From Siphonodentalium dalli (Eukaryota > Mollusca > Scaphopoda > Gadilida > Siphonodentaliidae): 64,000 bases of DNA. Below the pieces are notes generated by a model. It was not told the DNA's origin, made no database searches, and was given only the letters and a program-made list of their open reading frames with translations. Location: the NCBI GenBank assembly GCA_032622095.1, contig CP136065.1:246635474-246699473 (forward strand), written 5' to 3'. A program made the translations under genes and the position numbers. Of this stretch, positions 1 to 64,000 are shown one piece after another (positions within the stretch are counted from its first letter, which is position 1; every line of letters begins with the position of its first letter).

Positions 1-1385
1 TGGCTTGGTATCCGTCGTGCGTGTGTGTGTGTGCGTGATTCGTCAACAATTTCCTTTAGCACGGGCTACAGTTCGTACCTTTGGTCCGATTATTATGAAA
101 TTTGTCATGGATGTTGACATTGACATGTAGATGGGAACGAGTCATTTTGGGGTCATTCGGAAAAAAAACATGGTCGCCAGTGGCCATCTTGGATTTCAAA
201 ATGCAATCCATTAGCACGGGCTACAGGCCGTACATTTCGTCTTATTGTCATGAAATTTGTCATGGATGTTAATATTGACATGTAGATGGGAACTAGTAAT
301 TTTGGGGTCATTCGGCCAAAAAACATGGCCGCCGGCAGCCATCTTAGATTTTAATCTTTGCATGACTAAATCTTTTGACACGGGCTACAGGTCGTACCTT
401 TGGTCGGATCATCATAAAATTTGTCGTGGATGTTAACAATGACATGTAGATGGGAACGAGTCATTTTTGGGTCATTCGGCCAAAAAACATGACCGACAGC
501 TGCCATCTTGGATTTTACTCTTTGTATGACTAAATCCTTTAGCACGGGCTACAGGTCGTATCTTTAGTCTGATCATCATGAAATTTGTCATGGCTGTTGA
601 AATTGGAATTTAGATGGGAACGAGTGATTTTGGGGTCATTAGAACAAAAAACATGGCCGCCAGTGGCCATCTTTGATTTCAAAATTTAATCCATTAGCAC
701 GGGCCACAGGTTGTACTCTTCGCCTGATCATCATGAAATTTGTCATGGGTGTTAATATAGACATGTAGATCGGAACGAGTAATTTTGGGGTCATTCGGCC
801 AAAAAACATGGCCGCCAGCAGCCATCTTGGATTTTACTCTTTGTATGACTAAATTCTTTAGCACGGGCTACAGGTCATACCTTTAGTCTGATCATCATAA
901 AATTTGTGATGGATGTTAATATTGACATGTAGATGGGAACGATTAATTTTGGGGTCATTCAGCCAAAAAACATGACCGCTGGCAGCCAACTTAGATTTTA
1001 CTCTTTGTATGACTAAATCCTTTAGCACGGACTACAGGTCGTACCTTTAGTCTGATCATCATAAAATTTGTCATGGCTGTTGAAATTGACATGTAGATGG
1101 GAACTAGTCATTTTGGGGTTATTCGGCATTAAAACATGGCTGCCAGTGGCCATTTTGGATTCTACTCTTTGCATGACTAAAGCTATCAAATGTTGGAAAA
1201 CATAGCCGCCAGCAACCATCTTAGATTTTACTTTTATATACATGTATATATATATATCTCTTCATTTTGATAAACTAGTATTAGACATTCAACTTTCCAC
1301 ATTCCTAATCACTCCATCGACAGTAACACATTAAATTATTCCCTTTCCAAGTTGAGTTACAGTGTCATTGACACTTTCATTGTAA
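1..1385 (+). repeat. Tandem-core interspersed element (pearl/HINE-like), 5' end cut by window
   Basis: A run of roughly 150-190-bp units recurs from about 55 to 1230. Each unit contains 'agcacgggctacagg', 'gaaatttgtcatgg', 'gacatgtagatgggaac', 'ttttggggtcattcgg' and 'gccatcttggatt'. A (gt)n tract lies at 20-35. The array ends in a non-repeated tail around 1350-1385 ('cagtgtcattgacactttc'). The same unit and tail occur at 36918-37445, and a reversed fragment at about 21595-21690. A microsatellite, tandem core and fixed ends match the mollusc pearl / Helentron-associated (HINE) architecture. That family assignment is inference. No credible protein is encoded. Confidence 0.7.
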
Positions 1386-1506
1386 TACTTCTTGGAAGTA
1401 TAATCGGATTCCCTGTTATTCAGTTAAGACTACAGATTGTGAAGCTTTTTCAATATTCTGATTTTAATAAGACTGACCTGTATCTAACCTTATTCTGTTA
1501 TTTTAG

Positions 1507-1662
1507 TGCTCCTTACCTGTCAATTAATGAGGACTCCTCCTGTCTCAAAGGAAACTACGAGAAAGTGAAAGTGTTGGAAGAGAAGAAAGTGAAGAATGTG
1601 ATTCAGGCGGTAATCAGCTTTGACAACCTTGTCTGTGTCATCCACTTCCAGTATGAAACGAG
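1507..1662 (+). CDS. Gene A, internal exon (unrecognised protein)
   Basis: This exon lies between a pyrimidine-rich acceptor (…ttattttag) and a strong donor (ag|gtaggt). It encodes about 52 residues starting SAPYLSINEDSSCLKG, with a Lys/Glu-rich stretch (KVKVLEEKKVKN) followed by a hydrophobic strand-like segment (VIQAVISFDNLVCVIHF). It ends two bases into a codon. The next exon at 3065 supplies exactly one base and continues the frame, which is the main support. The open frame upstream of the acceptor back to 1352 is probably intron read-through. The 5' exons lie outside the window. No family is recognised, and the strand-rich pattern with scattered Cys could be an extracellular or beta-sandwich domain. 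Confidence 0.6.
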
Positions 1663-2205
1663 GTAGGTTCATGTAAACACTTTCGATACTAGATGGATTC
1701 TTTCATCCAGCTATAAATAGATAGAGCCGTACAGTTTTGGGACGGGAAGTGATTATCGCACTCTAGATTTTTTGTTAATTATGAGAAGTTTTTTTGATGG
1801 AAATTAATTCATTATTTTGCAGCAATGTTGGAATCGCAAAAATAAGATATTCTTGTTATGTTGCCTGTAGTAACGCCATGATATAGCTTGCCGCAATAAA
1901 ACATCAGGATCGCTCTAGCCTCGTCGTTCGAGGAATGAAATCTGAATTCTGTTGAAAATTACCACACAGTTGAAAGTCATTGCTTTTAGTGAGAATACAA
2001 CAATGGGTATATAATAAAAGTATACATCATCTCGGGAAAGCCTCGTCGTCCTAGGAATGAAATCTGAATCACAGTTCCGGAGAAGTAAATCTGATAAGAA
2101 TATCATCTGCTTTTAAAAGAGACCAGCTGAAGCCATCTGGGTCACTGTAACAGTCAAAATCGACACATTCTCTACCTATCAATTATCTAGCAGTCATCTA
2201 TACAA

Positions 2206-2400
2206 GCTTTGAAATAGTGTGTCTGACATTTGCAGAATGAGGTCATCAGAGGGTGAATTTAGCGACGATATCACGCACGATGGACTAGCATCACCAAAAT
2301 CACCCTCTGGGAACCTCATTCTGCTTAGTTACCTCAATTCAGGGTAGTATCACGAAATTCACCCTGTGGAGACCTCTTTCTGCAAATCTCAGACAACACT
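2206..2400. mobile_element. Foldback (palindromic) element, degraded
   Basis: Contains the left end 'tttgaaatagtgtgtctg' and both arms of the family palindrome: 'gcagaatgaggt…gggtgaattta' and its complement 'aaattcaccct…cctcattctgc'. The region to about 2690 holds further decayed arms ('aaattcacctcctggggac'). Better copies lie at 51067-51320 and 57697-57952. Confidence 0.65.
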
Positions 2401-2734
2401 TTATTCAGGGTTTAGTGACACTATCCTGTGAAGTACCTTGAGCCAACTGGGATTTGGCGCTGTATAAGAAACCTGTTTATTATTTTCCTGCACTGTAGGC
2501 TATCATCACTAAATTCACCTCCTGGGGACTTCATGCTGCTCAGGCCTCAACTGTGGAAACCTAGGATCAGATTGAAGTTTCCCAGTTCAAGTTGGTGATG
2601 TTCACCCATTGGTCACCTCAATTAGTATGCAAATTATCCTCTGAAAATTAGGGTATATAGAAACTGAACAGTAGGGGAAAAGTAACTAAAAGCAATATTA
2701 ACTGGTTCACCCTCTTGGGACCTCATTCATTTTG

Positions 2735-3082
2735 TTTGATTGCAGTGTATTTGAGGCTCAGGTATATGATTGGTTGTTTTTGTTTGAATGCAGTGAATTT
2801 GAAGCTCAGGTATATGATTGGTTGTTTTTGTTTGAATGCAGTGTATTTGAAGCTCAGGTATATGATTGGTTGTTTTTGTGATTGCAGTGAATTTGAAGCT
2901 CAGGTATATGATTGGTTGTTTTTGTTTGATTGCAGAGTATTTGAGGCTCAGCTATATGATTGTGGTTCTTGCTGTGTATTTGAGGCTCAGGTATATGATT
3001 GGTTGTGGTTCTTGCAGTGTATTTGAGGCTCAGGTATATGATTGGTTGTTTTCATTTCTTGCAGTGTATATGAGGCTCCTGT
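2735..3082 (+). repeat. Tandem repeat of a 3' splice acceptor (8 units)
   Basis: Units of 46-48 bp (one interval of two units) run up to and include the true acceptor of the 3065 exon. Each has a T-rich tract, then ttgcag or atgcag, then 'tgtatttgaggctcaggt', matching the exon's first bases (tgtatatgaggctcct). Decoy AG dinucleotides end at 2745, 2793, 2841, 2887, 2935 and 3017. The copy near 2970 has lost its AG. The long open frames here are a by-product of the repeat. Confidence 0.85.
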
Positions 3083-3144
3083 TACTGTCAAATGGTGTGG
3101 TGTCGTTCCGGGTAAACCGACTGAGGCTCTAGCTATAGAAGCTG
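3065..3144 (+). CDS. Gene A, penultimate exon
   Basis: An 80-nt exon bounded by …tttcttgcag and g|gtatgt. With the two bases carried from 1662 it reads SVYEAPVTVKWCGVVPGK, then PTEALAIEA, and leaves one base for the exon at 3934. Phase continuity on both sides (2 in, 1 out) makes this call firm even though the exon is short. Its first bases are the seed of the tandem array just upstream. All spacings in that array shift frame unless multiplied, so use of a neighbouring decoy acceptor would normally disrupt the protein. The family is not recognised. Confidence 0.7.
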
Positions 3145-3305
3145 GTATGTAACTAAATCTACAATCTATGATATTCAAAACTCATCATAGAAAGAGCGTA
3201 GCATGAAACATGGAATCATCGATCACCTTCATAATTAAAAACTTCCACAAGTTAAAATTCATCCTAAAGTCGGTCTTTAAATGTTTTGTTTGTTTTATCT
3301 ACTCT

Positions 3306-3770
3306 TTAACCCTTTACCCAACAGAACGGCCCTGTGCCAATGCATTCTCTTATATATGCGAGCCGACCATAGGTCGCCTCGCATATATAAGAGAATGCAT
3401 TGGCTTAACACATATTAAAAATGATAAAATTGTCAAAGAATATAGAAAAATATTATAAAAATTGTTAAAAAATGTAAGAAAAAATTAAAAAATTGTTAAA
3501 GAATGTAAGAAAAAATGGTAAAAAGTGTTTAAAAAAAGAATTTTTTAGGCCAATGCATTCTCTTATATATGCGAGGCGACCTATGGTCGACTCGCATATA
3601 TAAGAGAATGCATTGGCACAGGGCATAACTGTAACCATCACAATGTGGTCAATGAACCGGTTCCAATGATATCCATATTTGTATGGTGTTATTGAGACAG
3701 ACCGAAGATATTTTAGGCTGTTGAAGCTTTATTTGGCCGGTTTTGGCCGTTTTGTTGGGTAAAGGGTTAA
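3306..3770. mobile_element. TTAA-flanked MITE (piggyBac-type termini) with two hairpins
   Basis: It begins ttaaccctttacccaacaga and ends gttgggtaaagggttaa, so TTAA flanks inverted termini that start CCCTTTACCCAAC. It contains two 67-nt near-perfect hairpins (3337-3403 and 3550-3616) joined by an A/T-rich spacer of short repeats (aaaattgttaaa, gtaagaaaaa). A unique 150-bp right part follows ('ccggttccaatgatatccat'). There is no ORF. It sits inside the last intron of gene A. TTAA target duplication and CCC termini are the known piggyBac signature, and assignment rests on that. Confidence 0.85.
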
Positions 3771-3933
3771 ACCAAAGACCTCTCTAAATAAAAATAAAAG
3801 GGTGTTCGGTTTGGAGAGGTTTTGCTGTATCTGTACATTCCCCAATTAACTTAATCGTCAGTGAGTATTTAGTCACCATCAAATTTTCTATGTCTGTTTC
3901 ATTTTCGCAATCAGTATTTCATTTATTTTCCAG

Positions 3934-4190
3934 TGGGACTCGTTGTTTCTGCCAATGTGAAAAAAATGGACAAGAATTATCGGGAGAACGTTTATTACTT
4001 CAAGGACAGAGGATCATTAGCGGGCGTGTTACCGATGGTCGGGCCGGGTCCCCGATCATTCTGTGTGAAGCACCTCAACGAAAACAAAGACGTTAACATT
4101 AAGAACAAAGATTTTGGATTAGCGGGACTGTATTTATTCATGAATGACGGACATGGATGCATTGTGGGAGTTTTACTCCATGCTGATTGA
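3934..4190 (+). CDS. Gene A, terminal exon with stop
   Basis: The acceptor is …atttattttccag. The first two bases complete a Val codon from the previous exon, then 84 codons run to TGA at 4188-4190. The peptide has a basic/polar start (KKMDKNYRENVYYFKD), a Gly/Pro-rich turn (GVLPMVGPGPRSF), then KNKDFGLAGLYLFMNDGHGC and the C-terminus IVGVLLHAD. A short unspliced tail and a nearby intergenic repeat zone fit a true gene end. No obvious AATAAA lies within about 150 bp; A-rich aataaa runs occur only near 4975-4995. I do not recognise the protein. Gly-rich strands suggest a compact beta domain. Confidence 0.7.
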
Positions 4191-4265
4191 CATCATTTTA
4201 CAGTTGATCAGGGTAGTTGGCCTCCATGGTAGAGCACACATTAACTGGTGTTTTACGGAACATCA

Positions 4266-4890
4266 GGCCAGTTTTGCCTTAATTAATACTCATTGATGAA
4301 CGATATTGGCTGGCACTTTACTGATGTTTGCAGCGGCTGACGTTCATTCATGACCGACATTAGCTGGAATTCTATTTTTGGTAAGATTCTCAATGGAAAC
4401 AGAACATAATTCCACCATTTATTAAAAATTTTGAAGAAGCAGAAACTTCCTTTGAAATAAGTAAAAACGAACCCATGTTACACAGGTTACAACCGGACAT
4501 GTATGCGTGAAACCGAAAGTACAAAATCATTGAACTTAAGCCAAGCCTTGAAATAGTGTGTCTGTCATTTGCAGAATGAGGTTCCCAGAGGGTGAATTTA
4601 GTGATGCTACCCCGCATAGCGGGCTAGCATCACCAAATTCACCCTCTAGGAACCTCATTCTACTGAGGTGTAAGCAGAATGAGGTCCCCAGAGGGTGAAT
4701 TTGGTGATGCTAGCCCGCAGTTTTGCCTTAATTAATACTCATTGATGAACGATATTGGCTGGCACTTTACTGATGGTTGCAGCGGCTGACCTTCATTCAT
4801 GACCGACATTAGCTGGAATTCTATTGTTGGTAAGATTCTCAATGGAAACAGAACAGAATTCCACCGTTTATTAAAAAAATTTAAGAGGCA
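4266..4890. repeat. ~450-bp tandem duplication carrying a foldback element
   Basis: The block starting 'cagttttgccttaattaat' at about 4268 recurs at about 4718. It includes 'gatattggctggcactttac' and 'tcaatggaaacagaaca' and differs at scattered bases. Between the copies lies a foldback element (4541-4722) with palindrome arms. The second foldback repeat is cut at 'gctagcccgcag', exactly where the duplicated block resumes. Confidence 0.75.
4541..4722. mobile_element. Foldback element, 3'-truncated
   Basis: It has the left terminus 'ccttgaaatagtgtgtctg', one complete palindrome (4571-4665) with an 'accccgcatagcgggc' centre, and the start of a second (4677-4722). The 253-bp complete copy at 51067-51320 shows what is missing. 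Confidence 0.75.
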
Positions 4891-6866
4891 GACAGAACAT
4901 TTAACTTGTAAATTGGCAATTTTTGAGAATTTTTTTCTGGAATTACAACACGACCTAGTTTAAAAAAATCAATATAAAATAAAAAATAAAATAAACCAAC
5001 TTTCTAATGGAATATATTCCAAGCCGACCTGCCAGATAAATATGTATTGTTTTCAATACCGCACAAAGTCACTTCCAGAAATATTTGCAACTCTCTAACT
5101 TTTGCTGTGGAGATTTGCATGGATATGCCCATTCAAAATTGGTCACTTGACCTCCTACTTATCATAAAGTATCCGTTAATTAGAAATGTTCACCAATGGG
5201 GCCTTACAATAAAGCTGCATGCTTGTGATTATACTTCTTTTATACTATAACATCAGCCTTTATAGTAAGGTTCACCAGAGTGTGAAAATAAATTAATATC
5301 AGTCACAGTTCACCACTGATCAGTCTTCAATCAGAGGGAACATCAAAAGTTACGGATGGTACATTCTGTGAATGTTAATGTGTGGGTATTTACGGTACCG
5401 GAAATAAGGAAATGCATGACATGGAGAAATCCCCACAAAGCACGAATATTCAAAAAATTAAATAAGATCATTTTTTTTATTATTTTGAACGCCCGGTTTT
5501 GCTGAATCCGGGAGAAATTGGGTGTTATCTTTATTTGCGGAATTGTCGTGGCTATCTGGGAGTCTCTAACAGCTCTGATATTTATGCACATTCCTGGCAA
5601 TTTTTCTAACAAATCAATAATTATAATGTCTCGGGACTGCAATCCCATGCACATTTATTCAGGTCTGCACAGTTGGTCTGCACATTCAATTTTATCAGGA
5701 TTTCCACCCTGCATGTTTATTTGGAAAATTAGAGTACCTTAATGTTATCTGACTGCAGCAATTAAGCCATAAAATAGTTGAAAAAATTAATTGTTTGCTA
5801 CATTATCTTGGTCATCTAATATAATTTCATGACATAATTAAATACAATTCATTTCCATGTTAATGCCACATAGTTTTGCTTTGTTGAGAAGTATCGTCAT
5901 TTCAACCACTGCCATATCACATCAGTTTTATTAGTAGATTTATGAAATGAGTCATGGTGTCTTCGGAGGTCGGTAGTCCAGTGGTTAGAGGTTTTAGCTC
6001 GTAGCGCTGTGAACACAGTAATATGAATTTGCCGCCCACTGGTGGACTACTGAGTTTCTCAACAGTGGATTGGTTAGATTAAACTGAGTGTGACTGTCGA
6101 GTCTTATGTAATCAATCTTTATATGGAAATAAAATTTGGAACATACTTCAGAGATATTAACCTGAAAGATTATGTTCAGCTTTTCAAACATTCTAGAATG
6201 ATTTGTGAGTGTGAAGAAGGGTTGAATCACATTTAGTCTATAATAAATAAACTACTAGATTATCATCCACTTTTTTATTTTGGAAAATTTTAGTCAGCAA
6301 TACCAGCAGGCAAATTTTATTTGTTATATTTATTTCATGCCAATAGCCATGGACACTTCTAGAAACTGAAGCAGTCTGCTTCTTTATATTATACCATGTT
6401 CTTTGAAACTGACAAATTTAACCAAGTTTGAGTGGTTGATGAGTTATTATAATGGTACTTGAAGATGATCATCTTTTCCTGGCATCACTTCCAGCAACTA
6501 TAAAATTTCTATGAAACTTGTTTTGAAGGCATGTTTGCACTGCTGTTCCAAAACAAACACACAAGAAACATCTGGTGTTAGAAATAGTTTGTAACGTTCT
6601 AAATATAGCCACAGTTCATAGAAAATATATCAGAAAAAATATTCCTAGTGAGAGAATATCCTCTGACTCAAAATTATTATTTTACCCCCCCCCCTCCAAT
6701 ACAGAAAGTCAAGGGAAGAGATATTCCATATTCCAAGTTTAACACTAATGAATGAGAAAACAAATTAACATCAAAGTTATCCAAATAAAAAAAATTGAGG
6801 ATGGAGTGAGATAGGGTCAGGAGATGATCAGGATCTAGTAATTTTTTATATTTTCCTGTGTTTGCC
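4891..6866. other. Intergenic sequence, mostly unassigned
   Basis: AT-rich unique-looking sequence. Apart from the SINE-like segment at 5965-6130 and a C9 run near 6687 I see no exon with acceptable splice sites, no RNA gene and no recognisable repeat. Confidence 0.4.
5965..6130 (+). mobile_element. SINE-like element with tRNA-type A box
   Basis: 'ggtagtccagtggttagagg' resembles a tRNA 5' half with an RNA polymerase III A box. It is followed by 'gccgcccactggtggactac' and 'gtgtgactgtcgagtctta'. A diverged second copy at 47070-47470 has the same order of segments, split by a TTAA MITE. The B box is not clear, so the copy is probably old. Confidence 0.5.
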
Positions 6867-7204
6867 TTAACCCTTTACCCAACAGAACGGCCCTGTGCCA
6901 ATGCATTCTCTTATATATGCGAGTCGACCATAGGTCGCCTCGCATATATAAGAGAATGCATTGGCTTAACACATTAAAAATTATAAAATTGTTAAATGCA
7001 TTCTCTTATATATGCGAGGCGACCTATGGTCGACTCGCATATATAAGAGAATGCATTGGCACAGGGCATAACTGTAACTATCACAATGTGGTCAAGGAGC
7101 CGGTTCCAATGATATCCATATTTGTATGGTTCTATTGAGACAGACCGAAGATATTTTAGGCTGTTGAAGCTTTATTTGGCCGGTTTTGTTGGGTAAAGGG
7201 TTAA
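6867..7204. mobile_element. TTAA-flanked MITE, same family as 3306
   Basis: TTAA at both ends, termini CCCTTTACCCAAC / GTTGGGTAAAGGG, hairpins at 6898-6964 and about 6993-7059, and a right unique part almost identical to 3306-3770. The A/T-rich spacer between the hairpins is shortened to about 30 bp, and one 'ggccgtttt' unit near the right end is deleted. Confidence 0.85.
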
Positions 7205-7492
7205 CATTATTCATAAAAAGCTAATTAAGGCTTTTTAGGCAAAATAGAACATAGACTGCTACCAGTTCAAGTTTAAATTTTATTTCTATCTATTTTAAAT
7301 GTTAGTGATTTCATTAATGCAGTAACGAACTATTTAAATGTTAGATATTTAATTAGTTTTTGTACTAACTGTGATTAATTGATTCTGATATCAGTGTTTT
7401 TTGAAGAATTTTACATTTATATTTTTTATTCAAATTTAAAAGAATATCAAACACCAGAACCTTGTTGACTTTGTTTTGTATTCCCCCAATAT

Positions 7493-7612
7493 ACAGTAAT
7501 GCCCTAAATAATCGACTCCTTAACCACAGCAGAATTATGGGTAACTTTTCAGGATTTAGTCGGAAATATGGCTTGTTGCCATTCATCGGAAAGCTCTCAC
7601 TAATGAAGTCTT
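7493..7612 (+). mobile_element. Half of a Tc1/mariner-type palindromic MITE
   Basis: Starts ta|cagtaatgccctaaataa and follows the arm of the family ('gactccttaaccacagcag', 'gcttgttgccattcatcgg') to the hairpin centre, where it stops. The opposite arm is absent. Complete copies are at 46518-46730 and 48401-48611. Confidence 0.75.
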
Positions 7613-8199
7613 GTTTCCAATCAGTTATAACCGATAACTTTGAGATAGCTGATTTCCATGTGATTTATGAAAATAGTTATAATAATTATTACTGTAGGTT
7701 TTGATTTAAAAATTTCTAAATGGGTTGCAAATGAAAGCTGGAAATTAGGGGATCATTCCATGGATGGGTATGTTTGCAGGAATCAATTTCTAAAATCACA
7801 TGTCTCCCTGGGATAGTAATATAACTTCCATCTTTGTATTAATTCCTGAGTTCTACTTTTGAGGCTAAACAATGATTCATACACGTTACACAACTTCAGA
7901 ATAACGGAAAGTTTTTGAGTTTTACAATACATGTACCATCTCCATTTATATGGAAAAAGGCACATTTTTACCTGATAATGGAAAAAGTTATGGAAGTATC
8001 CACCCTTCACTGCTGGTAAGGAAGATCCATAGAATTACAACATTATCATTGAATTATCTTGATGTTGAAGCAAAACCAAACACTATTCGGACCGACCCTT
8101 CTGTTCGGTTTATAGAGGTGTTCTGTTTATAGAAAATTGCACTATGATCGGAATACTAAGTATTGTCGAATGCGTTTACTGAATTGAAACAAGACATTA

Positions 8200-9172
8200 C
8201 TTTTTATACGCCCGTTTGAAAAAACGGCCGTATTCAGTATAGTATTGGTCTGTCCGTCGTGCCGTCCGGGTGTCCGTCTGTTAACCTGGTTTCCGGATGA
8301 TAACTTTAGTTAGAGTGAACCAAATTTAATAAAATTTAGTATGTGGGTTTATTAGCCGAAAATTAAGTTCAAGTTCGAATTTGGGTTCCGCCCGCCAATT
8401 TTCACCGGAGTTATGCCCCTTATATGACGTTTTTTGACTTAGAAAATCCTTGAAATTTGTTGTCCGGATGATAACTTTAGTATAGTTTATCGGAATGAAT
8501 CCAAATTTGGTATATTACTTTCTCCCACCAAAACACAGGTCAAGTTCGAACTTGGGTTCTGTCCGACCATTTTTGGCAGAGTTATGCCCCTTTTTCGACT
8601 CAGAAAATTCAGTTTTTCTTATGTTTTTTGGTTTCCGGATGATAACTCGATTTTGGAATGTTTATATGCAAAACCCGTTTTTTTGTGGATTACATATATC
8701 GAAATACAGCTCAAGTCCGAATTTCGTTTTAATCCGAAAATTTTTGCGAGAGTTATGGCCCCTTTTTTGACGTAATTTGACTTAGAAAATCCCTGAAATT
8801 TGTTGTCCGGATGATAACTTTAGTTAGAGTGAACCGATTTCAATCAAATTTGGTATGTGGGTTTATTAGGAGAAAAGACAGCTCAAGTTCGAATTTGGGT
8901 TCCGTCCGCCAATTTTCACCGGAGTTATGCCCCTTATTTGACGTAATTTGACTTAGAAAATCCCTGAAATTTGTTGTCCGGATGATAACTTTACTAGAGC
9001 TTATCGGATTCAATGATAATTTGGTATATTACTTTCTCCCACCAAAACACAGGTCAAGTTCAAATTTGAGTTCCGTCCGCCAATTTTTACCAGAGTTATG
9101 CCCCTTTTTTACCAGTTTCCGCCGACCCAAGAGAGGGCGTATTTTGCACGCCCAGCGTAGCTCTTGTTTTGC
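8200..9172 (+). mobile_element. Pearl/HINE-like tandem-core element
   Basis: Left end 'cgcccgtttgaaaaaacggc', a gtccgtcgtgccgtccg microsatellite-like stretch, then imperfect core units. Each has 'gttgtccggatgataactt', 'aatttggtatgtgggttta', 'tcaagttcgaatttgggtt', 'ggagttatgcccctt' and 'gacttagaaaatcc'. The right end is 'gagggcgtattttgcacgcc' followed by 'agctcttgtt'. The same layout appears at 20790-22012 and 56265-56515. Confidence 0.8.
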
Positions 9173-10612
9173 TATGTTCATTGTTTTAAAGTGGTTACTG
9201 AGTGAGTGAATGTGAGTGCAAGAGAATGTGAGAAAGTGAATGATAGAATATATTTTTTTGTTGAGTGTGAGGCAAACGGGTACGTTCGTTGTGATTATTA
9301 TATTGTTCATATTATAATTAATTTTCTAATAAAAAAAAGTATTGTCGAAGCACAACCAACACATTAAGATTAAACTTCATTCAATAAAGTACCAAATAAA
9401 ATATTAATAACAGTTAAAACATGGTACAATCAGGTTTAATAAGAATTAAAACATAGTATAATAAGGCATAATGCAAGCATAGATAAGACAGGAAACATGG
9501 AAGCAATAAATTTTATGGTGATTCACGGTTTTTGAAAAGTGTCACTGCATGATAAAGTAGCATATGTTTTGTATACCCTTGTATATGCATTTCGATTTAA
9601 TTAGCGGTCTTTTGTTCGGCAAACGAATGATAACAGCAGGTGTCTCATTAGATAACTTTATGCTTATTTCACACATTGATTGAACAAAGGTGACCTCGAC
9701 ACAGAGAATTAGAGAACTAACATTTTTTTTACATCAATCATTGCACTGAGTTGGACTCTTGATTTTGCAACCACTGTCAACAACCGCTCCGAGATGAATG
9801 TAGATCAGAAATTTAAACTTATAAAAGATCCCCAGTCTACATCAAAGTCAACAATTTAAGAGCTCAGCATCAAGTATGTCAAATCTACCGCACGTCGTTC
9901 GGTTGGTATCACTTTCCGTGTTCGGATTTCGGAGGTAAATTTAATGTATTTGTTCACTTATGGACTAAAAATTCCATCCGATGTTCGGAATAGAGAGGTT
10001 CCGGTTTACAGCTTGGCAAATTTTAGTGTGAATGCACTTGGGTGAATTTGGGACTGGACAATTTGTGCGGTATGGAGAGGGATTCAGTTTATAGAGGGTC
10101 CAGTTTGGACGGGTTTCAATAGCTGTATAAAAGACATGTGTCGATGATATCATGGGATACAACCAATTTTTATCACACGCTTGTTCCTAGAATTGCAGTG
10201 TTATTGCTGTTAATCCTTTGTAAACGACGTTCACCTCAATCATGAAACTGGAACTATAAAATAAAAGCACCATCACACATGTCAAGACAAGCCCTATATG
10301 TACCTAAATAAACCTTGCAATCCTGTGTTTTTTAATTCACGGATTCAAGGACGGTGATGTGTATAATAAACACAGAATGACACATGTGTCAATGAGTTTT
10401 TTTTTATACGGCCATCGCGGAAGGATAGAAATTGAGGCTGTACCTCTCATTCTATCCTTCTGTGCTAACACTCGTGCCGTATCAACAAACACATTAACGT
10501 ACTTGTGTTTTTTGTTTGTTTTAATATTATTTATTCGGAATGACATGAGAACAAAACATGACAGACATGAATTAATATGAAAATATGGATTAACAATTTT
10601 CACTGGTTTGTT
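9173..10612. other. Intergenic, no gene seen
   Basis: AT-rich sequence with A-runs near 9335 and a small imperfect inverted repeat at 10403-10487 (tatacggcca…tgccgtat, with 'ggatagaa…ttctatcc' inside). The short open frames have no support. Phrases such as 'ggtttacagcttggc' and 'gtttatagagggtcc' at 9990-10110 resemble degraded mariner ends, but no paired end was found. Confidence 0.35.
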
Positions 10613-11575
10613 TAGTTAGATCATTTGATTAATATTTTGGGGTATCTGGTAATCTCTTCCTTGTGGGAGTAGTTAATTTGATGTAAAGAGTTATATGCAA
10701 TCATGAGATTGGTGTCAATGCTTAAGTGTAAAACTGTCTCTCTTTCTGTATGACAAAGAAAGCAGGCTTCTGTTTCAGACATTTTGCAATTAAACAACTT
10801 AGAGTTAGTATAAAGGATATTATGAGATATTTTGAATTGAAATGAAAGTAGACTAGTATCATTTGTGATGTTACTTGTTTGCCTATAAATTAATTTCCAA
10901 TCATCTGGTGAAAAGTATCTGTTGAGCCTGTCCTCCCATTTCTTTTGTGAAAGGTGTGGAATCAAAGCGATTTTTCTACAAACAATGGGTAAAAGCTTTT
11001 GCAAGCTTTAATTCTCACAATTTTTCAATTATTCAAGATTGTGAGTGGCCACTGCATATCCCACTGTTCTGCCTAACATATGACTTCCAAGTTTGTGGAA
11101 GAGCAGTCAACAGACCTTGATAAATGGTGAATGGAGTGTTTATGTCTTACCTTAGGCAAAACCCATTGTATCCTAACAGTCCTGTATTTTCATGAACAAT
11201 TTAAGGTCATTAAGAAAGTAAATTCCCTTTCTGATCCATAGTATACAATAGAACATAACATATGTCGGTTTAAATACCAGGGTGTTTTTATATTAAAGCA
11301 GAGTAGTTCACTCAGTATATCTGATGAGGTTGGGATAGTACCCTGATCGAAGTGAGCCCATGCATTGAAAACATCTTTCCGGAAGTAATTCACTTTGTTG
11401 CCAATAAATTTGATACCATCTTGTGGAGATGCCATATTTGATGTCCTCCAATGGCTCTAAGTCGTCAACTAATAGGGTTTTCCATCTTGCCTCCCAATTA
11501 GGGTCAATTAATTTTTTCAAGTCATTTTTAAGGCTTTCGTAAAAGAATCTAGATGGGGGAATTTTAGTCCCATAC
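10613..11575 (-). pseudogene. Decayed non-LTR retrotransposon (LINE) C-terminal region
   Basis: On the minus strand, frames broken by shifts give DPNWEARWKTLL (about 11505), DGIKFIGNKVNYFRKDVFNAWAHF (about 11420-11350, quoted here in pieces: WAHFDQGTIP, SDILSELLCFN), and then KKWEDRLNRYF…WKLIYRQTSNITNDT…LLSFQFKISHNILYTNS…CFLCHTERETVLHL (10950-10720). The order 'W..IY', 'FQ.…I.HNI/RIL..N' and a CxxC…H motif is typical of the end of L1-like reverse-transcriptase ORFs. Several frameshifts and stops make it non-functional. Confidence 0.7.
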
Positions 11576-11730
11576 CTCTAAATTATTAATAATTACATTT
11601 CGTTTTATCTTGTCTGGTTTTCCTGATTTTTTCGAAAAACAATTTTGGATTGTGTCTGAAATTTGGTTTGAATGAGCTGGGAGCACTGTGAGGCAGTTAG
11701 TCAATGCTAGAGTCTTAATAACTTATTTTT

Positions 11731-12300
11731 AGCTCACTTGTGACGAAGTCATCCGTCTGTCCATCCATCCATCCATCTGTCCACCCGTCTGTCCACAATG
11801 TTTTAAACATCTTCTTCTCCAGAACCATAAGACTGAATGGGTTCATATTTGGTGTGGATGTTCCCCAGGTGACTCACATTCAGATTCGTTCAAATGAGGT
11901 CACTGGGTCAAATAGTTGCGAAGCCAGGGCCATAACTCTTTCCCTCCATAGTTAATTCTTAAAACGAATTCTTCTCAAGTACCATTAGGCCAAATGGGTT
12001 CATATTTGAAATGAAGGTTCTTGGGTGACTGGGGACATAACTACAAATTATTTTTTTTTAGATTTAACTCCTTGCTAAATTTCACCAAAAAAAAAAAACA
12101 TTAAAAGAGAAAAAAATTCTATTTAAATCAGATCCAATTGTCACCAAACTTCATATGGATCTTCGAGGTGACCTCTACATGGGGGCCTCCATTTTTCCCC
12201 AAATTTTTTTTAAAACAAAGATGGCCACCAGCAGACATTTCAAATGTCAATCCATCAGCACACCCTACATCCCACATTTATTGCAGAATTGTTTTGAAAC
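11731..12300 (+). repeat. Short pearl/HINE-like repeat
   Basis: Starts 'agctcacttgtgacgaagtc', then a (atcc/gtcc) microsatellite (11760-11800). About 1.5-2 degenerate core units follow with 'gggttcatatttg', 'ttccccaggtgactcacat' and 'gaagccagggccataactc', and a partial third. The A-runs at 12050-12110 and 'aaagatggccaccagcag' also occur in this repeat group. Confidence 0.55.
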
Positions 12301-14880
12301 TGTACAGTCTTGATGGTAAATAAAAAGTAGGAATGCTTCTATAGTCATGATACGGAACATTGATCAGATATGATCAGTAAAACTGAGTAAAACAGTCATT
12401 TGAAGCAGTTTGGAGGGGGTGGGTCCCTATTCCAGAATCGGAGGGGGTGGTTGGTACCCAGGCGGTAAAAATGTTTTTGCGCCTAGCGTCTGGAAATTTT
12501 TTCCTGACCCCTCCCTCCTCAGGCCAAACAAGGAATTACTTGGAATCATAACCAATCATTTTTGGTATTGAATTTAATCTTTCAATGAAAATCATATTTA
12601 AAACAATTATAAAACCAAACTGGAGAAAATATATAATTTAATTAATGATTGGTCTTTTATAAACCTTAGCCTCTTTGAACAAGACTGTCAATGACTGTGG
12701 GTCGCCCACCAGACTGTAAAGACGGAGAACACTGGGACTCTGAAGACTACAATAGTCAGTACTTGGCAAATCATTTTGAAAACAAGTAGTTCTAAACAGG
12801 GACACATATAGAGGGTCTTTGTTGAACGGTGGGAGGGGATGAAATTTCTAACAGCACATCCATTACCCTCCCCCAATAGATCATTGCCCTTTACCTCCCA
12901 ACTGGACCAAACTAAATTACAACTGGTACTTCAAGATCTCTAACTGTTGGAAATTTATCAAAACCTTACTGATAATAGCGGTACATATCAAATTATTACA
13001 TGTATTATAGGAATCTATATACAAGTACCAACATGAATTCATAGCATAGACAGGGTGGGTGCGAGAGTGTTAAATCTCATATATTTGCCCCTATTTGAAC
13101 CAAATTTAAATCCCGATATATGAGCTCCATTGATCTAGTAATCTCAAATGGTATATTATAGAAGTTGAAGTGAGTTCATTAAAATAAATTATCAAATTAA
13201 GGGAAGGGTTAACAAAATGGCACCTCTGATAATTGTTCCTTGAAATCATCAGCATAATAAATAAGACACATCATTATCACAGATTATCACATAAGTCAAT
13301 AGCCTATACAAACATATTATAACACTTGCCTGTACAACTGCATAGAACACACACAGTACATGGGAATTAAAGTTACTGAAACCGATCAGAGGGTCCCCAT
13401 ATCATCAAGATACAACAACATTTCAAAATACGCTTTAGTTATCAGAATCAATTAATTGCAACAAAATAATGCTAACCACTGTTAACTATGGTATAAAATT
13501 TCAAAAAAAACGTGTTATTTATCAATATTTTGATCAACGAAATATGGCTGTATTATCACTCGAGTATTCACGAAATTTGGCCGTATTAACACTTGTTTTT
13601 AGAGTTATCCATCTTCATCCGCAATTTTTGACCGAGACCATCCATTCGAAGGCGTGTTTCTGGGCCACTAATAATTGAAATAACAAACTTCAAAAATCAA
13701 TATCTGATCACTCTGAGCTTTGATGGGTGGGTTCCTCTACTCGAATAAAATATTTTATACCCCCCCCCCCCCCCGAACCAAAGAAATAGTAATTTAGGAG
13801 CGTTAAATCGGATTGAGTACCTTTAAATATCCGACGATTGTGATCGGCCTCTCGTTCAGTTATATTATGACACAATCGAAACTTCTCGGATAATCGTTCT
13901 TGGCACAATAGCCAATAGATATTTGTGTAGAAAATCGCTGAGGCATGCCGATTGTTATAATGATGATGGTAGTCTGAGAAATGAGAGAATTGTGACGTTG
14001 GGAGAGCATGCAAACAGCCAACCGGATGGCGGTCCGGCATCTAGTGCAAACCGAAGTTTTTACCACACTTCCGGGAAAGTTACGTTCCGGCCACTTATTT
14101 TTTTTTTTGCGTTATTGCATAACAACACGCAAACAAAACCGTGATAATCCCAGAATTAAAGCTTTTCTGTTCGCCATAAATTGAAATTTGGGTGTTTATA
14201 CTGTTCTTGGAAGGTTAGTTCAGGTGATTTTTACGTTATCGGTTCTGAACGTAACGTTTTATCGTTCCGAAAAAGTAAATTTCCTAATTTCGATGGGGGT
14301 GCTTCCGGTGTCGGCCGTACTCGTACCGAGTCGTGGCGTCTGTAGTGACTTCTTCACTCATTCTTGCAGTTGCTACCATGTAGAACGAGTATAACCGTAC
14401 GGCAACCCGCCCGTTTTGCTGTGGGCCAACACGTCTGCCTAAAAATAGTAACATTTAGTCAAAATCTAAATATTCATAATAGTAAATTAGGAGTTGTGAC
14501 TGTGAGCACAGTTGTTGGTCATTATAAATAAATATTAGCCCTAGAATATATACTAGTAGAAAAAGTTTTGAAGCAACATATTCAAGCTACCCTCCCACAC
14601 TCCCTTTTTGCACTCGAAATATCAAAACAAATCCGCTTTGGACATAAACACCTACACACACTTACCAAACAATGATACGTACATTCCTTGACAGGTTAAA
14701 AAATTTTCCTCAATTTACAAATTTTCTCAGCTGAAAGCCTAAATATAATATAAAACACAACAAAATTGTCACGCAGACATGAGGATCGATATCTCTTTCG
14801 GTTTGCGATTATCGCAATACATTAAGAGAACACTTTGGCGTTCACAGGAAAATTGCTAATTTGAATCATATGTGTCATTC
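12301..14880. other. Intergenic, no gene seen
   Basis: Mixed AT-rich sequence with a C17 run at about 13761-13774 and a poly-T near 14098-14108. The open frames around 13470-14140 are short, overlap on both strands and lack splice or start context, so none is called. 'gatcggcctctcgtt' at about 13844 recurs at about 63377 (a dispersed fragment). Confidence 0.35.
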
Positions 14881-14884
14881 TAAT

Positions 14885-15380
14885 ATGATTACGTCAGTAC
14901 GTATGGACAACCCAAAAACACGTACTTCGATCTATAAAATGGTAAATGTATATGTTTCATGGGAGTGCCTGTATTTCCGTCCAACTTGGGTCAATACGTC
15001 AGTACGTATGGACAGAAACATGTCTCGAGATCTATTCCGAAGGTTCGCTATTCCGAATATTCACTATTCTATTCCGAATAATTATGTGAATACTAGCGTA
15101 ATAGCATTTTTCATTCCTCGTGTGGTTTTTATGGGGGGGGGGGTGCACATGGGGCTGCAAATTTCAATTCATTTCTGTTTAAATACGCCCAGAATAGAAA
15201 ACCTTCAGAATAACGAATCTTCGGAATAACGAATCTTCGGAATAACAAACATTTGGAATAGCGAACCTTCGGAATAATGAATCTTCGGAATATATGGAAC
15301 CATTCGGAATAATGAACCAGATCCTGTATGAACATACCACGACACGTTCATCAATAAATGTATAAATGTTTCGTGGGACT
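14885..15380. repeat. Inverted arrays of a 'ttcggaata' minisatellite
   Basis: The direct repeat 'acgtcagtacgtatggac' occurs at about 14890 and 14996. Then 'ttccgaa' units (15030-15085) face an opposite-orientation array of 'gaatcttcggaataa' units (15195-15320). A central segment containing a G10 run (about 15133) separates them. Both arms can pair into a long imperfect hairpin. Several open frames here only reflect the repeat. Confidence 0.65.
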
Positions 15381-15439
15381 GTTTATATATATACATATAG
15401 GACTGGAGTAAAGTTGACACCATCGCGTCTTTGTTAATT

Positions 15440-16160
15440 TTGGTGCCCGGATTTCAACGAAATTTGGTGTGGTGACTCGGGGTGCCCTGGCAGAGTGGCA
15501 TGGTCTAAGAAAATGCTATCAGATTAAACATTTATATGACCATCTGCGATTGCCCCATGAACTAAAAGGTCATGGCAGTTGGAACATCTTGGCCTGGAAT
15601 TATTATGTTTAGCATACAGATTATTCCAATCCCAATGTGTCAGGTCAACAATAGCAAGTATGCAGGGCTATATTTAATAATTTTTCCACAAATAGCCACT
15701 AACTACAGTCATGAATTCCAGCGTGACGGAATCACCAAATTTTACGGAATTTCACTTTTCTGTGGCCTATAAAATCTAAAATTATGACCAGTAGGGTACC
15801 GCTTAAAATGAAAAACATTGTACATACTATACTAAGTTGTTTAGTTATATACAATTATATGTGTATTTAAGTATCATCTCACTCTGGGTCAAATTGTGTC
15901 CGTGACGGAATCACCAAAAAAGTGCCATCAATATGAGGGTAGGTCCGTACTATTGAAGAACCCTGCTCATTCAGCCAAGCTGACCTGGAAAAAGTTCTCA
16001 ATGAGCAAAGTAGATACATTATACTTGCAGAAAAAAAGCTGCATTGTCACACACTTGTGTGTATATTACTAGTTAACTCGGTTTGTTCGCCGTGACGGAA
16101 TCACACAACGGGCGTGACGGAATCACCATGTGATTTTTTTTAGGTACAGTTTTTTGTGTA
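15440..16160. repeat. Four dispersed copies of a 14-bp motif
   Basis: 'cgtgacggaatcacc' or close forms occur at about 15722, 15900, 16090 and 16113 ('gtgacggaatcacacaac' for the third). Each contains GTGA…TCAC, a small inverted repeat. The intervening sequence is not repeated. It sits upstream of gene B in otherwise unassigned DNA. Confidence 0.5.
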
Positions 16161-17499
16161 ACAAGTGCGGACATTGTCATAAAAGCATAAAACTTGGCAC
16201 ATGTGTATATTAGGTCCCACGTATTATTTTCAGATATGGGGGGCAATCACGAAAATACTTTCCATGGCAACGGTTGCTATGCGACTGTTTTTACCTTAGA
16301 CACAGGTTATTGGTAGGGGTTAAACCGTCATTTTACTAAAATATATGTGCAAAAAGTGGATACTATGGTAATTGAGGCAGATTGTGATATGGGAAATGTG
16401 ACAAAAATAACATTTCCACACATGCCTCACTATTAACCTAGAATGACCCTTGAGCTGCTTGAAAATGATATTTTGGTTCATTTGACCTTATTTGGCAAAA
16501 TATGAAAATATGCGTTGACTGCGCATGCGTGCATCATTGATCCCCAGTCACACAATATCTGGTGTTTAAGAGATTGTATAGTGAGGGCAATGACCATTCC
16601 GAAATATATTCATTGGATAGTAATAATGAAATACAGAAGAAGCAACAACATTCCCCGATGACATGCTTATGATGCAAATACCCATTATCGGTATCCATGG
16701 CCGCTTTTTCTTGGAATTCACGTAGTATATATGCTAGCCATGCTGGCCGAGCTCCCGGTTAATACTTAAGGTTTAAACCGAGAACACAGTGTTAAAATCA
16801 TGAAATATTTAATATATGAGAATGCTGAAACAAATCACCTTTAACTTAATGGCGTTATTAACGGTGCATTATTATTATAATTATTATATTTAACTTGATC
16901 TGTCCATCACAGGAAACAGAATTCTTAGATGGAAAGTTGAAAGCATATCCTCTCACCAGTTACTGCACTCTGCAGTGTGCCGAGACCAAATGGGAGATGT
17001 TCTTCTTTTCCTTCACTCACCAAGTTAATTGACTCACTTTGTCAGTCACCAATTCACTGGGCTTCACGTGCTTGTCACATCTGTGTGTCGACTGCTCTGT
17101 AGTCTGTAACTGGCTAGAATTGTATTTTGACCCGAGTCACACTCACAGTGAGTGGGTGAGACTGAGCCAGAAGTCGTTGAAAACTAAATTTATTAATCTG
17201 TAATCACTAAATTAGTGACTAATACTATCCTAATAGTGTAGTACTAGTAGTAAATGAGTAATTTCAGTAAATCAGTCAGCTCTGAAATGTCCATTTTCTT
17301 ATTTCCTTGACCTGACACTGTCAGCTATTAACAATTAAATTTAGAGAAGTAGATGGAACAATTTACCGCTTGCAACACTAACCTAGTAACCAGTCCAGGT
17401 GAAAACATACTTAAAATTTAACAGAACAAGTCAAATCACCGTGGTGACCACAAACTAGTCCCACGTCCACAGTCAATCCACAGTCCAACGTCCACAGTC
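16161..17499. other. Intergenic, no gene seen
   Basis: Unique-looking AT-rich sequence. Around 16980-17170 there is a run rich in 'tcactcac', 'agtcacc' and 'gagtgggtgag' blocks and around 17455-17520 'cacagtccac' blocks, a low-order CA/GT-biased tract. No exon is supported. Confidence 0.35.
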
Positions 17500-18260
17500 C
17501 ACCCCACTGTGACTGTCTCCACTGACCATCATTTTGCATTTCGTTGTTGTTGATTTTCATATTTTTTCAGTCACAGATTCATCATTCAGTTTCTTTCCGA
17601 CTGACTGAGTTTCACTTCCGCTGTTCAACCAAGTCCGGAGACTTCACACACAATGTATGCCCAATCGATTGGCTTATACCAATAACATTCAGCACGAGAA
17701 CAACAACGGAGAATTTCGAATATGCACTCGCCGATAACTTCTTGCACCTAGGCGCACCCATTTTGTAACGAAAATTACGTCACCAATCGCAACGTTACTA
17801 TGGGCCAGGGGACGTAATCTCAAACTGCAACGGTTCGGAATCTGACGAAGTTTGCCGAATGCTATGCGCCTATGTCAACTAAATCCACTTCAATCATTTA
17901 ATTTTGAATAAGGTTGATTTTGTTTTTCAAATTTAACAGGGAGGCTGATCGAAGAAGATAAATAAATTCGTTTTGTTAATTTGTCAAGGTTATTCCAACA
18001 TGGCGGCCACCATAAAGCCCCATAGGTCCGAATCGCCCGGATGTAAAAAACTAATTTTGAGGTTGATAGAGTATAGAAATTAGTGACGTCACAACTATAC
18101 TTGCGTCGCTTACGCAATACCGTAAAACAACCCTTTTGGGTTGTGATTAGTGGAAGGTTGTGGAATTTATGTTTCGGTTTAGTTTTTTTTGGGGTGAAAA
18201 ACTTGGGTCTCGGTTTCGGTGTCGGTTTTAGTACGGTATGCATTCACTTAACATATAGCA
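17500..18260 (+). promoter_or_regulatory. Possible promoter / first-exon region of gene B
   Basis: Locally richer in CG dinucleotides than its surroundings. It contains 'caacatggcggccacc' at 17997-18012, a YY1-type AANATGGCGGC element that in animals often overlaps transcription or translation starts. The ATG within it opens a 27-codon frame only. It lies 5 kb upstream of the first recognised gene B exon. This is inference: no TATA box or initiator was demonstrated, and the element could equally be chance. Confidence 0.25.
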
Positions 18261-20789
18261 ATTAGTCCCACATAACTGGACAAAACAGGCACTACCAGTT
18301 ACAGAGGGTTGGTGTAAGTTGGGGAACAGCTTGCTGTATTGCTAAACTCATGAACTATAGTGAGAATGTGAGATAATAGTCATACAGAACAATAAAGTTT
18401 AGCCACACATAAAATAGTTGTGTTTCTGGTTGCCCGACCGACCTTATTTCTTGATGCCGACCCTAAACTTTTTTCGGACTATACACAAATATTTTCCCCT
18501 TACCAAAATAAAAAAATAAAACTGAAACGCAATACAGCGACATTTCGTACATAAAAGATGAAGTCCTGTGTGACTGATAGTGATACCGATATCATTTACA
18601 ATCAATACTGCATTATGACTTTTGAATAGTTTAAAGACAAGGCCGCGGTAATCAATCAGTTACGATGTAGCACGTGCCCAATTCCTGGACAATGCTGACG
18701 TAATTACGTGTTTGATGCTCCCGCTCCCGCGCAAAAATAACTGCCACGATCAACAAGACGCAAAATAAGTGCAAGTTCGTGTACACGGCAATTGGCCGGC
18801 TCAAATTCATAATATTTCGTTAAAAGTTATAGATAAAAGTTCAATTTTATTGACCAATTAGTCTGGAGAATGAAGTTTCAGAAATTGCAGTTCAATTAAA
18901 CTACCGACTTTATTTCCGCACAGAACGAAATGTTTCGTCATTCACTTTTAACCCACATCAATTCAAATAAAATGCACACTTATTCTAAGACAGTTGACAA
19001 TAAAGGTGACAAAAGTCAACGACCTACTGGTGTAGTTCGTGTTGTCTGTTTAGCCACTCATCAATCCGTAGGTTCCAGAACAAAAAGCTTCTGGACCATT
19101 TTCCCCATGTGGTATAACATTTCTTTTCGGTTCGCATTCCCATTTTTGCAACAACATACTTTCTCATTTCAGTTTCGTTTGGCAACGCAAACACATTCAC
19201 TGTAAAATTCTAGGCTAATTCCCTCTTGTGTTTGGCCATCAGATGCAAAATACGAATTGTGGAACGGACTTTACCAAGCACCGAGAGCGTGGTTTTTTGT
19301 ATTTTGCTCGGTGCTGTTTCTCGGTGTTGTCTCAACACCGAAACCTCGGTGTTAAAACCAACACCGTTACAACTCTACATTCTATATATGTATTTATCAA
19401 TTATTTATTATTCATTTTCATGAAAATAAAATAAAACAACTCGAATATGATATATGTTTAAGATTTCTTATGCATGAAATTGGCGATAGGTTGTTCCCAG
19501 AGTACATTATAATTTATATCTTGTGATAGTTATGTTACGCATACAGTGTTCCCCTATTGTATCATATTGCGATAATCTCTGACCTGCAGGCTAATGGTGT
19601 TGCATTGTCTTAATTTTGTTGTGTTTTTTTTTACACGTGAAATAGCAATTAATAGATACAAACGAACACATGTCCAAAAAGTGGAATATGAGGGTGGAAT
19701 TGGGTATGTGGGTGCGCAGCGGTCCATTCTATATGTATATTATATAAAATATTAATTTCTACCTTTGATTACTTATTTTTTACTTTATGCCGTTTCAAGA
19801 TCATCTTAGTTTTTTACGTTATAAAAAACACTCTGATAAAAGCCATGGTAAAGTCAGGTAAACAATGCTCGGGTATATCGAGTTAAATTACCCTGGTATA
19901 ATTACTCTAGTAGAACCACCAGGTTCACCACATACTTACATCCCGGTAATAATACCTTTGTGAAATACATGGATGGGTCCATTTCACTGGAGTAAAATTA
20001 CATGGGTGGGTCTACATTTGTGTGTATAATATGGTGATGATTCACAGACAAATTTTTATCAGAGTAACATTAGTCCAAGTCTGCTCGTGCTGGTAGCCTG
20101 GTAAAATTACATAACTTGAGTAAAGCTGATAGTGATCAATCTGTCAATACGATAGTTGGAAAGGTCTTTAATAGCGTGAGTGGCTTGGCCACAATAGAAA
20201 ACAAAATCATTTATGATGAAATACAGACAGACAAAATTGATAAATACAACAGACGATACCTGACAGCATTATGGGAAGACTAAAATTTGTCCCAGTAAGT
20301 TTGGAATGTACTATCTCAATATGTGCAGATAAAGAGGTCCATGCAAGCAGAATAGGCATTTCATTTGAACATCGATGTATATTTGTATAGGTCAATGATT
20401 TGAATTAGATTTCCTTAAATTATTTAGATTTTTAAAACAAATGCCATGTATGTTAAATATGGAGCCACTAAGAATAGATGATTTATGTAGAGCCATTTGT
20501 GTGCATAATAACTGAGGTTGGTTCTGATGTTTCCCATTGTGTTAAAGTCATCACTGACAATCACCTTACTGTGAAAACAATTCATTGATGTGTAATTAAG
20601 ACATTATTGAAGTATATGCCGTATGTGTAATTAACAAAGAGACAGAGCAAGCCATAGTTAATTAATATCTGGCCGTGGTGTTAACCTTTGAACCACCGTC
20701 AATCATTTGTGAACTAAAAAATATGTAATCAAAGCTGGAAGTAATATTAAATATGCATAGAATAGACCTCTATGCACCCACAAATTCAA
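18261..20789. other. Intergenic or 5' intron of gene B, no exon seen
   Basis: No reading frame with usable splice sites. A local inverted-repeat-rich patch at 19275-19370 contains 'caccgagagcg', 'gctcggtgctg', 'tctcggtgttg' and 'aacaccgaaacctcggtgtt', probably the palindromic end of an unidentified element. Confidence 0.35.
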
Positions 20790-22012
20790 TTCCACTCTTA
20801 TAATCTTTTTTGAAAAAAGGTAGTATTTTGTAATCAGTCTGTTCATCCGTCCGTCTGTTAACATTTTTTGTTTCTGATTGATAACTCGATCCAGTTTGGA
20901 ATATTTGATTAGAACCAAAGTTGGTATGTGTATTTCCCAGCTAAAAATACAGGCCAAGTTCAAATATGGGCTTTGTCCAATTATTTTTACATGAGTTACG
21001 GCCCTTTTTCGACTTAGAATTTGGCCGTCCGTTAACATTTTTGGTTTCTGACTGATAACTCCAGTTTGGATTATTTGATCTGAACCAAAGTTGGTATGTG
21101 TATTTCCCAGCTAAAGATATAGATGAAGTTCCAATGTGGGATCCGTCGAATTATTTTCACATGAATTACAGCCCTTTTCTACTTAGAATTTGACCGATTT
21201 CATAACATTTCGGTTTCCAAGTTTCCAACAGATAACTCCTGTTGGATTATTTTATCTGAACCAACGCTGGTATGTGTATTTCCCAGCTAAAACTACAGAC
21301 CAAGTTTGAATATGGGTTCTGTCCAATTAGTTTTACATGAGTTATGGCCATTTTTCCACTTAGAATTTTATTTCATTTTGGCATTGAAATTAGGGGTATA
21401 TCGGGGGGATTTTTTCCGGGCAGGTATGCCGGGGTGGATGGGTGGTCGATGGGACTAAATTTTTTTTTTTCCTGCAAGTTTTTTCACTGTTTTTGCAATG
21501 AGTTTGGCTTAAAACACCTTAGAATAAGTGAAATAATGTAATTCTAACTGCTAAACTGACTGCAGGCAGTTATCGTGTTGTATTTTGTTGCAAATTTTTA
21601 AATCCAAGGGCAGCCATGTTTTTTTGGCCGAATTACCCCAAAATGACTCGTTCCTATTTACATGTCAATGTTAACATCCATGACAAATAGTATGCACAGA
21701 AATTCATATACAGCTGTTTACAGTGAATTCCCCCCCCCCCCCCCGCAAATATCTGTTTTAGTGTTAAAAAGGGGGGGGGGGGTGTCCAAAAATGGTCAGA
21801 AAAAATTTTGGACACAGGGGTGGGTGGGTCCCAAACAAGGGTCGAAAGGTAAAAATCAGCATACGTGCCTGAATAAAATTTCCGACCCCCCCCCTCGGGT
21901 ATATCAGATATTCTTTGTAAGCTCAAATAATTATTTTATTTTGCAGTTGTACAATTCAAAATAGCTAAAGGGCGTATTTTGCTGCGCGTTAGCGATGCTC
22001 TTGTTGGACCTG
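20790..22012 (+). mobile_element. Composite pearl/HINE-like element
   Basis: Core units with 'gtttctgattgataactc', 'ccaaagttggtatgtgtat', 'ttcccagctaaa' and 'gacttagaatttg' repeat three times from 20870 to 21375, after a 'gttcatccgtccgtctgtt' tract. The right end 'aagggcgtattttgctgcgc' + 'gatgctcttgtt' matches the element at 8200-9172. At about 21595-21690 a reverse-complement fragment of the 1-1385 repeat ('ggcagccatgttttt…catgtcaatgttaacatcc') is inserted. C/G homopolymer runs at 21729-21742 and 21771-21783 follow. Confidence 0.7.
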
Positions 22013-22129
22013 TGTTTGTTTATGTTCGTTTGTGTTTGTTGTTTAGTAGGACCACTTGGTTGCTATGATTACCAGTGAACAGAATCCTTTACTGACTCTG
22101 ATTTTGGAAAAATTGGGTCCACAAAGCCT

Positions 22130-22324
22130 TTAACTCTTTCAGTGCCAAGTCCGTTTTTTGTATCAACCCATATTTCCTTGATCATTTAAAAAAAAATTTG
22201 ATTATAATAATGTGATACATTGATGGAAAGAGCTCTTAGAGCTCTTTCCATCAATGTATCACATTATTATAATCAATAAATTTTGGGTTGATACAAAAAT
22301 CGGACTTGGCACTGAAAGGGTTAA
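22130..22324. mobile_element. TTAA-flanked MITE, second family
   Basis: Starts ttaactctttcagtgccaag and ends cttggcactgaaagggttaa, with arms 'tttttgtatcaaccc' and 'gttgatacaaaaatcgg'. A central palindrome 'aagagctcttagagctctt' has perfect arms reading 'gtgatacattgatgg'. The whole element is one long hairpin without an ORF. Relatives are at 47817-47944 and 58232-58379. Confidence 0.85.
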
Positions 22325-23134
22325 CTAACCAACTATTCATTTAGTTCTTGATTCACATGTAGCCAGTTAGTGAAAGGAGCCAGAAGCCACAGAAGATTGT
22401 TTCATCCCCATGGGATTTCCGAAGGAAATCAGGAAGAGTTTTATAGTAGATGATTCAGTTGATTGTTAATGTTAGATTTCATAAATTGCATAAAGGCGTT
22501 AATAATTAGGTAATATTCATACTGTATCCCACTGGGCCAGTGCATTGTGTGGAATGTATGCTTTGAAAATGATTTACGATATACGAATTTGACACATATT
22601 AAAAGGTACAATACTGGACACATTTCATACTTTGGCTCCGCTCCTCCCATAATGTCATGACCAGGGATATGACACTATGCTAGGCCATCATTGAAACGGC
22701 ATCATTGTTACATGTATGCATGGTATATCAACCAATTCACGAAAAAAGATTTCACAATTACAATTTTTAATCCTATTAAGCAGCATTGATTCAATAATTC
22801 AATACATATTATACATCAATCGGGCCGAATTCTCAGGACCAACCTTGCACCTTGCATAGTGGGGGGTGGGTGTGTGGTGGGAACATCTATTGTATTCCTC
22901 TATAGTGAATAAACTACTTCCTGGTTTGAAACTACAACAGTACCGGAGGGTAATAACCCAGCCCTCGAAATTCAGAAAAATGTCCCACACCATATTTAAT
23001 GCTCTGGCATCTTCGATTCCACATGTTGCCACAGTGTTTCCCACAGCATTGCTTATTGCCATGGCCAATTTTGAGGACTGGTAACCTGACCACATCATGG
23101 CCATTATCATATGGTATGTGTTTTATATTTCCAG
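22325..23134. other. Sequence upstream of the first gene B exon
   Basis: No gene features found before the acceptor at 23134. The antisense frame at 22799-23110 and the forward frame at 22866-23084 overlap each other and have no supporting signal. Confidence 0.35.
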
Positions 23135-24132
23135 GCTGATATTCTTAACAATGGGAGAGTGCACTGACGGAATTGATGCCCTTATTAGGCATCGGAGCCA
23201 GAGACCAACTTTTGTTCGAATGATTTCATGGGAAATGAGCAAAGATGTCATACCAAGAAAGCGGCATAGTTCTAAAACATCAAAGAAGCGACATCCATCT
23301 GCTGTCGGGGAGGTGACAAATGAAGAGGAGGATGAAATTCCAGATGACGATTTATCTGATTCGTATTCTGATGATAGCGTTTATTTAACAGCTGATGAGA
23401 GCCCCAATGAACATAGTGATGATGATTCTACAAGTGTCGGAACCGAGAGTGTTTCTGAATCGATAACATCATCTGTTAGTGCAGCCTCCACTGGCTGTGA
23501 CTCAACACCTTCAAAGGGACGTCAAAGGCGTTTGAGTAAGAAACAAAGAAAGGGCAAACGCAAACAATTTGAATTATTCTATTGTGATAGCTTATTTGTT
23601 AATGAAGATTTTTTTAATATCACTGGACTCAATGAATTAACGCTCAATGTTGATGAGTTACTGAATGAATCGCAGAGAGTTTCTGTGCATAAAAGTGTGC
23701 CTAGTCTTCTGGAAATTTGTTTGCAAGTAGCATGGAAAAGTGGATTGAAATTTGAGGAAACTCCACCTGGCTTGATGCCCCTTATACATTCTCATCGACA
23801 CAGTGGTAAATTCTCGTCCATGCAGCTGAAGACATTGCAAAATTATTTCAAAGATAAAGATGAGGACAATTTACTAACTGAAACCTGGCAAATGAACATT
23901 AACGGCAATTCTGAGAAAGAGAAGAAAATTCTGTGGAGAGCAAAAAGAAATGTATGGAACGAGCATGATATAGACTGTCCCTGGAGGTCGGGGTCAGAAC
24001 AAAACCTTCCATATCATGGTTCACTGATGACTTCATTTCTCCGATGGACATCAGAGCAAGCCTTGTTTATAAATTTAAATGTTAATGATACATCTTGTCA
24101 GGATTGGCATGTAACCATGGCAGCACTGTCAG
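23135..24132 (+). CDS. Gene B, large 5' exon (first recognised)
   Basis: The acceptor is …ttttatatttccag, with ATG at 23151 in 'acaatggga' and donor tcag|gtcagt. The exon encodes 327 residues plus one base. Residues 1-40 include ISWEMSKDVIPRKRH. About 57-104 is acidic and Ser-rich (NEEEDEIPDDDLSDSYSDDS). About 122-139 is a basic cluster (KGRQRRLSKKQRKGKRK), a likely nuclear or nucleic-acid-contact signal. From 150 the chain looks folded: FNITGLNELTLNVDELL, then VPSLLEICLQVAWKSG at 183-198, and WRAKRNVWNEHD further on. 'SLLEICLQVA' loosely fits the Elongin-BC box pattern ([TSP]Lxxx[CSA]xxx-hydrophobic), a weak hint only. Bases 23135-23150 may be 5' UTR or coding continuation. The one-base overhang continues exactly into 26671. 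The family is not recognised. Confidence 0.8.
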
Positions 24133-24850
24133 GTCAGTATTGTCTCAATGCAACAGATAATTTATTCAATTTGGTTTGAATGTTCTGCATCAGGTATTTA
24201 AATAACATAGCTTATATACTGTCACAAATATTTACTCTTTTTCAATAGTGTTCCTGGGCCTCATTAAAAATATCCTTATTTCCCCTCACCCTTGTTTAAG
24301 AGTGAGTATAGCTGTATGTAGTTAAATAAATTTTCTTTACCTTTACCGATATAGGTTCAATAACTGTTACTTGAGATTTGTCCAGATATAAAAGTGTGTA
24401 TGATATACAGTAGATCTCAGAATTGGCATGTTACCATGGCAGCAATGTTAGGTCAGTATTGTCTCAGTGTTAAGTAGCGTTCAGATGACTGCTTTACGTT
24501 CGTTTGTTGCGTTGGATCTGTTGAACCGCTTATACACGTTGCAGGTGCAATTACACCCGTCTTCTGAATTGTGAGAGAAAATAAGTGCTCTCACTGTGTT
24601 TTCCTCGTGGGAAGGAAACCCAATGTGCCAACCCACAACAAATGCTCATCTGAACACTACTAACAAATTGCTTAAATTTGGTTAGAAGGTATCGGATCAG
24701 GTCAAGTTTTCAACTGACATAGTTTATATACAATGTACTCTCACAGATATTTATATCCTTTTGAAACAGTGTTTTTAGGTCACATTAACAGTTATCTTTG
24801 TTTCTCCTCACTTTACCTTATGTTCCAAGGCTGGCGGTCTAGAAAATCCA
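24105..24850 (+). repeat. Diverged duplication of exon end, donor and intron start
   Basis: The exon end plus intron start at 24105-24160 ('ggcatgtaaccatggcag', 'tcaggtcagtattgtctca') recurs at about 24424-24472 ('ggcatgttaccatggcag', 'ttaggtcagtattgtctca'). Following intron sequence recurs too: 'tagtgttcctgggcctcatta' at about 24247 versus 'cagtgtttttaggtcacatta' at about 24768. The second copy keeps a plausible GTCAGT donor but has no acceptor of its own. Confidence 0.75.
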
Positions 24851-26070
24851 GGACAGCTATTAATTTTATCTGAGTTACTACTGCCCTTAATTTGTCTATT
24901 TTTGATGTTGTGTAACTAAATTAATTTTGTTATGTGGAAACAAAATGTCCAGAGTTGTGAATGTCAAACCCCCCACAGTATCACCTTGTGAATATTTAAT
25001 TATGTTTTATATGTTATGATAATAATATGAACCACAGACAAAATGTAAGAGTGTTTGTACTCAACAATTTGTCAGTTGGTGTCCAACCCATGCAATGGAA
25101 TTGGGTGAGTACACAATCAAGTAACATATTAAATCCAGTATATTTACACTTGGAATACAAATGACTGCTTTATTTGTCAAAGTAATTCATATTCCATCAC
25201 CGATTACAAGTTGGCATGACCACTTTCGCAGATTGCTGCTTCCAGCGTTCAAGTCGCTCTGCATAGATTTACTGGGTGTTTAATACAATTGGGGACATAG
25301 AGAACAGTTTCTCAACTTTAGTAAGTGAACAACATTGTAAACAAGAATATTCACCACAGTGAATGATAATTTGGAGACATTAGCTCATTATATTAAAAGA
25401 TTGTCAATCGAAGCGAGAAAATGAATGACGGCTACCAATTTCAGTGATATACAATATTCACTGATAGGAACCGGAAACAGAAAGAAAGGTTGAACTCAAT
25501 CAAGACAGTGACGTTTGGTTCTCACTATCCACAAACATAATGTTGATTTTATCCAGTGAAATATATTGAAAGCTCAATCTTATGAAAAGAAATAATTTAT
25601 TTTGTTCTTAAAATGTGTGAGTATCAATCAAAAGATATGATTTATAGAACAGTTCATTCCGGAATTTAATGATTCTGCCATAATGCCCATTTGACATTAC
25701 CATCAGTTGCCGAAGTTACGCATGCGCACATTGTACAATATAATTCTTTACGATTTCGAGGCAGTATTTTTCTCAACACAATAAAATAATAAATAAATTT
25801 CCTATCCCAGACGAGGCGGGCTATAAAAAGCCTGCCTTGGAAAACTCTGGGTGGGCTCTAGACGGACAGCCCGCCTTGAGATTTCCAGGTCTGCTATGCA
25901 CCACCTTGTTTTGCATTAAGTATATCAGTGGAGAGTTATTCAGTCTTATGCAATTTGACATGTATATTAAAGGGATATATGGCGACTCGCAGTGAGTAAA
26001 TGTGAAAATTCATATAAGTTTGTTCAACCATCATCAACAAGAAGAACATTGTAAAATATATAGTTTGACA
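24851..26070. other. Gene B intron, no further exon seen
   Basis: AT-rich intronic sequence. A small GC-richer inverted patch at 25810-25890 ('gaggcgggctataaaaag', 'acagcccgccttgag') was noted. No element boundaries are clear. Confidence 0.4.
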
Positions 26071-26074
26071 AGCC

Positions 26075-26500
26075 TGAGTTTAGTGTGCCTGTCATTTGCA
26101 GAATGAGGTCCCCAGAGGGTGAATTTAATTATGCTAGCATCACTAAATTCACCCTATGGGGACCTCATTCTGCTTAGGCCTCATCTTCTAGAAAGTTTCT
26201 TTATTATCAAATTTCTATAAAAACTTAGATTCTATTTCTTTTTTAGTTTAGTTTCTCTGTATCCCCAAATTGGCAGACGACACATTGCATAATCAAGGTT
26301 CCCAATGGGTGTACATCACACTATTTACCATTTGGGAACTTCAATCTGAGTATGTCTCTCATAGCAGATGAGGCCATGCAGAATGAGGTCCACAGAGGGT
26401 GAATTTGGTGATGCTAGCCTGCTATGCTGGATAGCATCACTAAATTCACCCCCTGGGGACCTCATTCTGTAAATCACAGGCACATTAAACTCAGGCATAC
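26075..26500. mobile_element. Long-form foldback element
   Basis: The termini are inverted repeats of each other: 'cctgagtttagtgtgcctg' at the left and 'caggcacattaaactcagg' at the right. Two palindromes (26098-26170 and 26378-26470) enclose about 200 bp of unique sequence ('ctgtatccccaaattggcag'). The same long arrangement is recognisable at 52285-54015 (interrupted) and, reversed, at 59885-60352. No ORF. Confidence 0.8.
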
Positions 26501-26670
26501 CCCTACCCTCCCCACATGAATCATGAATGTCAGTTAACAGAGGGGGGTGAATCCTGCATACCGGTTAACAGAGAGGGGTGAATGAAATATTGATATTAAT
26601 ATAATGGGTGTTTTATGTTTTCAACAAAGCATTTTTGTATAATTTTTCTACTATTTTTATTTCGACACAG

Positions 26671-26809
26671 CTGTCGGGCATGCCATCGATTTAATGTTGC
26701 CTTCAACCATGTCACACAGAACCAAGAAAATATGTGCCACAGATCAGAACTTACTGGAACAGAATCTGAAAGCTGCTGCATCTCGAGTGAAAACTGCTCT
26801 TAAGGCGAG
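26671..26809 (+). CDS. Gene B exon 2 (recovered by phase)
   Basis: The acceptor is …tatttcgacacag and the donor gcgag|gtgcgt. The 139-nt exon reads, with the carried base, AVGHAIDLMLPSTMSHRTKK, then ICATDQNLLEQNLKAAASRV and KTALKA, ending two bases into an Arg codon completed by the first G of the 28868 exon. It was found because the 23135 and 28868 exons do not join in frame without it. Both junctions fit perfectly, which is strong support. The predicted structure is helical. Tandem, decayed copies of its 3' end and donor follow at 26830-27185. Confidence 0.8.
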
Positions 26810-27185
26810 GTGCGTAATATGTCTCAAGACAAAACTCCACTCTCAAAGAATTTGTGCGTAATCTAATGGAAAATTGTCACTTAACAAATCTTGTTTGCAA
26901 GGCAAGGTGTGTAATCCAATAGCATGCAATATATCAAAATTAACCTCCACTAACAAAGCAATGTGCAGAATCCAATTTATCAATTTTTGTTGACTCGAAT
27001 ATAGCCGTAAGATCCAATTTCGGTCACCAGTCATCTCTGTATACTGGTTTGTTTCTACCAGTCCAGGGAGTTGGTGTGTGGTATTCATGTACTCTACTTT
27101 GAGTTGTCATATCCCTTTTGCCAAAATGGATATAAACATAAAACAAAAACAAACCTGCACTCCCAAACCAATGGGCGTAATAGTA
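26785..27185 (+). repeat. Decayed tandem copies of the exon 2 donor junction
   Basis: The true junction 'ctcttaaggcgaggtgcgta' is followed by 'ctctcaaagaatttgtgcgt' (about 26850), 'tttgcaaggcaaggtgtgta' (about 26893), 'actaacaaagcaatgtgcag' (about 26950) and 'ctcccaaaccaatgggcgta' (about 27163). Spacing is about 45-60 bp for the first four. The copies are more diverged than in the other junction arrays. Confidence 0.6.
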
Positions 27186-27218
27186 ACTCTATCTTTTGTC
27201 TAACGGTAAGATGCATGT

Positions 27219-28745
27219 CTTAAAGACCCTTCATGTGTGTACCGTTAGACTCTTCATGTGTGTACCGTTACACTCTTCATGTGTGTACTGTTAGACTCTT
27301 CATGTGTGTACCGTTAGACTCTTCATGTGTGTACCGTTAGACACTTCATGTGTGTACCGTTAGACACTTCATGTGTGTACCGTTAGACTCTTCATGTGTG
27401 TACCGTTAGACTCTTCATGTGTGTACCGCAAGCCTGGATATAAGAGGTCGGACACGGTTATTGACCGAGCCAAATAAACCGATGACCGGCACCGCCTTAT
27501 TATCGTCCGTCAGTTTGTCCGGCGCCCATTATCTTCACAAAAAATATATAATTAAGGGGAAAACAACAAGTAGATGTATTATCCGCGGCAAAGACATTCA
27601 ATTACCACTACTGTGCACTAAATATCAAATCCCCCCACCAATACAACGCGTTTTACCGAAAACATGTTAATGATCCATTCCATATACAGGACCTAACCTA
27701 TAAATGTAATTTTAATGCAACCTCTAACCTAAATTGTCCGCAATTGATGATTGCGGTAATGAATGTTAATCACGAATGTTTTGACACGCTTAAAACGCGA
27801 TGAGATGTTCGCATCTGTGTTGTTTCTGACCATCGTGAGTGTCACAAATAAATGTTTTAATTAACTTAAAAGACCGCCGTCCCGCTTTTCAGATATAAAA
27901 CAATTACGACATTATCAGAGTATGTACCAGGCGCTTCGGAAGATCGTTTCGGTAACGCGTCGCACTTTTTGAAGAGACCGCGTCGCACTTTTTGAAGAGA
28001 CCGCTTCCGTAAATAAATGTCAAATTTATTGCTTTAATCGGATTATACCAGTGATGTTGGCATTAATTAAGGGAGGCCATTAATTAATAAAAGCTTTAGC
28101 AATAAAACTAAAAGCTTTTGCAACTCCTTTGTTAGTTAGTCCTTATTGTTTATTTTAGCGGACACCCACATTGGAATGGGCTAAAAAACAACTAATTGCT
28201 GCTATTTATTGATACCAGGTAAATGACAGATACACTTTTCAAATGTCAGACGCCGAATCTTTGGTGCCTGTCATTTTGTCAGACACTCAAAAAAAAATTA
28301 TATCCAGGCTTGGTGTACCGTTGTGTGTTTACTTTATGTGTGTACCGTTAGACTCTTCATGTGTGTACCGTTAGACTCTTCATGTGTGTACCATTGTGTG
28401 TGCTCTTCACATGTGTACCGTTAGACTCTTCATGTGTGTACCATTGTGTGTTCTCTTCATGTGTGTACCGTTAGACTCTTCATGTGTGTACCATTGTGTG
28501 TGCTCTTCACATGTGTACCGTTAGACACTTCATGTGTGTACGATTGTGTGTGCTCTTCACATGTGTGCCGTTAGACACTTCATGTGTGTACCATTGTGTG
28601 TTCTCTTCATGTGTGCACTTTTGTGTGCTCTCTTCATGTATGCACCATTGTGTGTTCTCTTCATGTGTGTACCATTGTGTTCTCTTCATGTGTGTACCGT
28701 TGTGTACACTCTTCATGTGTGCACCGCTGTGTGTTCTCTTCATAA
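27219..28745 (+). repeat. Minisatellite 'cttcatgtgtgtaccgttag', split by an insertion
   Basis: About 23-bp units 'gactcttcatgtgtgtaccg' run 27235-27428. After the 884-bp hAT-type insertion (27429-28312) the array resumes at 28313 and continues to about 28745 with variant units (…accattgtgtgttctcttca). Opposite-strand and forward frames of 78-98 codons in this stretch are repeat artefacts. The array lies in the intron between gene B exons 26671 and 28868. Confidence 0.9.
27429..28312. mobile_element. hAT-type non-autonomous element in the minisatellite
   Basis: The terminal inverted repeats CAAGCCTGGATATAA / TTATATCCAGGCTTG are perfect over 15 bp. The flanks are GTGTACCG on both sides (27421-27428 and 28313-28320), an 8-bp duplication typical of hAT. 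Because GTGTACCG is part of every minisatellite unit, the duplication is suggestive rather than proof. No transposase frame; the 83-codon frame at 27419-27670 crosses the boundary and is not called. Confidence 0.75.
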
Positions 28746-28867
28746 TGTGCTATTTTATTTCAGATCGTCACTTATTATAACATGCTGGGACATTCTGTGG
28801 TGAATTAGAGTCACCTCCCTTACTGTGCTTGAAGATGAGGTTGTATGTCATTCCCATTCCATTTCAG

Positions 28868-28986
28868 GTTTTCATTTCTAATTGACAAGTTATTTGATGA
28901 AGCATTAGCATACGTCTGTTGGGCGAGAGGCAATGTCAGCCAAGCCTCGGATATGTTGGTAAAGATCGCGGACAAAGAAGAACTTT
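28868..28986 (+). CDS. Gene B exon 3
   Basis: The acceptor is …cattccatttcag and the donor cttt|gtgagt. The 119-nt exon reads RFSFLIDKLFDEALAYVCWA, then RGNVSQASDMLVKIADKEEL, and leaves one base. The pattern (aromatic/small residues spaced as A..Y..WA.GN...A) is that of a TPR-like helix pair. Joined to the next exon, the segment YLEKALLLSEIGRMYSQLDD gives a second helix pair. The open frame past the donor to 29180 is intron. Confidence 0.8.
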
Positions 28987-29689
28987 GTGAGTATAAAGAG
29001 CTGTTCTGGGATGAAATTTTTCAGAATTTATTTCTGATTTCAGGATTTTCTGTAAAATTTGAAAATTTCAGGATTGTTTTATCTTTTCAGTTCCAATTGC
29101 CTTTTTATTTTGTTATCATTTTGTTATTCTTTCTGGTTTCTCAGGCTGATGAGCGAGTACTCAGCCACCTTGTCAACTAAGATATGTTCAGCTAATGTGG
29201 TTGATAGAACATGTTGTGGATGACGATGAGACTGGTATCCATTTGATTTTATTGAGTAGCATACGATTGAACATGCCATATGGTCACCAGGCTTCAAGAT
29301 TATGGCATCTGTCTTGAGTGTTTCTATAGTATGATGGCAGAGTGGTATCGTACCAGGACTTAGAAGGGCACTCCGAGAGTGGATATAATTAGCCTAGGAT
29401 ACTACATCAGATGATAATTATTGCTATCTCTCAGTTTACATCCCTGTATCTTAGTGCATTATTGGATCTAATCTGATGCTGTAATAAGTGCCAGGTATGT
29501 GGTAAAGCATTCTAAATTAAACTATTATGGAAGTTCAGCAGGCAACTTTTCCTGTGCACTGTGGTAAATCCAGCATATGCTGATATAACGCCCTCTCACT
29601 CTTAAAGGCAATAATTCAGCATGCTAAATTCGTCATTTATTGCAGATTATAAACCAATTAATATCATTATATTTTTATAGTATACTACT

Positions 29690-30150
29690 GGCGGGATTGG
29701 TCCCATGCTTTCATCCGTCGAAAGGCGCGATTTAACCTTGAATTGACCAATTTGAAGGTGAAGGTCAGGTCGGGGTCACGATTTGACCCGTCTAAAACAC
29801 TCCCCGCAAAAAAGTATCCCTAGGTATTAAATTTCGTCGAAATCCGTCCGTTTTACCCGATTTGACATTGAATTGACCATTTTGAAGGTCAAGGTCAGGT
29901 CGGGGTCATGATTTGACCCGTCCAAAACACTCCCCGAACAAAAGTACCCCTAGGTATCAAATTTTGTCAAAATCCATCTGTTTTACCCGATTTGACCTTG
30001 AATTGACGTCGTGGTCACGAATTGACCCATCCAAAACAAAGCAGCACCCTTATGACGTCATACAGATAAAGCCTCTCAGCAATGACGTCAATAACGGTAT
30101 GATTACGGACAAACTCAAAAATGACCAAATTATGCTAGCCCCCCCCTGCT
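29690..30150. repeat. ~125-bp tandem repeat in gene B intron
   Basis: Three units carry 'cccgatttgaccttgaattg', 'gaccattttgaaggtcaagg', 'tcaggtcggggtcatgattt' and 'aaaacactccccgaacaaaa'. The first begins after 'ctggcgggattggtcccatg'. A pearl/HINE-like origin is possible but its ends are not defined. Two CRE-like TGACGTCA palindromes lie near its end (about 30053 and 30083). Confidence 0.65.
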
Positions 30151-30479
30151 GCTGAAAATTACAATGTGTTTTACATGTCTGGACACAGACATAAGAATCA
30201 CACTAATGTTTCTGTATGATGAAGGCGAAGTAACTCTAAAATTTCAGCAAGTATTTTCATTCAGCAATCCCCGCGTATCCAACGACAGTAGCAGGAAAGG
30301 GTGAAGGAGTGCTCAGACGTTCTCAGAAGCAGTGCGATGACACTTCTTGTGGCTTTTTACCCTTAGATAGGAAGTTTGGGCTCAATAGATCGAGCCGTTT
30401 CGAGTCTATAAAGGATATACACACACATATATATACATATATACGGAAGTCTTAAAATATATAGTAGACTAGATTAACT

Positions 30480-30960
30480 GTCCATCCGTCCGTTCATCCA
30501 GGGATATATCTCAGCCATGGTTTATTGGATCTGAATGATGGAGGTTTGCCATCACGACTGCTTTCAAAAGAGGATTCAATAACATTATATGCATTTTCCA
30601 TTCTAGAGTTATCGGATATGAATGAAATGTGGTATGGAGGTTTTCAATCTGGGGTGCTTTCAACGTGCCCAATGACCATGTTTGCATTTTCCGTTTTTTG
30701 TTACCCTTCATTGTTTAACTGGAAGTGGTGGTCTTCTGTCTGTCTGTCTGATTATCTCACAGATCTCAGGCATGGGTTATCTGAATGAAATTTGTTTCAA
30801 TTTTCTACTCTGTTTCAATTTTCTATTCTGGAGTTATTCTTCTTCATTTTCTTTAGAAATAATTGCCTTTTGTCTGTCTACCTGAGTATCACAGCCATTG
30901 GTACAGGATCTCAATAAAATTTGCTATGGATATTTACCATTATAAGACCCTTCAATGAAG
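30480..30960 (+). repeat. Pearl/HINE-like tandem core in intron
   Basis: A 'ccatccgtccgttcatccag' start is followed by three units with 'atatctcagccatggtttat', 'ggatctgaatgatgg' and 'gcattttccattctagagtt'. Later units have 'gtctgtctgattatctcac' and 'ctcaataaaatttgctatgg'. A related single unit is at 40655-40900. The 80-90-codon frames here are not genes. Confidence 0.65.
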
Positions 30961-31122
30961 TGTTAGTGATGTTCACATTTTCTCTTATTTATCCAATGAG
31001 TTCCATCCTGCCCATGTTACAATATTGCACTGTGGTAGCCGGGACCAGCCGAGAGGGTGACGTGGGCAAAGAAGTCTCCATATTCTTGCTCACTTAGCCC
31101 TAATTTTGCAGCCGGGCGAAGT

Positions 31123-31465
31123 TTAACCCTTTAGCGAGTAGAACGACATATATGTCGTCTATCGGTTGAGGAGTAGAACGACATATATGTCGTTTCAGGA
31201 AGTGTTATTTTATGTAGACATAACTTCAATAAATCATCTGATTTATAAATGATTTGTATAGGAGTTATTTTGATTAATATAATGTCCCAAATGTATAAGT
31301 GCAATCGATTATGATAACACACGTTAACAAAAGATGCGCATAAATTAAAACGAATTATTGAACCCTTTTGACCCGAACTTGTTAATAATTATTGCTATGA
31401 CGTTGACGTTAAATCTACTCATGACGTCATGTATATGACGTCACAGATACTCTCCATAGGGTTAA
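31123..31465. mobile_element. Probable TTAA-flanked element with repeated palindromes
   Basis: TTAA at 31123-31126 and 31462-31465, inner ends CCCTTTAG… and …CATAGGG. Inside, 'agtagaacgacatatatgtcg' motifs (ACGACATATATGTCGT is a 16-bp palindrome) occur twice at the left. Two TGACGTCA palindromes (31422 and 31436) lie at the right. Inverted termini are short, so classification is less certain than for its neighbours. Confidence 0.55.
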
Positions 31466-31981
31466 GTCACCCTGAAATTTCCAAAGTTGACCAAGGAAAA
31501 TCGGCAAAATATTCATCCTATATATTACTGCCATCATTGATTGAACCCAGTTATCCATTGACACTGTCTTTGATAACACCATAGTTTCTATTGTAAAAAT
31601 GCCGTTCTTCCAAAATTATTATATAAAATGCTACCATTCTCTCACAATTATGTCTGGACATTATTCATAGTTATTAGAGTGATGATTTGAACATAGAGTT
31701 TCCACATTTGAACCATTGTTTCATCATTTTAATTTAAATATGACATATCTCCTATTTTCGTTATATAGGCGACTACAGTGCGGGCCGATTTCAATTTTGC
31801 CAACCCATTTTGCCCTGGAGAATGCCCACTTCACCTTATTTTTGTGACAGGGAGAAGTCACTTCGCCCTGAAAATCAGGTCTAGGTTGGTCCCTGCATGG
31901 TAGTATGAAGCACCAGAGGTTCAACCTCTTGTTTAATCTCAATTGAATGTTGTTCTATCTATGTTTTTTACACATTTACAG

Positions 31982-32174
31982 ATCTAGAAAAAGCTTTACT
32001 GCTATCAGAGATTGGTCGAATGTACTCTCAGTTAGATGACTCTCAGTTGGCGACAAAGTTCATCCGTCTGGCATCAGAAGCTGCCCACGAAGCTGGTCGA
32101 GTTGATACAGATAAAGATTTCAATGACATTAATCATCAAATGTTACATCTGCTGGCGAATGTTCATGATCAAGG
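31982..32174 (+). CDS. Gene B exon 4 (TPR-like)
   Basis: The acceptor is …acacatttacag and the donor aagg|gttagt. The 193-nt exon completes a Tyr codon and reads LEKALLLSEIGRMYSQLDDS, then QLATKFIRLASEAAHEAGRV and DTDKDFNDINHQMLHLLANV. The L..A..L..IG..YSQL repeat followed by QLA..FI.LASEAAHEAG is a convincing TPR-type helix-turn-helix by eye. Phase 2 in and 2 out fit the neighbours. The role is unknown; TPR regions generally mediate protein-protein contacts. Confidence 0.85.
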
Positions 32175-33181
32175 GTTAGTGGAAAAATAGTTTTAAAATT
32201 CTGGGGTTATTGGCAAATATGATGTCCATAAAACTGTTATTTTTATGTTATCAGAGGATAATCAGATCAAACCTATGGCCATTCTCATGGGACGTTTTGA
32301 TGGCCCCTTTGTGCTCTTCACACACATTTTGTTTTAAAAAAATTATTAAAAAAAGAAGAAAATTTTAAATAAAAACATAATTACAATTTTTTTATATTGA
32401 ACTCCTTGTTCCAGTTTTGAATATTATTTTAATTTAAAAAAAAAAATCTAAATTCTGAAAAACCAATGCCGATATAACATCTGTCGGGGTACCCCTAGTT
32501 ACCACACAACCTTTGGTTGAAATCGATCCAGGGGTCTGTGAGAAAAATCATGAACAGACATACAGACAGATCCTACTCTTTTATTATATATAAATATCAT
32601 AAGATATTCTGCAATCAGTGTTTAGTACTTTAATTATAGCATGTTTGATAGATAACAATACAAGCACGTGGAGCATTATGATGAAAATCAATAGCAAATC
32701 CATGGAATGATTGTTTATGATTTGAGTTCGCAAGCTCACGTTGGGCATCCAATTCAATCCCTGATTGGTGAAAAAATGTCTTCTCGAGGGATCATTTAGT
32801 TTATAAAGTTTGCTGTCACTCCTACAAGGTATTACAAGTTTTTTTTAAGTAGAATGCAGAATTTCTCAGCCCTGCATAAACAGCGAAACGTGGATGGAAT
32901 GTGCGATAAATTAAAAAAGAATGAGGAGTCCTTTCACGGATAAATTTTGGAGCATGGTATGTAATATAGTGACCGCATACCAGCTGTAGTTCTTGATCAT
33001 GCAAATGATTCCTTTCTGACTATCACAACATTTTGCATGAACCTCAGATGCCACTCCTGCTGCGTACACAGTGTAGAGAGTGACAATGTCACTAGGGTAG
33101 TTATCTTACTTTTACTCCAGAGTTGCTTCCCTTAGAATATGACAGTATTTTTAATGTACATGTATTATGTTTTTACTCTAG
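32175..33181. other. Gene B intron, no element recognised
   Basis: A-rich with poly-A tracts near 32335-32455. I see no repeat boundaries and no exon. Confidence 0.4.
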
Positions 33182-33321
33182 GTTGATGACTGAAACCAAA
33201 TGCAGGGAATCTAAAGCTCTGTGGTCATCAGTAATTAACAGCGGCTACAAACAAATAAGTACCCCCTCATACCTCGCGGCCTTCGATGCTCTGCTGTGCT
33301 TCCATTCTGGGACATTCCCTG
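33182..33321 (+). CDS. Gene B exon 5
   Basis: The acceptor is …tttttactctag and the donor ccctg|gtaagt. The 140-nt exon reads LMTETKCRESKALWSSVINS, then GYKQISTPSYLAAFDALLCF and HSGTFP, with one base carried each way. Helical with YLAAFDALL. The last 20 nt of the exon plus the donor are the seed of the ~50-bp tandem array that follows. Confidence 0.8.
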
Positions 33322-33862
33322 GTAAGTTAGAGTTACCTTCCTTACTATGGGACATTCCCTGATGATTGAGAGTTACCTCCCTTATTGTGCTTCCTTGTTG
33401 GGACATTTCCAGGTGAGATAGAATTACCTCCCATTCTGTGATTCCATGCTGGGACATTCCCTGGTGAGTTACATCTCTTACCGTGCTTTCATGGTGGGAC
33501 AGTCTCGGGTGAGTTAGAGTTACCTCCCTTACTGCTCTTCCATGATGGGACATTCCCTGGTGAGTTACATCTCTTAGCGTGCTTTCATGGTGGGACAGTC
33601 TCAGGTGAGTTAGAGTTACCTCCCTTACTGCTCTTCCATGATGGGACATTCCCTGGTGAGTTAGAGTTACCTCCCTTAGTGTGCTTCCATGCTGTGAAAT
33701 TCCTTGATTAGTTAAGAGTTACATCCCTTACTCTGCTTCCATTCTAGAACATTCCCTGGTGATTTAGAGTTACCTCCCCATATTGTGTTTCCATTATGGG
33801 ACATTCCCTGGTAAGTTAGAGTTACCACCCTTACTGTGATTCCATTCCAATTCTCATTATTT
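33305..33862 (+). repeat. Tandem repeat of a 5' splice donor junction (about 11 units)
   Basis: Unit of about 50 bp: 'ttccatnntgggacattccctg|gt(a/g)agtt' then 'agagttacctcccttactgt'. The first unit is the true exon 5 end and donor. At least six later copies retain GTGAGT or GTAAGT after the same exon-like bases (about 33409, 33462, 33508, 33559, 33604, 33653, 33810). Others are altered (ccctgatgat, ccttgattag). A single diverged unit also occurs at 28780-28830. The minus-strand 134-codon frame over this array is an artefact. Confidence 0.85.
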
Positions 33863-34905
33863 TTCCTAAACTAAGCAACATTGAGGCCGGTTTCTATTTG
33901 AACGGGTGATCACTGAGGGATTCTGGGTATGTATCTCTAAGCAACATACACAGTGTGTAATGATATTTATTGGCCTCTGGTAGAAATATTCTAGTTGTGT
34001 TTCAAATATTGTGCCGCTAGTGGTATCCATAGGAACAGGACTCAGGTTGAAGTGATCAGTTATCCCCAACACTGTTCACTGTTAATGTTGTAATTTTGAT
34101 AGATATATATTTGTAACTAAATAATAATAATAAATCAATTATAATTTCTGCTAGATCAGTATCCAGTTTGATTGATTGGACGAAATTTTATTGGCTGGTT
34201 TTGCTTGTGATAATAGAAGGTCAAGGCCGCTCTATTCAAGATCGACTTGAACGTAAACAAAATTAAACTGACACAGAGGAACAGCGAACTATTATGTCAT
34301 TAAAAATCACTTTCTGAATTGAAAAATATGAATTAGATACTATATGAATGTGATGTGAATCCGCATGATGCTTTGGCATTCTGCAATTTTACAATATTTA
34401 TGTCTCTGGATATCTCATTCAAAATCAGTTACTGAATTGATGGGATTCCCTCCATCTCATTGGAGAGTGGCGAAGCACGCGCGTGATTGCATTGGCTTAT
34501 GGCATAACAGATCACTTCACAGATCAGAGGTCATTGACCTGTTGACAAGTTTCCCACACATTGTCAAACTCAACTATTGTTGGAAAACTGAATACAGGCA
34601 ATATATCCATAACTCATTTTACTCATCGCAATATAGGAGACATCATCATGACTGATTATTCTTTCGCATCTTGTTGTATTTATAACTATTTCTAAATACT
34701 ACGATTCTCACAAACATTTCCCACACCAGGAATGCACTCCATATGTTGGGAATGCTGCGTCGTTGTAGAAATTAAATTTAGTGGACACATCTAATTGTTT
34801 TATTATGGGATTTGATGGAAAATGCAGATGGTGCACATCCATTGGTAAAGTACTTGCTGATGTCGATATGACTCAGAATTTTGAATATTTACAAACTTGT
34901 TGTTT
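33863..34905. other. Gene B intron, no element recognised
   Basis: AT-rich. The frames at 33866-34072 (minus) and 34365-34655 lack any supporting signal. The sequence leads into the LINE remnant starting near 34910. Confidence 0.4.
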
Positions 34906-34909
34906 GGAC

Positions 34910-35632
34910 GTCTTTCAATGAAGACTCTTACGAGAACACGAAGAGTCCTGGTCACAAAGCCTAAACTTTGTCCCTAAATTACGCACATATAAACTATTTA
35001 AAACCGCATATGAACCTGAGAAATATGTAGACATGAATATACACAAATCACATCGTTCTATCCTGGCACAATTTCGATGTGCTATTCTCCCTTTGAGGAT
35101 TGAAACTGGGTGTTTTAAAAATGAGAAGCTCCATGAACGCATTTGTGTTATATGTAGCTTGAAAGAGATCGAAGATGAGACACATTTCCTCTTGCGTTGC
35201 CCTTATTATCATGATCTCAGAATATCCCTCTTAATATCTCTACCTGAAAGAATTTCTGAATTGGTATCCGAAGGAAAGTATAAAGAAGCACTTATCGAAA
35301 TAATGTCTTACCCACGACAAATATCTAAATACCTCTCTGACGCTTTCAACAAAAGAAAGAACTTTTTATATAGACATTAAACTACTTATTATGGTAATGG
35401 TTAACACACATACATACAACGAATCAGTATGAATGTTTTAATTTTTTATTTTTAGTTTGCAATTTGATTTAGCGGGAATCGTTACGTGAAAACGTATGCG
35501 AAAATATTATATTAAGCGTGACATTTAGGCCTTATAGGCCGGGTGTTTACTGTATACTGTTCTTATTATATTTTGTATTATGTATACACATGTCACGGAA
35601 ATAAATGATATCTCTCTCTCTCTCTCTCTAGA
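34910..35632 (+). pseudogene. 3' end of a non-LTR retrotransposon (LINE)
   Basis: From about 34928 an open frame reads LREHEESWSQSLNFVPKLRT, then YKLFKTAYEPEKYVDMNIHK. It continues with SHRSILAQFRCAILPLRIET, CVICSLKEIEDETHFLLRCP and YYHDLR, to a stop at 35380. RS.LAQ.RCGILPL and CxxC…ED..HFL..C…Y..LR are hallmarks of the C-terminal zinc-knuckle region of invertebrate LINE ORF2 proteins. A 3' tail follows, ending in 'aaataaatgatatctctctc', a (tc)n run to 35630. It is 5'-truncated, in the same orientation as gene B, inside its intron. Confidence 0.8.
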
Positions 35633-36086
35633 GACGTACATCCGTCAGGATTATCATCGTTTTTTTAAAGAGACTGACCACAGACATGTTATTTCCACAA
35701 CAATTTGTACAGAAATTATTGTTTGGCATTTTTTACACTTTAACTGAGAAAGCATCAGTAACCAAGGACACACAGTAAACATGGTAAATTTCCGTCTGGG
35801 ATAATCGACTCTCATGATTGTTAACCCTCCCCGTATTCCTACACCAGTGATGCCGCCACATATTTCTTTATACAGAAATATAAGCAACAAGTAACTTACT
35901 ACGGCATTGAGGGGACTTGTCCAATCAGAATGTAGGAAACTGAGAGAGAAAAATATAGGTGTAATTATATGCAGATAAAACATAATAAAATTTGCATAGA
36001 TTTCTACATATAACACATGAAAAAGTCTAGCATTGATATCTAGTCTATGTCTACAAATAATTCATGTATGTTCTTACCTATTACAG

Positions 36087-36237
36087 GAGGTGACATTGAC
36101 TGGCTGAAGGAAGCGGAAGATAAACTGAATAAAGCCGTTAAAAAGAGGATTCCCCTTAATATGCATTATTCATTCATTCTGGCATGGCTTGGGAAGACAG
36201 AAGAATCTAATTTAGCATTTATAAAGCTCTCTTATGG
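36087..36237 (+). CDS. Gene B exon 6
   Basis: The acceptor is …cttacctattacag and the donor tatgg|gtaagg. The 151-nt exon reads GDIDWLKEAEDKLNKAVKKR, then IPLNMHYSFILAWLGKTEES and NLAFIKLSY. The A..KLNKAVKK start plus Y.F.LAWLGK…A is again TPR-like. Phases 2 in and 2 out fit exon 5 and exon 7. Confidence 0.85.
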
Positions 36238-36246
36238 GTAAGGTAT

Positions 36247-36680
36247 TTAACCCTTTCAGTGACAGGTCCGATTTTTGTATCAACCCATATACCCTGTGAC
36301 AATGCATTCTCTTATATATGCGAGTCGACCATAGGTCGCCTCGCATATATAAGAGAATGCATTGGCCTAACAAATTTTCATCATTTGTTATTATTTTTTA
36401 CAATTTTTTTACAATTTTAATAATTTTTACTTATATTCTACTCTCTTTCAGTGCCAGACTTATTTTCTGGGTTTAGTGCCAGGGAATCTTACGTTTTTCA
36501 TGGGCATCAAAATTATTACTATGAATACTTGGTGATAGTTTTGAGTTATAACATATAATATTCAATGGCCAACCGCCTCCCAGTTATATTGAAATAACCC
36601 AACTGGATAAGGAATAGCACACCAATAGTTTGGTTTTGCAATCCAAAATGGCTCCACTTAGCTGTCTAGTCATCTGGCTG
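36247..36680. mobile_element. Chimeric TTAA-type MITE fragment with hairpin
   Basis: Left end ttaaccctttcagtgacagg with 'tttttgtatcaacccat' (second TTAA family), then the 67-nt hairpin (about 36300-36365). A 300-bp segment follows ('tttcagtgccagacttattt' to 'gtctagtcatctggctga') that also occurs at 45545-45842. The right terminus is not identified. It shows the pre-insertion site of the CACTG element at 42788. Confidence 0.7.
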
Positions 36681-36699
36681 ATGTGAGATTGGAATAATA

Positions 36700-36816
36700 A
36701 TTGCACTTCAGAGGGTGAATTTAGTGATGCTAGTCCGCTATGTGGGATAGCGTTGCTAAATTCACCCTCTGGGGACCTCATTCTGCAAATGACAGACACA
36801 CTAAACTCAGACTTGT
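36700..36816. mobile_element. Foldback element, left-truncated
   Basis: One palindrome ('gagggtgaatttagtgatgc' / 'aaattcaccctctggggac') and the right terminus 'caaatgacagacacacta'. The left terminus is replaced by unrelated sequence. Confidence 0.7.
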
Positions 36817-36917
36817 TGCCCCAATTTTACAAACAAGTTGGATGAGAATCTAGTTATTTGGCCTAAAATGTTTAATATTTTATGTCGATTCACCAAACTC
36901 TTGTGTCGGACTATTTT

Positions 36918-37445
36918 TTAGCTCAACTGTCCGTGTGTGTGTGGAGACATCTGTCAACAATTTCCATTAGCACAGGCTGCAGGTTGTACATTTGATCAGA
37001 GCATTATGAAATTTGTCATGGCTGTTAACATTGACATGTAGATGGGAACGAGTCATTATGGGATCATTCGGCAAAAAAACATGGTGCCAGTGGCCATCTT
37101 GGATTTCAAAATTCGATCCATTAGCACGGGCTACATGCCGTACTGTTTGTCTGATCATCATGAAATTTGTCATGGATGATAATATTGGCATGTAGATGGG
37201 AACTTGTCATTTTGGATTTTACTCTTTGCATGACTAAATACCTTTGGTCTGATCATCATGAAATTTGTCATGAATGTTGACATTAACATGTAGATGGGAA
37301 TGAGTAAGTTTGGGGTCATTCGACAAAAAAACATGGCTGCCAGTGGCCATCTTTGGATTTTAAAATTCAATTCATCATTCCATTCATTGTTCATCACAAA
37401 AATTTAACTTCTTTGTTGAGCTACAGTGTCATGGACACTTTCATT
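36918..37445 (+). mobile_element. Pearl/HINE-like element, same family as 1-1385
   Basis: Starts 'agctcaactgtccgtgtgtg'. About three core units carry 'attagcacnggctacagg', 'gacatgtagatgggaac' and 'ggtgccagtggccatcttgg'. The tail 'gctacagtgtcatggacact' matches the tail at about 1357. Confidence 0.8.
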
Positions 37446-37504
37446 TACTTAGTTTTAAATTCATGCAAATAATAATACTGCATAAATTTAACTACAAGTA
37501 AGGC

Positions 37505-37630
37505 AATCAAGTCCTTATTTACAGTACTCAGTGGCAGCTGTCATATCGAAAGTCTGATGTGTGATAAATGTGTCTAATATTTACAGTGCTCAAGGGCAGG
37601 CATCCTACAAGATGTCCAGTGTGTGGGATC
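37505..37630 (+). repeat. Duplicated acceptor junction of exon 7
   Basis: 'tatttacagtactcagtggc' at about 37517 aligns with the true junction 'tatttacagtgctcaagggc' at 37578-37597. Similarity continues at moderate identity into the exon-like part ('gtctgatgtgtg' versus 'gtccagtgtgtg'). The two junctions are about 69 bp apart, so this is a decayed two-copy tandem duplication. Confidence 0.6.
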
Positions 37631-37724
37631 CATTAATAAATGAGGTGTTTAGGCGGAAGAGTGAAGTGCGGCCACTCAAGGTCATCTGGAGGACACAACT
37701 TCAGCCATATTGTCTGAGTGAAAC
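37587..37724 (+). CDS. Gene B exon 7
   Basis: The acceptor is …gtctaatatttacag and the donor aaac|gtgagt. The 138-nt exon reads AQGQASYKMSSVWDPLINEV, then FRRKSEVRPLKVIWRTQLQP and YCLSE. Phases 1 in and 2 out are correct. Arg/Lys-rich with two Trp. Not recognised. Confidence 0.8.
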
Positions 37725-37964
37725 GTGAGTTTTTATTGGTTGAATGATGTCATATAACAAATAGTGATGTTTGTTCACTGTAATGGAGGTATATATAAAA
37801 AAAACTAAATTCCTCGTCGCAACTAATCCCTCAAAAATAACAATTATTAGCAGTGTTAGCAAATTCAGTGAGTTTTGTATCATAGGCAACAGTTCATATT
37901 TCCATAATTCTGCACACAGAATCAACATTTTTCTCACAGGTATCTCTTGTGTTTATATTTCCAG

Positions 37965-38093
37965 GCCAATATCTCTAGCTGATTTGTGTAGCACCCAAAT
38001 TAACCTGCGTTTCACTGTCGACGGATACCTCACTGGGGATATGCAGCAGTTACTTCCTCCGGTCAGGGGAGTGTACCTTGATCCACATACCGG
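37965..38093 (+). CDS. Gene B exon 8
   Basis: The acceptor is …tttatatttccag and the donor accgg|gtaaga. The 129-nt exon reads PISLADLCSTQINLRFTVDG, then YLTGDMQQLLPPVRGVYLDP and HT. The 649-bp unit 37974-38622, which starts 9 nt inside this exon, is repeated at once at 38623-39271. Only this first copy has a proper acceptor. Confidence 0.85.
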
Positions 38094-38205
38094 GTAAGAA
38101 TTACTTCCCCTGTGAGGGGAGTGTACCTCGATCCACATACCGGTTAAGAATTACTTCCCCTGTCAGGGGAGTGTACCTCTATCCACATACCAGTTGAGAA
38201 TTGTT
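38040..38205 (+). repeat. Triplicated donor junction of exon 8
   Basis: The true 'ccacataccgg|gtaaga' end is followed by two ~55-bp copies: 'ttacttcccctgtgagggga…cataccggttaaga' and '…cataccagttgaga'. In both, the GT at the homologous position is lost or shifted (gtaaga to ttaaga/ttgaga). The same three lie in the second 649-bp copy at 38689-38854. Confidence 0.8.
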
Positions 38206-38622
38206 CCCATGAATCTTGCTGAAACAAAACTGAGCTACAGTGTAATGGACAATTTTCCATGTTACTTCAGCAGGAGAAAAATGGGTGGTATAATGGGTTG
38301 ATCGACTTATTCACAAGTGATGATGTTGAGATTGGTCTAAATTGTATTTGTGAGCTGCAGATGAATTTCTGTCAGTCACCTCACATATATTTCTGTCCAT
38401 TTCTGTCCATCTGTACAATATCATCGAATCAAATTTATTACATTTTCTGCATCCCACAAGTGTGTTTTCTACATATCTGTACCATGTGACACTATTTGAA
38501 CCAATCTTTAAATGTCGACATGATGGGTGCACTATATTTGGCAAGACCGCTTCAATAGTTTGTGTAACCACAGTTTTGACTCGATGCTTATTGATTAACC
38601 ACACTATGTCCAATCTGACAAT

Positions 38623-38742
38623 TCTAGCTGATTTGTGTAGCACCCAAATTAACCTGCGTTTCACTGTCGACGGATACCTCACTGGGGATATGCAGCAGTT
38701 ACTTCCTCCGGTCAGGGGAGTGTACCTTGATCCACATACCGG
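38623..38742 (+). pseudogene. Second copy of exon 8, without its acceptor
   Basis: Encodes the same LADLCSTQINLRFTVDGYLT and following residues with an intact gtaaga donor. The duplication starts inside the exon, so the upstream bases are 'caatctgacaattctag' with no polypyrimidine tract. Inclusion would need a cryptic AG. It is probably spliced out as intron. Confidence 0.7.
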
Positions 38743-39339
38743 GTAAGAATTACTTCCCCTGTGAGGGGAGTGTACCTCGATCCACATACCGGTTAAGAAT
38801 TACTTCCCCTGTCAGGGGAGTGTACCTCTATCCACATACCAGTTGAGAATTGTTCCCATGAATCTTGCTGAAACAAAACTGAGCTACAGTGTAATGGACA
38901 ATTTTCCATGTTACTTCAGCAGGAGAAAAATGGGTGGTATAATGGGTTGATCGACTTATTCACAAGTGATGATGTTGAGATTGGTCTAAATTGTATTTGT
39001 GAGCTGCAGATGAATTTCTGTCAGTCACCTCACATATATTTCTGTCCATTTCTGTCCATCTGTACAATATCATCGAATCAAATTTATTACATTTTCTGCA
39101 TCCCACAAGTGTGTTTTCTACATATCTGTACCATGTGACACTATTTGAACCAATCTTTAAATGTCGACATGATGGGTGCACTATATTTGGCAAGACCGCT
39201 TCAATAGTTTGTGTAACCACAGTTTTGACTCGATGCTTATTGATTAACCACACTATGTCCAATCTGACAATAAAATTGATGTTTATTAGACTGATACCAT
39301 ATTATAACAAAGATCTCAATATTTTGATATATTGATTTA

Positions 39340-39976
39340 TTATACCCCCCCCCCCCCCCCCCCCCCCGCAACGAAGTTATGGGGGGTATACTGGAGTCAG
39401 CTTGTCCATCCATCCGTCCGTCGTCCGTCCGTCCGTCTATGGACACAAATTTGTCCGGAGTTTTTCTCAGTCGTTTTTTGATCAATTTCCGTGAAACTTG
39501 GCACAGACATCAACTACCATGGGAACCTGTGCACCTGCGATGATGACGTCTGTCCGACATTTTTTGGTGGAGTTATCCCCCCTTTTTCGACTTAGAATTT
39601 TTTTGCAACATGCATAATTTTGTCCGAGCTTTTATTCCTACATTTTTCGGTCAATGTTTTTTAGATCTTGGCACTGATATTTAGTACCATGGGAACCTGT
39701 GCACCTGCGATTATGACGTCTGTCTGACATTTTTTGTGTGGAGTTATTCCCCTTTTTCGACTTAGAATTTTTTTCGCAACATGCATAATTTTGTCCAAGC
39801 TTTTATTCCTACATTTTTCGGTTAATAGGTTTAAGATTAGGGTTATGGTTGTACACCTGCAATGGGAACTGTTATTTTATTATTTTAACTAAATGTTTAC
39901 TGACATGTGAAGCATCTTAGTATTTTAAAAACAGGGGGGTATCCGTAGTCCCATTGGGACAGTCACACCTCTAGTT
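39340..39976 (+). mobile_element. Pearl/HINE-like element with poly-C start
   Basis: A C-run of about 23 (39344-39367) is followed by 'gcaacgaagttatggggggt', a (gtcc)n tract (39405-39440), and core units 'gtgaaacttggcacagacat', 'ccatgggaacctgtgcacc', 'ttttcgacttagaattttt'. The end is 'ggggggtatccgtagtccca' + 'gtcacacctctagtt'. A near-identical element is at 60450-61257. The start and end 'tacccccc'/'ggggggta' are complementary. Confidence 0.85.
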
Positions 39977-39984
39977 GACTTTAA

Positions 39985-40575
39985 TATTCCACACCCCACT
40001 AAATTTAACATGCACCCCACTAAATTTAACCTGCACCCAACTAAATTTAACATGCACCCTACTAAATTTAACATGCACCCCCACTAAATTTAACCTGCAC
40101 TAAATTTAACATGCACCCCACTAAATTTAACATGCACCCCACTAAATTTAACCTGCACCCTACTAAATTTAACAATACCCCACTAAATTTAACCTGCACC
40201 CCATTAAATTTAACAATACCCCACTAAATTTTATCTGCACCCCACTAAATTTAACCTGCACCGCACTAAATTTAACCTGCACCCCACTAAATTTAACATG
40301 CACCCCACTAAATTTAACAATACCCCACTAAATTTAACCTGCACCCCACTAAATTTAACAATATCCCACTAAATTTAACCTGCACCCACTAAATTTAACC
40401 TGCACCCCACTATATTTAACCTGCACCCCACTAAATTTAACAATACCCCACTAAATTTAACCTGCACCCCATTAAATTTAACAATACCCCACTAATTTTA
40501 TCTGCACCCCACTAAATTTAACCTGCACCGCACTAAATTTAAACTGCACCCCATTAAATTTAACCTAGACCCACT
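39985..40575 (+). repeat. Minisatellite 'ccccactaaatttaacctg'
   Basis: About 29 units of 17-22 bp, built from 'actaaatttaacctgcaccc', 'actaaatttaacatgcaccc' and 'actaaatttaacaatacccc'. Higher-order alternation of the three variants suggests stepwise amplification. It lies directly after the pearl/HINE-like element, in the intron between exons 8 and 9. Confidence 0.9.
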
Positions 40576-40654
40576 AAATTGAATGTGTACTTCACTACTT
40601 CCTGGTCAGGGGATTGTCTGCAACTCACAAGTAGGTCGCCTCACAATTGTATCT

Positions 40655-40900
40655 GCAGGATAGTGCCGTCTGTCTATTTGTACACCTCCGTCTGTCCATC
40701 CGGGCATATATCTCTTGGGTTATCTGAATGAAATTTTGTCTGGAAGTTCACCAGCATGACTGAGGTGAAAACGATGTTCACATTTTTCATTCTGGAGTTA
40801 TCCTTCTTTGTTTGGGTTCTGTCATGCCTATTTTTCAATTTGGCATCGTGCAGATATGCCAACACCAGAGGTGCAAACTTCTTGTTGAGACAGAGATGAG
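40655..40900 (+). repeat. Single pearl/HINE-like unit
   Basis: 'ctccgtctgtccatccgggc', 'atatctcttgggttatctga' and 'tcacatttttcattctggag' match the 30480-30960 repeat. The end is 'caacaccagaggtgcaaac'. Confidence 0.6.
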
Positions 40901-41205
40901 CGACAGTGTTATTGATGCTTGTTCCTTTGCTTTTTTAACCAGGCAGAGAATAGTTCACTCAAATCCCCATGAGAAAAAATGAACTACATTTCTATTGACA
41001 CTTTCATTTGTTTTGACCAGGCAGAGAATAGCTTGATCAACTCCTGGTGATAAAGAAATGAGCTGAATTGTCATTGACACTTTTTTCTTAGGCCAAAGAA
41101 TTATTCAATCAAATCATTTGAGACAGAGATGAGCGACCGTGTTATTGATGCTTGTGCTTTTTTTGTTTTCACCAGACAGAGAATAGTTCGATCAAATCCT
41201 GGTGA
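40885..41205 (+). repeat. Tandem copies of exon 9 acceptor junction
   Basis: Before the true acceptor (caccag|acagagaatagttcgatcaa, 41176) two copies keep an acceptor-like start: 'accaggcagagaatagttca' (about 40939) and 'accaggcagagaatagcttg' (about 41018). A third is decayed: 'ttaggccaaagaattattca' (about 41090). The intronic part 'gagacagagatgagcgac' + 'tgttattgatgcttgt' also recurs (about 40888 and 41122). Confidence 0.85.
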
Positions 41206-41258
41206 CACAGAAACATGGTTGGACTCTTATGAATGGCTTCAAAAGGTCATCTCCACAG
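41176..41258 (+). CDS. Gene B exon 9
   Basis: The acceptor is …tttgttttcaccag and the donor cacag|gttaga. The 83-nt exon reads QRIVRSNPGDTETWLDSYEW, then LQKVIST, with phases 1 in and 1 out. The decoy copies upstream would continue into stops or different frames. Both exon neighbours join in frame. Confidence 0.8.
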
Positions 41259-42127
41259 GTTAGAATCACACCCTGGCATCGATTACAGTGTTTGCCCTGC
41301 CGTTGGCCATTTTAGCAAAATGTGGAAAAAAAGACCGCGGACTGAACGACAATTTATTGTTAACAAAAGAAATTAACTGGCTTAGCACAAGACGACTTAA
41401 CATTATTCGCGAGAGCTTACGAGAAGGACGAGATTACGGATGTGTTCGATTAGCTATATTATCGGGTGTCGGTTTCACGCCCTGGGCAATTAGTTAATGA
41501 TCGTTTAGAGGTGGATTCTTCAGATGCTCTCACATATGAGTAAACATAGATTTTTATGAAATGGCTTCTTCTGTAACAAAAGGGCTTTATTTTATGGTGT
41601 TATAAACTGATTGCAAAAGCGTGAAGTCATATATACGCTCAATTCAATAGCTTCTCACTTTTCATGGACGTTAATGCTGTGGACAGTGTTGAATGGGACA
41701 ATGAGACTCACGGACATGACATTATATTAAGATTAAATGGCTACAAAGAATTTCGGGCCAGGGCAAACACTGATCGAATACATCCCTACCTCAGTTAATA
41801 AATGGCTATGTTCTCATCCAACATATTTTTCTAATTTGGATGAATTTTATGGCAAATGGGTGAATTTAATTTTTATATTTTTATTTTTCCAACAGAAATA
41901 GTCATGGTCAGTTCTGGAAATTGAGTCCTGCATATTTCAAAATTTTTCATTGCCTATTTTCCCTGATTGATGCTTCGTTGCCCTAGAATGTTCTGATAAC
42001 TCATAATATGTCCTGTAGGTAACCTAAAAGCTTACGCAAACTGCTTCAATGACTGGAAATTTCCCTCACATACTTGGTTATACCGGTATTAGTGATGAAT
42101 AATGAATAAACAATGAGATATTGATCT
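41259..42127. other. Gene B intron, unassigned
   Basis: Contains a 69-codon open frame (41288-41497) without splice support. At about 41905-42005 a stretch ('ttttccctgattgatgctt', 'ccctagaatgttctgataa') resembles the hAT-type element at 49188, so a decayed relative may be present. Confidence 0.4.
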
Positions 42128-42527
42128 TTAACCCTTTACCCAACAGAACGGCCCTGTTCCAATGCATTCTCTTATATATGCGAGTCGACCATAGGTCGCC
42201 TCACATATATAAGAGAATGCATTGGCTTAACACATTAAAAATTATAAAATTGTTAAAGAATGTAAGAAAAAATGGTAAAAAGTGTTAAAAAAAGATTGTT
42301 TTTAGGCCAATGCATTTTCTTATATATGCGAGACGACCTATGGTCGACTCGCATATATAAGAGAATGCATTGGCACAGGGCATAACTGTAACCATCACAA
42401 TGTGGTCAATGAGCCGGTTCCAATGATATCCATATTTGTATGGTTTTATTGAGACAGACCCAAGATAATTTAGGCTGTTGCAGCTTTATTTGGCCGTTTT
42501 TGGCCGGTTTGTTGGGTAAAGGGTTAA
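42128..42527. mobile_element. TTAA-flanked MITE with two hairpins
   Basis: Termini ttaaccctttacccaacaga / ttgttgggtaaagggttaa, hairpins 42159-42225 and 42307-42373, same family and layout as 3306-3770. Confidence 0.85.
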
Positions 42528-42545
42528 GGAAATAAACATATTTTG

Positions 42546-45500
42546 TTAACCCTTTACCCAACAAACCAGCCAAAAACGCTCAAATAAAGCTTCAACAGCC
42601 TAAAATATCTTCGGTTTGTCTCAATAACACCATACAAATATGGATATCATTGGAACCGGTTCATTGACCACATTGTGATGGTTACAGTTATGCCCTGTGA
42701 CAATGCATTCTCTTATATATGCAAGTCGACCATAGGTCGCCTCGCATATATAAGAGAATGCATTGGCCTAACAAATTTTCATCATTTCACTGGGGGTAAG
42801 CTGCTCCATGGGAAGCGGTTCGCTTGTGATAAAAGCTCCAGTGCGCAGTTTACAATGCGACGGTGCGTCTGTGATTATTTTGTGAAAAAGGAAACCGAAG
42901 TATTGAAAATGGTACGTATTATCTTTATAAACAGCATTATTCTATGGAACGTCGGTCACAAATGACCAACATGCTTCAACTGTGATGTACATATCGCATT
43001 TATTCGAACACATTTCCATACCACGCAAAAGCAGCTGATTTATCACTTCAAAACCTGATTGTGTAACGAGAAAATTCTTAATAACATGATATTTTGTGTA
43101 TGAAAATGAAATAATCTGAATAATGTCCCGTATCAATTGCTATAACAAACATCTCCGCCGTGCGACTGTTGTTGGCTTTGGTGTCTCAAACAATTAAATA
43201 CTGAGAAAAATGCATTTTTACACCACCACGTGGACGTTCCAGTTCGTATTTCCAAAAGCGCCAGCGCGTAGACCGCCTGGATTGGTGGGCTCCAGTGCGC
43301 ATTTTAAAAGAGATTTAGGGAATTGCAAAGGTGAAAACGATCGAAACAAGTTCGTATTTATTATTTCAATCACATTGGCATTATTGGAGCCTAAAACATG
43401 ACAATTATCGTGTGGTGTTTCCGTGAATTATCAGTACTTATATACCAATAGTTTATCCTATTATATACTCCAATCGATATGTATTTGAATGTACATGCAG
43501 TCCTGTGTGATTCACATGTATTTGTACGGATATAATTAAAACTATTCGTTTGTTGTCAGCCTAATTGATTTCGAATACATAGTGGGTTGATCATGTATGC
43601 ATATTACGATGTGAGAGATTGACAATTACATGCATGTATTTGAATAATTAATCTTGCAAAATAATAGTCGATATGTGGCTTGTGTAAGTCATAACACAAT
43701 ATGGATGTGCCATTATATATAAATGGCACGAAAACGGCATGTATGACCTATTAAAGGCAGACAATCTGATCAGGTGGCCCTCGTATAATCAGATTCCAAC
43801 AACAACAAAAACATTTCTCAAAAGACGCTTTAGTTATTATAATCAACTAATTGCAAAAAATAATGCCAAATACATGCAATTATGGATGCATTTTATAACT
43901 TTTCAGAAACAACAAGGTGTTATCACTGCCGAGAAAAACAAGAAAATGGCTGCGGTGCAATTCGGCACACCATGCAAGCGCACCCATGGTATCTGAAGAA
44001 CTTGGCGGTGCTGGTGTTAGAAAATGGCAGGGAAACCACGGGGATCATTGAATCCTCCATTGATATAAGCGACCCTTCCATACCCGCATACATCTGAAAT
44101 GACAATAACGAAATAATAATTAATAAACGCAAGATAATCAGGTATAATTATGGGTGGAGTGTCTTCATTGCTGGTGGGCAATATTGGGCAACTCAATTTG
44201 CAATGCAGGGGTCCAGGAATTTATTGTTTTAATTTATCATATTATTTTCTCAAAATACTATAATAAATTAAAATCATATATATTCCCGGACCCCTGTGAT
44301 TTGCACTCCACCCGGAGTTGAAAGACATTCATATTTACAACATATATTTCAGATACTTTCAAATATATGGGGGTATATCGTTGGAGTTCCAACCAGTTAC
44401 AGACCTGTTTCAGGTAACAGTCAGAATATTCAAGCTCAAGAATGTGCAAAAGGAAAGTCTTTAAGTTGAGAAAAAATGTGCTCCAAAGTGGGGGATACAG
44501 TTGGAAATTTGAAGTTTGACACCCACCCAAACCAAGACCCTCTAGTCACGTCCCTGACATTCCCAATCCTGCATCAAGGTGTGATGAATACAGTGTTTGC
44601 TTTTACTGAAGCAGCACATCGATACGAGTTCAACGTATTCCCAACTAAAATAAATGTCTAATAATCATCATTACATTCGTACTAACGAAGCCATATCACC
44701 ACTATATATATGGTGTTATGATTCTGTGAAGAATGCACTGCAAATGATATGAATATGATTATTATATTATAGTAATTATAATTATTATATATACTAATGT
44801 CTAATTATCGTAATTACATTCATATCATTTGTATTACGAAATTCTTAATTGTCATAATTACATTCGTATTCAGATATTTATAATATAAATGATATATAAT
44901 ATTAATTACAACATAAAACACAAGCTAATTGAAGAAAATGACTCTGAGGAAAGCGCACACCACCTTCTGTAGTTTTCGGTTGTCAGAATGTTGATTATCC
45001 TGTCAAAAATAAGTCAATTACGATTCCATGACACCTACGCACTGGCGCTTTATTTCATCACAACCGCACACGATGTGTAACCTGTTATCGCAATGGCACT
45101 GGGGCTTTTTGTCATGATTTGAAAGCTTTCTGGCATTGTTGTAAATGAGCAGAATACATCGACACTGATTGGGGATTAGTAGATGACGTTTTAGCTTTAT
45201 TGTTCAATATTGTTCACGCTCAAATAAGCTTTTAAATACGCTCTATTCACCAGGTTACTTTCGCTATTTTCCCATAGTAAATGCATAGGGAATGTTTTTC
45301 AACAATGTTAAACGGGTATTGTGAGCAAATATGTGACAAAACGTCTCTGGTTTTGTTATATATGTTATCGCAGAAGGGAGCAGCAGTGGAAATTCTTTTC
45401 TATTCCTTACCTTCAATCTGTGTTCTTTGAATGTTGTAAATAAAATAACTTCTTCTGACCGGATGTGCACTGGAGCTTCTCACATGCGCACTGGAGCTTT

Positions 45501-46181
45501 TATCACAAGCGAACCGCTTCCCACGGAGCAGCTTACCCCCAGTGATTTGTTATTATTTTTTACAATTTTTTACAATTTTAATAATTTTTTCTTATATTCT
45601 ACTCTCTTTCAGTGCCAGACTTATTTTCTGGGTTTAGTGCCAGGGAATCTTACGTTTTTCATGGGCATCAAAATTATTACTATGAATACTTGGTGATAGT
45701 TTTGAGTTATAACATATAATATTCAATGGCCAACCGCCTCCCAGTTATATTGAAATAACCCAACTGGATAAGGAATAGCACACCAATAGTTTGGTTTTGC
45801 AATCCAAAATGGCTCCACTTAGCTGTCTAGTCATCTGGCTGACAAAGGTCGCCTCGCATATATAAGAGAATGCATTGGCCTAAAAAAAAATCTTTTTTTA
45901 ACACTTTTTACCATTTTTTCTTACATTCTTTAACAATTTTATAATTTTTAATGTGTTAAGCCAATGCATTCTCTTATATATGCGAGACGACCTATGGTCG
46001 ACTCGCATATATAAGAGAATGCATTGGCACAGGGCATAACTGTAACCATCACAATGTGGTCAATGAGCCGGTTCCAATGATATCCATATTTGTATGGTTT
46101 TATTGAGACAGACCCAAGATAATTTAGGCTGTTGCAGCTTTATTTGGCCGTTTTTGGCCGTTCTGTTTGGTAAAGGGTTAA
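42546..46181. mobile_element. Composite TTAA element split by a CACTG transposon
   Basis: Left end ttaaccctttacccaacaaa at 42546 and right end ggtaaagggttaa at 46181. The unique arm ('aaccggttcattgaccacat') is here at the left as well as the right (46040-46170), so the element is a large inverted structure. Hairpins lie at about 42700-42766 and 45961-46027, with a half hairpin at 45847-45878. A 300-bp block shared with 36386-36680 follows the nested insertion. It is only about 18 bp from the preceding MITE. Confidence 0.7.
42788..45544. mobile_element. CACTG-terminus transposon with ~59-bp TIRs (Chapaev-like?)
   Basis: It starts CACTGGGGGTAAGCTGCTCC and ends with the inverse. Pairing extends about 59 bp with one mismatch seen ('gtgataaaagctccagtgcg' at the inner edge). 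ATTT flanks both sides (42784-42787, 45545-45548). The empty site is visible at 36367-36395 ('catcatttgttatt'), which confirms insertion with a 4-bp duplication. CACTG ends plus 4-bp duplication are the described features of Chapaev/CMC elements. Subterminal 'ctccagtgcgcat' motifs recur (43290, 45462, 45480). The interior has only short frames and no recognisable transposase, so it is non-autonomous. Confidence 0.85.
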
Positions 46182-46517
46182 GTTGGATATTCGGGGATTC
46201 AAACATGAAAACTGTTTTCATGCTTGTATCCTAAATAGTAAATATCCAATGAAACATGCTACGTTTATCTCCACTCTAATTCAATCTACTAAATAATTTA
46301 AATGGTATTGCACTAATAGTACTTTTTATCGGTGACGGCATTATATGCTACAAAATGATATATGCTTTTTCCTGTGATCAAATCTCTGGGTATGTTCCAT
46401 GCGGTTACTCAGAACAGCACTGGAACAACTTTATAGTAAATAAATGTTGTGGCACTGCTTAATTACATGACTCCTGCTTGCTCGATGATGTTTTTGACAC
46501 AACGTTTTCCATCCATA

Positions 46518-46730
46518 CAGTAATACCCTAAGTAATCGACTCCTTAACCACAGCAGAATTATGGGTAACTTTTCAGGATTTATTCGGAAATATGGCTTGT
46601 TGCCATTCATCGGAAAGCTCTCAGGGAGAGCTTTCGGATGAATGGCAACAAGCAATATTTCCGACTAAATCCTGAAAAGTTACCCATAATTCTGCTGTGG
46701 TTAAGGGGTCGATTACTTAGGGCATTACTG
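46518..46730. mobile_element. Complete Tc1/mariner-type palindromic MITE
   Basis: TA|CAGTAATACCCTAAGTAATC … AGGGCATTACTG|TA, 213 bp. The two arms pair along the whole length through 'ccgactaaatcctgaaaagt' and 'gaatggcaacaagc', with a short centre near 46622. TA flanks and CAGT ends are standard for Tc1/mariner derivatives. Confidence 0.85.
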
Positions 46731-46836
46731 TATTTGTTCACCCATCAGCTGGTGAATGAAAAAATAAAGTTATCAACTCTCGACCAATTGAATTACAATG
46801 TAATCTATTGCTGGAATTACCTTCTTACAATTTCAG

Positions 46837-47036
46837 ACACCATGTTCTTGCCCACACCACGGCAGTTATATGCTGATGATGACGGCACGACTGTTCATCT
46901 TCTTTGTGCCACTTCTAAACTACTCACTTGCATCACAAATGTCAATGTCAATATGGCTTCTTTACACTGGCAAGACAGAGAAGGTCATAAGGTCAAGTTG
47001 AATCTTATACCAATCATGAGGAAATTAGCTTACCAG
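46837..47036 (+). CDS. Gene B exon 10
   Basis: The acceptor is …cttcttacaatttcag and the donor ccag|gttagt. The 200-nt exon reads DTMFLPTPRQLYADDDGTTV, then HLLCATSKLLTCITNVNVNM, ASLHWQDREGHKVKLNLIPI and MRKLAYQ, ending in phase 0. It looks like a globular beta/alpha segment rather than TPR. Confidence 0.8.
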
Positions 47037-47069
47037 GTTAGTCAAGAATAATTAACTATTTTAGTTTAG

Positions 47070-47475
47070 GGAACTCCATGGTCTAGTGGTTAGAGTGTCT
47101 GGCTTTTCTTCACTGTCTACAGGAGATGAGTTTGCACACTGTCTACAGGAGATGAGTTTGCCTCCCGCCAGTGGATTAACCCTTTCATGATGGGAGCTGC
47201 ACTGGTGCATACTGCGCAGGGCATACTCTTATATATTCAAGTATCCCATAGGGAGCCTCACATACATAAGAGAATGCACTGGCTTACAAGGTCAATTTAA
47301 ATATTGTTACTAGTTAGGCCAATGCATTCTCTTTATATGCGAGGCTTCCTATGGTAGACTCGCATTTATAAGAGAATGCATTGGCACAGGATTTTCACAA
47401 AATTTCAGGAAGCTCCAGTCATCAAAGGGTTAAGTAACATGTGGCTTTCGAGTCATACGCTCTTCAAAATTTTGA
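47070..47475 (+). mobile_element. tRNA-related SINE interrupted by a TTAA MITE
   Basis: 'ccatggtctagtggttagag' closely resembles the 5' half of a tRNA with its A box. A 'cactgtctacaggagatgag' block is duplicated (47118 and 47138). After the MITE at 47176-47433 the SINE resumes with 'gtggctttcgagtcatac'. The uninterrupted relative is at 5965-6130. Confidence 0.6.
47176..47433. mobile_element. TTAA-flanked MITE, third terminus type
   Basis: ttaaccctttcatgatggga … ccagtcatcaaagggttaa. It carries two degenerate hairpins (about 47219-47283 and 47319-47384) of the same design as in the CCCTTTACCC family, though the ends differ. Degraded relatives are at 54157-54411 and 58470-58717. Confidence 0.8.
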
Positions 47476-47816
47476 ACCTTGAGCAAGGCTGCTCATAGTG
47501 GGACTGCTTCACACCAATCAAGCGTTAAAATTGTACTGAGTGAGGTGGGATGGGACGTATGGGTCTGGTCACATAAATTACATATCCTAATACAAGGTTC
47601 ACAATACGAATACGCAGTCCTTCCTACGAGAGAAACACAACAAGAGCATTTATTTGCTCCCCCAATTCAGAAGACAGGTGTAATATTGCACCACTAATAA
47701 TAATCGTAAGTTGGGTTTTTCTCAAACAAATTGTTATTGTGGGATAGACATGTTTGTCCAATTACATTTTCATATGCCCATAATTGAACTGACAAGGGAA
47801 ATGATCTAAATAAACC

Positions 47817-47944
47817 TTAACCCTTTCAGTGCCAAGTCCGATTTTTGTATCAACCCATATTTCCTTGATCATTTTTCAAGTTTATTGATTATAATAATGT
47901 GATACATTGATGGAAAAAGCTCTTAGAGGCACTGAAAGGGTTAA
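47817..47944. mobile_element. TTAA-flanked MITE, second family, internally deleted
   Basis: ttaaccctttcagtgccaag … aggcactgaaagggttaa. Most of the right arm between 'aaagctcttaga' and the terminus is missing compared with 22130-22324. Confidence 0.85.
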
Positions 47945-48400
47945 AATAGTTCAATATTGAATCAACAATTACAGTCACCTTAAGTCTTTTGACAAGATGG
48001 ACTAGTGCAAATTTTAGATCCAGTGAATTGGAATTGAAAATTACGAGTGTGTACGGGTGCTAGAGCAATCGCTCCCGTCTCCTGGGAAGGACTGAATACG
48101 TATCTAGATATCTCAGGTTAATATACTGAGGCCTTATAGTAGTTAAAATCATCTGTGCCTGGTAGCGTTTCACCTAGTGTAATTTTCCCCCAATTCTGGT
48201 CCCCCCATAAGTCCCAATTCACATATTACCACTACTAGAAACAAAGAAACAAATTTAGTTTGTAGACAAAATATAGGACTCTCCTCCATGTATTTTGAAG
48301 CCAATGAAAGCCCCACATCCCACTTACTGGACGTCGTGAATTGATACAAGTATGAAGGAGAAAGTACACACTGTATGTTGTCATTCTGTTGACCAGAGTA
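47945..48400. other. Gene B intron, no element recognised
   Basis: No exon or repeat is supported in this stretch between the two MITEs. Confidence 0.4.
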
Positions 48401-48611
48401 CCGTAATGCCCAAAATAATCGACTCCTTAACCACAGCAGAATATGGGTAACTTTTCAGGATTTAGTCGGAAATATGACTTGTTGCCATTCATTGGAAAGC
48501 TCTCAGTGAGAACTTTCCGATGAATGACAACAAGCCATATTTCCGACTAAATCCTGAAAAATACCCATAATTCTGCTGTGGTTAAGGAGTCAATTATTTA
48601 GGGCATTACTG
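48401..48611. mobile_element. Tc1/mariner-type palindromic MITE
   Basis: TA|CCGTAATGCCCAAAATAATC … GGGCATTACTG|TA, 211 bp, with the same arms as 46518-46730 and a few substitutions, including the first terminal bases. Confidence 0.85.
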
Positions 48612-48843
48612 TACATTTGGGAAAGCAGAGTTATCCGTTCGGTATCATTCATTACATTGTTGTAAACTTTGCCGTGAAGTTTATATCTGTGTGAGGGGAA
48701 GGGGAGGGAGATTGGGGGGGGGGGAATCAAAGTCTTCTGATACATTGAGGAGAAGTAGTATATGTCATCCAAAATTGCCACACAAAGAAAATATTAGTAT
48801 CATTGTTTTCAGAAGTGGTATGTGAATTTGGAATTCATTTCAG

Positions 48844-48901
48844 GGACCAGTATTGGGAAAACTTAGCTATTTACGATCGGGAATGGGGCCCCCTGCCATC
48901 A
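48844..48901 (+). CDS. Gene B exon 11 (last joined)
   Basis: The acceptor is …ggaattcatttcag and the donor atca|gtaaga. The 58-nt exon reads GPVLGKLSYLRSGMGPPAI and carries one base onward. Entry phase 0 matches exon 10. No later exon in the window starts with the required two-base phase in an obvious way, so the gene's 3' end is unresolved. The open frame that continues past the donor to 49083 is lower in coding character. Confidence 0.65.
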
Positions 48902-49187
48902 GTAAGAAAAATAGTTGTGGTTGTATGTTTACTGACAAAAATGTAGCAATAAAAATGTCAAAAAACTTGGAAAGTCCAGAAATTGCTTATATTGGTACTG
49001 GCATACTGGTTGAAAAAAAATTTACTTTATCAAATCAAGAAACTTCAATATTTTATGCTGCGATACAATACACCTATTGCTGAGTCACATATCACGATTC
49101 ACCGTGCACCGGTTGTATTTCCCATCCCTACAATGGATGTTAATGGATGTTGTCACCGTTATTATAATCCTGATGCACAGGCATATG

Positions 49188-49870
49188 CAGGGTCCGCACT
49201 GGACTGAAATTTACTTTTGCCAAATAGTATCATTTTCTGCATAGCCTATTTCGTTCCCCTGATTGATGCATAAGTAACCCATAGTTCGTTTGCCTGGAAT
49301 GTTCCGATAATCATGGCTAAGTGCTTGGAAATCTTATATTGGGCTGACTTAATGTGCTGCGTGTCTCAAATTCACCACAGATTTTGTGAAAATAAATAAG
49401 CATACACTCAGCTTTTTATGAGAATAAATCATCATTGAGTTTTATGTTTCGACATTCGTGGTTTGAACGATGTTTGATATCGATAGTAAACCAGTTAGTT
49501 AATAATTATGCTCGCATGCATCTCTATTGTGGTTCACCATACAACAATAAACCAATCACCGAACAATAAAATGGTAGAAGAGTTGCTTCATCAGAAGGGA
49601 ACATCACAAGAGGACTACCATCACACTAAATATTGGTAATCCCTCCACCCATAGATAATAAATTTACAAGATTAACTGCATCTTATTGGAGGTGTTAACA
49701 TTCCCGAAAACCATATAAAACACCACCAATATAATTCTATTGTAATAGTTTCCTAAAATGAATGGTATTGATTGACCGATAATTTCAACTTTATTGAGCA
49801 ATTAAAAATTGACTTGCAAAAACTTTTGCCAAATGAAAATATTTTTTGCCAAGTGGCAGCGCGAACCCTG
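49188..49870. mobile_element. hAT-type non-autonomous element (683 bp)
   Basis: Flanked by an exact 8-bp duplication GGCATATG (49180-49187, 49871-49878). Termini CAGGGTCCGCAC and GCGCGAACCCTG pair over 12 bp with two mismatches. The subterminal 'ttttgccaaatgaaaatatt' resembles the ends of the 52580 element. No ORF. Confidence 0.85.
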
Positions 49871-50094
49871 GGCATATGCCAATGGGCCAATGAAATTGAT
49901 GTCATAGTGCTTTATCAATGGAGGGGAGGGGGGTATTAAGGTATCAGATTTATGGATGCTCAGACTCAGTATTACCGAATATTATTAAGTGTCTTTTGGG
50001 GCGCAAACTGCCATGTGGCTTTAAAGTTTAGCTTTTTCTCAGCAGAAGTTTTACTACCTGCCAAACTGTGATTGATACAAAGGTGTTGTCAGTT

Positions 50095-50800
50095 TGGAGG
50101 AATAAACATCTTTATTCCACACCCATTGACATTAGTCACATGAATTCAAAGGAATCCCAGCCGTTGAATACATATTAGTGTATACCTCTAGTGGAATACA
50201 AGCTGGAACTATTCTTGTTGACGTTGTCGCCAAGAAAGATGATGTACATTACGTCGATCATCTGCTTCCGATGATCCCCCCTTGATTACTGGTTATTTGT
50301 CAGACTTAAATCACAATAAAGGTAGCTATAGTAACAATGGAGGTGACATTCATGGATTGAACTTATCTGACTGAACGGTGTAGAATAAATACAGAACACA
50401 ACTTGAATATCTCAAATCTTTTATCGAACTCGTTGCAGACGGCGCAAAGAAATATATCCTTGCACCATCCACAACTCATTCGATAAAAGAGTCTTGATTA
50501 AGATGCGCATTGTGTTCTGTCTATTTATTCCACAGCCATTGATGTGAGGCACATGTATTCAACGGATTCCCAGCCATTGAATACATAATAGTGTGTACCT
50601 ATTGAACTTATCTGACACAACAGTGCAGAATAATTACAGAACACAATTTGCATCATAATCTCAAATCTTTTATCAAACTCATTGTGGAAGGCGCATAGTT
50701 ACATTTCGCTCTGGCGTCTCACGAAATATATCCTTGCACCATCCGCAACTCATTCGATAAAATATTCTTGATTAAGATGCGCGTTGTGTTATCTATTTCT
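50095..50800 (+). repeat. Diverged direct duplication, ~400-bp unit
   Basis: 'gaatcccagccgttgaatac' (50152) recurs as 'gattcccagccattgaatac' (50565). 'atcctttgcaccatcc' type sequence with 'aactcattcgataaa' (50470) recurs at 50747, and 'gattaagatgcgc' at 50498 and 50770. Function unknown. Confidence 0.65.
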
Positions 50801-51066
50801 TGATGGAATCTCTTGTTTATCTCAACAAACACACCATCAAACTGAGCTTTATTGTCATTGTTGCATCCATTGATTACAGTATATAACAGAAAATATAGCC
50901 AAGAACAAAATATCGCAAAAGAAAAGTGTCAAGTGGAAGGAGCTATTTGATTGGCTGGCTCAGCTTGCATACGAGAGAGGCAAGTCACAATCCTACTGGG
51001 TAAGTGCTCATAGCTTACTAGTCTATTCGCTGTTTCAGCTTGTGTATAAGAGAAGAAAGTCATGAT

Positions 51067-51322
51067 AAAGCCTTGAAATAGTGTGTCTGTCATTTGCAGA
51101 ATGAGGTCCCCAGAGGGTGAATTTAGTGATGCTACCCCGCATGGTGGGCTAACATCACCAAATTCACCCTCTGTAAACCTCATTCTGCTGAGGTGTAAGC
51201 AGAATGAGGTCCCCAGAGGGTGAATTTGGTGATGCTAGCCCACTATGCGGGGTAGCATCACTAAATTCACCCTCTGGGGACCTCATTCTGCAAATGACAG
51301 ACACACTATTTCAAGGCTTGTG
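51067..51322. mobile_element. Complete foldback element (two palindromes)
   Basis: Ends 'aagccttgaaatagtgtgtc' / 'gacacactatttcaaggctt' are inverted repeats. The interior holds two palindromes with 'gagggtgaatttngtgatgc' arms, linked by 'tgctgaggtgtaagca'. Whole length is about 254 bp and no coding capacity. It is the reference copy for the family in this window. Confidence 0.85.
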
Positions 51323-52284
51323 GGTGAGTGGTTCTAGCTTTCTAGTCTGCTATTTGTATGGTGTAAGCAAAATATAATTTTTACCACTGTGAGATTCTGC
51401 ATAATGACCACATTACACAAATATTGTGCACTCTGCAAAGAATGAAAGAAACTTATCAAGATTTTCTTTTCCCCACCCCTTTGCAACGAATATATATTGA
51501 TGTAAATTTGTTCAGAAACTAGCAAAAAGCTCCTCTATAGTATAAATAATGGTATATACCATTGGAAAGTGGTCAGTCGTAAATGAATTTCGAAGTACAA
51601 TTGCTAGTCGCGCTCGTACGTCGAACGAAAGAACCCCTCATTTCCGTTTGCACATTCCGGGAAAGCCCTGGGAAATCCTGTCACCTGATTGGCTGGCGTC
51701 TTTAAAAAATGCCAGCTTTTGTATACAAATAAACACGTGGAACATCTAATTTTAGCGTATGGGCGTGGATAATCGATAACATAATTACTTCGCGCACGAG
51801 CAGTCCAAACAGGAATCTCTTCCGCTTTACATGAATGATGAATTCCGGGGATCTTAACAGTCTTTTGAACCGATCTCCGCTCACTGACGTGAAGTTTGTT
51901 CGTAGATTGTCTTTAATTGTACAATTTGGTTTCGTTTCTTGGGTCCAAAATGATTGACGTGCATAAAGTAGTCTATTTTGGGAGTCGCTTGCCAGGATAA
52001 TGACGTCACTCGCTCTGTTGTTTTTCGAGCTCGAGCAAATGACCTTGACTGCCATTTCGATAAGACGTACCGTGCGCGACTCTGGGAGCAAATGTACGCT
52101 AAGTTTACTGGAAAGTGGTCTACTGTTTTAGCGATGCATGTGGTATAACTGTAATGCAAGGAAATACATTAAGAGTTTTGGGAAACACATTCGATCTTAG
52201 GTTTTCTTTGATTGATCAGCATGATACATATTAATTTTGTCTATTGTTTTCGAGGATGCACTGCATCAAATTTTGACATATACC
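51323..52284. other. Unassigned sequence
   Basis: Overlapping forward and reverse open frames (51549-51749, 51702-52091, 51881-52159) are present, with higher CG content than the surroundings at 51580-51680 and 51990-52090. None has splice-site or motif support, so no gene is called. Confidence 0.35.
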
Positions 52285-52579
52285 TGGATATAGTGTGACT
52301 ACCGTTTGCAGAATGAGGTCCCCAGAGGGTGAAATTAGTGATGTTATCCCAGGGACCTCATTCTGTGTAGGCCTCATCTTCTGGGAAGTATCTATAGTCT
52401 CAAATTGTTTTAGTTACTTTTTCCCTTCTGTTCAGTTTCTATATCCCCTAATTTGTAGAAAATAAAATGCATAATGGAGGTGACTAATAGGTGAACATCA
52501 CCAATTTCAACTGAGGAACTTCAATCTGATCCTATGTCTGCCATAGCAGTTGAGACCTAAGCAGAATGAGGTCCCCAGA

Positions 52580-53915
52580 CAGTGTTCACGCTGGACCGAA
52601 AAAAACTTTAGCCAAAAGTTTAGCCAAATGAAAATTTTATTAGCCAAATGAAAAAAACTTTAGCCAAATGTTTTTTGGCCAAATTAAAAAAAACTTTGGC
52701 CAAATTAAATCATCGTTTTCTGGTCGGTTCACAATTAATGACTAAAACGTAAAATCTAACAGACACAGGTAAAATACACAATAATTTAAATAATTTTTAT
52801 GAACTAGAAGTATCATTTATTAAAAATTTATTAATCTTTATGTGAAAGAGTGATTGGGGGGGGGGGGGGGGGGTAACCCGGGATTGTCCTTCTTAATGTC
52901 ATTATTTTTTTGTTTTATATCAATATCTTTTTTTAAATCATTAAATATTTATCCTTGCGAAAATATCTAAGTGACATCTGGAAACTAATAACTTAATATT
53001 GTTACGCCATTATCAAATTACAATCTGTCATAAAAGCATGCATATTATTTTGTCCGTATCGGTATTGACGACAAAGAGCCACAAAATATCTGTCGTGATT
53101 CACATTTGGCTGATTAAGCTATTGTCTTACACTTGGTGCTCATAAACCTCGACCGACATAAATACAATGTCATCATAAACATGCATTGTGCGGGAGTCCC
53201 GTGAGTGACCAGACAGACAATGGGGGATTAGGGGATTAAATGTAAAATAATAACCTTTTGCTGTTTCGTGCAGAATGACATAATTTTTCTCCAGATTAAA
53301 ACAGCCTGTTACGAACAAATTGCTTATATACCAGCGTCAATGCACACTTTACAAAATATTGCTTTCTTCACATTGTCATGATTCAACCACGGTCGGTTTA
53401 ATGTCCATGCGTCTTTGAATGTCCGTCTTGTGAAAACTAAAGATGAGTGCATATCACTGTGTGATCGCTTGGTTGATAGAGTTGTCGATCGGGTTTCCCT
53501 TTGTACTGTCCGCGATCGGGTTTCCCTTTGTACAGTCGGCAATATATTCCCACTTTCGATATTTTCAGACTAGATCGTTCACATCACAGAATTGAAAACC
53601 CACTTGCCCAAATTTATGTTAGATTTGGAAATAAAAATATGTTTACTCTACACTAAATGTTAGAGCTTACCTTTTGCTGTTACGGAACGATATTTCATAA
53701 GTACGAAATTAATGAAATACTTTCGTCACCTAACTTCGTCTTTAATGTCGATCTATTGAGCGCTTTTATGAATTAGCTTTCTGACTCCATACTTTCAGTC
53801 TCCATTTGGGGTAAAAAAAAGTTTAGCCAAAAGTTTAGCCAAATGAAATTTTTATTAGCCAAATTCGAAAAAGATTAGCCATTGGCTAATTTGGCTACCG
53901 ACAGCGTGAACACTG
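52580..53915. mobile_element. hAT-type element, 1336 bp, nested in a foldback element
   Basis: Starts CAGTGTTCACGCTG, ends CAGCGTGAACACTG (14-bp perfect TIR), and is flanked by TCCCCAGA on both sides (52572-52579, 53916-53923). The host palindrome reads straight across if the insert and one TSD are removed. Subterminal 'tttagccaaatg' repeats occur at both ends. A G18 run lies at 52857-52873. A zinc-finger-like remnant is encoded on the minus strand (53324-53542). Confidence 0.9.
53324..53542 (-). pseudogene. hAT-associated zinc-finger (TTF-like) remnant
   Basis: The minus-strand peptide ends in RTFKDAWTLNRPWLNHDNVK followed by KAIFCKVC. The pattern 'F…W….PWL..D….K.AMFC..C' is that of the N-terminal TTF-type zinc finger found in many hAT-related ZNF862-like proteins. 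Only this N-terminal piece is present and no dimerisation domain is seen. It is transposon-derived, not a host gene. Confidence 0.6.
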
Positions 53916-54156
53916 TCCCCAGAGGGTAAATTTGGTATGCTAGCCTGCTGTGCGGGATAGCATCACTAAATTCACCATCTGGGGACCTCATTCTGCAATT
54001 GTCAGACTCACTATATCGAAGGGAAGGGTTAATTTAATTTTAGATATATATTTTCTGTTCAGAAACATGTCACCTAGGTATGAGTTATCTCCCTTTGTAT
54101 CTCAACAGTTCAGAAAATATATCGAGTTTACTATAAACACACACACATCAGTGGCA

Positions 54157-54411
54157 GTAACTCTTTCATGACTGGAGCTTCATGGAATTATGCGAAAACC
54201 CTGTGCCAATGCTTTCTCTTATATATGCGAGTCTCCCATAGGGAACCTTGCATATACATTAACCTAACAATATTTACCTTGACCTTATAAGCCAGTGCAT
54301 TCTCGTATATATGTGAGGCTCCCTATGGGAAACTCGCATATATAAGAGAATGCACTGGCACACGATATTTAATGCTGCTCCAGCTCAGCTCCCATCATGA
54401 AAGGATTTTAA
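54157..54411. mobile_element. Degraded TTAA-type MITE with hairpins
   Basis: 'taactctttcatgactggag' and 'cccatcatgaaaggatttta' are decayed versions of the 47176 termini. A broken hairpin lies at about 54208-54255 and an intact 67-nt one at 54292-54358 ('ccagtgcattctcgtatata'). Confidence 0.75.
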
Positions 54412-54556
54412 ATATTTTGAATTGATAGCTTGGAGGAACTAAGATATCTGTAAAGGTGAAAAAATTGGTCACTTCAGTGTGAACCCTTGTTGGCAATTGG
54501 CCAATTCTGCCTCCAACAGTGCAAAACCCTGTTGAACATATTTTCCAAAATTTCAG

Positions 54557-54757
54557 AGGTTGGAACGTTACGTCAAAGCCTTCCTTCAGAAACTTGAAAG
54601 TAAAAAGGAGAAAGACAAAGTCCCAGATGAGAAGAAATTTTTCCGAGAAAAAATAAAGGATGACTATGATTTTGATGTGACGATTGAAGCCATACAACAA
54701 TATGGCAAAACGCTCTTCATACAACTGTGTGGACTTGACTATGGTCAAGTTAATTTC
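54557..54757 (+). CDS. Orphan exon, possibly gene B
   Basis: The acceptor is …ccaaaatttcag and the donor atttc|gtaagt. The 201-nt exon is phase 0 on both sides and reads RLERYVKAFLQKLESKKEKD, then KVPDEKKFFREKIKDDYDFD, VTIEAIQQYGKTLFIQLCGL and DYGQVNF. It is charged and helical, then a hydrophobic segment. It cannot join exon 48844-48901 directly (phase 1 to 0), so at least one exon is missing in between or it belongs to another gene. Not recognised. Confidence 0.65.
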
Positions 54758-54879
54758 GTAAGTAGAGCACATTTACAATTTCGGAGGAAGTGCATTGTAC
54801 TGTCCCAATATAATGGCAGATCCATTGTATGTCAATATTCAAATCCATTTTTCATTTTTCACACATTCATTTGACTTGA

Positions 54880-55123
54880 AAATCTCTCCCAACTTGCATA
54901 ATTTTGTCCCAGCTTGTATTCCTACTTTTTTGTGTCAATTTTTTGAAAACTTGGCACAGATATTTAGTACCATGGGAAACTGTATACTTGTCCGACTTTT
55001 TTTGAGTGGAGTTATCCCCCTTATTCTACTTAGAAACAGTTTGCAACATGCATAATTTTGTCTGAGCTTGTATTCCTTGTTTTTTTTCTCGAAAAACAAG
55101 TTTGTTAATATAGCCCATTTGGG
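54880..55123 (+). repeat. Partial pearl/HINE-like unit before the gap
   Basis: 'cataattttgtcccagcttg', 'ttggcacagatatttagtac' and 'catgggaaactgtatacttg' match the core of the 39340 and 60450 elements. It runs into the scaffold gap. Confidence 0.7.
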
Positions 55124-55223
55124 NNNNNNNNNNNNNNNNNNNNNNNNNNNNNNNNNNNNNNNNNNNNNNNNNNNNNNNNNNNNNNNNNNNNNNNNNNNNN
55201 NNNNNNNNNNNNNNNNNNNNNNN
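55124..55223. other. Assembly gap (100 N)
   Basis: Exactly 100 undetermined bases, the usual fixed-size scaffold gap. The true length is unknown, and the two sides may not be immediate neighbours. Confidence 0.99.
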
Positions 55224-55821
55224 AAATCATGAAATATTAATTATCCTTGCGAAAATATCTAAGTGACATCTGGAAACTAATAAGTTAATATTGTTACGCC
55301 ATTATCAAATTACAATCTGTCATAAAAAGCATGCATATTATTTTGAATGTATCGGTTTTGACAAATAGCCACAAAATATCTGTCGTGATTCACATTTGTC
55401 TGATTAAGCTATTGTCTTACACTTGGTGCTCATAAACCTTGACCGTCATAAATACAATGCATCATAAACATGCATTGTGCAGGAGCCCCCGTGAGTGACC
55501 AGACAGACAATGGGGGATTAGCGGATTAATTTAAAATAAAGACTTTTGCTGTTTCGTGCAGAGTTAGTGGTTTCCCTTTGTACTGTCCGCGATCGGGTTT
55601 CCCTTTGTACAGTCGGTGATATATTCCCACTTACGATGTTTTTGGACTAGATCGTTCACATCACAGAATTGAAAACCCACTTGCCAAAAATTCATGCTTT
55701 CATTCTCCATTTGGGGTAAAAAAAAAGTTTAGCCAAAAGTTTAGCCAAATGAAATTTTTATTAGCCAAATTCGAAAAAGATTAGCCATTGGCTAATTTGG
55801 CTACCGACAGCGCGAACACTG
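55224..55821. mobile_element. hAT-type element, second copy, left part lost in gap
   Basis: Follows the 52580 element from 'ttatccttgcgaaaatatct' to its end 'cagcgcgaacactg' at 55821, with internal deletions (for example around 55560, where the zinc-finger segment is missing). The gap probably arose because two similar copies lie within 3 kb. Confidence 0.85.
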
Positions 55822-56264
55822 GTTACGTGTGTGACACAAAAATTGTTATGTGTGTGACCTTCTGAAAAAATCATAAATGGTAACTAGAAAAGCTAGCATT
55901 TATTAATAATCAGGGAGATGCTAATTGTTGCGAGTGAATAAAATCTTGTTCCTTTATATATTGACACATTTTAAACATATGAACCCTGTTATCTCCAGAA
56001 ACTGTTATGTGTGTGACAGATATACGAACGGTATATTATACAATGAGTCAATCTGCATAAAATGTATTCTGAAAAGCACTAGAGTTTACACTTTTATCCA
56101 GATATCAGTTGGTAGGCAAACTGTATAGTACTTCAAGTATTCTTTTACTTGTATCATACTTCATTTATGTTACATCTATATATATATTAAAAACTCCAAT
56201 TCCAACATGCATACAAGTACATGTTTGTGTAAAAATATGATATAATAAATATGGGATCAATTTT
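55822..56264. other. Unassigned sequence after the second hAT copy
   Basis: 'ttatgtgtgtgaca/c' occurs three times (55847, 56007 and a variant at 55826). Otherwise no feature seen. Confidence 0.35.
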
Positions 56265-56600
56265 GAATGCCCGTTTTTAAAAATGGGACATATTATGTGA
56301 TTTGTCTGCCTGTCTGTCCGTCCATCCCGTTTGCATCTGGCTTCCGTATGATAACTTTAGATAGTCTCACTGAATAACAATTTTGATATGTATGGCAAAA
56401 TACAGGTCAAGTTCAAATTTGTGTCCCCCCCCCACCAATATTCAGACAGTTATTGCCCTTTGTTGGAATTACAATGGGTATTTTCTGCCAAGCCCTATAG
56501 TGATGCTCTTGTAAAAAATAATTCAATAAACGTTTAGTCTGTTGTGTTGCTTGGAATACAAGCAACCCCCCCCCCCCCCGCCCATATATTAAGGGTGTCA
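56265..56600 (+). repeat. Short pearl/HINE-like element
   Basis: 'gcccgtttttaaaaatggga' start, 'ctgtctgtccgtccatcccg', one core unit ('gtatgataactttagatagt', 'caggtcaagttcaaatttgt') and end 'tgatgctcttgt', as in 8200-9172. A C17 run lies at 56563-56579. Confidence 0.7.
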
Positions 56601-56774
56601 CATAACTATTGCGCGCTTATCCTGATTATGTTTACATTTGGTCCACAATTTACATGTGAACTACATGACCATATAACAACGGCACTTACAATGGTCACTT
56701 TATACATTGACCAAACCTTAACACAATAATTGTATTAACTAAACTTATTTAAAGAGATACGTACAAATCACTCT

Positions 56775-57575
56775 TTTAGGAGAGACGTGTACCTTGTATG
56801 ATTTAGGAGAGCCGGAGCATTTCTATAACGCATTTGAGGGCAGTGATTGATATTTCAGCTTGTACCGTATATGTTATTAGGAGAGATGTGTACCTTGTAT
56901 GATTTAGGAGAGACGGAGCATTTCTATAACTCATTTGAAGGCAGTGATCGATATTTCAGATTGTACCTTATATGATTTTAGGAGAGATGTGTACCTTGTA
57001 TGATTTAGGAGAGACGGAGCATTTCTATAACACATTGAAGGCAGTGATCGATATTTCAGCTTGTACCTTATATGATTTTAGGAGAGATGTGTACCGTGTA
57101 TGATTTAGGAGAGACGGAGTATTTCTATAAACACATTTGAAGGCAGCGATCGATATTTCAGATTGTATTGTGTATGATTTTAGGAGATACGTTACCATGT
57201 ATGATTTTAGGAGAGACGGTGCATTTCTATAACACATTTGAGGGCAGTGATTGATATTTCAGCTTGTACATTGTATGATTTTAGGAAAGACGGATGGGAG
57301 CATTTCTATACCTCGTTTGTACCGTGTATGTTTTTAGGAGAGATGGAGCATTTCAGTAATGCGTTTGAGGGCAGTGATAGATATTTCAGCTTGTACATTG
57401 TATGATGTTAGGAGAAATGGGCCATTTCTATAACGCATTTGAGGCAGTGATAGATATTTCAGCTTGTACATTGTATGATGTTAGGAGAAATGGGCCATTT
57501 CTATAACGCATTTGAGGCAGTGATAGATATTTCAGCTTGTACCCGTGTATCATTTTAGGAGAGACAGAGAATTTC
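56775..57575 (+). repeat. Tandem repeat of the SLC7 exon acceptor junction
   Basis: Units of about 85-120 bp hold 'tgtatgattttaggagagac' (acceptor + exon start), 'gagcatttctataacgcatt', 'tgagggcagtgatngatatt' and 'tcagcttgtacc'. They are variants of the real exon's 5' half ('ttttag|gagagacagaga', 'aacgcgtttgagggcagtga'). About nine copies precede the true exon. Each copy reproduces a T-rich tract + AG and about 60 nt of exon-like sequence, then returns to intron-like sequence. Confidence 0.85.
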
Positions 57576-57658
57576 CAAAACGCGTTTGAGGGCAGTGATT
57601 ACAGTGCCGGAGCTATAGCATTAGCCTTCTACTCCGGATTCTGGGCGTACTCGGGATG
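57559..57658 (+). CDS. SLC7 light-chain amino acid transporter, one exon
   Basis: The acceptor is …gtatcattttag and the donor gatg|gtgagt. The 100-nt exon reads (two bases in) ETENFQNAFEGSDYSAGAIA, then LAFYSGFWAYSGW. ENF.N.FEG…S.GAI.LAFY.G.WAY.GW is the signature around transmembrane segment 6 of heteromeric (SLC3-linked) SLC7 transporters, closest by eye to the b(0,+)/y+L type. Members exchange neutral and cationic amino acids at the plasma membrane. No flanking exons were found: upstream is the junction array and a scaffold gap, and 6.3 kb downstream lack the expected 'NYVTEE'-type exon. It is either part of a long-intron gene or a fragment. Confidence 0.8.
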
Positions 57659-57696
57659 GTGAGTCTAGTTGCTAATACGAATTCGTCAGCATTCCT

Positions 57697-57953
57697 TGAC
57701 AAGCCTTGAATAGGGTGTCTGTCATTTGCAGAATGAGGTCCCCAAAGGGTGAATTTAGTGATGCTACCCCCGCATAGCGGGCTAGCATCACCAAATTCAC
57801 CCTCTGGGGACCTCATTCTGCTTACATCTCAGCAGAATGAGGTTCCCAGAGGGTGAATTTGGTGATGCTAGCCCGCTATGCGGGGTAGCATCACTAAATT
57901 CACCCTCTGGGGACCTCATTCTGCAAATGACAGACACTCTATTTCGAGGCTTG
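57697..57953. mobile_element. Complete foldback element
   Basis: 'aagccttgaatagggtgtct' / 'agacactctatttcgaggct' ends with two palindromes (57729-57825 and 57830-57925) whose centres read 'ccccgcatagcggg' and 'cccgctatgcgggg'. About 38 bp downstream of the SLC7 exon. Confidence 0.85.
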
Positions 57954-58231
57954 TTCCTTGATTACAACAGTAATCGCCAACATTTAAGCCTTTCTTTTCT
58001 GAACACACATTGATGAGTAGTTCCCTTAGGAAATGTTCAGGTAATAAGTTCAACAAACAACCATAGGTCATTAGTTAGTCAGCACACATAATTGAATACG
58101 GCAATCAGCAATGCCGAAGCAAACTGGGCCATTGCAAAGGGTTGCCGTTGGAGATTACCGAAGCCAACCAATCTGAATTAAATTAAGAGACCTGTTGTTA
58201 GTTGAACTTATTATTAGAACATTTCCCTTCA

Positions 58232-58379
58232 TTAACCCTTTCAGTGCCAAGTCCGATTTTTGTATCAACCCATATTTCCTTGATCATTTTTCAAATTTAT
58301 TGATTATAATAATGTGATACATTGATGGAAAGAGCTCTTAGGTTGATACAAAAATCGGACTTGGCACTGAAAGGGTTAA
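58232..58379. mobile_element. TTAA-flanked MITE, second family
   Basis: ttaaccctttcagtgccaag … cttggcactgaaagggttaa, 148 bp. The left arm is complete and part of the right arm is deleted after 'aagagctctta'. Confidence 0.85.
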
Positions 58380-58469
58380 ATAGGACTCCTTCTGTACTTA
58401 AACAATCTGGGAGGGGGTGGGGGTGACATGTGGCCTGTCAGCCTTTTATTTTCCTTAAAATCCTTCCAG

Positions 58470-58717
58470 ATGAAAAAATTATAAAATTGTTAAAAAATAT
58501 AAGAAAAAATTATAAAAATTGTTATGGAATGTTAGGAAAAATAATAAAGAATGATAAAAATTGTTAAAGAATGTAAGAAAAATTGATAAAAATTGTTTGG
58601 CCAATGCATTCTCTTATATATGCGAGGCGACCTATGGTTGATTCGCATATATAAGAGAATGCATTGGCACAGGGTCTTTAATGTTGCTCCAGTGCAGCTC
58701 CCGTCATGAAAGGGTTA
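58470..58717. mobile_element. Partial TTAA-type MITE with one hairpin
   Basis: A/T-rich 'gtaagaaaaattgat' spacer, hairpin 58601-58667 and right end 'ccgtcatgaaagggttaa'. No left terminus. Confidence 0.75.
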
Positions 58718-59692
58718 AGTTTATGACTAGTATCAACCGTAGAATGGGTTAATAGTATAAAAGTTTTTATGTGTAAGCAATATTTGCTAAGTGGGTGTCT
58801 GACCAGGTAACACGTTGTCCAGACGTAGTGAACACCAAACCTGGCACACCAGAATGACAAAAACAAGTCAAAGTGAGATGCCGGCAGGTAGACCAGAGGC
58901 CTTTTGGAAAAGTCAAATGAGGATAAGAGCAAAAAACGGCTTAAAACATATTTGTCAAAAGAATCGTTCACGCAATACTGCCGGACACATAATACACGGG
59001 CTATATATGTTGCAATGTCTCCTCTACACAACACTATGCTTGGCAATATTTTAAGTTCCCGTCCCGATGACTCAGTAAGTAAGGCACATGGTACTAAATG
59101 GAGGGGACCTCGATGACCCAGCCAGCAAGGTGCACGAACTCCCACGCGGAAACCCAGATGTCCCAGTCATCAACGTGTATGACCCTCTTACGGGTTGGAT
59201 CCCGGTGCCTCAACCGGTAAGGGTTAATAGTAGAAAAGTGTCAAAATACATAGTTTATTCTGAGGCTGACTTTAATATGCTTGTTTAAAACAAATTTACC
59301 TGAAAGATGTCATTGTTTTTATAAAAGTAGCAAATATATATGTATACCCCTAGCACTGCAGCGTTTATCAAAGTATCTCAGAAATGTATGCTGCCTGTCT
59401 TGTCTGTTTGACAGGTATCCCATTCGAGATGTTAGTTATGTAGCTATCGGGTCTGAAATCGCCTGCAGATGTTAGCATTGTAGTTATCGGATCTGACAAT
59501 TATGTAAATAGGCTGTCTCGGTGTAATGTAGTAGCATGTCTGCTAATCAGGTGTACCAGGAAGTCGATCTGAACACCCCTAATTTGCAGTGGAGTGAACT
59601 TCTGAACATGCCTAATTGACAAAAATAGCTTTAATAGTGACTGTGGTTCATTGTCTTTAGCTGTCATATTTCATGTACTAATGCTTCTCGTA
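58718..59692. other. Unassigned; candidate exon unsupported
   Basis: Overlapping frames on both strands (58678-59145 minus, 58815-59288 plus) contain peptides such as NVYDPLTGWIPVPQPVRV, but splice signals are weak and I recognise no domain. The duplicated phrase 'gatgttagttatgtagctat' / 'gatgttagcattgtagttat' occurs at 59428 and 59467. Confidence 0.35.
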
Positions 59693-59875
59693 CAGTAATG
59701 CCCTAAATAATTGACTCCTTAACCACAGCAGAATTATGGGTATTTTTTCAGGATTTAGACGGAAATATGGCTTGTTGCCATTCATCAGAAAGCTCTCACT
59801 TAGAGCTTTCCGATGAATGGCAACAAGCCATATCTCCGACTAAATCCTAAAAAATTACCCATAATTCTTAGGAAT
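59693..59875. mobile_element. Tc1/mariner-type MITE, right end truncated
   Basis: TA|CAGTAATGCCCTAAATAATT with both arms as in 46518. The right arm stops at 'cccataattct', so the last ~35 bp are absent. Confidence 0.8.
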
Positions 59876-59884
59876 ATTTACAAG

Positions 59885-60352
59885 CATCAAACCCATATAC
59901 AGCCTGAGAATATGGTGTCAGACATTTGCAGACTTAGGTCCCCGGAGGGTGAATTTAGGGATGTTACCCTGCACAGCTGGATAGCATAACCAAATTTATC
60001 CTCTGGGACCTCATTTGGCATGGCTTCATCTTCTGTGGGTGACCTAGATACAGATTTGAGTTCCCAGATGGTGAAGATTGTGATGTGCACACATTGGGCA
60101 CCTTGATTATACATTGTGTCATCTGCCAATTTGGGGATATAGAGAAACTAAACTAAAAAAGAAAAAGAAACTCTCTAAAGAAGTTTCTAAAGAAACTGAA
60201 ATACTTGTTATTTTAATATCTGATAATAAAGATACTTTCCAGAGAAGATGGGGTCCCCAGAGGGATGAATTTAGTTATTCTAGCCCACTGTGTGGTGTTG
60301 CGTAACTAAATTCATCCTATGGGGACCTCATTCTGCAAATATCCAGCACCAT
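59885..60352. mobile_element. Long-form foldback element, reversed
   Basis: Palindromes at 59920-60015 and 60247-60335 enclose the unique middle of 26170-26380 in reverse orientation ('ctgccaatttggggatatag'). It has a duplicated 'aaagaagtttctaaag' patch near 60176. Confidence 0.75.
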
Positions 60353-60449
60353 ATACGCAGGGGTGCTGGAGCAAGGGGAGGGGCAGATGCACCTCTTGCA
60401 GGGACCAGCCGTGGAGATAACTTGGGAAATGTCTTCTCCCTAAAATGTA

Positions 60450-61257
60450 TCATTATACCCCCCGCAACGAAGTTAGGGGGGGTATACTGGAGTCAGCTTG
60501 TCCGTCCGTCCGTCGTCTGTCCGTGGACACAAATTTGTCCGGAGTTTTTCTAAGTCGTTTTTGGATCAATTTCCGTGAAACTTGGCACAGACATCAACCA
60601 CCATGGGAACCTGTGCACCTGCGATTATGATGTCTGTCGGACTTTTTTTGTGTGGAGTTATTCCCCCTTTTTCGACTTAGAATTGTTTTCGCAACATACA
60701 TAATTTTGTCCAAGCTTTTATTCCTACATTTTTTGGTGGAGTTATCCCCCCTTTTTCGACTTAGAAAATTTTCGCAACATGTATACTTTTGTCCGATCTT
60801 TTAATCCTACATTTTTCGGTCAATTTTTTTAAAACGTGGCACAGATATTTAGTACCATGGGAACTTGTGCACCTGCGATTATGACGTCTGTTCGACATTT
60901 TTTGCTGGAGTTATCCCCCTTTTTCGACTTAGAAACTTTTTTGCAACATGCATAATTTTGTCCGGGCTTTTATTCCTACATTTTTCGGTCAATGTTTTTT
61001 AATCTTGGCACTGATATTTAGTACCATGGGAACCTGTGCACCTGCGATTATGACGTCTGTCCGACATGTTTTGTGTGAAGCTTTTATTCCTACATTTTTT
61101 GGTCAATAGGTTTAAGATTAGGGTTATGGTTGTACACCTGCAATGGGAACTGTTATTTTATTATTTTAACTAAATGTTTACTGACATGTGAAACATCTTA
61201 GTATTTTTAAAACAGGGGGGTATCCGTAGTCCCATTGGGACAGTCACACCTCTAGTT
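60450..61257 (+). mobile_element. Pearl/HINE-like element, second copy of 39340 family
   Basis: 'tataccccccgcaacgaagt' start, 'gtccgtccgtccgtcgtctg', and five core units ('tggcacagacatcaaccacc', 'ttattcctacatttttcggt', 'acctgcgattatgacgtctg'). The end 'ggggggtatccgtagtccca' + 'cacctctagttt' is the same as at 39976. More core units than the first copy. Confidence 0.85.
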
Positions 61258-61894
61258 TCTTCCTATTTTTGTCCCTAAGAGAAGTGTCCTCTCTAATATA
61301 GCATTATGCATATGTCCCTGTGGCATATTAGAAGTAAAGGTGTTATTACTCACTATAAATTCTAATGTTTTTATAAATGGGTTCTTAATACTTATTGGAT
61401 CATTGAAGAGTGGTGTAAATTGAACTTCAGCCATTGTTACTTCTCCCTGATAACAGTCCACTTCTCCCTAATAGCCAAATGGGAGAAGTGACTGAAAATA
61501 AATGAATGCGAATCTGGGTGTTTCTCTGCCTATTTCTATACTACCGGTATATACAAATAATCACAGAACTACTAGTAAGTACTTGTGATTAATATTACGA
61601 GTCTTCATTTTATGGCATCATCATTTTTTTATTAGGAGAGACCTGTAGTGAGCTATATCATCCGCTTTGTGGCCGGAAGCATCTTGGGACCACAATTAAG
61701 GAATTAAGCCTTCTATTTCTTTTTGTGCCATCCCCGGTAGCTAGACGTGCATGTACCCTGTATGATTATTCCAAATTTCAACCTCACCATAAATCCTTTG
61801 GTTTTCTTTACAGTCTCATATTTATTTCAAACTGTTTCTATCTATACACAGCTCTATAACTGAAATTATGTTAAAAACTCATTTTTATGTTTAC
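61258..61894. other. Unassigned sequence
   Basis: No exon, RNA gene or repeat boundary recognised. A minus-strand 69-codon frame at 61252-61461 overlaps the repeat end and is not called. Confidence 0.35.
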
Positions 61895-61966
61895 CCATAC
61901 CATAGTATGGTAAACATAATGTCGACGTCCGGATTGACCACTCGTCGTGCGTCCGTCCGTCCGTCC

Positions 61967-62001
<35 letters not shown>

Positions 62002-62770
62002 CGTGGACACTTTACGCATGGTGCGATAACTCAAATATTTTCTATCCGATCGGAACTAAATTTTGTATATGAGTTTCTCAGACTGAAATACAGATCGAGT
62101 TCGAATATGGGTTTGATCCGAGTTTTTTTTAACGGAGTTATGACCCTTTTTCAACTTCGAATTCACGCATGCTGTCATAACTCAAACAATTTTTATCTGA
62201 TCGGAACCAAACTTGGTATGCGAGTTTCAGAGCCCAAAATACAGATCGAGTTCGAATATGGGTTTGATCCGAGTTTTTTTTACGGAGTTATGGCCCTTTT
62301 TCGACTTCGAATTCACGCATGCTGTCATAACTCAAACAATTTTTATCTGATCAGAACCAAATTTGGTATGCAAGTTTCAGAGCCCAAAATACAGATCGAG
62401 TTCGAATATGGGTTTGATCCGAGTTTTTTTTACGGAGTTATGGCCCTTTTTCGACTTAGAATTCATGGATGCTACGATAACTAAAAAAAAATTTATCTCA
62501 TAAGAACCAAATTTGGTATGTGAGTTTCTCTATCTAAAATACAATTCGAGTTCGAATATGGGTTTGATCAGATTATTTTTAATGGAGTTATGGCCCTTTG
62601 ATATAGAATTCATCCATGCTTCGATAGCTCAACCAGTTATCGTCTGATAGGAACCAAATTTGGTATGTGAGTTTCTCAACTCAAAATACAGATCAAGTTT
62701 GAATATGGGTTATATCCTGTTTTTTATACCAGAGTTATGGCCCTTTTTAACTAAGGATTGAACAGATTCG
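61895..62770 (+). mobile_element. Pearl/HINE-like element with (gtcc/gtct)n microsatellite
   Basis: 'ccataccatagtatggtaaa' (short inverted repeat) at the left end, then gtccgtcc / gtctgtct repeats (61950-62003). Five core units of about 150 bp follow: 'acgcatgctgtcataactca', 'gaaccaaatttggtatgnga', 'cagatcgagttcgaatatgg', 'ggagttatggccctttttcg'. One more decayed unit lies at 63200-63310. A 125-codon open frame across the units is due to the repeat length, not a gene. Confidence 0.85.
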
Positions 62771-64000
62771 ATATTTTTATGCTTATCATGTAGAACCATA
62801 GCAGCTAACCCCTGTGATATCAGTTAGCACAGAGAGAGAGAGAGAATAGATTAACTTGTATTATTGGAAATTAGAGTTATTTTTAGCCATCATATTGTCA
62901 AGGCACAGTGGAAGCTGTAATTGGACAGAGAACCATCTGTTGTTTATTGTATTTCCATACAGCTCTCTGGTTTAGGATATCAATGCAGTGTTCCAGTGAC
63001 ATACCTGTACCTAATTTTATTGAGTTAAAATTGTTAACCCTTGTCATCAATTTAATGCTTTTGTATATTTTTCATGTAATCATTCTCCTATTATATCCCT
63101 TTCACTTGTATGGATTTTTGTGGTTAAAATGAACCCTTTATTCTCAACATTCCTTATACTTAGCAGAAATACCTTTCATCTGATATATCTCATTTTATTG
63201 AGATGTATGTAAATTTTGTATGTGAATTTCTCAGCCCAAAATACAGATAGATTTCGAATTTGGGTTTGATCCATTTTTTTATATTTTAAACAGAGTTATG
63301 GCTTATGGATTTTCGTGTCAGAACTGAAAATAGCTGATCACTATCGCCAAGGTATGGGTTAAACATCTGCCGATCGTGATCGGCCTCTCGTTGTAACTAG
63401 TATTCATAATTTTTTAATACATGTATTTCTAGTTATCAAAAATCAATCAATCAATAACTCAGTTCCCTTAGGAAATGTTCAAATAATATGTTCAACAACC
63501 GACCATCTGAACATTTCCCACCATATAATATAAATTCTTCTGCATCTGTATTAGCTTTTGATCTGTCTTCCGTCTGCTTTTATTACCTGTACATCCCTCC
63601 AAATGAATAATAGACCATTCGAATGTATACTTTTCTAACTGGTTGAGAGAATACATTTAGTATAGAAAGGATTGAACGGTGTTTCTATTCTATTCGTCTA
63701 TTCGCATGGTTTACAAACAAAGAATAGACCATCCCATTGTATACTCTGAGAACTGAATTGGTGAATCCATTCCAAAATAAACAATTGAAGAGATACTGCT
63801 TCATTTGATTTCCAGCCATATTCCATCATATTGTTCCAATGGTTAAACAGTGCATGCTATTGATATTGCCTGCTGGCACACTACAAATTGTTTCAGAATG
63901 GGGCAAGTCTGACACTCCTAATTGTTTGGTAAGGGAGTCTTGTTAATGAAGAATGATACCGTTCTATGTCATTCCATGTTATAACCAGCGTGAGACACCC
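62771..64000. other. Unassigned sequence to window end
   Basis: AT-rich, with an (ag)n run at 62829-62845 and the stray repeat unit at 63200-63310. Paired phrases 'aatagaccattcgaatgtat' (63608) and 'aatagaccatcccattgtat' (63722) with 'actggttgagagaatacatt' / 'actgaattggtgaatccatt' show an old ~115-bp tandem duplication. No gene seen. Confidence 0.4.

Follow-up and report, generated by a model that had tools for sequence, protein, structure and literature searches.

A 64-kb stretch of DNA, the window analysed here, raises the question of why tandem repeats should straddle splice junctions, as the original prediction had claimed for eight exon boundaries, and whether exon edges are duplicated more often than their surroundings. 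The exons mapped in the window are as follows.

3065..3144, + strand, exon of gene A (acceptor 3065 with score 6.6, donor 3144 with score 3.8, 26-codon open frame)
23135..24132, + strand, gene B, exon 1 of the mapped chain, part of the joined open frame
26671..26809, + strand, gene B, exon 2, part of the joined open frame
28868..28986, + strand, gene B, exon 3, spotted by eye, completing the open frame, with bounds absent from the original list
31982..32174, + strand, gene B, exon 4, part of the joined open frame
33182..33321, + strand, gene B, exon 5, part of the joined open frame
36087..36237, + strand, gene B, exon 6, part of the joined open frame
37587..37724, + strand, gene B, exon 7, part of the joined open frame
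37965..38093, + strand, gene B, exon 8, part of the joined open frame
41176..41258, + strand, gene B, exon 9, part of the joined open frame
57559..57658, + strand, exon of gene C, a predicted b(0,+)-type amino acid transporter (SLC7A9-like), from phmmer against PDB chains

Gene B, the middle gene, has nine phase-matched exons that together form a single open frame of 696 codons, and six of the eight claimed coordinates lie in this chain; the exon of gene C was matched by phmmer to PDB chains 6yup_D (E 7.7e-10) and 6li9_B (E 8.3e-10). Judged from the sequence, the predicted exon map is sound, with the putative exons of the middle gene joining into one frame, and all eight claimed coordinates are real or plausible exon boundaries; for the one at 3065 the evidence consists of its splice signals and a short open frame, without homology support. 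The gene A exon had no Pfam match and a single PDB match at E 4, with none better. For gene B, neither six of the nine exons searched singly nor the joined 696 aa gave a Pfam match reaching the curated cut-off, and PDB searches with one exon singly and with the joined sequence gave four matches (E 0.19 to 0.80) that were not meaningful. A motif scan for further SLC7 exons returned four matches, none transporter-like in appearance, and no RNA family reached its gathering threshold; a tRNA search with the bacterial code was also negative. The window has a GC content of about 37% and also contains internal tandem repeats of roughly 150-171-bp, features that look molluscan. Three short repeat patterns had no match when viral contigs were scanned for them.

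At the acceptors, three repeated stretches reach from the intron into the exon.

2730..3078, + strand, array at acceptor 3065, with seven upstream copies that join the end of the intron to 14 nt of exon start
40885..41213, + strand, repeats upstream of acceptor 41176, including 24 to 38 nt of the exon start
56774..57599, + strand, array at acceptor 57559, with upstream copies that include 41 nt of the exon start

The array at 3065 spans 349 bp with periods of 48 and 94 bp and keeps the AG in six of seven copies, the repeats at 41176 include an 82-bp match at 88%, and the array at 57559 spans 826 bp with periods of 73 and 101 bp and keeps the AG in all of its 11 aligned copies. At acceptor 37587, a single diverged copy lies upstream (37508-37542, 24/36 identical), and 3.1% of the 130 control AG sites lying clear of repeats, or 14.5% of all 311, score as well. 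The unclaimed acceptor 28868 has a chance-level candidate (24/36), matched by 13% of the controls away from repeats.

The repeats and duplications associated with donors are more varied in form.

24098..24469, + strand, donor 24132 and its one downstream copy (24417-24469)
28781..28830, + strand, stray unit of the 33321 donor array, 4.5 kb upstream, within the intron that immediately precedes exon 3
33294..33847, + strand, array at donor 33321, with 28 nt of the exon end plus intron and 10 downstream copies
37974..39271, + strand, 649-bp exact tandem duplication (halves 37974-38622 and 38623-39271)
38050..38202, + strand, array at donor 38093 of three 50-bp units

The copy of 24132 is a 53-bp match (91%) located 319 bp downstream, forming a separated pair rather than a head-to-tail array, and its duplication cluster extends to 24811 with another, diverged similarity. 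The 33321 array (554 bp) has periods of 51 and 96 bp, a higher-order dimer, and keeps the GT in 8/10 copies. Its outermost copy is the one nearest to the true junction (33/36 versus 27 to 32 in the other nine). This agrees with array edges being spared homogenisation, as reported for the amphioxus globin gene BflGb6 (PMC3087553). The stray 33321 unit was recovered by blastn at 88% over 50 bp (E 4e-13). In the 38093 array, whose units are 91% identical, both intronic units carry TT in place of GT, and one of the five copies of this junction overall has an intact GT. The 649-bp duplication, with 100% identity and breakpoints that share no bases, starts 9 nt inside exon 8 and includes the exon 8 donor and its array; so identical a pair suggests recency or an assembly error. 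At donor 26809, the claimed decayed repeat is not distinguishable from background, with its score matched by 19% of 26 control GT sites away from repeats and by 34% of all 61.

Clear junction-spanning units were thus found at six of the 22 mapped boundaries in the window, namely three acceptors (3065, 41176 and 57559) and three donors (24132, 33321 and 38093), and the units in the clear arrays carry the gene's own coding sequence from the exon end. Of the other two predicted junctions, 37587 is weak and 26809 drops out. No control away from repeats reached the scores of 3065, 41176, 57559, 33321 or 38093, and 6.6 to 14.8% of the unrestricted controls did so, because these include sites inside repeats and inside these arrays; the control-site scan reached 300 nt, so the 24132 copy at 319 lies outside it. 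Of the 22 boundaries, 14 are absent from the original claims, that at 28868 with its chance-level candidate among them. The copies do lie on the intronic side, as had been stated, yet this direction is uninformative, because splicing at any junction but the outermost would alter the exon. Any tandem duplication that spares the exon must give this direction, which was therefore discarded as evidence.

A selected splicing role for the decoy junctions, such as a buffer should the true site mutate or a part in regulated unproductive splicing, would be favoured by the AG or GT being intact in 31 of the 39 copies aligned over the eight claimed junctions and by decoys that score at least as high as the true site (at 33321 up to 8.7 versus 6.6). 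These dinucleotide counts were taken from the aligned copies because 14 of the 42 copies in the decoy list, those at 57559, derive from a pattern that itself demands AG. However, use of 34 of the 35 listed decoys whose dinucleotide is intact would introduce a stop when the added stretch is read in the frame of the known exon, a reading that is approximate for frame-shifting decoys; the exception, in frame and open, would add 84 nt at 41092. Moreover, the GT is mostly lost at 38093, and the G of the donor survives in 9 of the 13 donor copies aligned without gaps, fewer than in most neighbouring columns (the corresponding acceptor counts include nine of the 14 AG-selected 57559 copies, with the same bias). 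A selected role is therefore highly improbable, and the buffering function suggested by the original prediction is unsupported.

We consider it likely that the arrays are mirages, that is, tandem duplications resembling minisatellites, with a unit that lies across an exon-intron junction. The observed anatomy, the derivation of the units from the gene's own exon end, the mostly intact dinucleotides, the unequal divergence and the higher-order structure all belong to this explanation. Identity ranges from 100% in the 649-bp pair and 91% in the 38093 units to about 80 to 91% in the other best pairs, and the paired periods (94 beside 48, 96 beside 51 and 101 beside 73) indicate that composite units were amplified later. 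From these features we infer the duplication chemistry, the selection and the normal splicing as follows. The first copy would come from a tandem duplication on the spot, about 50 to 650 bp long, with one breakpoint in the exon edge and the other in the intron, and slippage or unequal exchange would then enlarge and homogenise the array and generate higher-order units. An allele would survive only if splicing occurs at the outermost junction (the first donor or the last acceptor), and this requirement would make all copies appear within the intron. The junction copies left there would be by-products, either ignored by splicing or feeding low-level unproductive splicing. Use of the outer junctions is argued for only by the open 696-codon frame predicted for gene B. 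Transposon capture as a source of the arrays was ruled out, as the units contain the gene's own exon end. The stray copy 4.5 kb away goes beyond simple tandem duplication and counts against the mirage reading.

Whether the excess at exon edges is significant depends on the null chosen. Uniformly placed tandem duplications might have left several at the exon edges of this window by chance, without junction targeting, which is possible but doubtful. When the 34 duplication clusters were placed without an exon-survival rule, the six edge-crossing clusters compared with 3.42 expected (P 0.12), which is not significant; nor was the coverage test significant at the 0.05 level (2 to 3 of 22 boundaries, P 0.095 to 0.30) or the 0.02 level (0 to 1 of 22). 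In addition, the pattern was chosen after looking, from a single window. Against chance, placement that keeps exons intact gave 5/34 clusters crossing an edge by 5-60 nt versus 0.68 expected (P 5.4e-4), and 6/34 versus 1.31 when 125 nt were allowed (P 0.0017). The 649-bp cluster, holding 120 nt of exon, is not an edge hit in the 60-nt tests. Sixteen of the 34 clusters were called transposon-like by eye, without a library, and results are given both ways; with these dropped, the remaining 18 gave P 2.2e-5, and gene B alone gave P 0.011 to 0.035, in both cases with exons intact. In a joint rotation test, 0.14% of shifts reached six edge crossings, and adding 11 imaginary array-free exons brought one test to P 0.069. 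At the 0.10 level, the coverage test, which used 28985 instead of 28986 for one of its 22 boundaries, returned 5 to 8 boundaries over nine settings (P 0.00088 to 0.062), with a varying set that included the unclaimed 28868 and 32174 in some settings. Similar arrays reported in several amphioxus genes also speak against chance. Edge hits accordingly exceed exon-intact nulls and show no significant excess over looser ones.

The same excess under the conditioned nulls would be consistent with junction hot spots, at which transcription-linked breaks, R-loops or nucleosome edges start duplications at exon ends, and the exon 8 donor has been struck twice, by the 50-bp array and by the 649-bp duplication. 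The repeated stretches, however, end 14 to 120 nt inside exons and not at the splice signal, and 14 of the 22 boundaries have no claimed copy, so that hot spots appear somewhat unlikely. The break-prone junction offered in the original prediction is possible in that edge hits exceed a viability-conditioned uniform-placement null, and one window cannot establish it. Tolerance of duplications only where the coding end of the exon is preserved is the best supported of its three explanations and alone accounts for the intronic-side copies. A more remote proposal is that the introns themselves originated when an exonic AG-GT segment was duplicated in tandem, the arrays being relics of that event, in line with the globin paper, in which mirages are put forward as a way of gaining introns (PMC3087553). 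Yet none of the eight gene B introns has a unit common to both ends, where the shared matches are 8 to 9 nt long and chance-like; these introns range from 240 to 3082 bp, several with other repeats, and intron 38094-41175 has repeats at both ends, yet of different units. We regard such an origin as very improbable.

Should the window come from outside the cephalochordates, mirages would reach a new lineage and be wider than in PMC3087553 and PMC3902484. With a dense set in one window, it can be asked directly whether junctions are duplicated more often than the rest of the intron, by what means the splicing machinery passes over strong duplicate sites, and at what frequency new exons or introns grow out of duplicated junctions. 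A bolder and unlikely extension is that, outside cephalochordates, junctions are preferred duplication sites genome-wide, with mirages at roughly a quarter of them, which would supply decoys and raw material for exons and introns through transcription- or chromatin-linked breaks at exon ends.

The phenomenon itself is already known, and the arrays are a further case of the mirages described in amphioxus, where PMC3087553 and PMC3902484 treat them gene by gene, in Adh3, the globins BflGb6 and BflGb9, and PGBD5, with further cases cited. As described there, amphioxus mirages likewise consist of tandem units over intron-exon boundaries, 5' or 3', with the exon preserved, and their units measure 10 to 160 bp in copies with or without an intact AG or GT. 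PMC3087553 reports the same anatomy at 5' and 3' junctions, haplotypes of six and three units, and RT-PCR in which regular splicing was seemingly undisturbed; array length there is unstable between haplotypes or in the soma. In contrast, six clear cases lie here in one 64-kb window and are known from DNA alone, and the window also has the 649-bp exact duplication and the stray unit. Splice signals are likewise copied in intron gain by tandem genomic duplication (proto-splice site model, Rogers; Gao and Lynch, both as cited in PMC3087553; potato RdRp case, PMC4974935). In the intron-gain model, however, the duplication makes a new intron, whereas gene B has no unit shared between intron ends and no new exon-exon junction is evident in the window. 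Internal tandem repeats are likewise described as altering gene structure in human segmental duplications, there in human paralogs (PMC2812944). In period, higher-order units and divergence among copies, the arrays resemble ordinary intronic minisatellites, from which they differ in that the unit holds the junction and the adjoining coding sequence.

A score combining splice signals and codons was used to find the exons; it was trained on exons implied by the original prediction, so the first pass was not fully independent of that prediction, and exon 28868-28986 was identified by eye. The gene content, with long spliced genes, marks the window as animal DNA. The 22 boundaries mapped in the window, where GC content is 35 to 39% in each 4-kb slice, may leave some exons missed. 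When the middle gene (gene B, 23135-41258) is assembled from its nine exons, the resulting 696 codons are free of stops in one frame, versus 75 and 43 stops in the others, and this open frame strongly supports the gene's 18 boundaries, with the outer edges (acceptor 23135 and donor 41258) lying outside the join test. The gene C exon (57559-57658) resembles b(0,+)-type amino acid transporters, and the putative gene A exon (3065-3144) was called from its splice signals together with an open frame of 26 codons.

The original prediction held that repeated units span the exon-intron boundary at eight junctions. Six of these are clear, and acceptor 37587 and donor 26809 are weaker. Tandem Repeats Finder reported arrays covering acceptors 3065 and 57559 and donors 33321 and 38093, and self-comparison of the window revealed a 53-bp repeat (91% identity, spacing 319 bp) at donor 24132 and an 82-bp repeat (88%) at acceptor 41176. 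At all six sites the repeat takes in the coding edge of the gene's own exon.

Coding nucleotides within the repeated stretch at the six clear junctions
Acceptor 3065, gene A: 14
Donor 24132, gene B: 35
Donor 33321, gene B: 28
Donor 38093, gene B: 44
Acceptor 41176, gene B: 24 to 38
Acceptor 57559, gene C: 41

Among control sites away from repeats, none (0/130 AG or 0/26 GT) was as good as 3065, 41176, 57559, 33321 or 38093; 6.6 to 14.8% of unrestricted controls were, because that set includes sites in repeats, these arrays among them. Of the AG controls, 3.1% of the 130 clear of repeats and 14.5% of the full 311 equalled the single copy at 37587 (24/36 positions); for 26809, the corresponding shares of GT controls were 19% of 26 and 34% of 61. 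Acceptor 28868, which had not been claimed, is a chance-level candidate (24/36). The six junction-spanning duplications form a real set, in which anatomy, source, divergence and intact decoys (intronic copies of the junction) are directly visible.

Composite periods in the arrays (48 and 94, 51 and 96, 73 and 101), together with an outermost copy at 33321 that is the closest to the true junction (33/36), point to ordinary minisatellite turnover. Simple slippage does not account for a single copy of the 33321 unit at 28781-28830, 4.5 kb upstream (88%, E 4e-13); this stray unit lies less than 40 nt from the acceptor of another exon. Donor 38093 is also duplicated in an exact 649-bp tandem pair (37974-39271), which starts 9 nt within exon 8, has breakpoints without shared bases and is either very recent or an assembly error. 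Elsewhere in the window, a 21-bp unit repeated about 28 times (39992-40597) lies in the intron before exon 41176 without touching the exon, and a 23-bp minisatellite (27224-27428 and 28313-28743) is split in two by unrelated-looking sequence of about 880 bp, which may be an inserted element. Arrays with units of roughly 150-171 bp (52-1239, 8292-9110, 20851-21368 and 62011-63302) resemble mobile-element core repeats, and 100 consecutive N at 55124-55223 mark an assembly gap.

Self-comparison, with offsets of up to 700 and a minimum score of 38 bits, gave 34 local duplication clusters, six of which cross a boundary. When clusters were placed at random with exons kept intact, five crossings of 5 to 60 nt were seen versus 0.68 expected (P 5.4e-4), and six versus 1.31 (P 0.0017) for crossings up to 125 nt. 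Without 16 clusters that we judged transposon-like, the counts were 5/18 versus 0.36 (P 2.2e-5) and 6/18 versus 0.70 (P 4.2e-5), respectively. Joint rotation of all clusters reached six in 0.14% of shifts, and in 0.05% without the transposon-like ones. Dropping the intact-exon rule gave six versus 3.42 expected (P 0.12) for the 34 clusters and 6/18 versus 1.66 (P 0.0035) after removal of the transposon-like ones. P was 0.011 to 0.035 for gene B alone (11 clusters, or 8), 0.00025 to 0.0065 with the gene A exon excluded, and 0.00082 to 0.069 with 11 imaginary array-free exons added. Position-by-position coverage in nine settings marked 5 to 8 of the 22 boundaries at the 0.10 level (P 0.00088 to 0.062). 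At the 0.05 level it marked 2 to 3 (P 0.095 to 0.30), and at 0.02 it marked 0 to 1. The setting that marked eight picks up 28868 and 32174, neither of them claimed, but misses 24132 and 41176. All these P values are guides only, since the pattern was chosen after the window had been viewed. On our reading, an excess of duplications at junction edges is likely but unproven.

The copies had also been predicted to lie always on the intronic side. Tandem duplication of an exon end with adjoining intron always produces a second junction; use of the inner one would bring intron sequence into the message, and only use of the outer one would keep the exon. Any allele that keeps its exon must therefore carry its copies downstream of donors or upstream of acceptors. 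The direction is as expected, and intronic placement follows from this logic rather than being a result, so that the most striking part of the pattern no longer supports a special role.

Across the eight claimed junctions, the splice dinucleotide is intact in 31 of 39 aligned copies (acceptors 20/21, donors 11/18). In a gapless, hand-picked set from the six clear sites, with 9 of 18 acceptor copies chosen via an AG-containing pattern, A was kept in 17/18 and G in 18/18 acceptor copies, about equal to the three adjoining columns (16, 18 and 18 of 18); donor G was kept in 9/13 and T in 13/13, with most columns near the donor G better conserved than the G itself. The columns of this set thus give no sign of special protection of splice dinucleotides. 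Some decoys score at least as high as the true site at 33321 (up to 8.7 versus 6.6) and 57559 (up to 2.0 versus 1.8); at the other six junctions the true site is top or tied. Read in the known exon's frame, approximately so for frame-shifting cases, 34 of 35 listed intact decoys (including 14 copies at 57559 picked with an AG-requiring pattern) would add a stop, and for 24 the change in length is not divisible by three. The sole listed intact decoy that is in frame and open, 41092, adds 84 nt and is a candidate alternative acceptor. None of the eight gene B introns has a unit common to both ends, and hence there is no sign that they arose by duplication.

The six duplications are most likely mirages, the amphioxus name for tandem repeat units that straddle an exon-intron junction and are copied into the intron, here reflecting recurrent local duplication retained where the exon stays intact; the duplication mechanism, splicing tolerance and any junction preference are what we infer. 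Among the matches listed, mirage descriptions were recognised only in PMC3087553 and PMC3902484, so reports beyond cephalochordates are possible; in PMC7710358 the word occurs just in an unrelated reference title. PMC3902484 describes junction repeats of 60 and 108 bp in lancelet PGBD5 and cites Adh and troponin C. Mirages are also known at further cited loci and at both junction types, AG/GT is retained in many but not all copies, and mirage length varies between haplotypes with apparently normal splicing; an intron-gain model has been built on them (PMC3087553).
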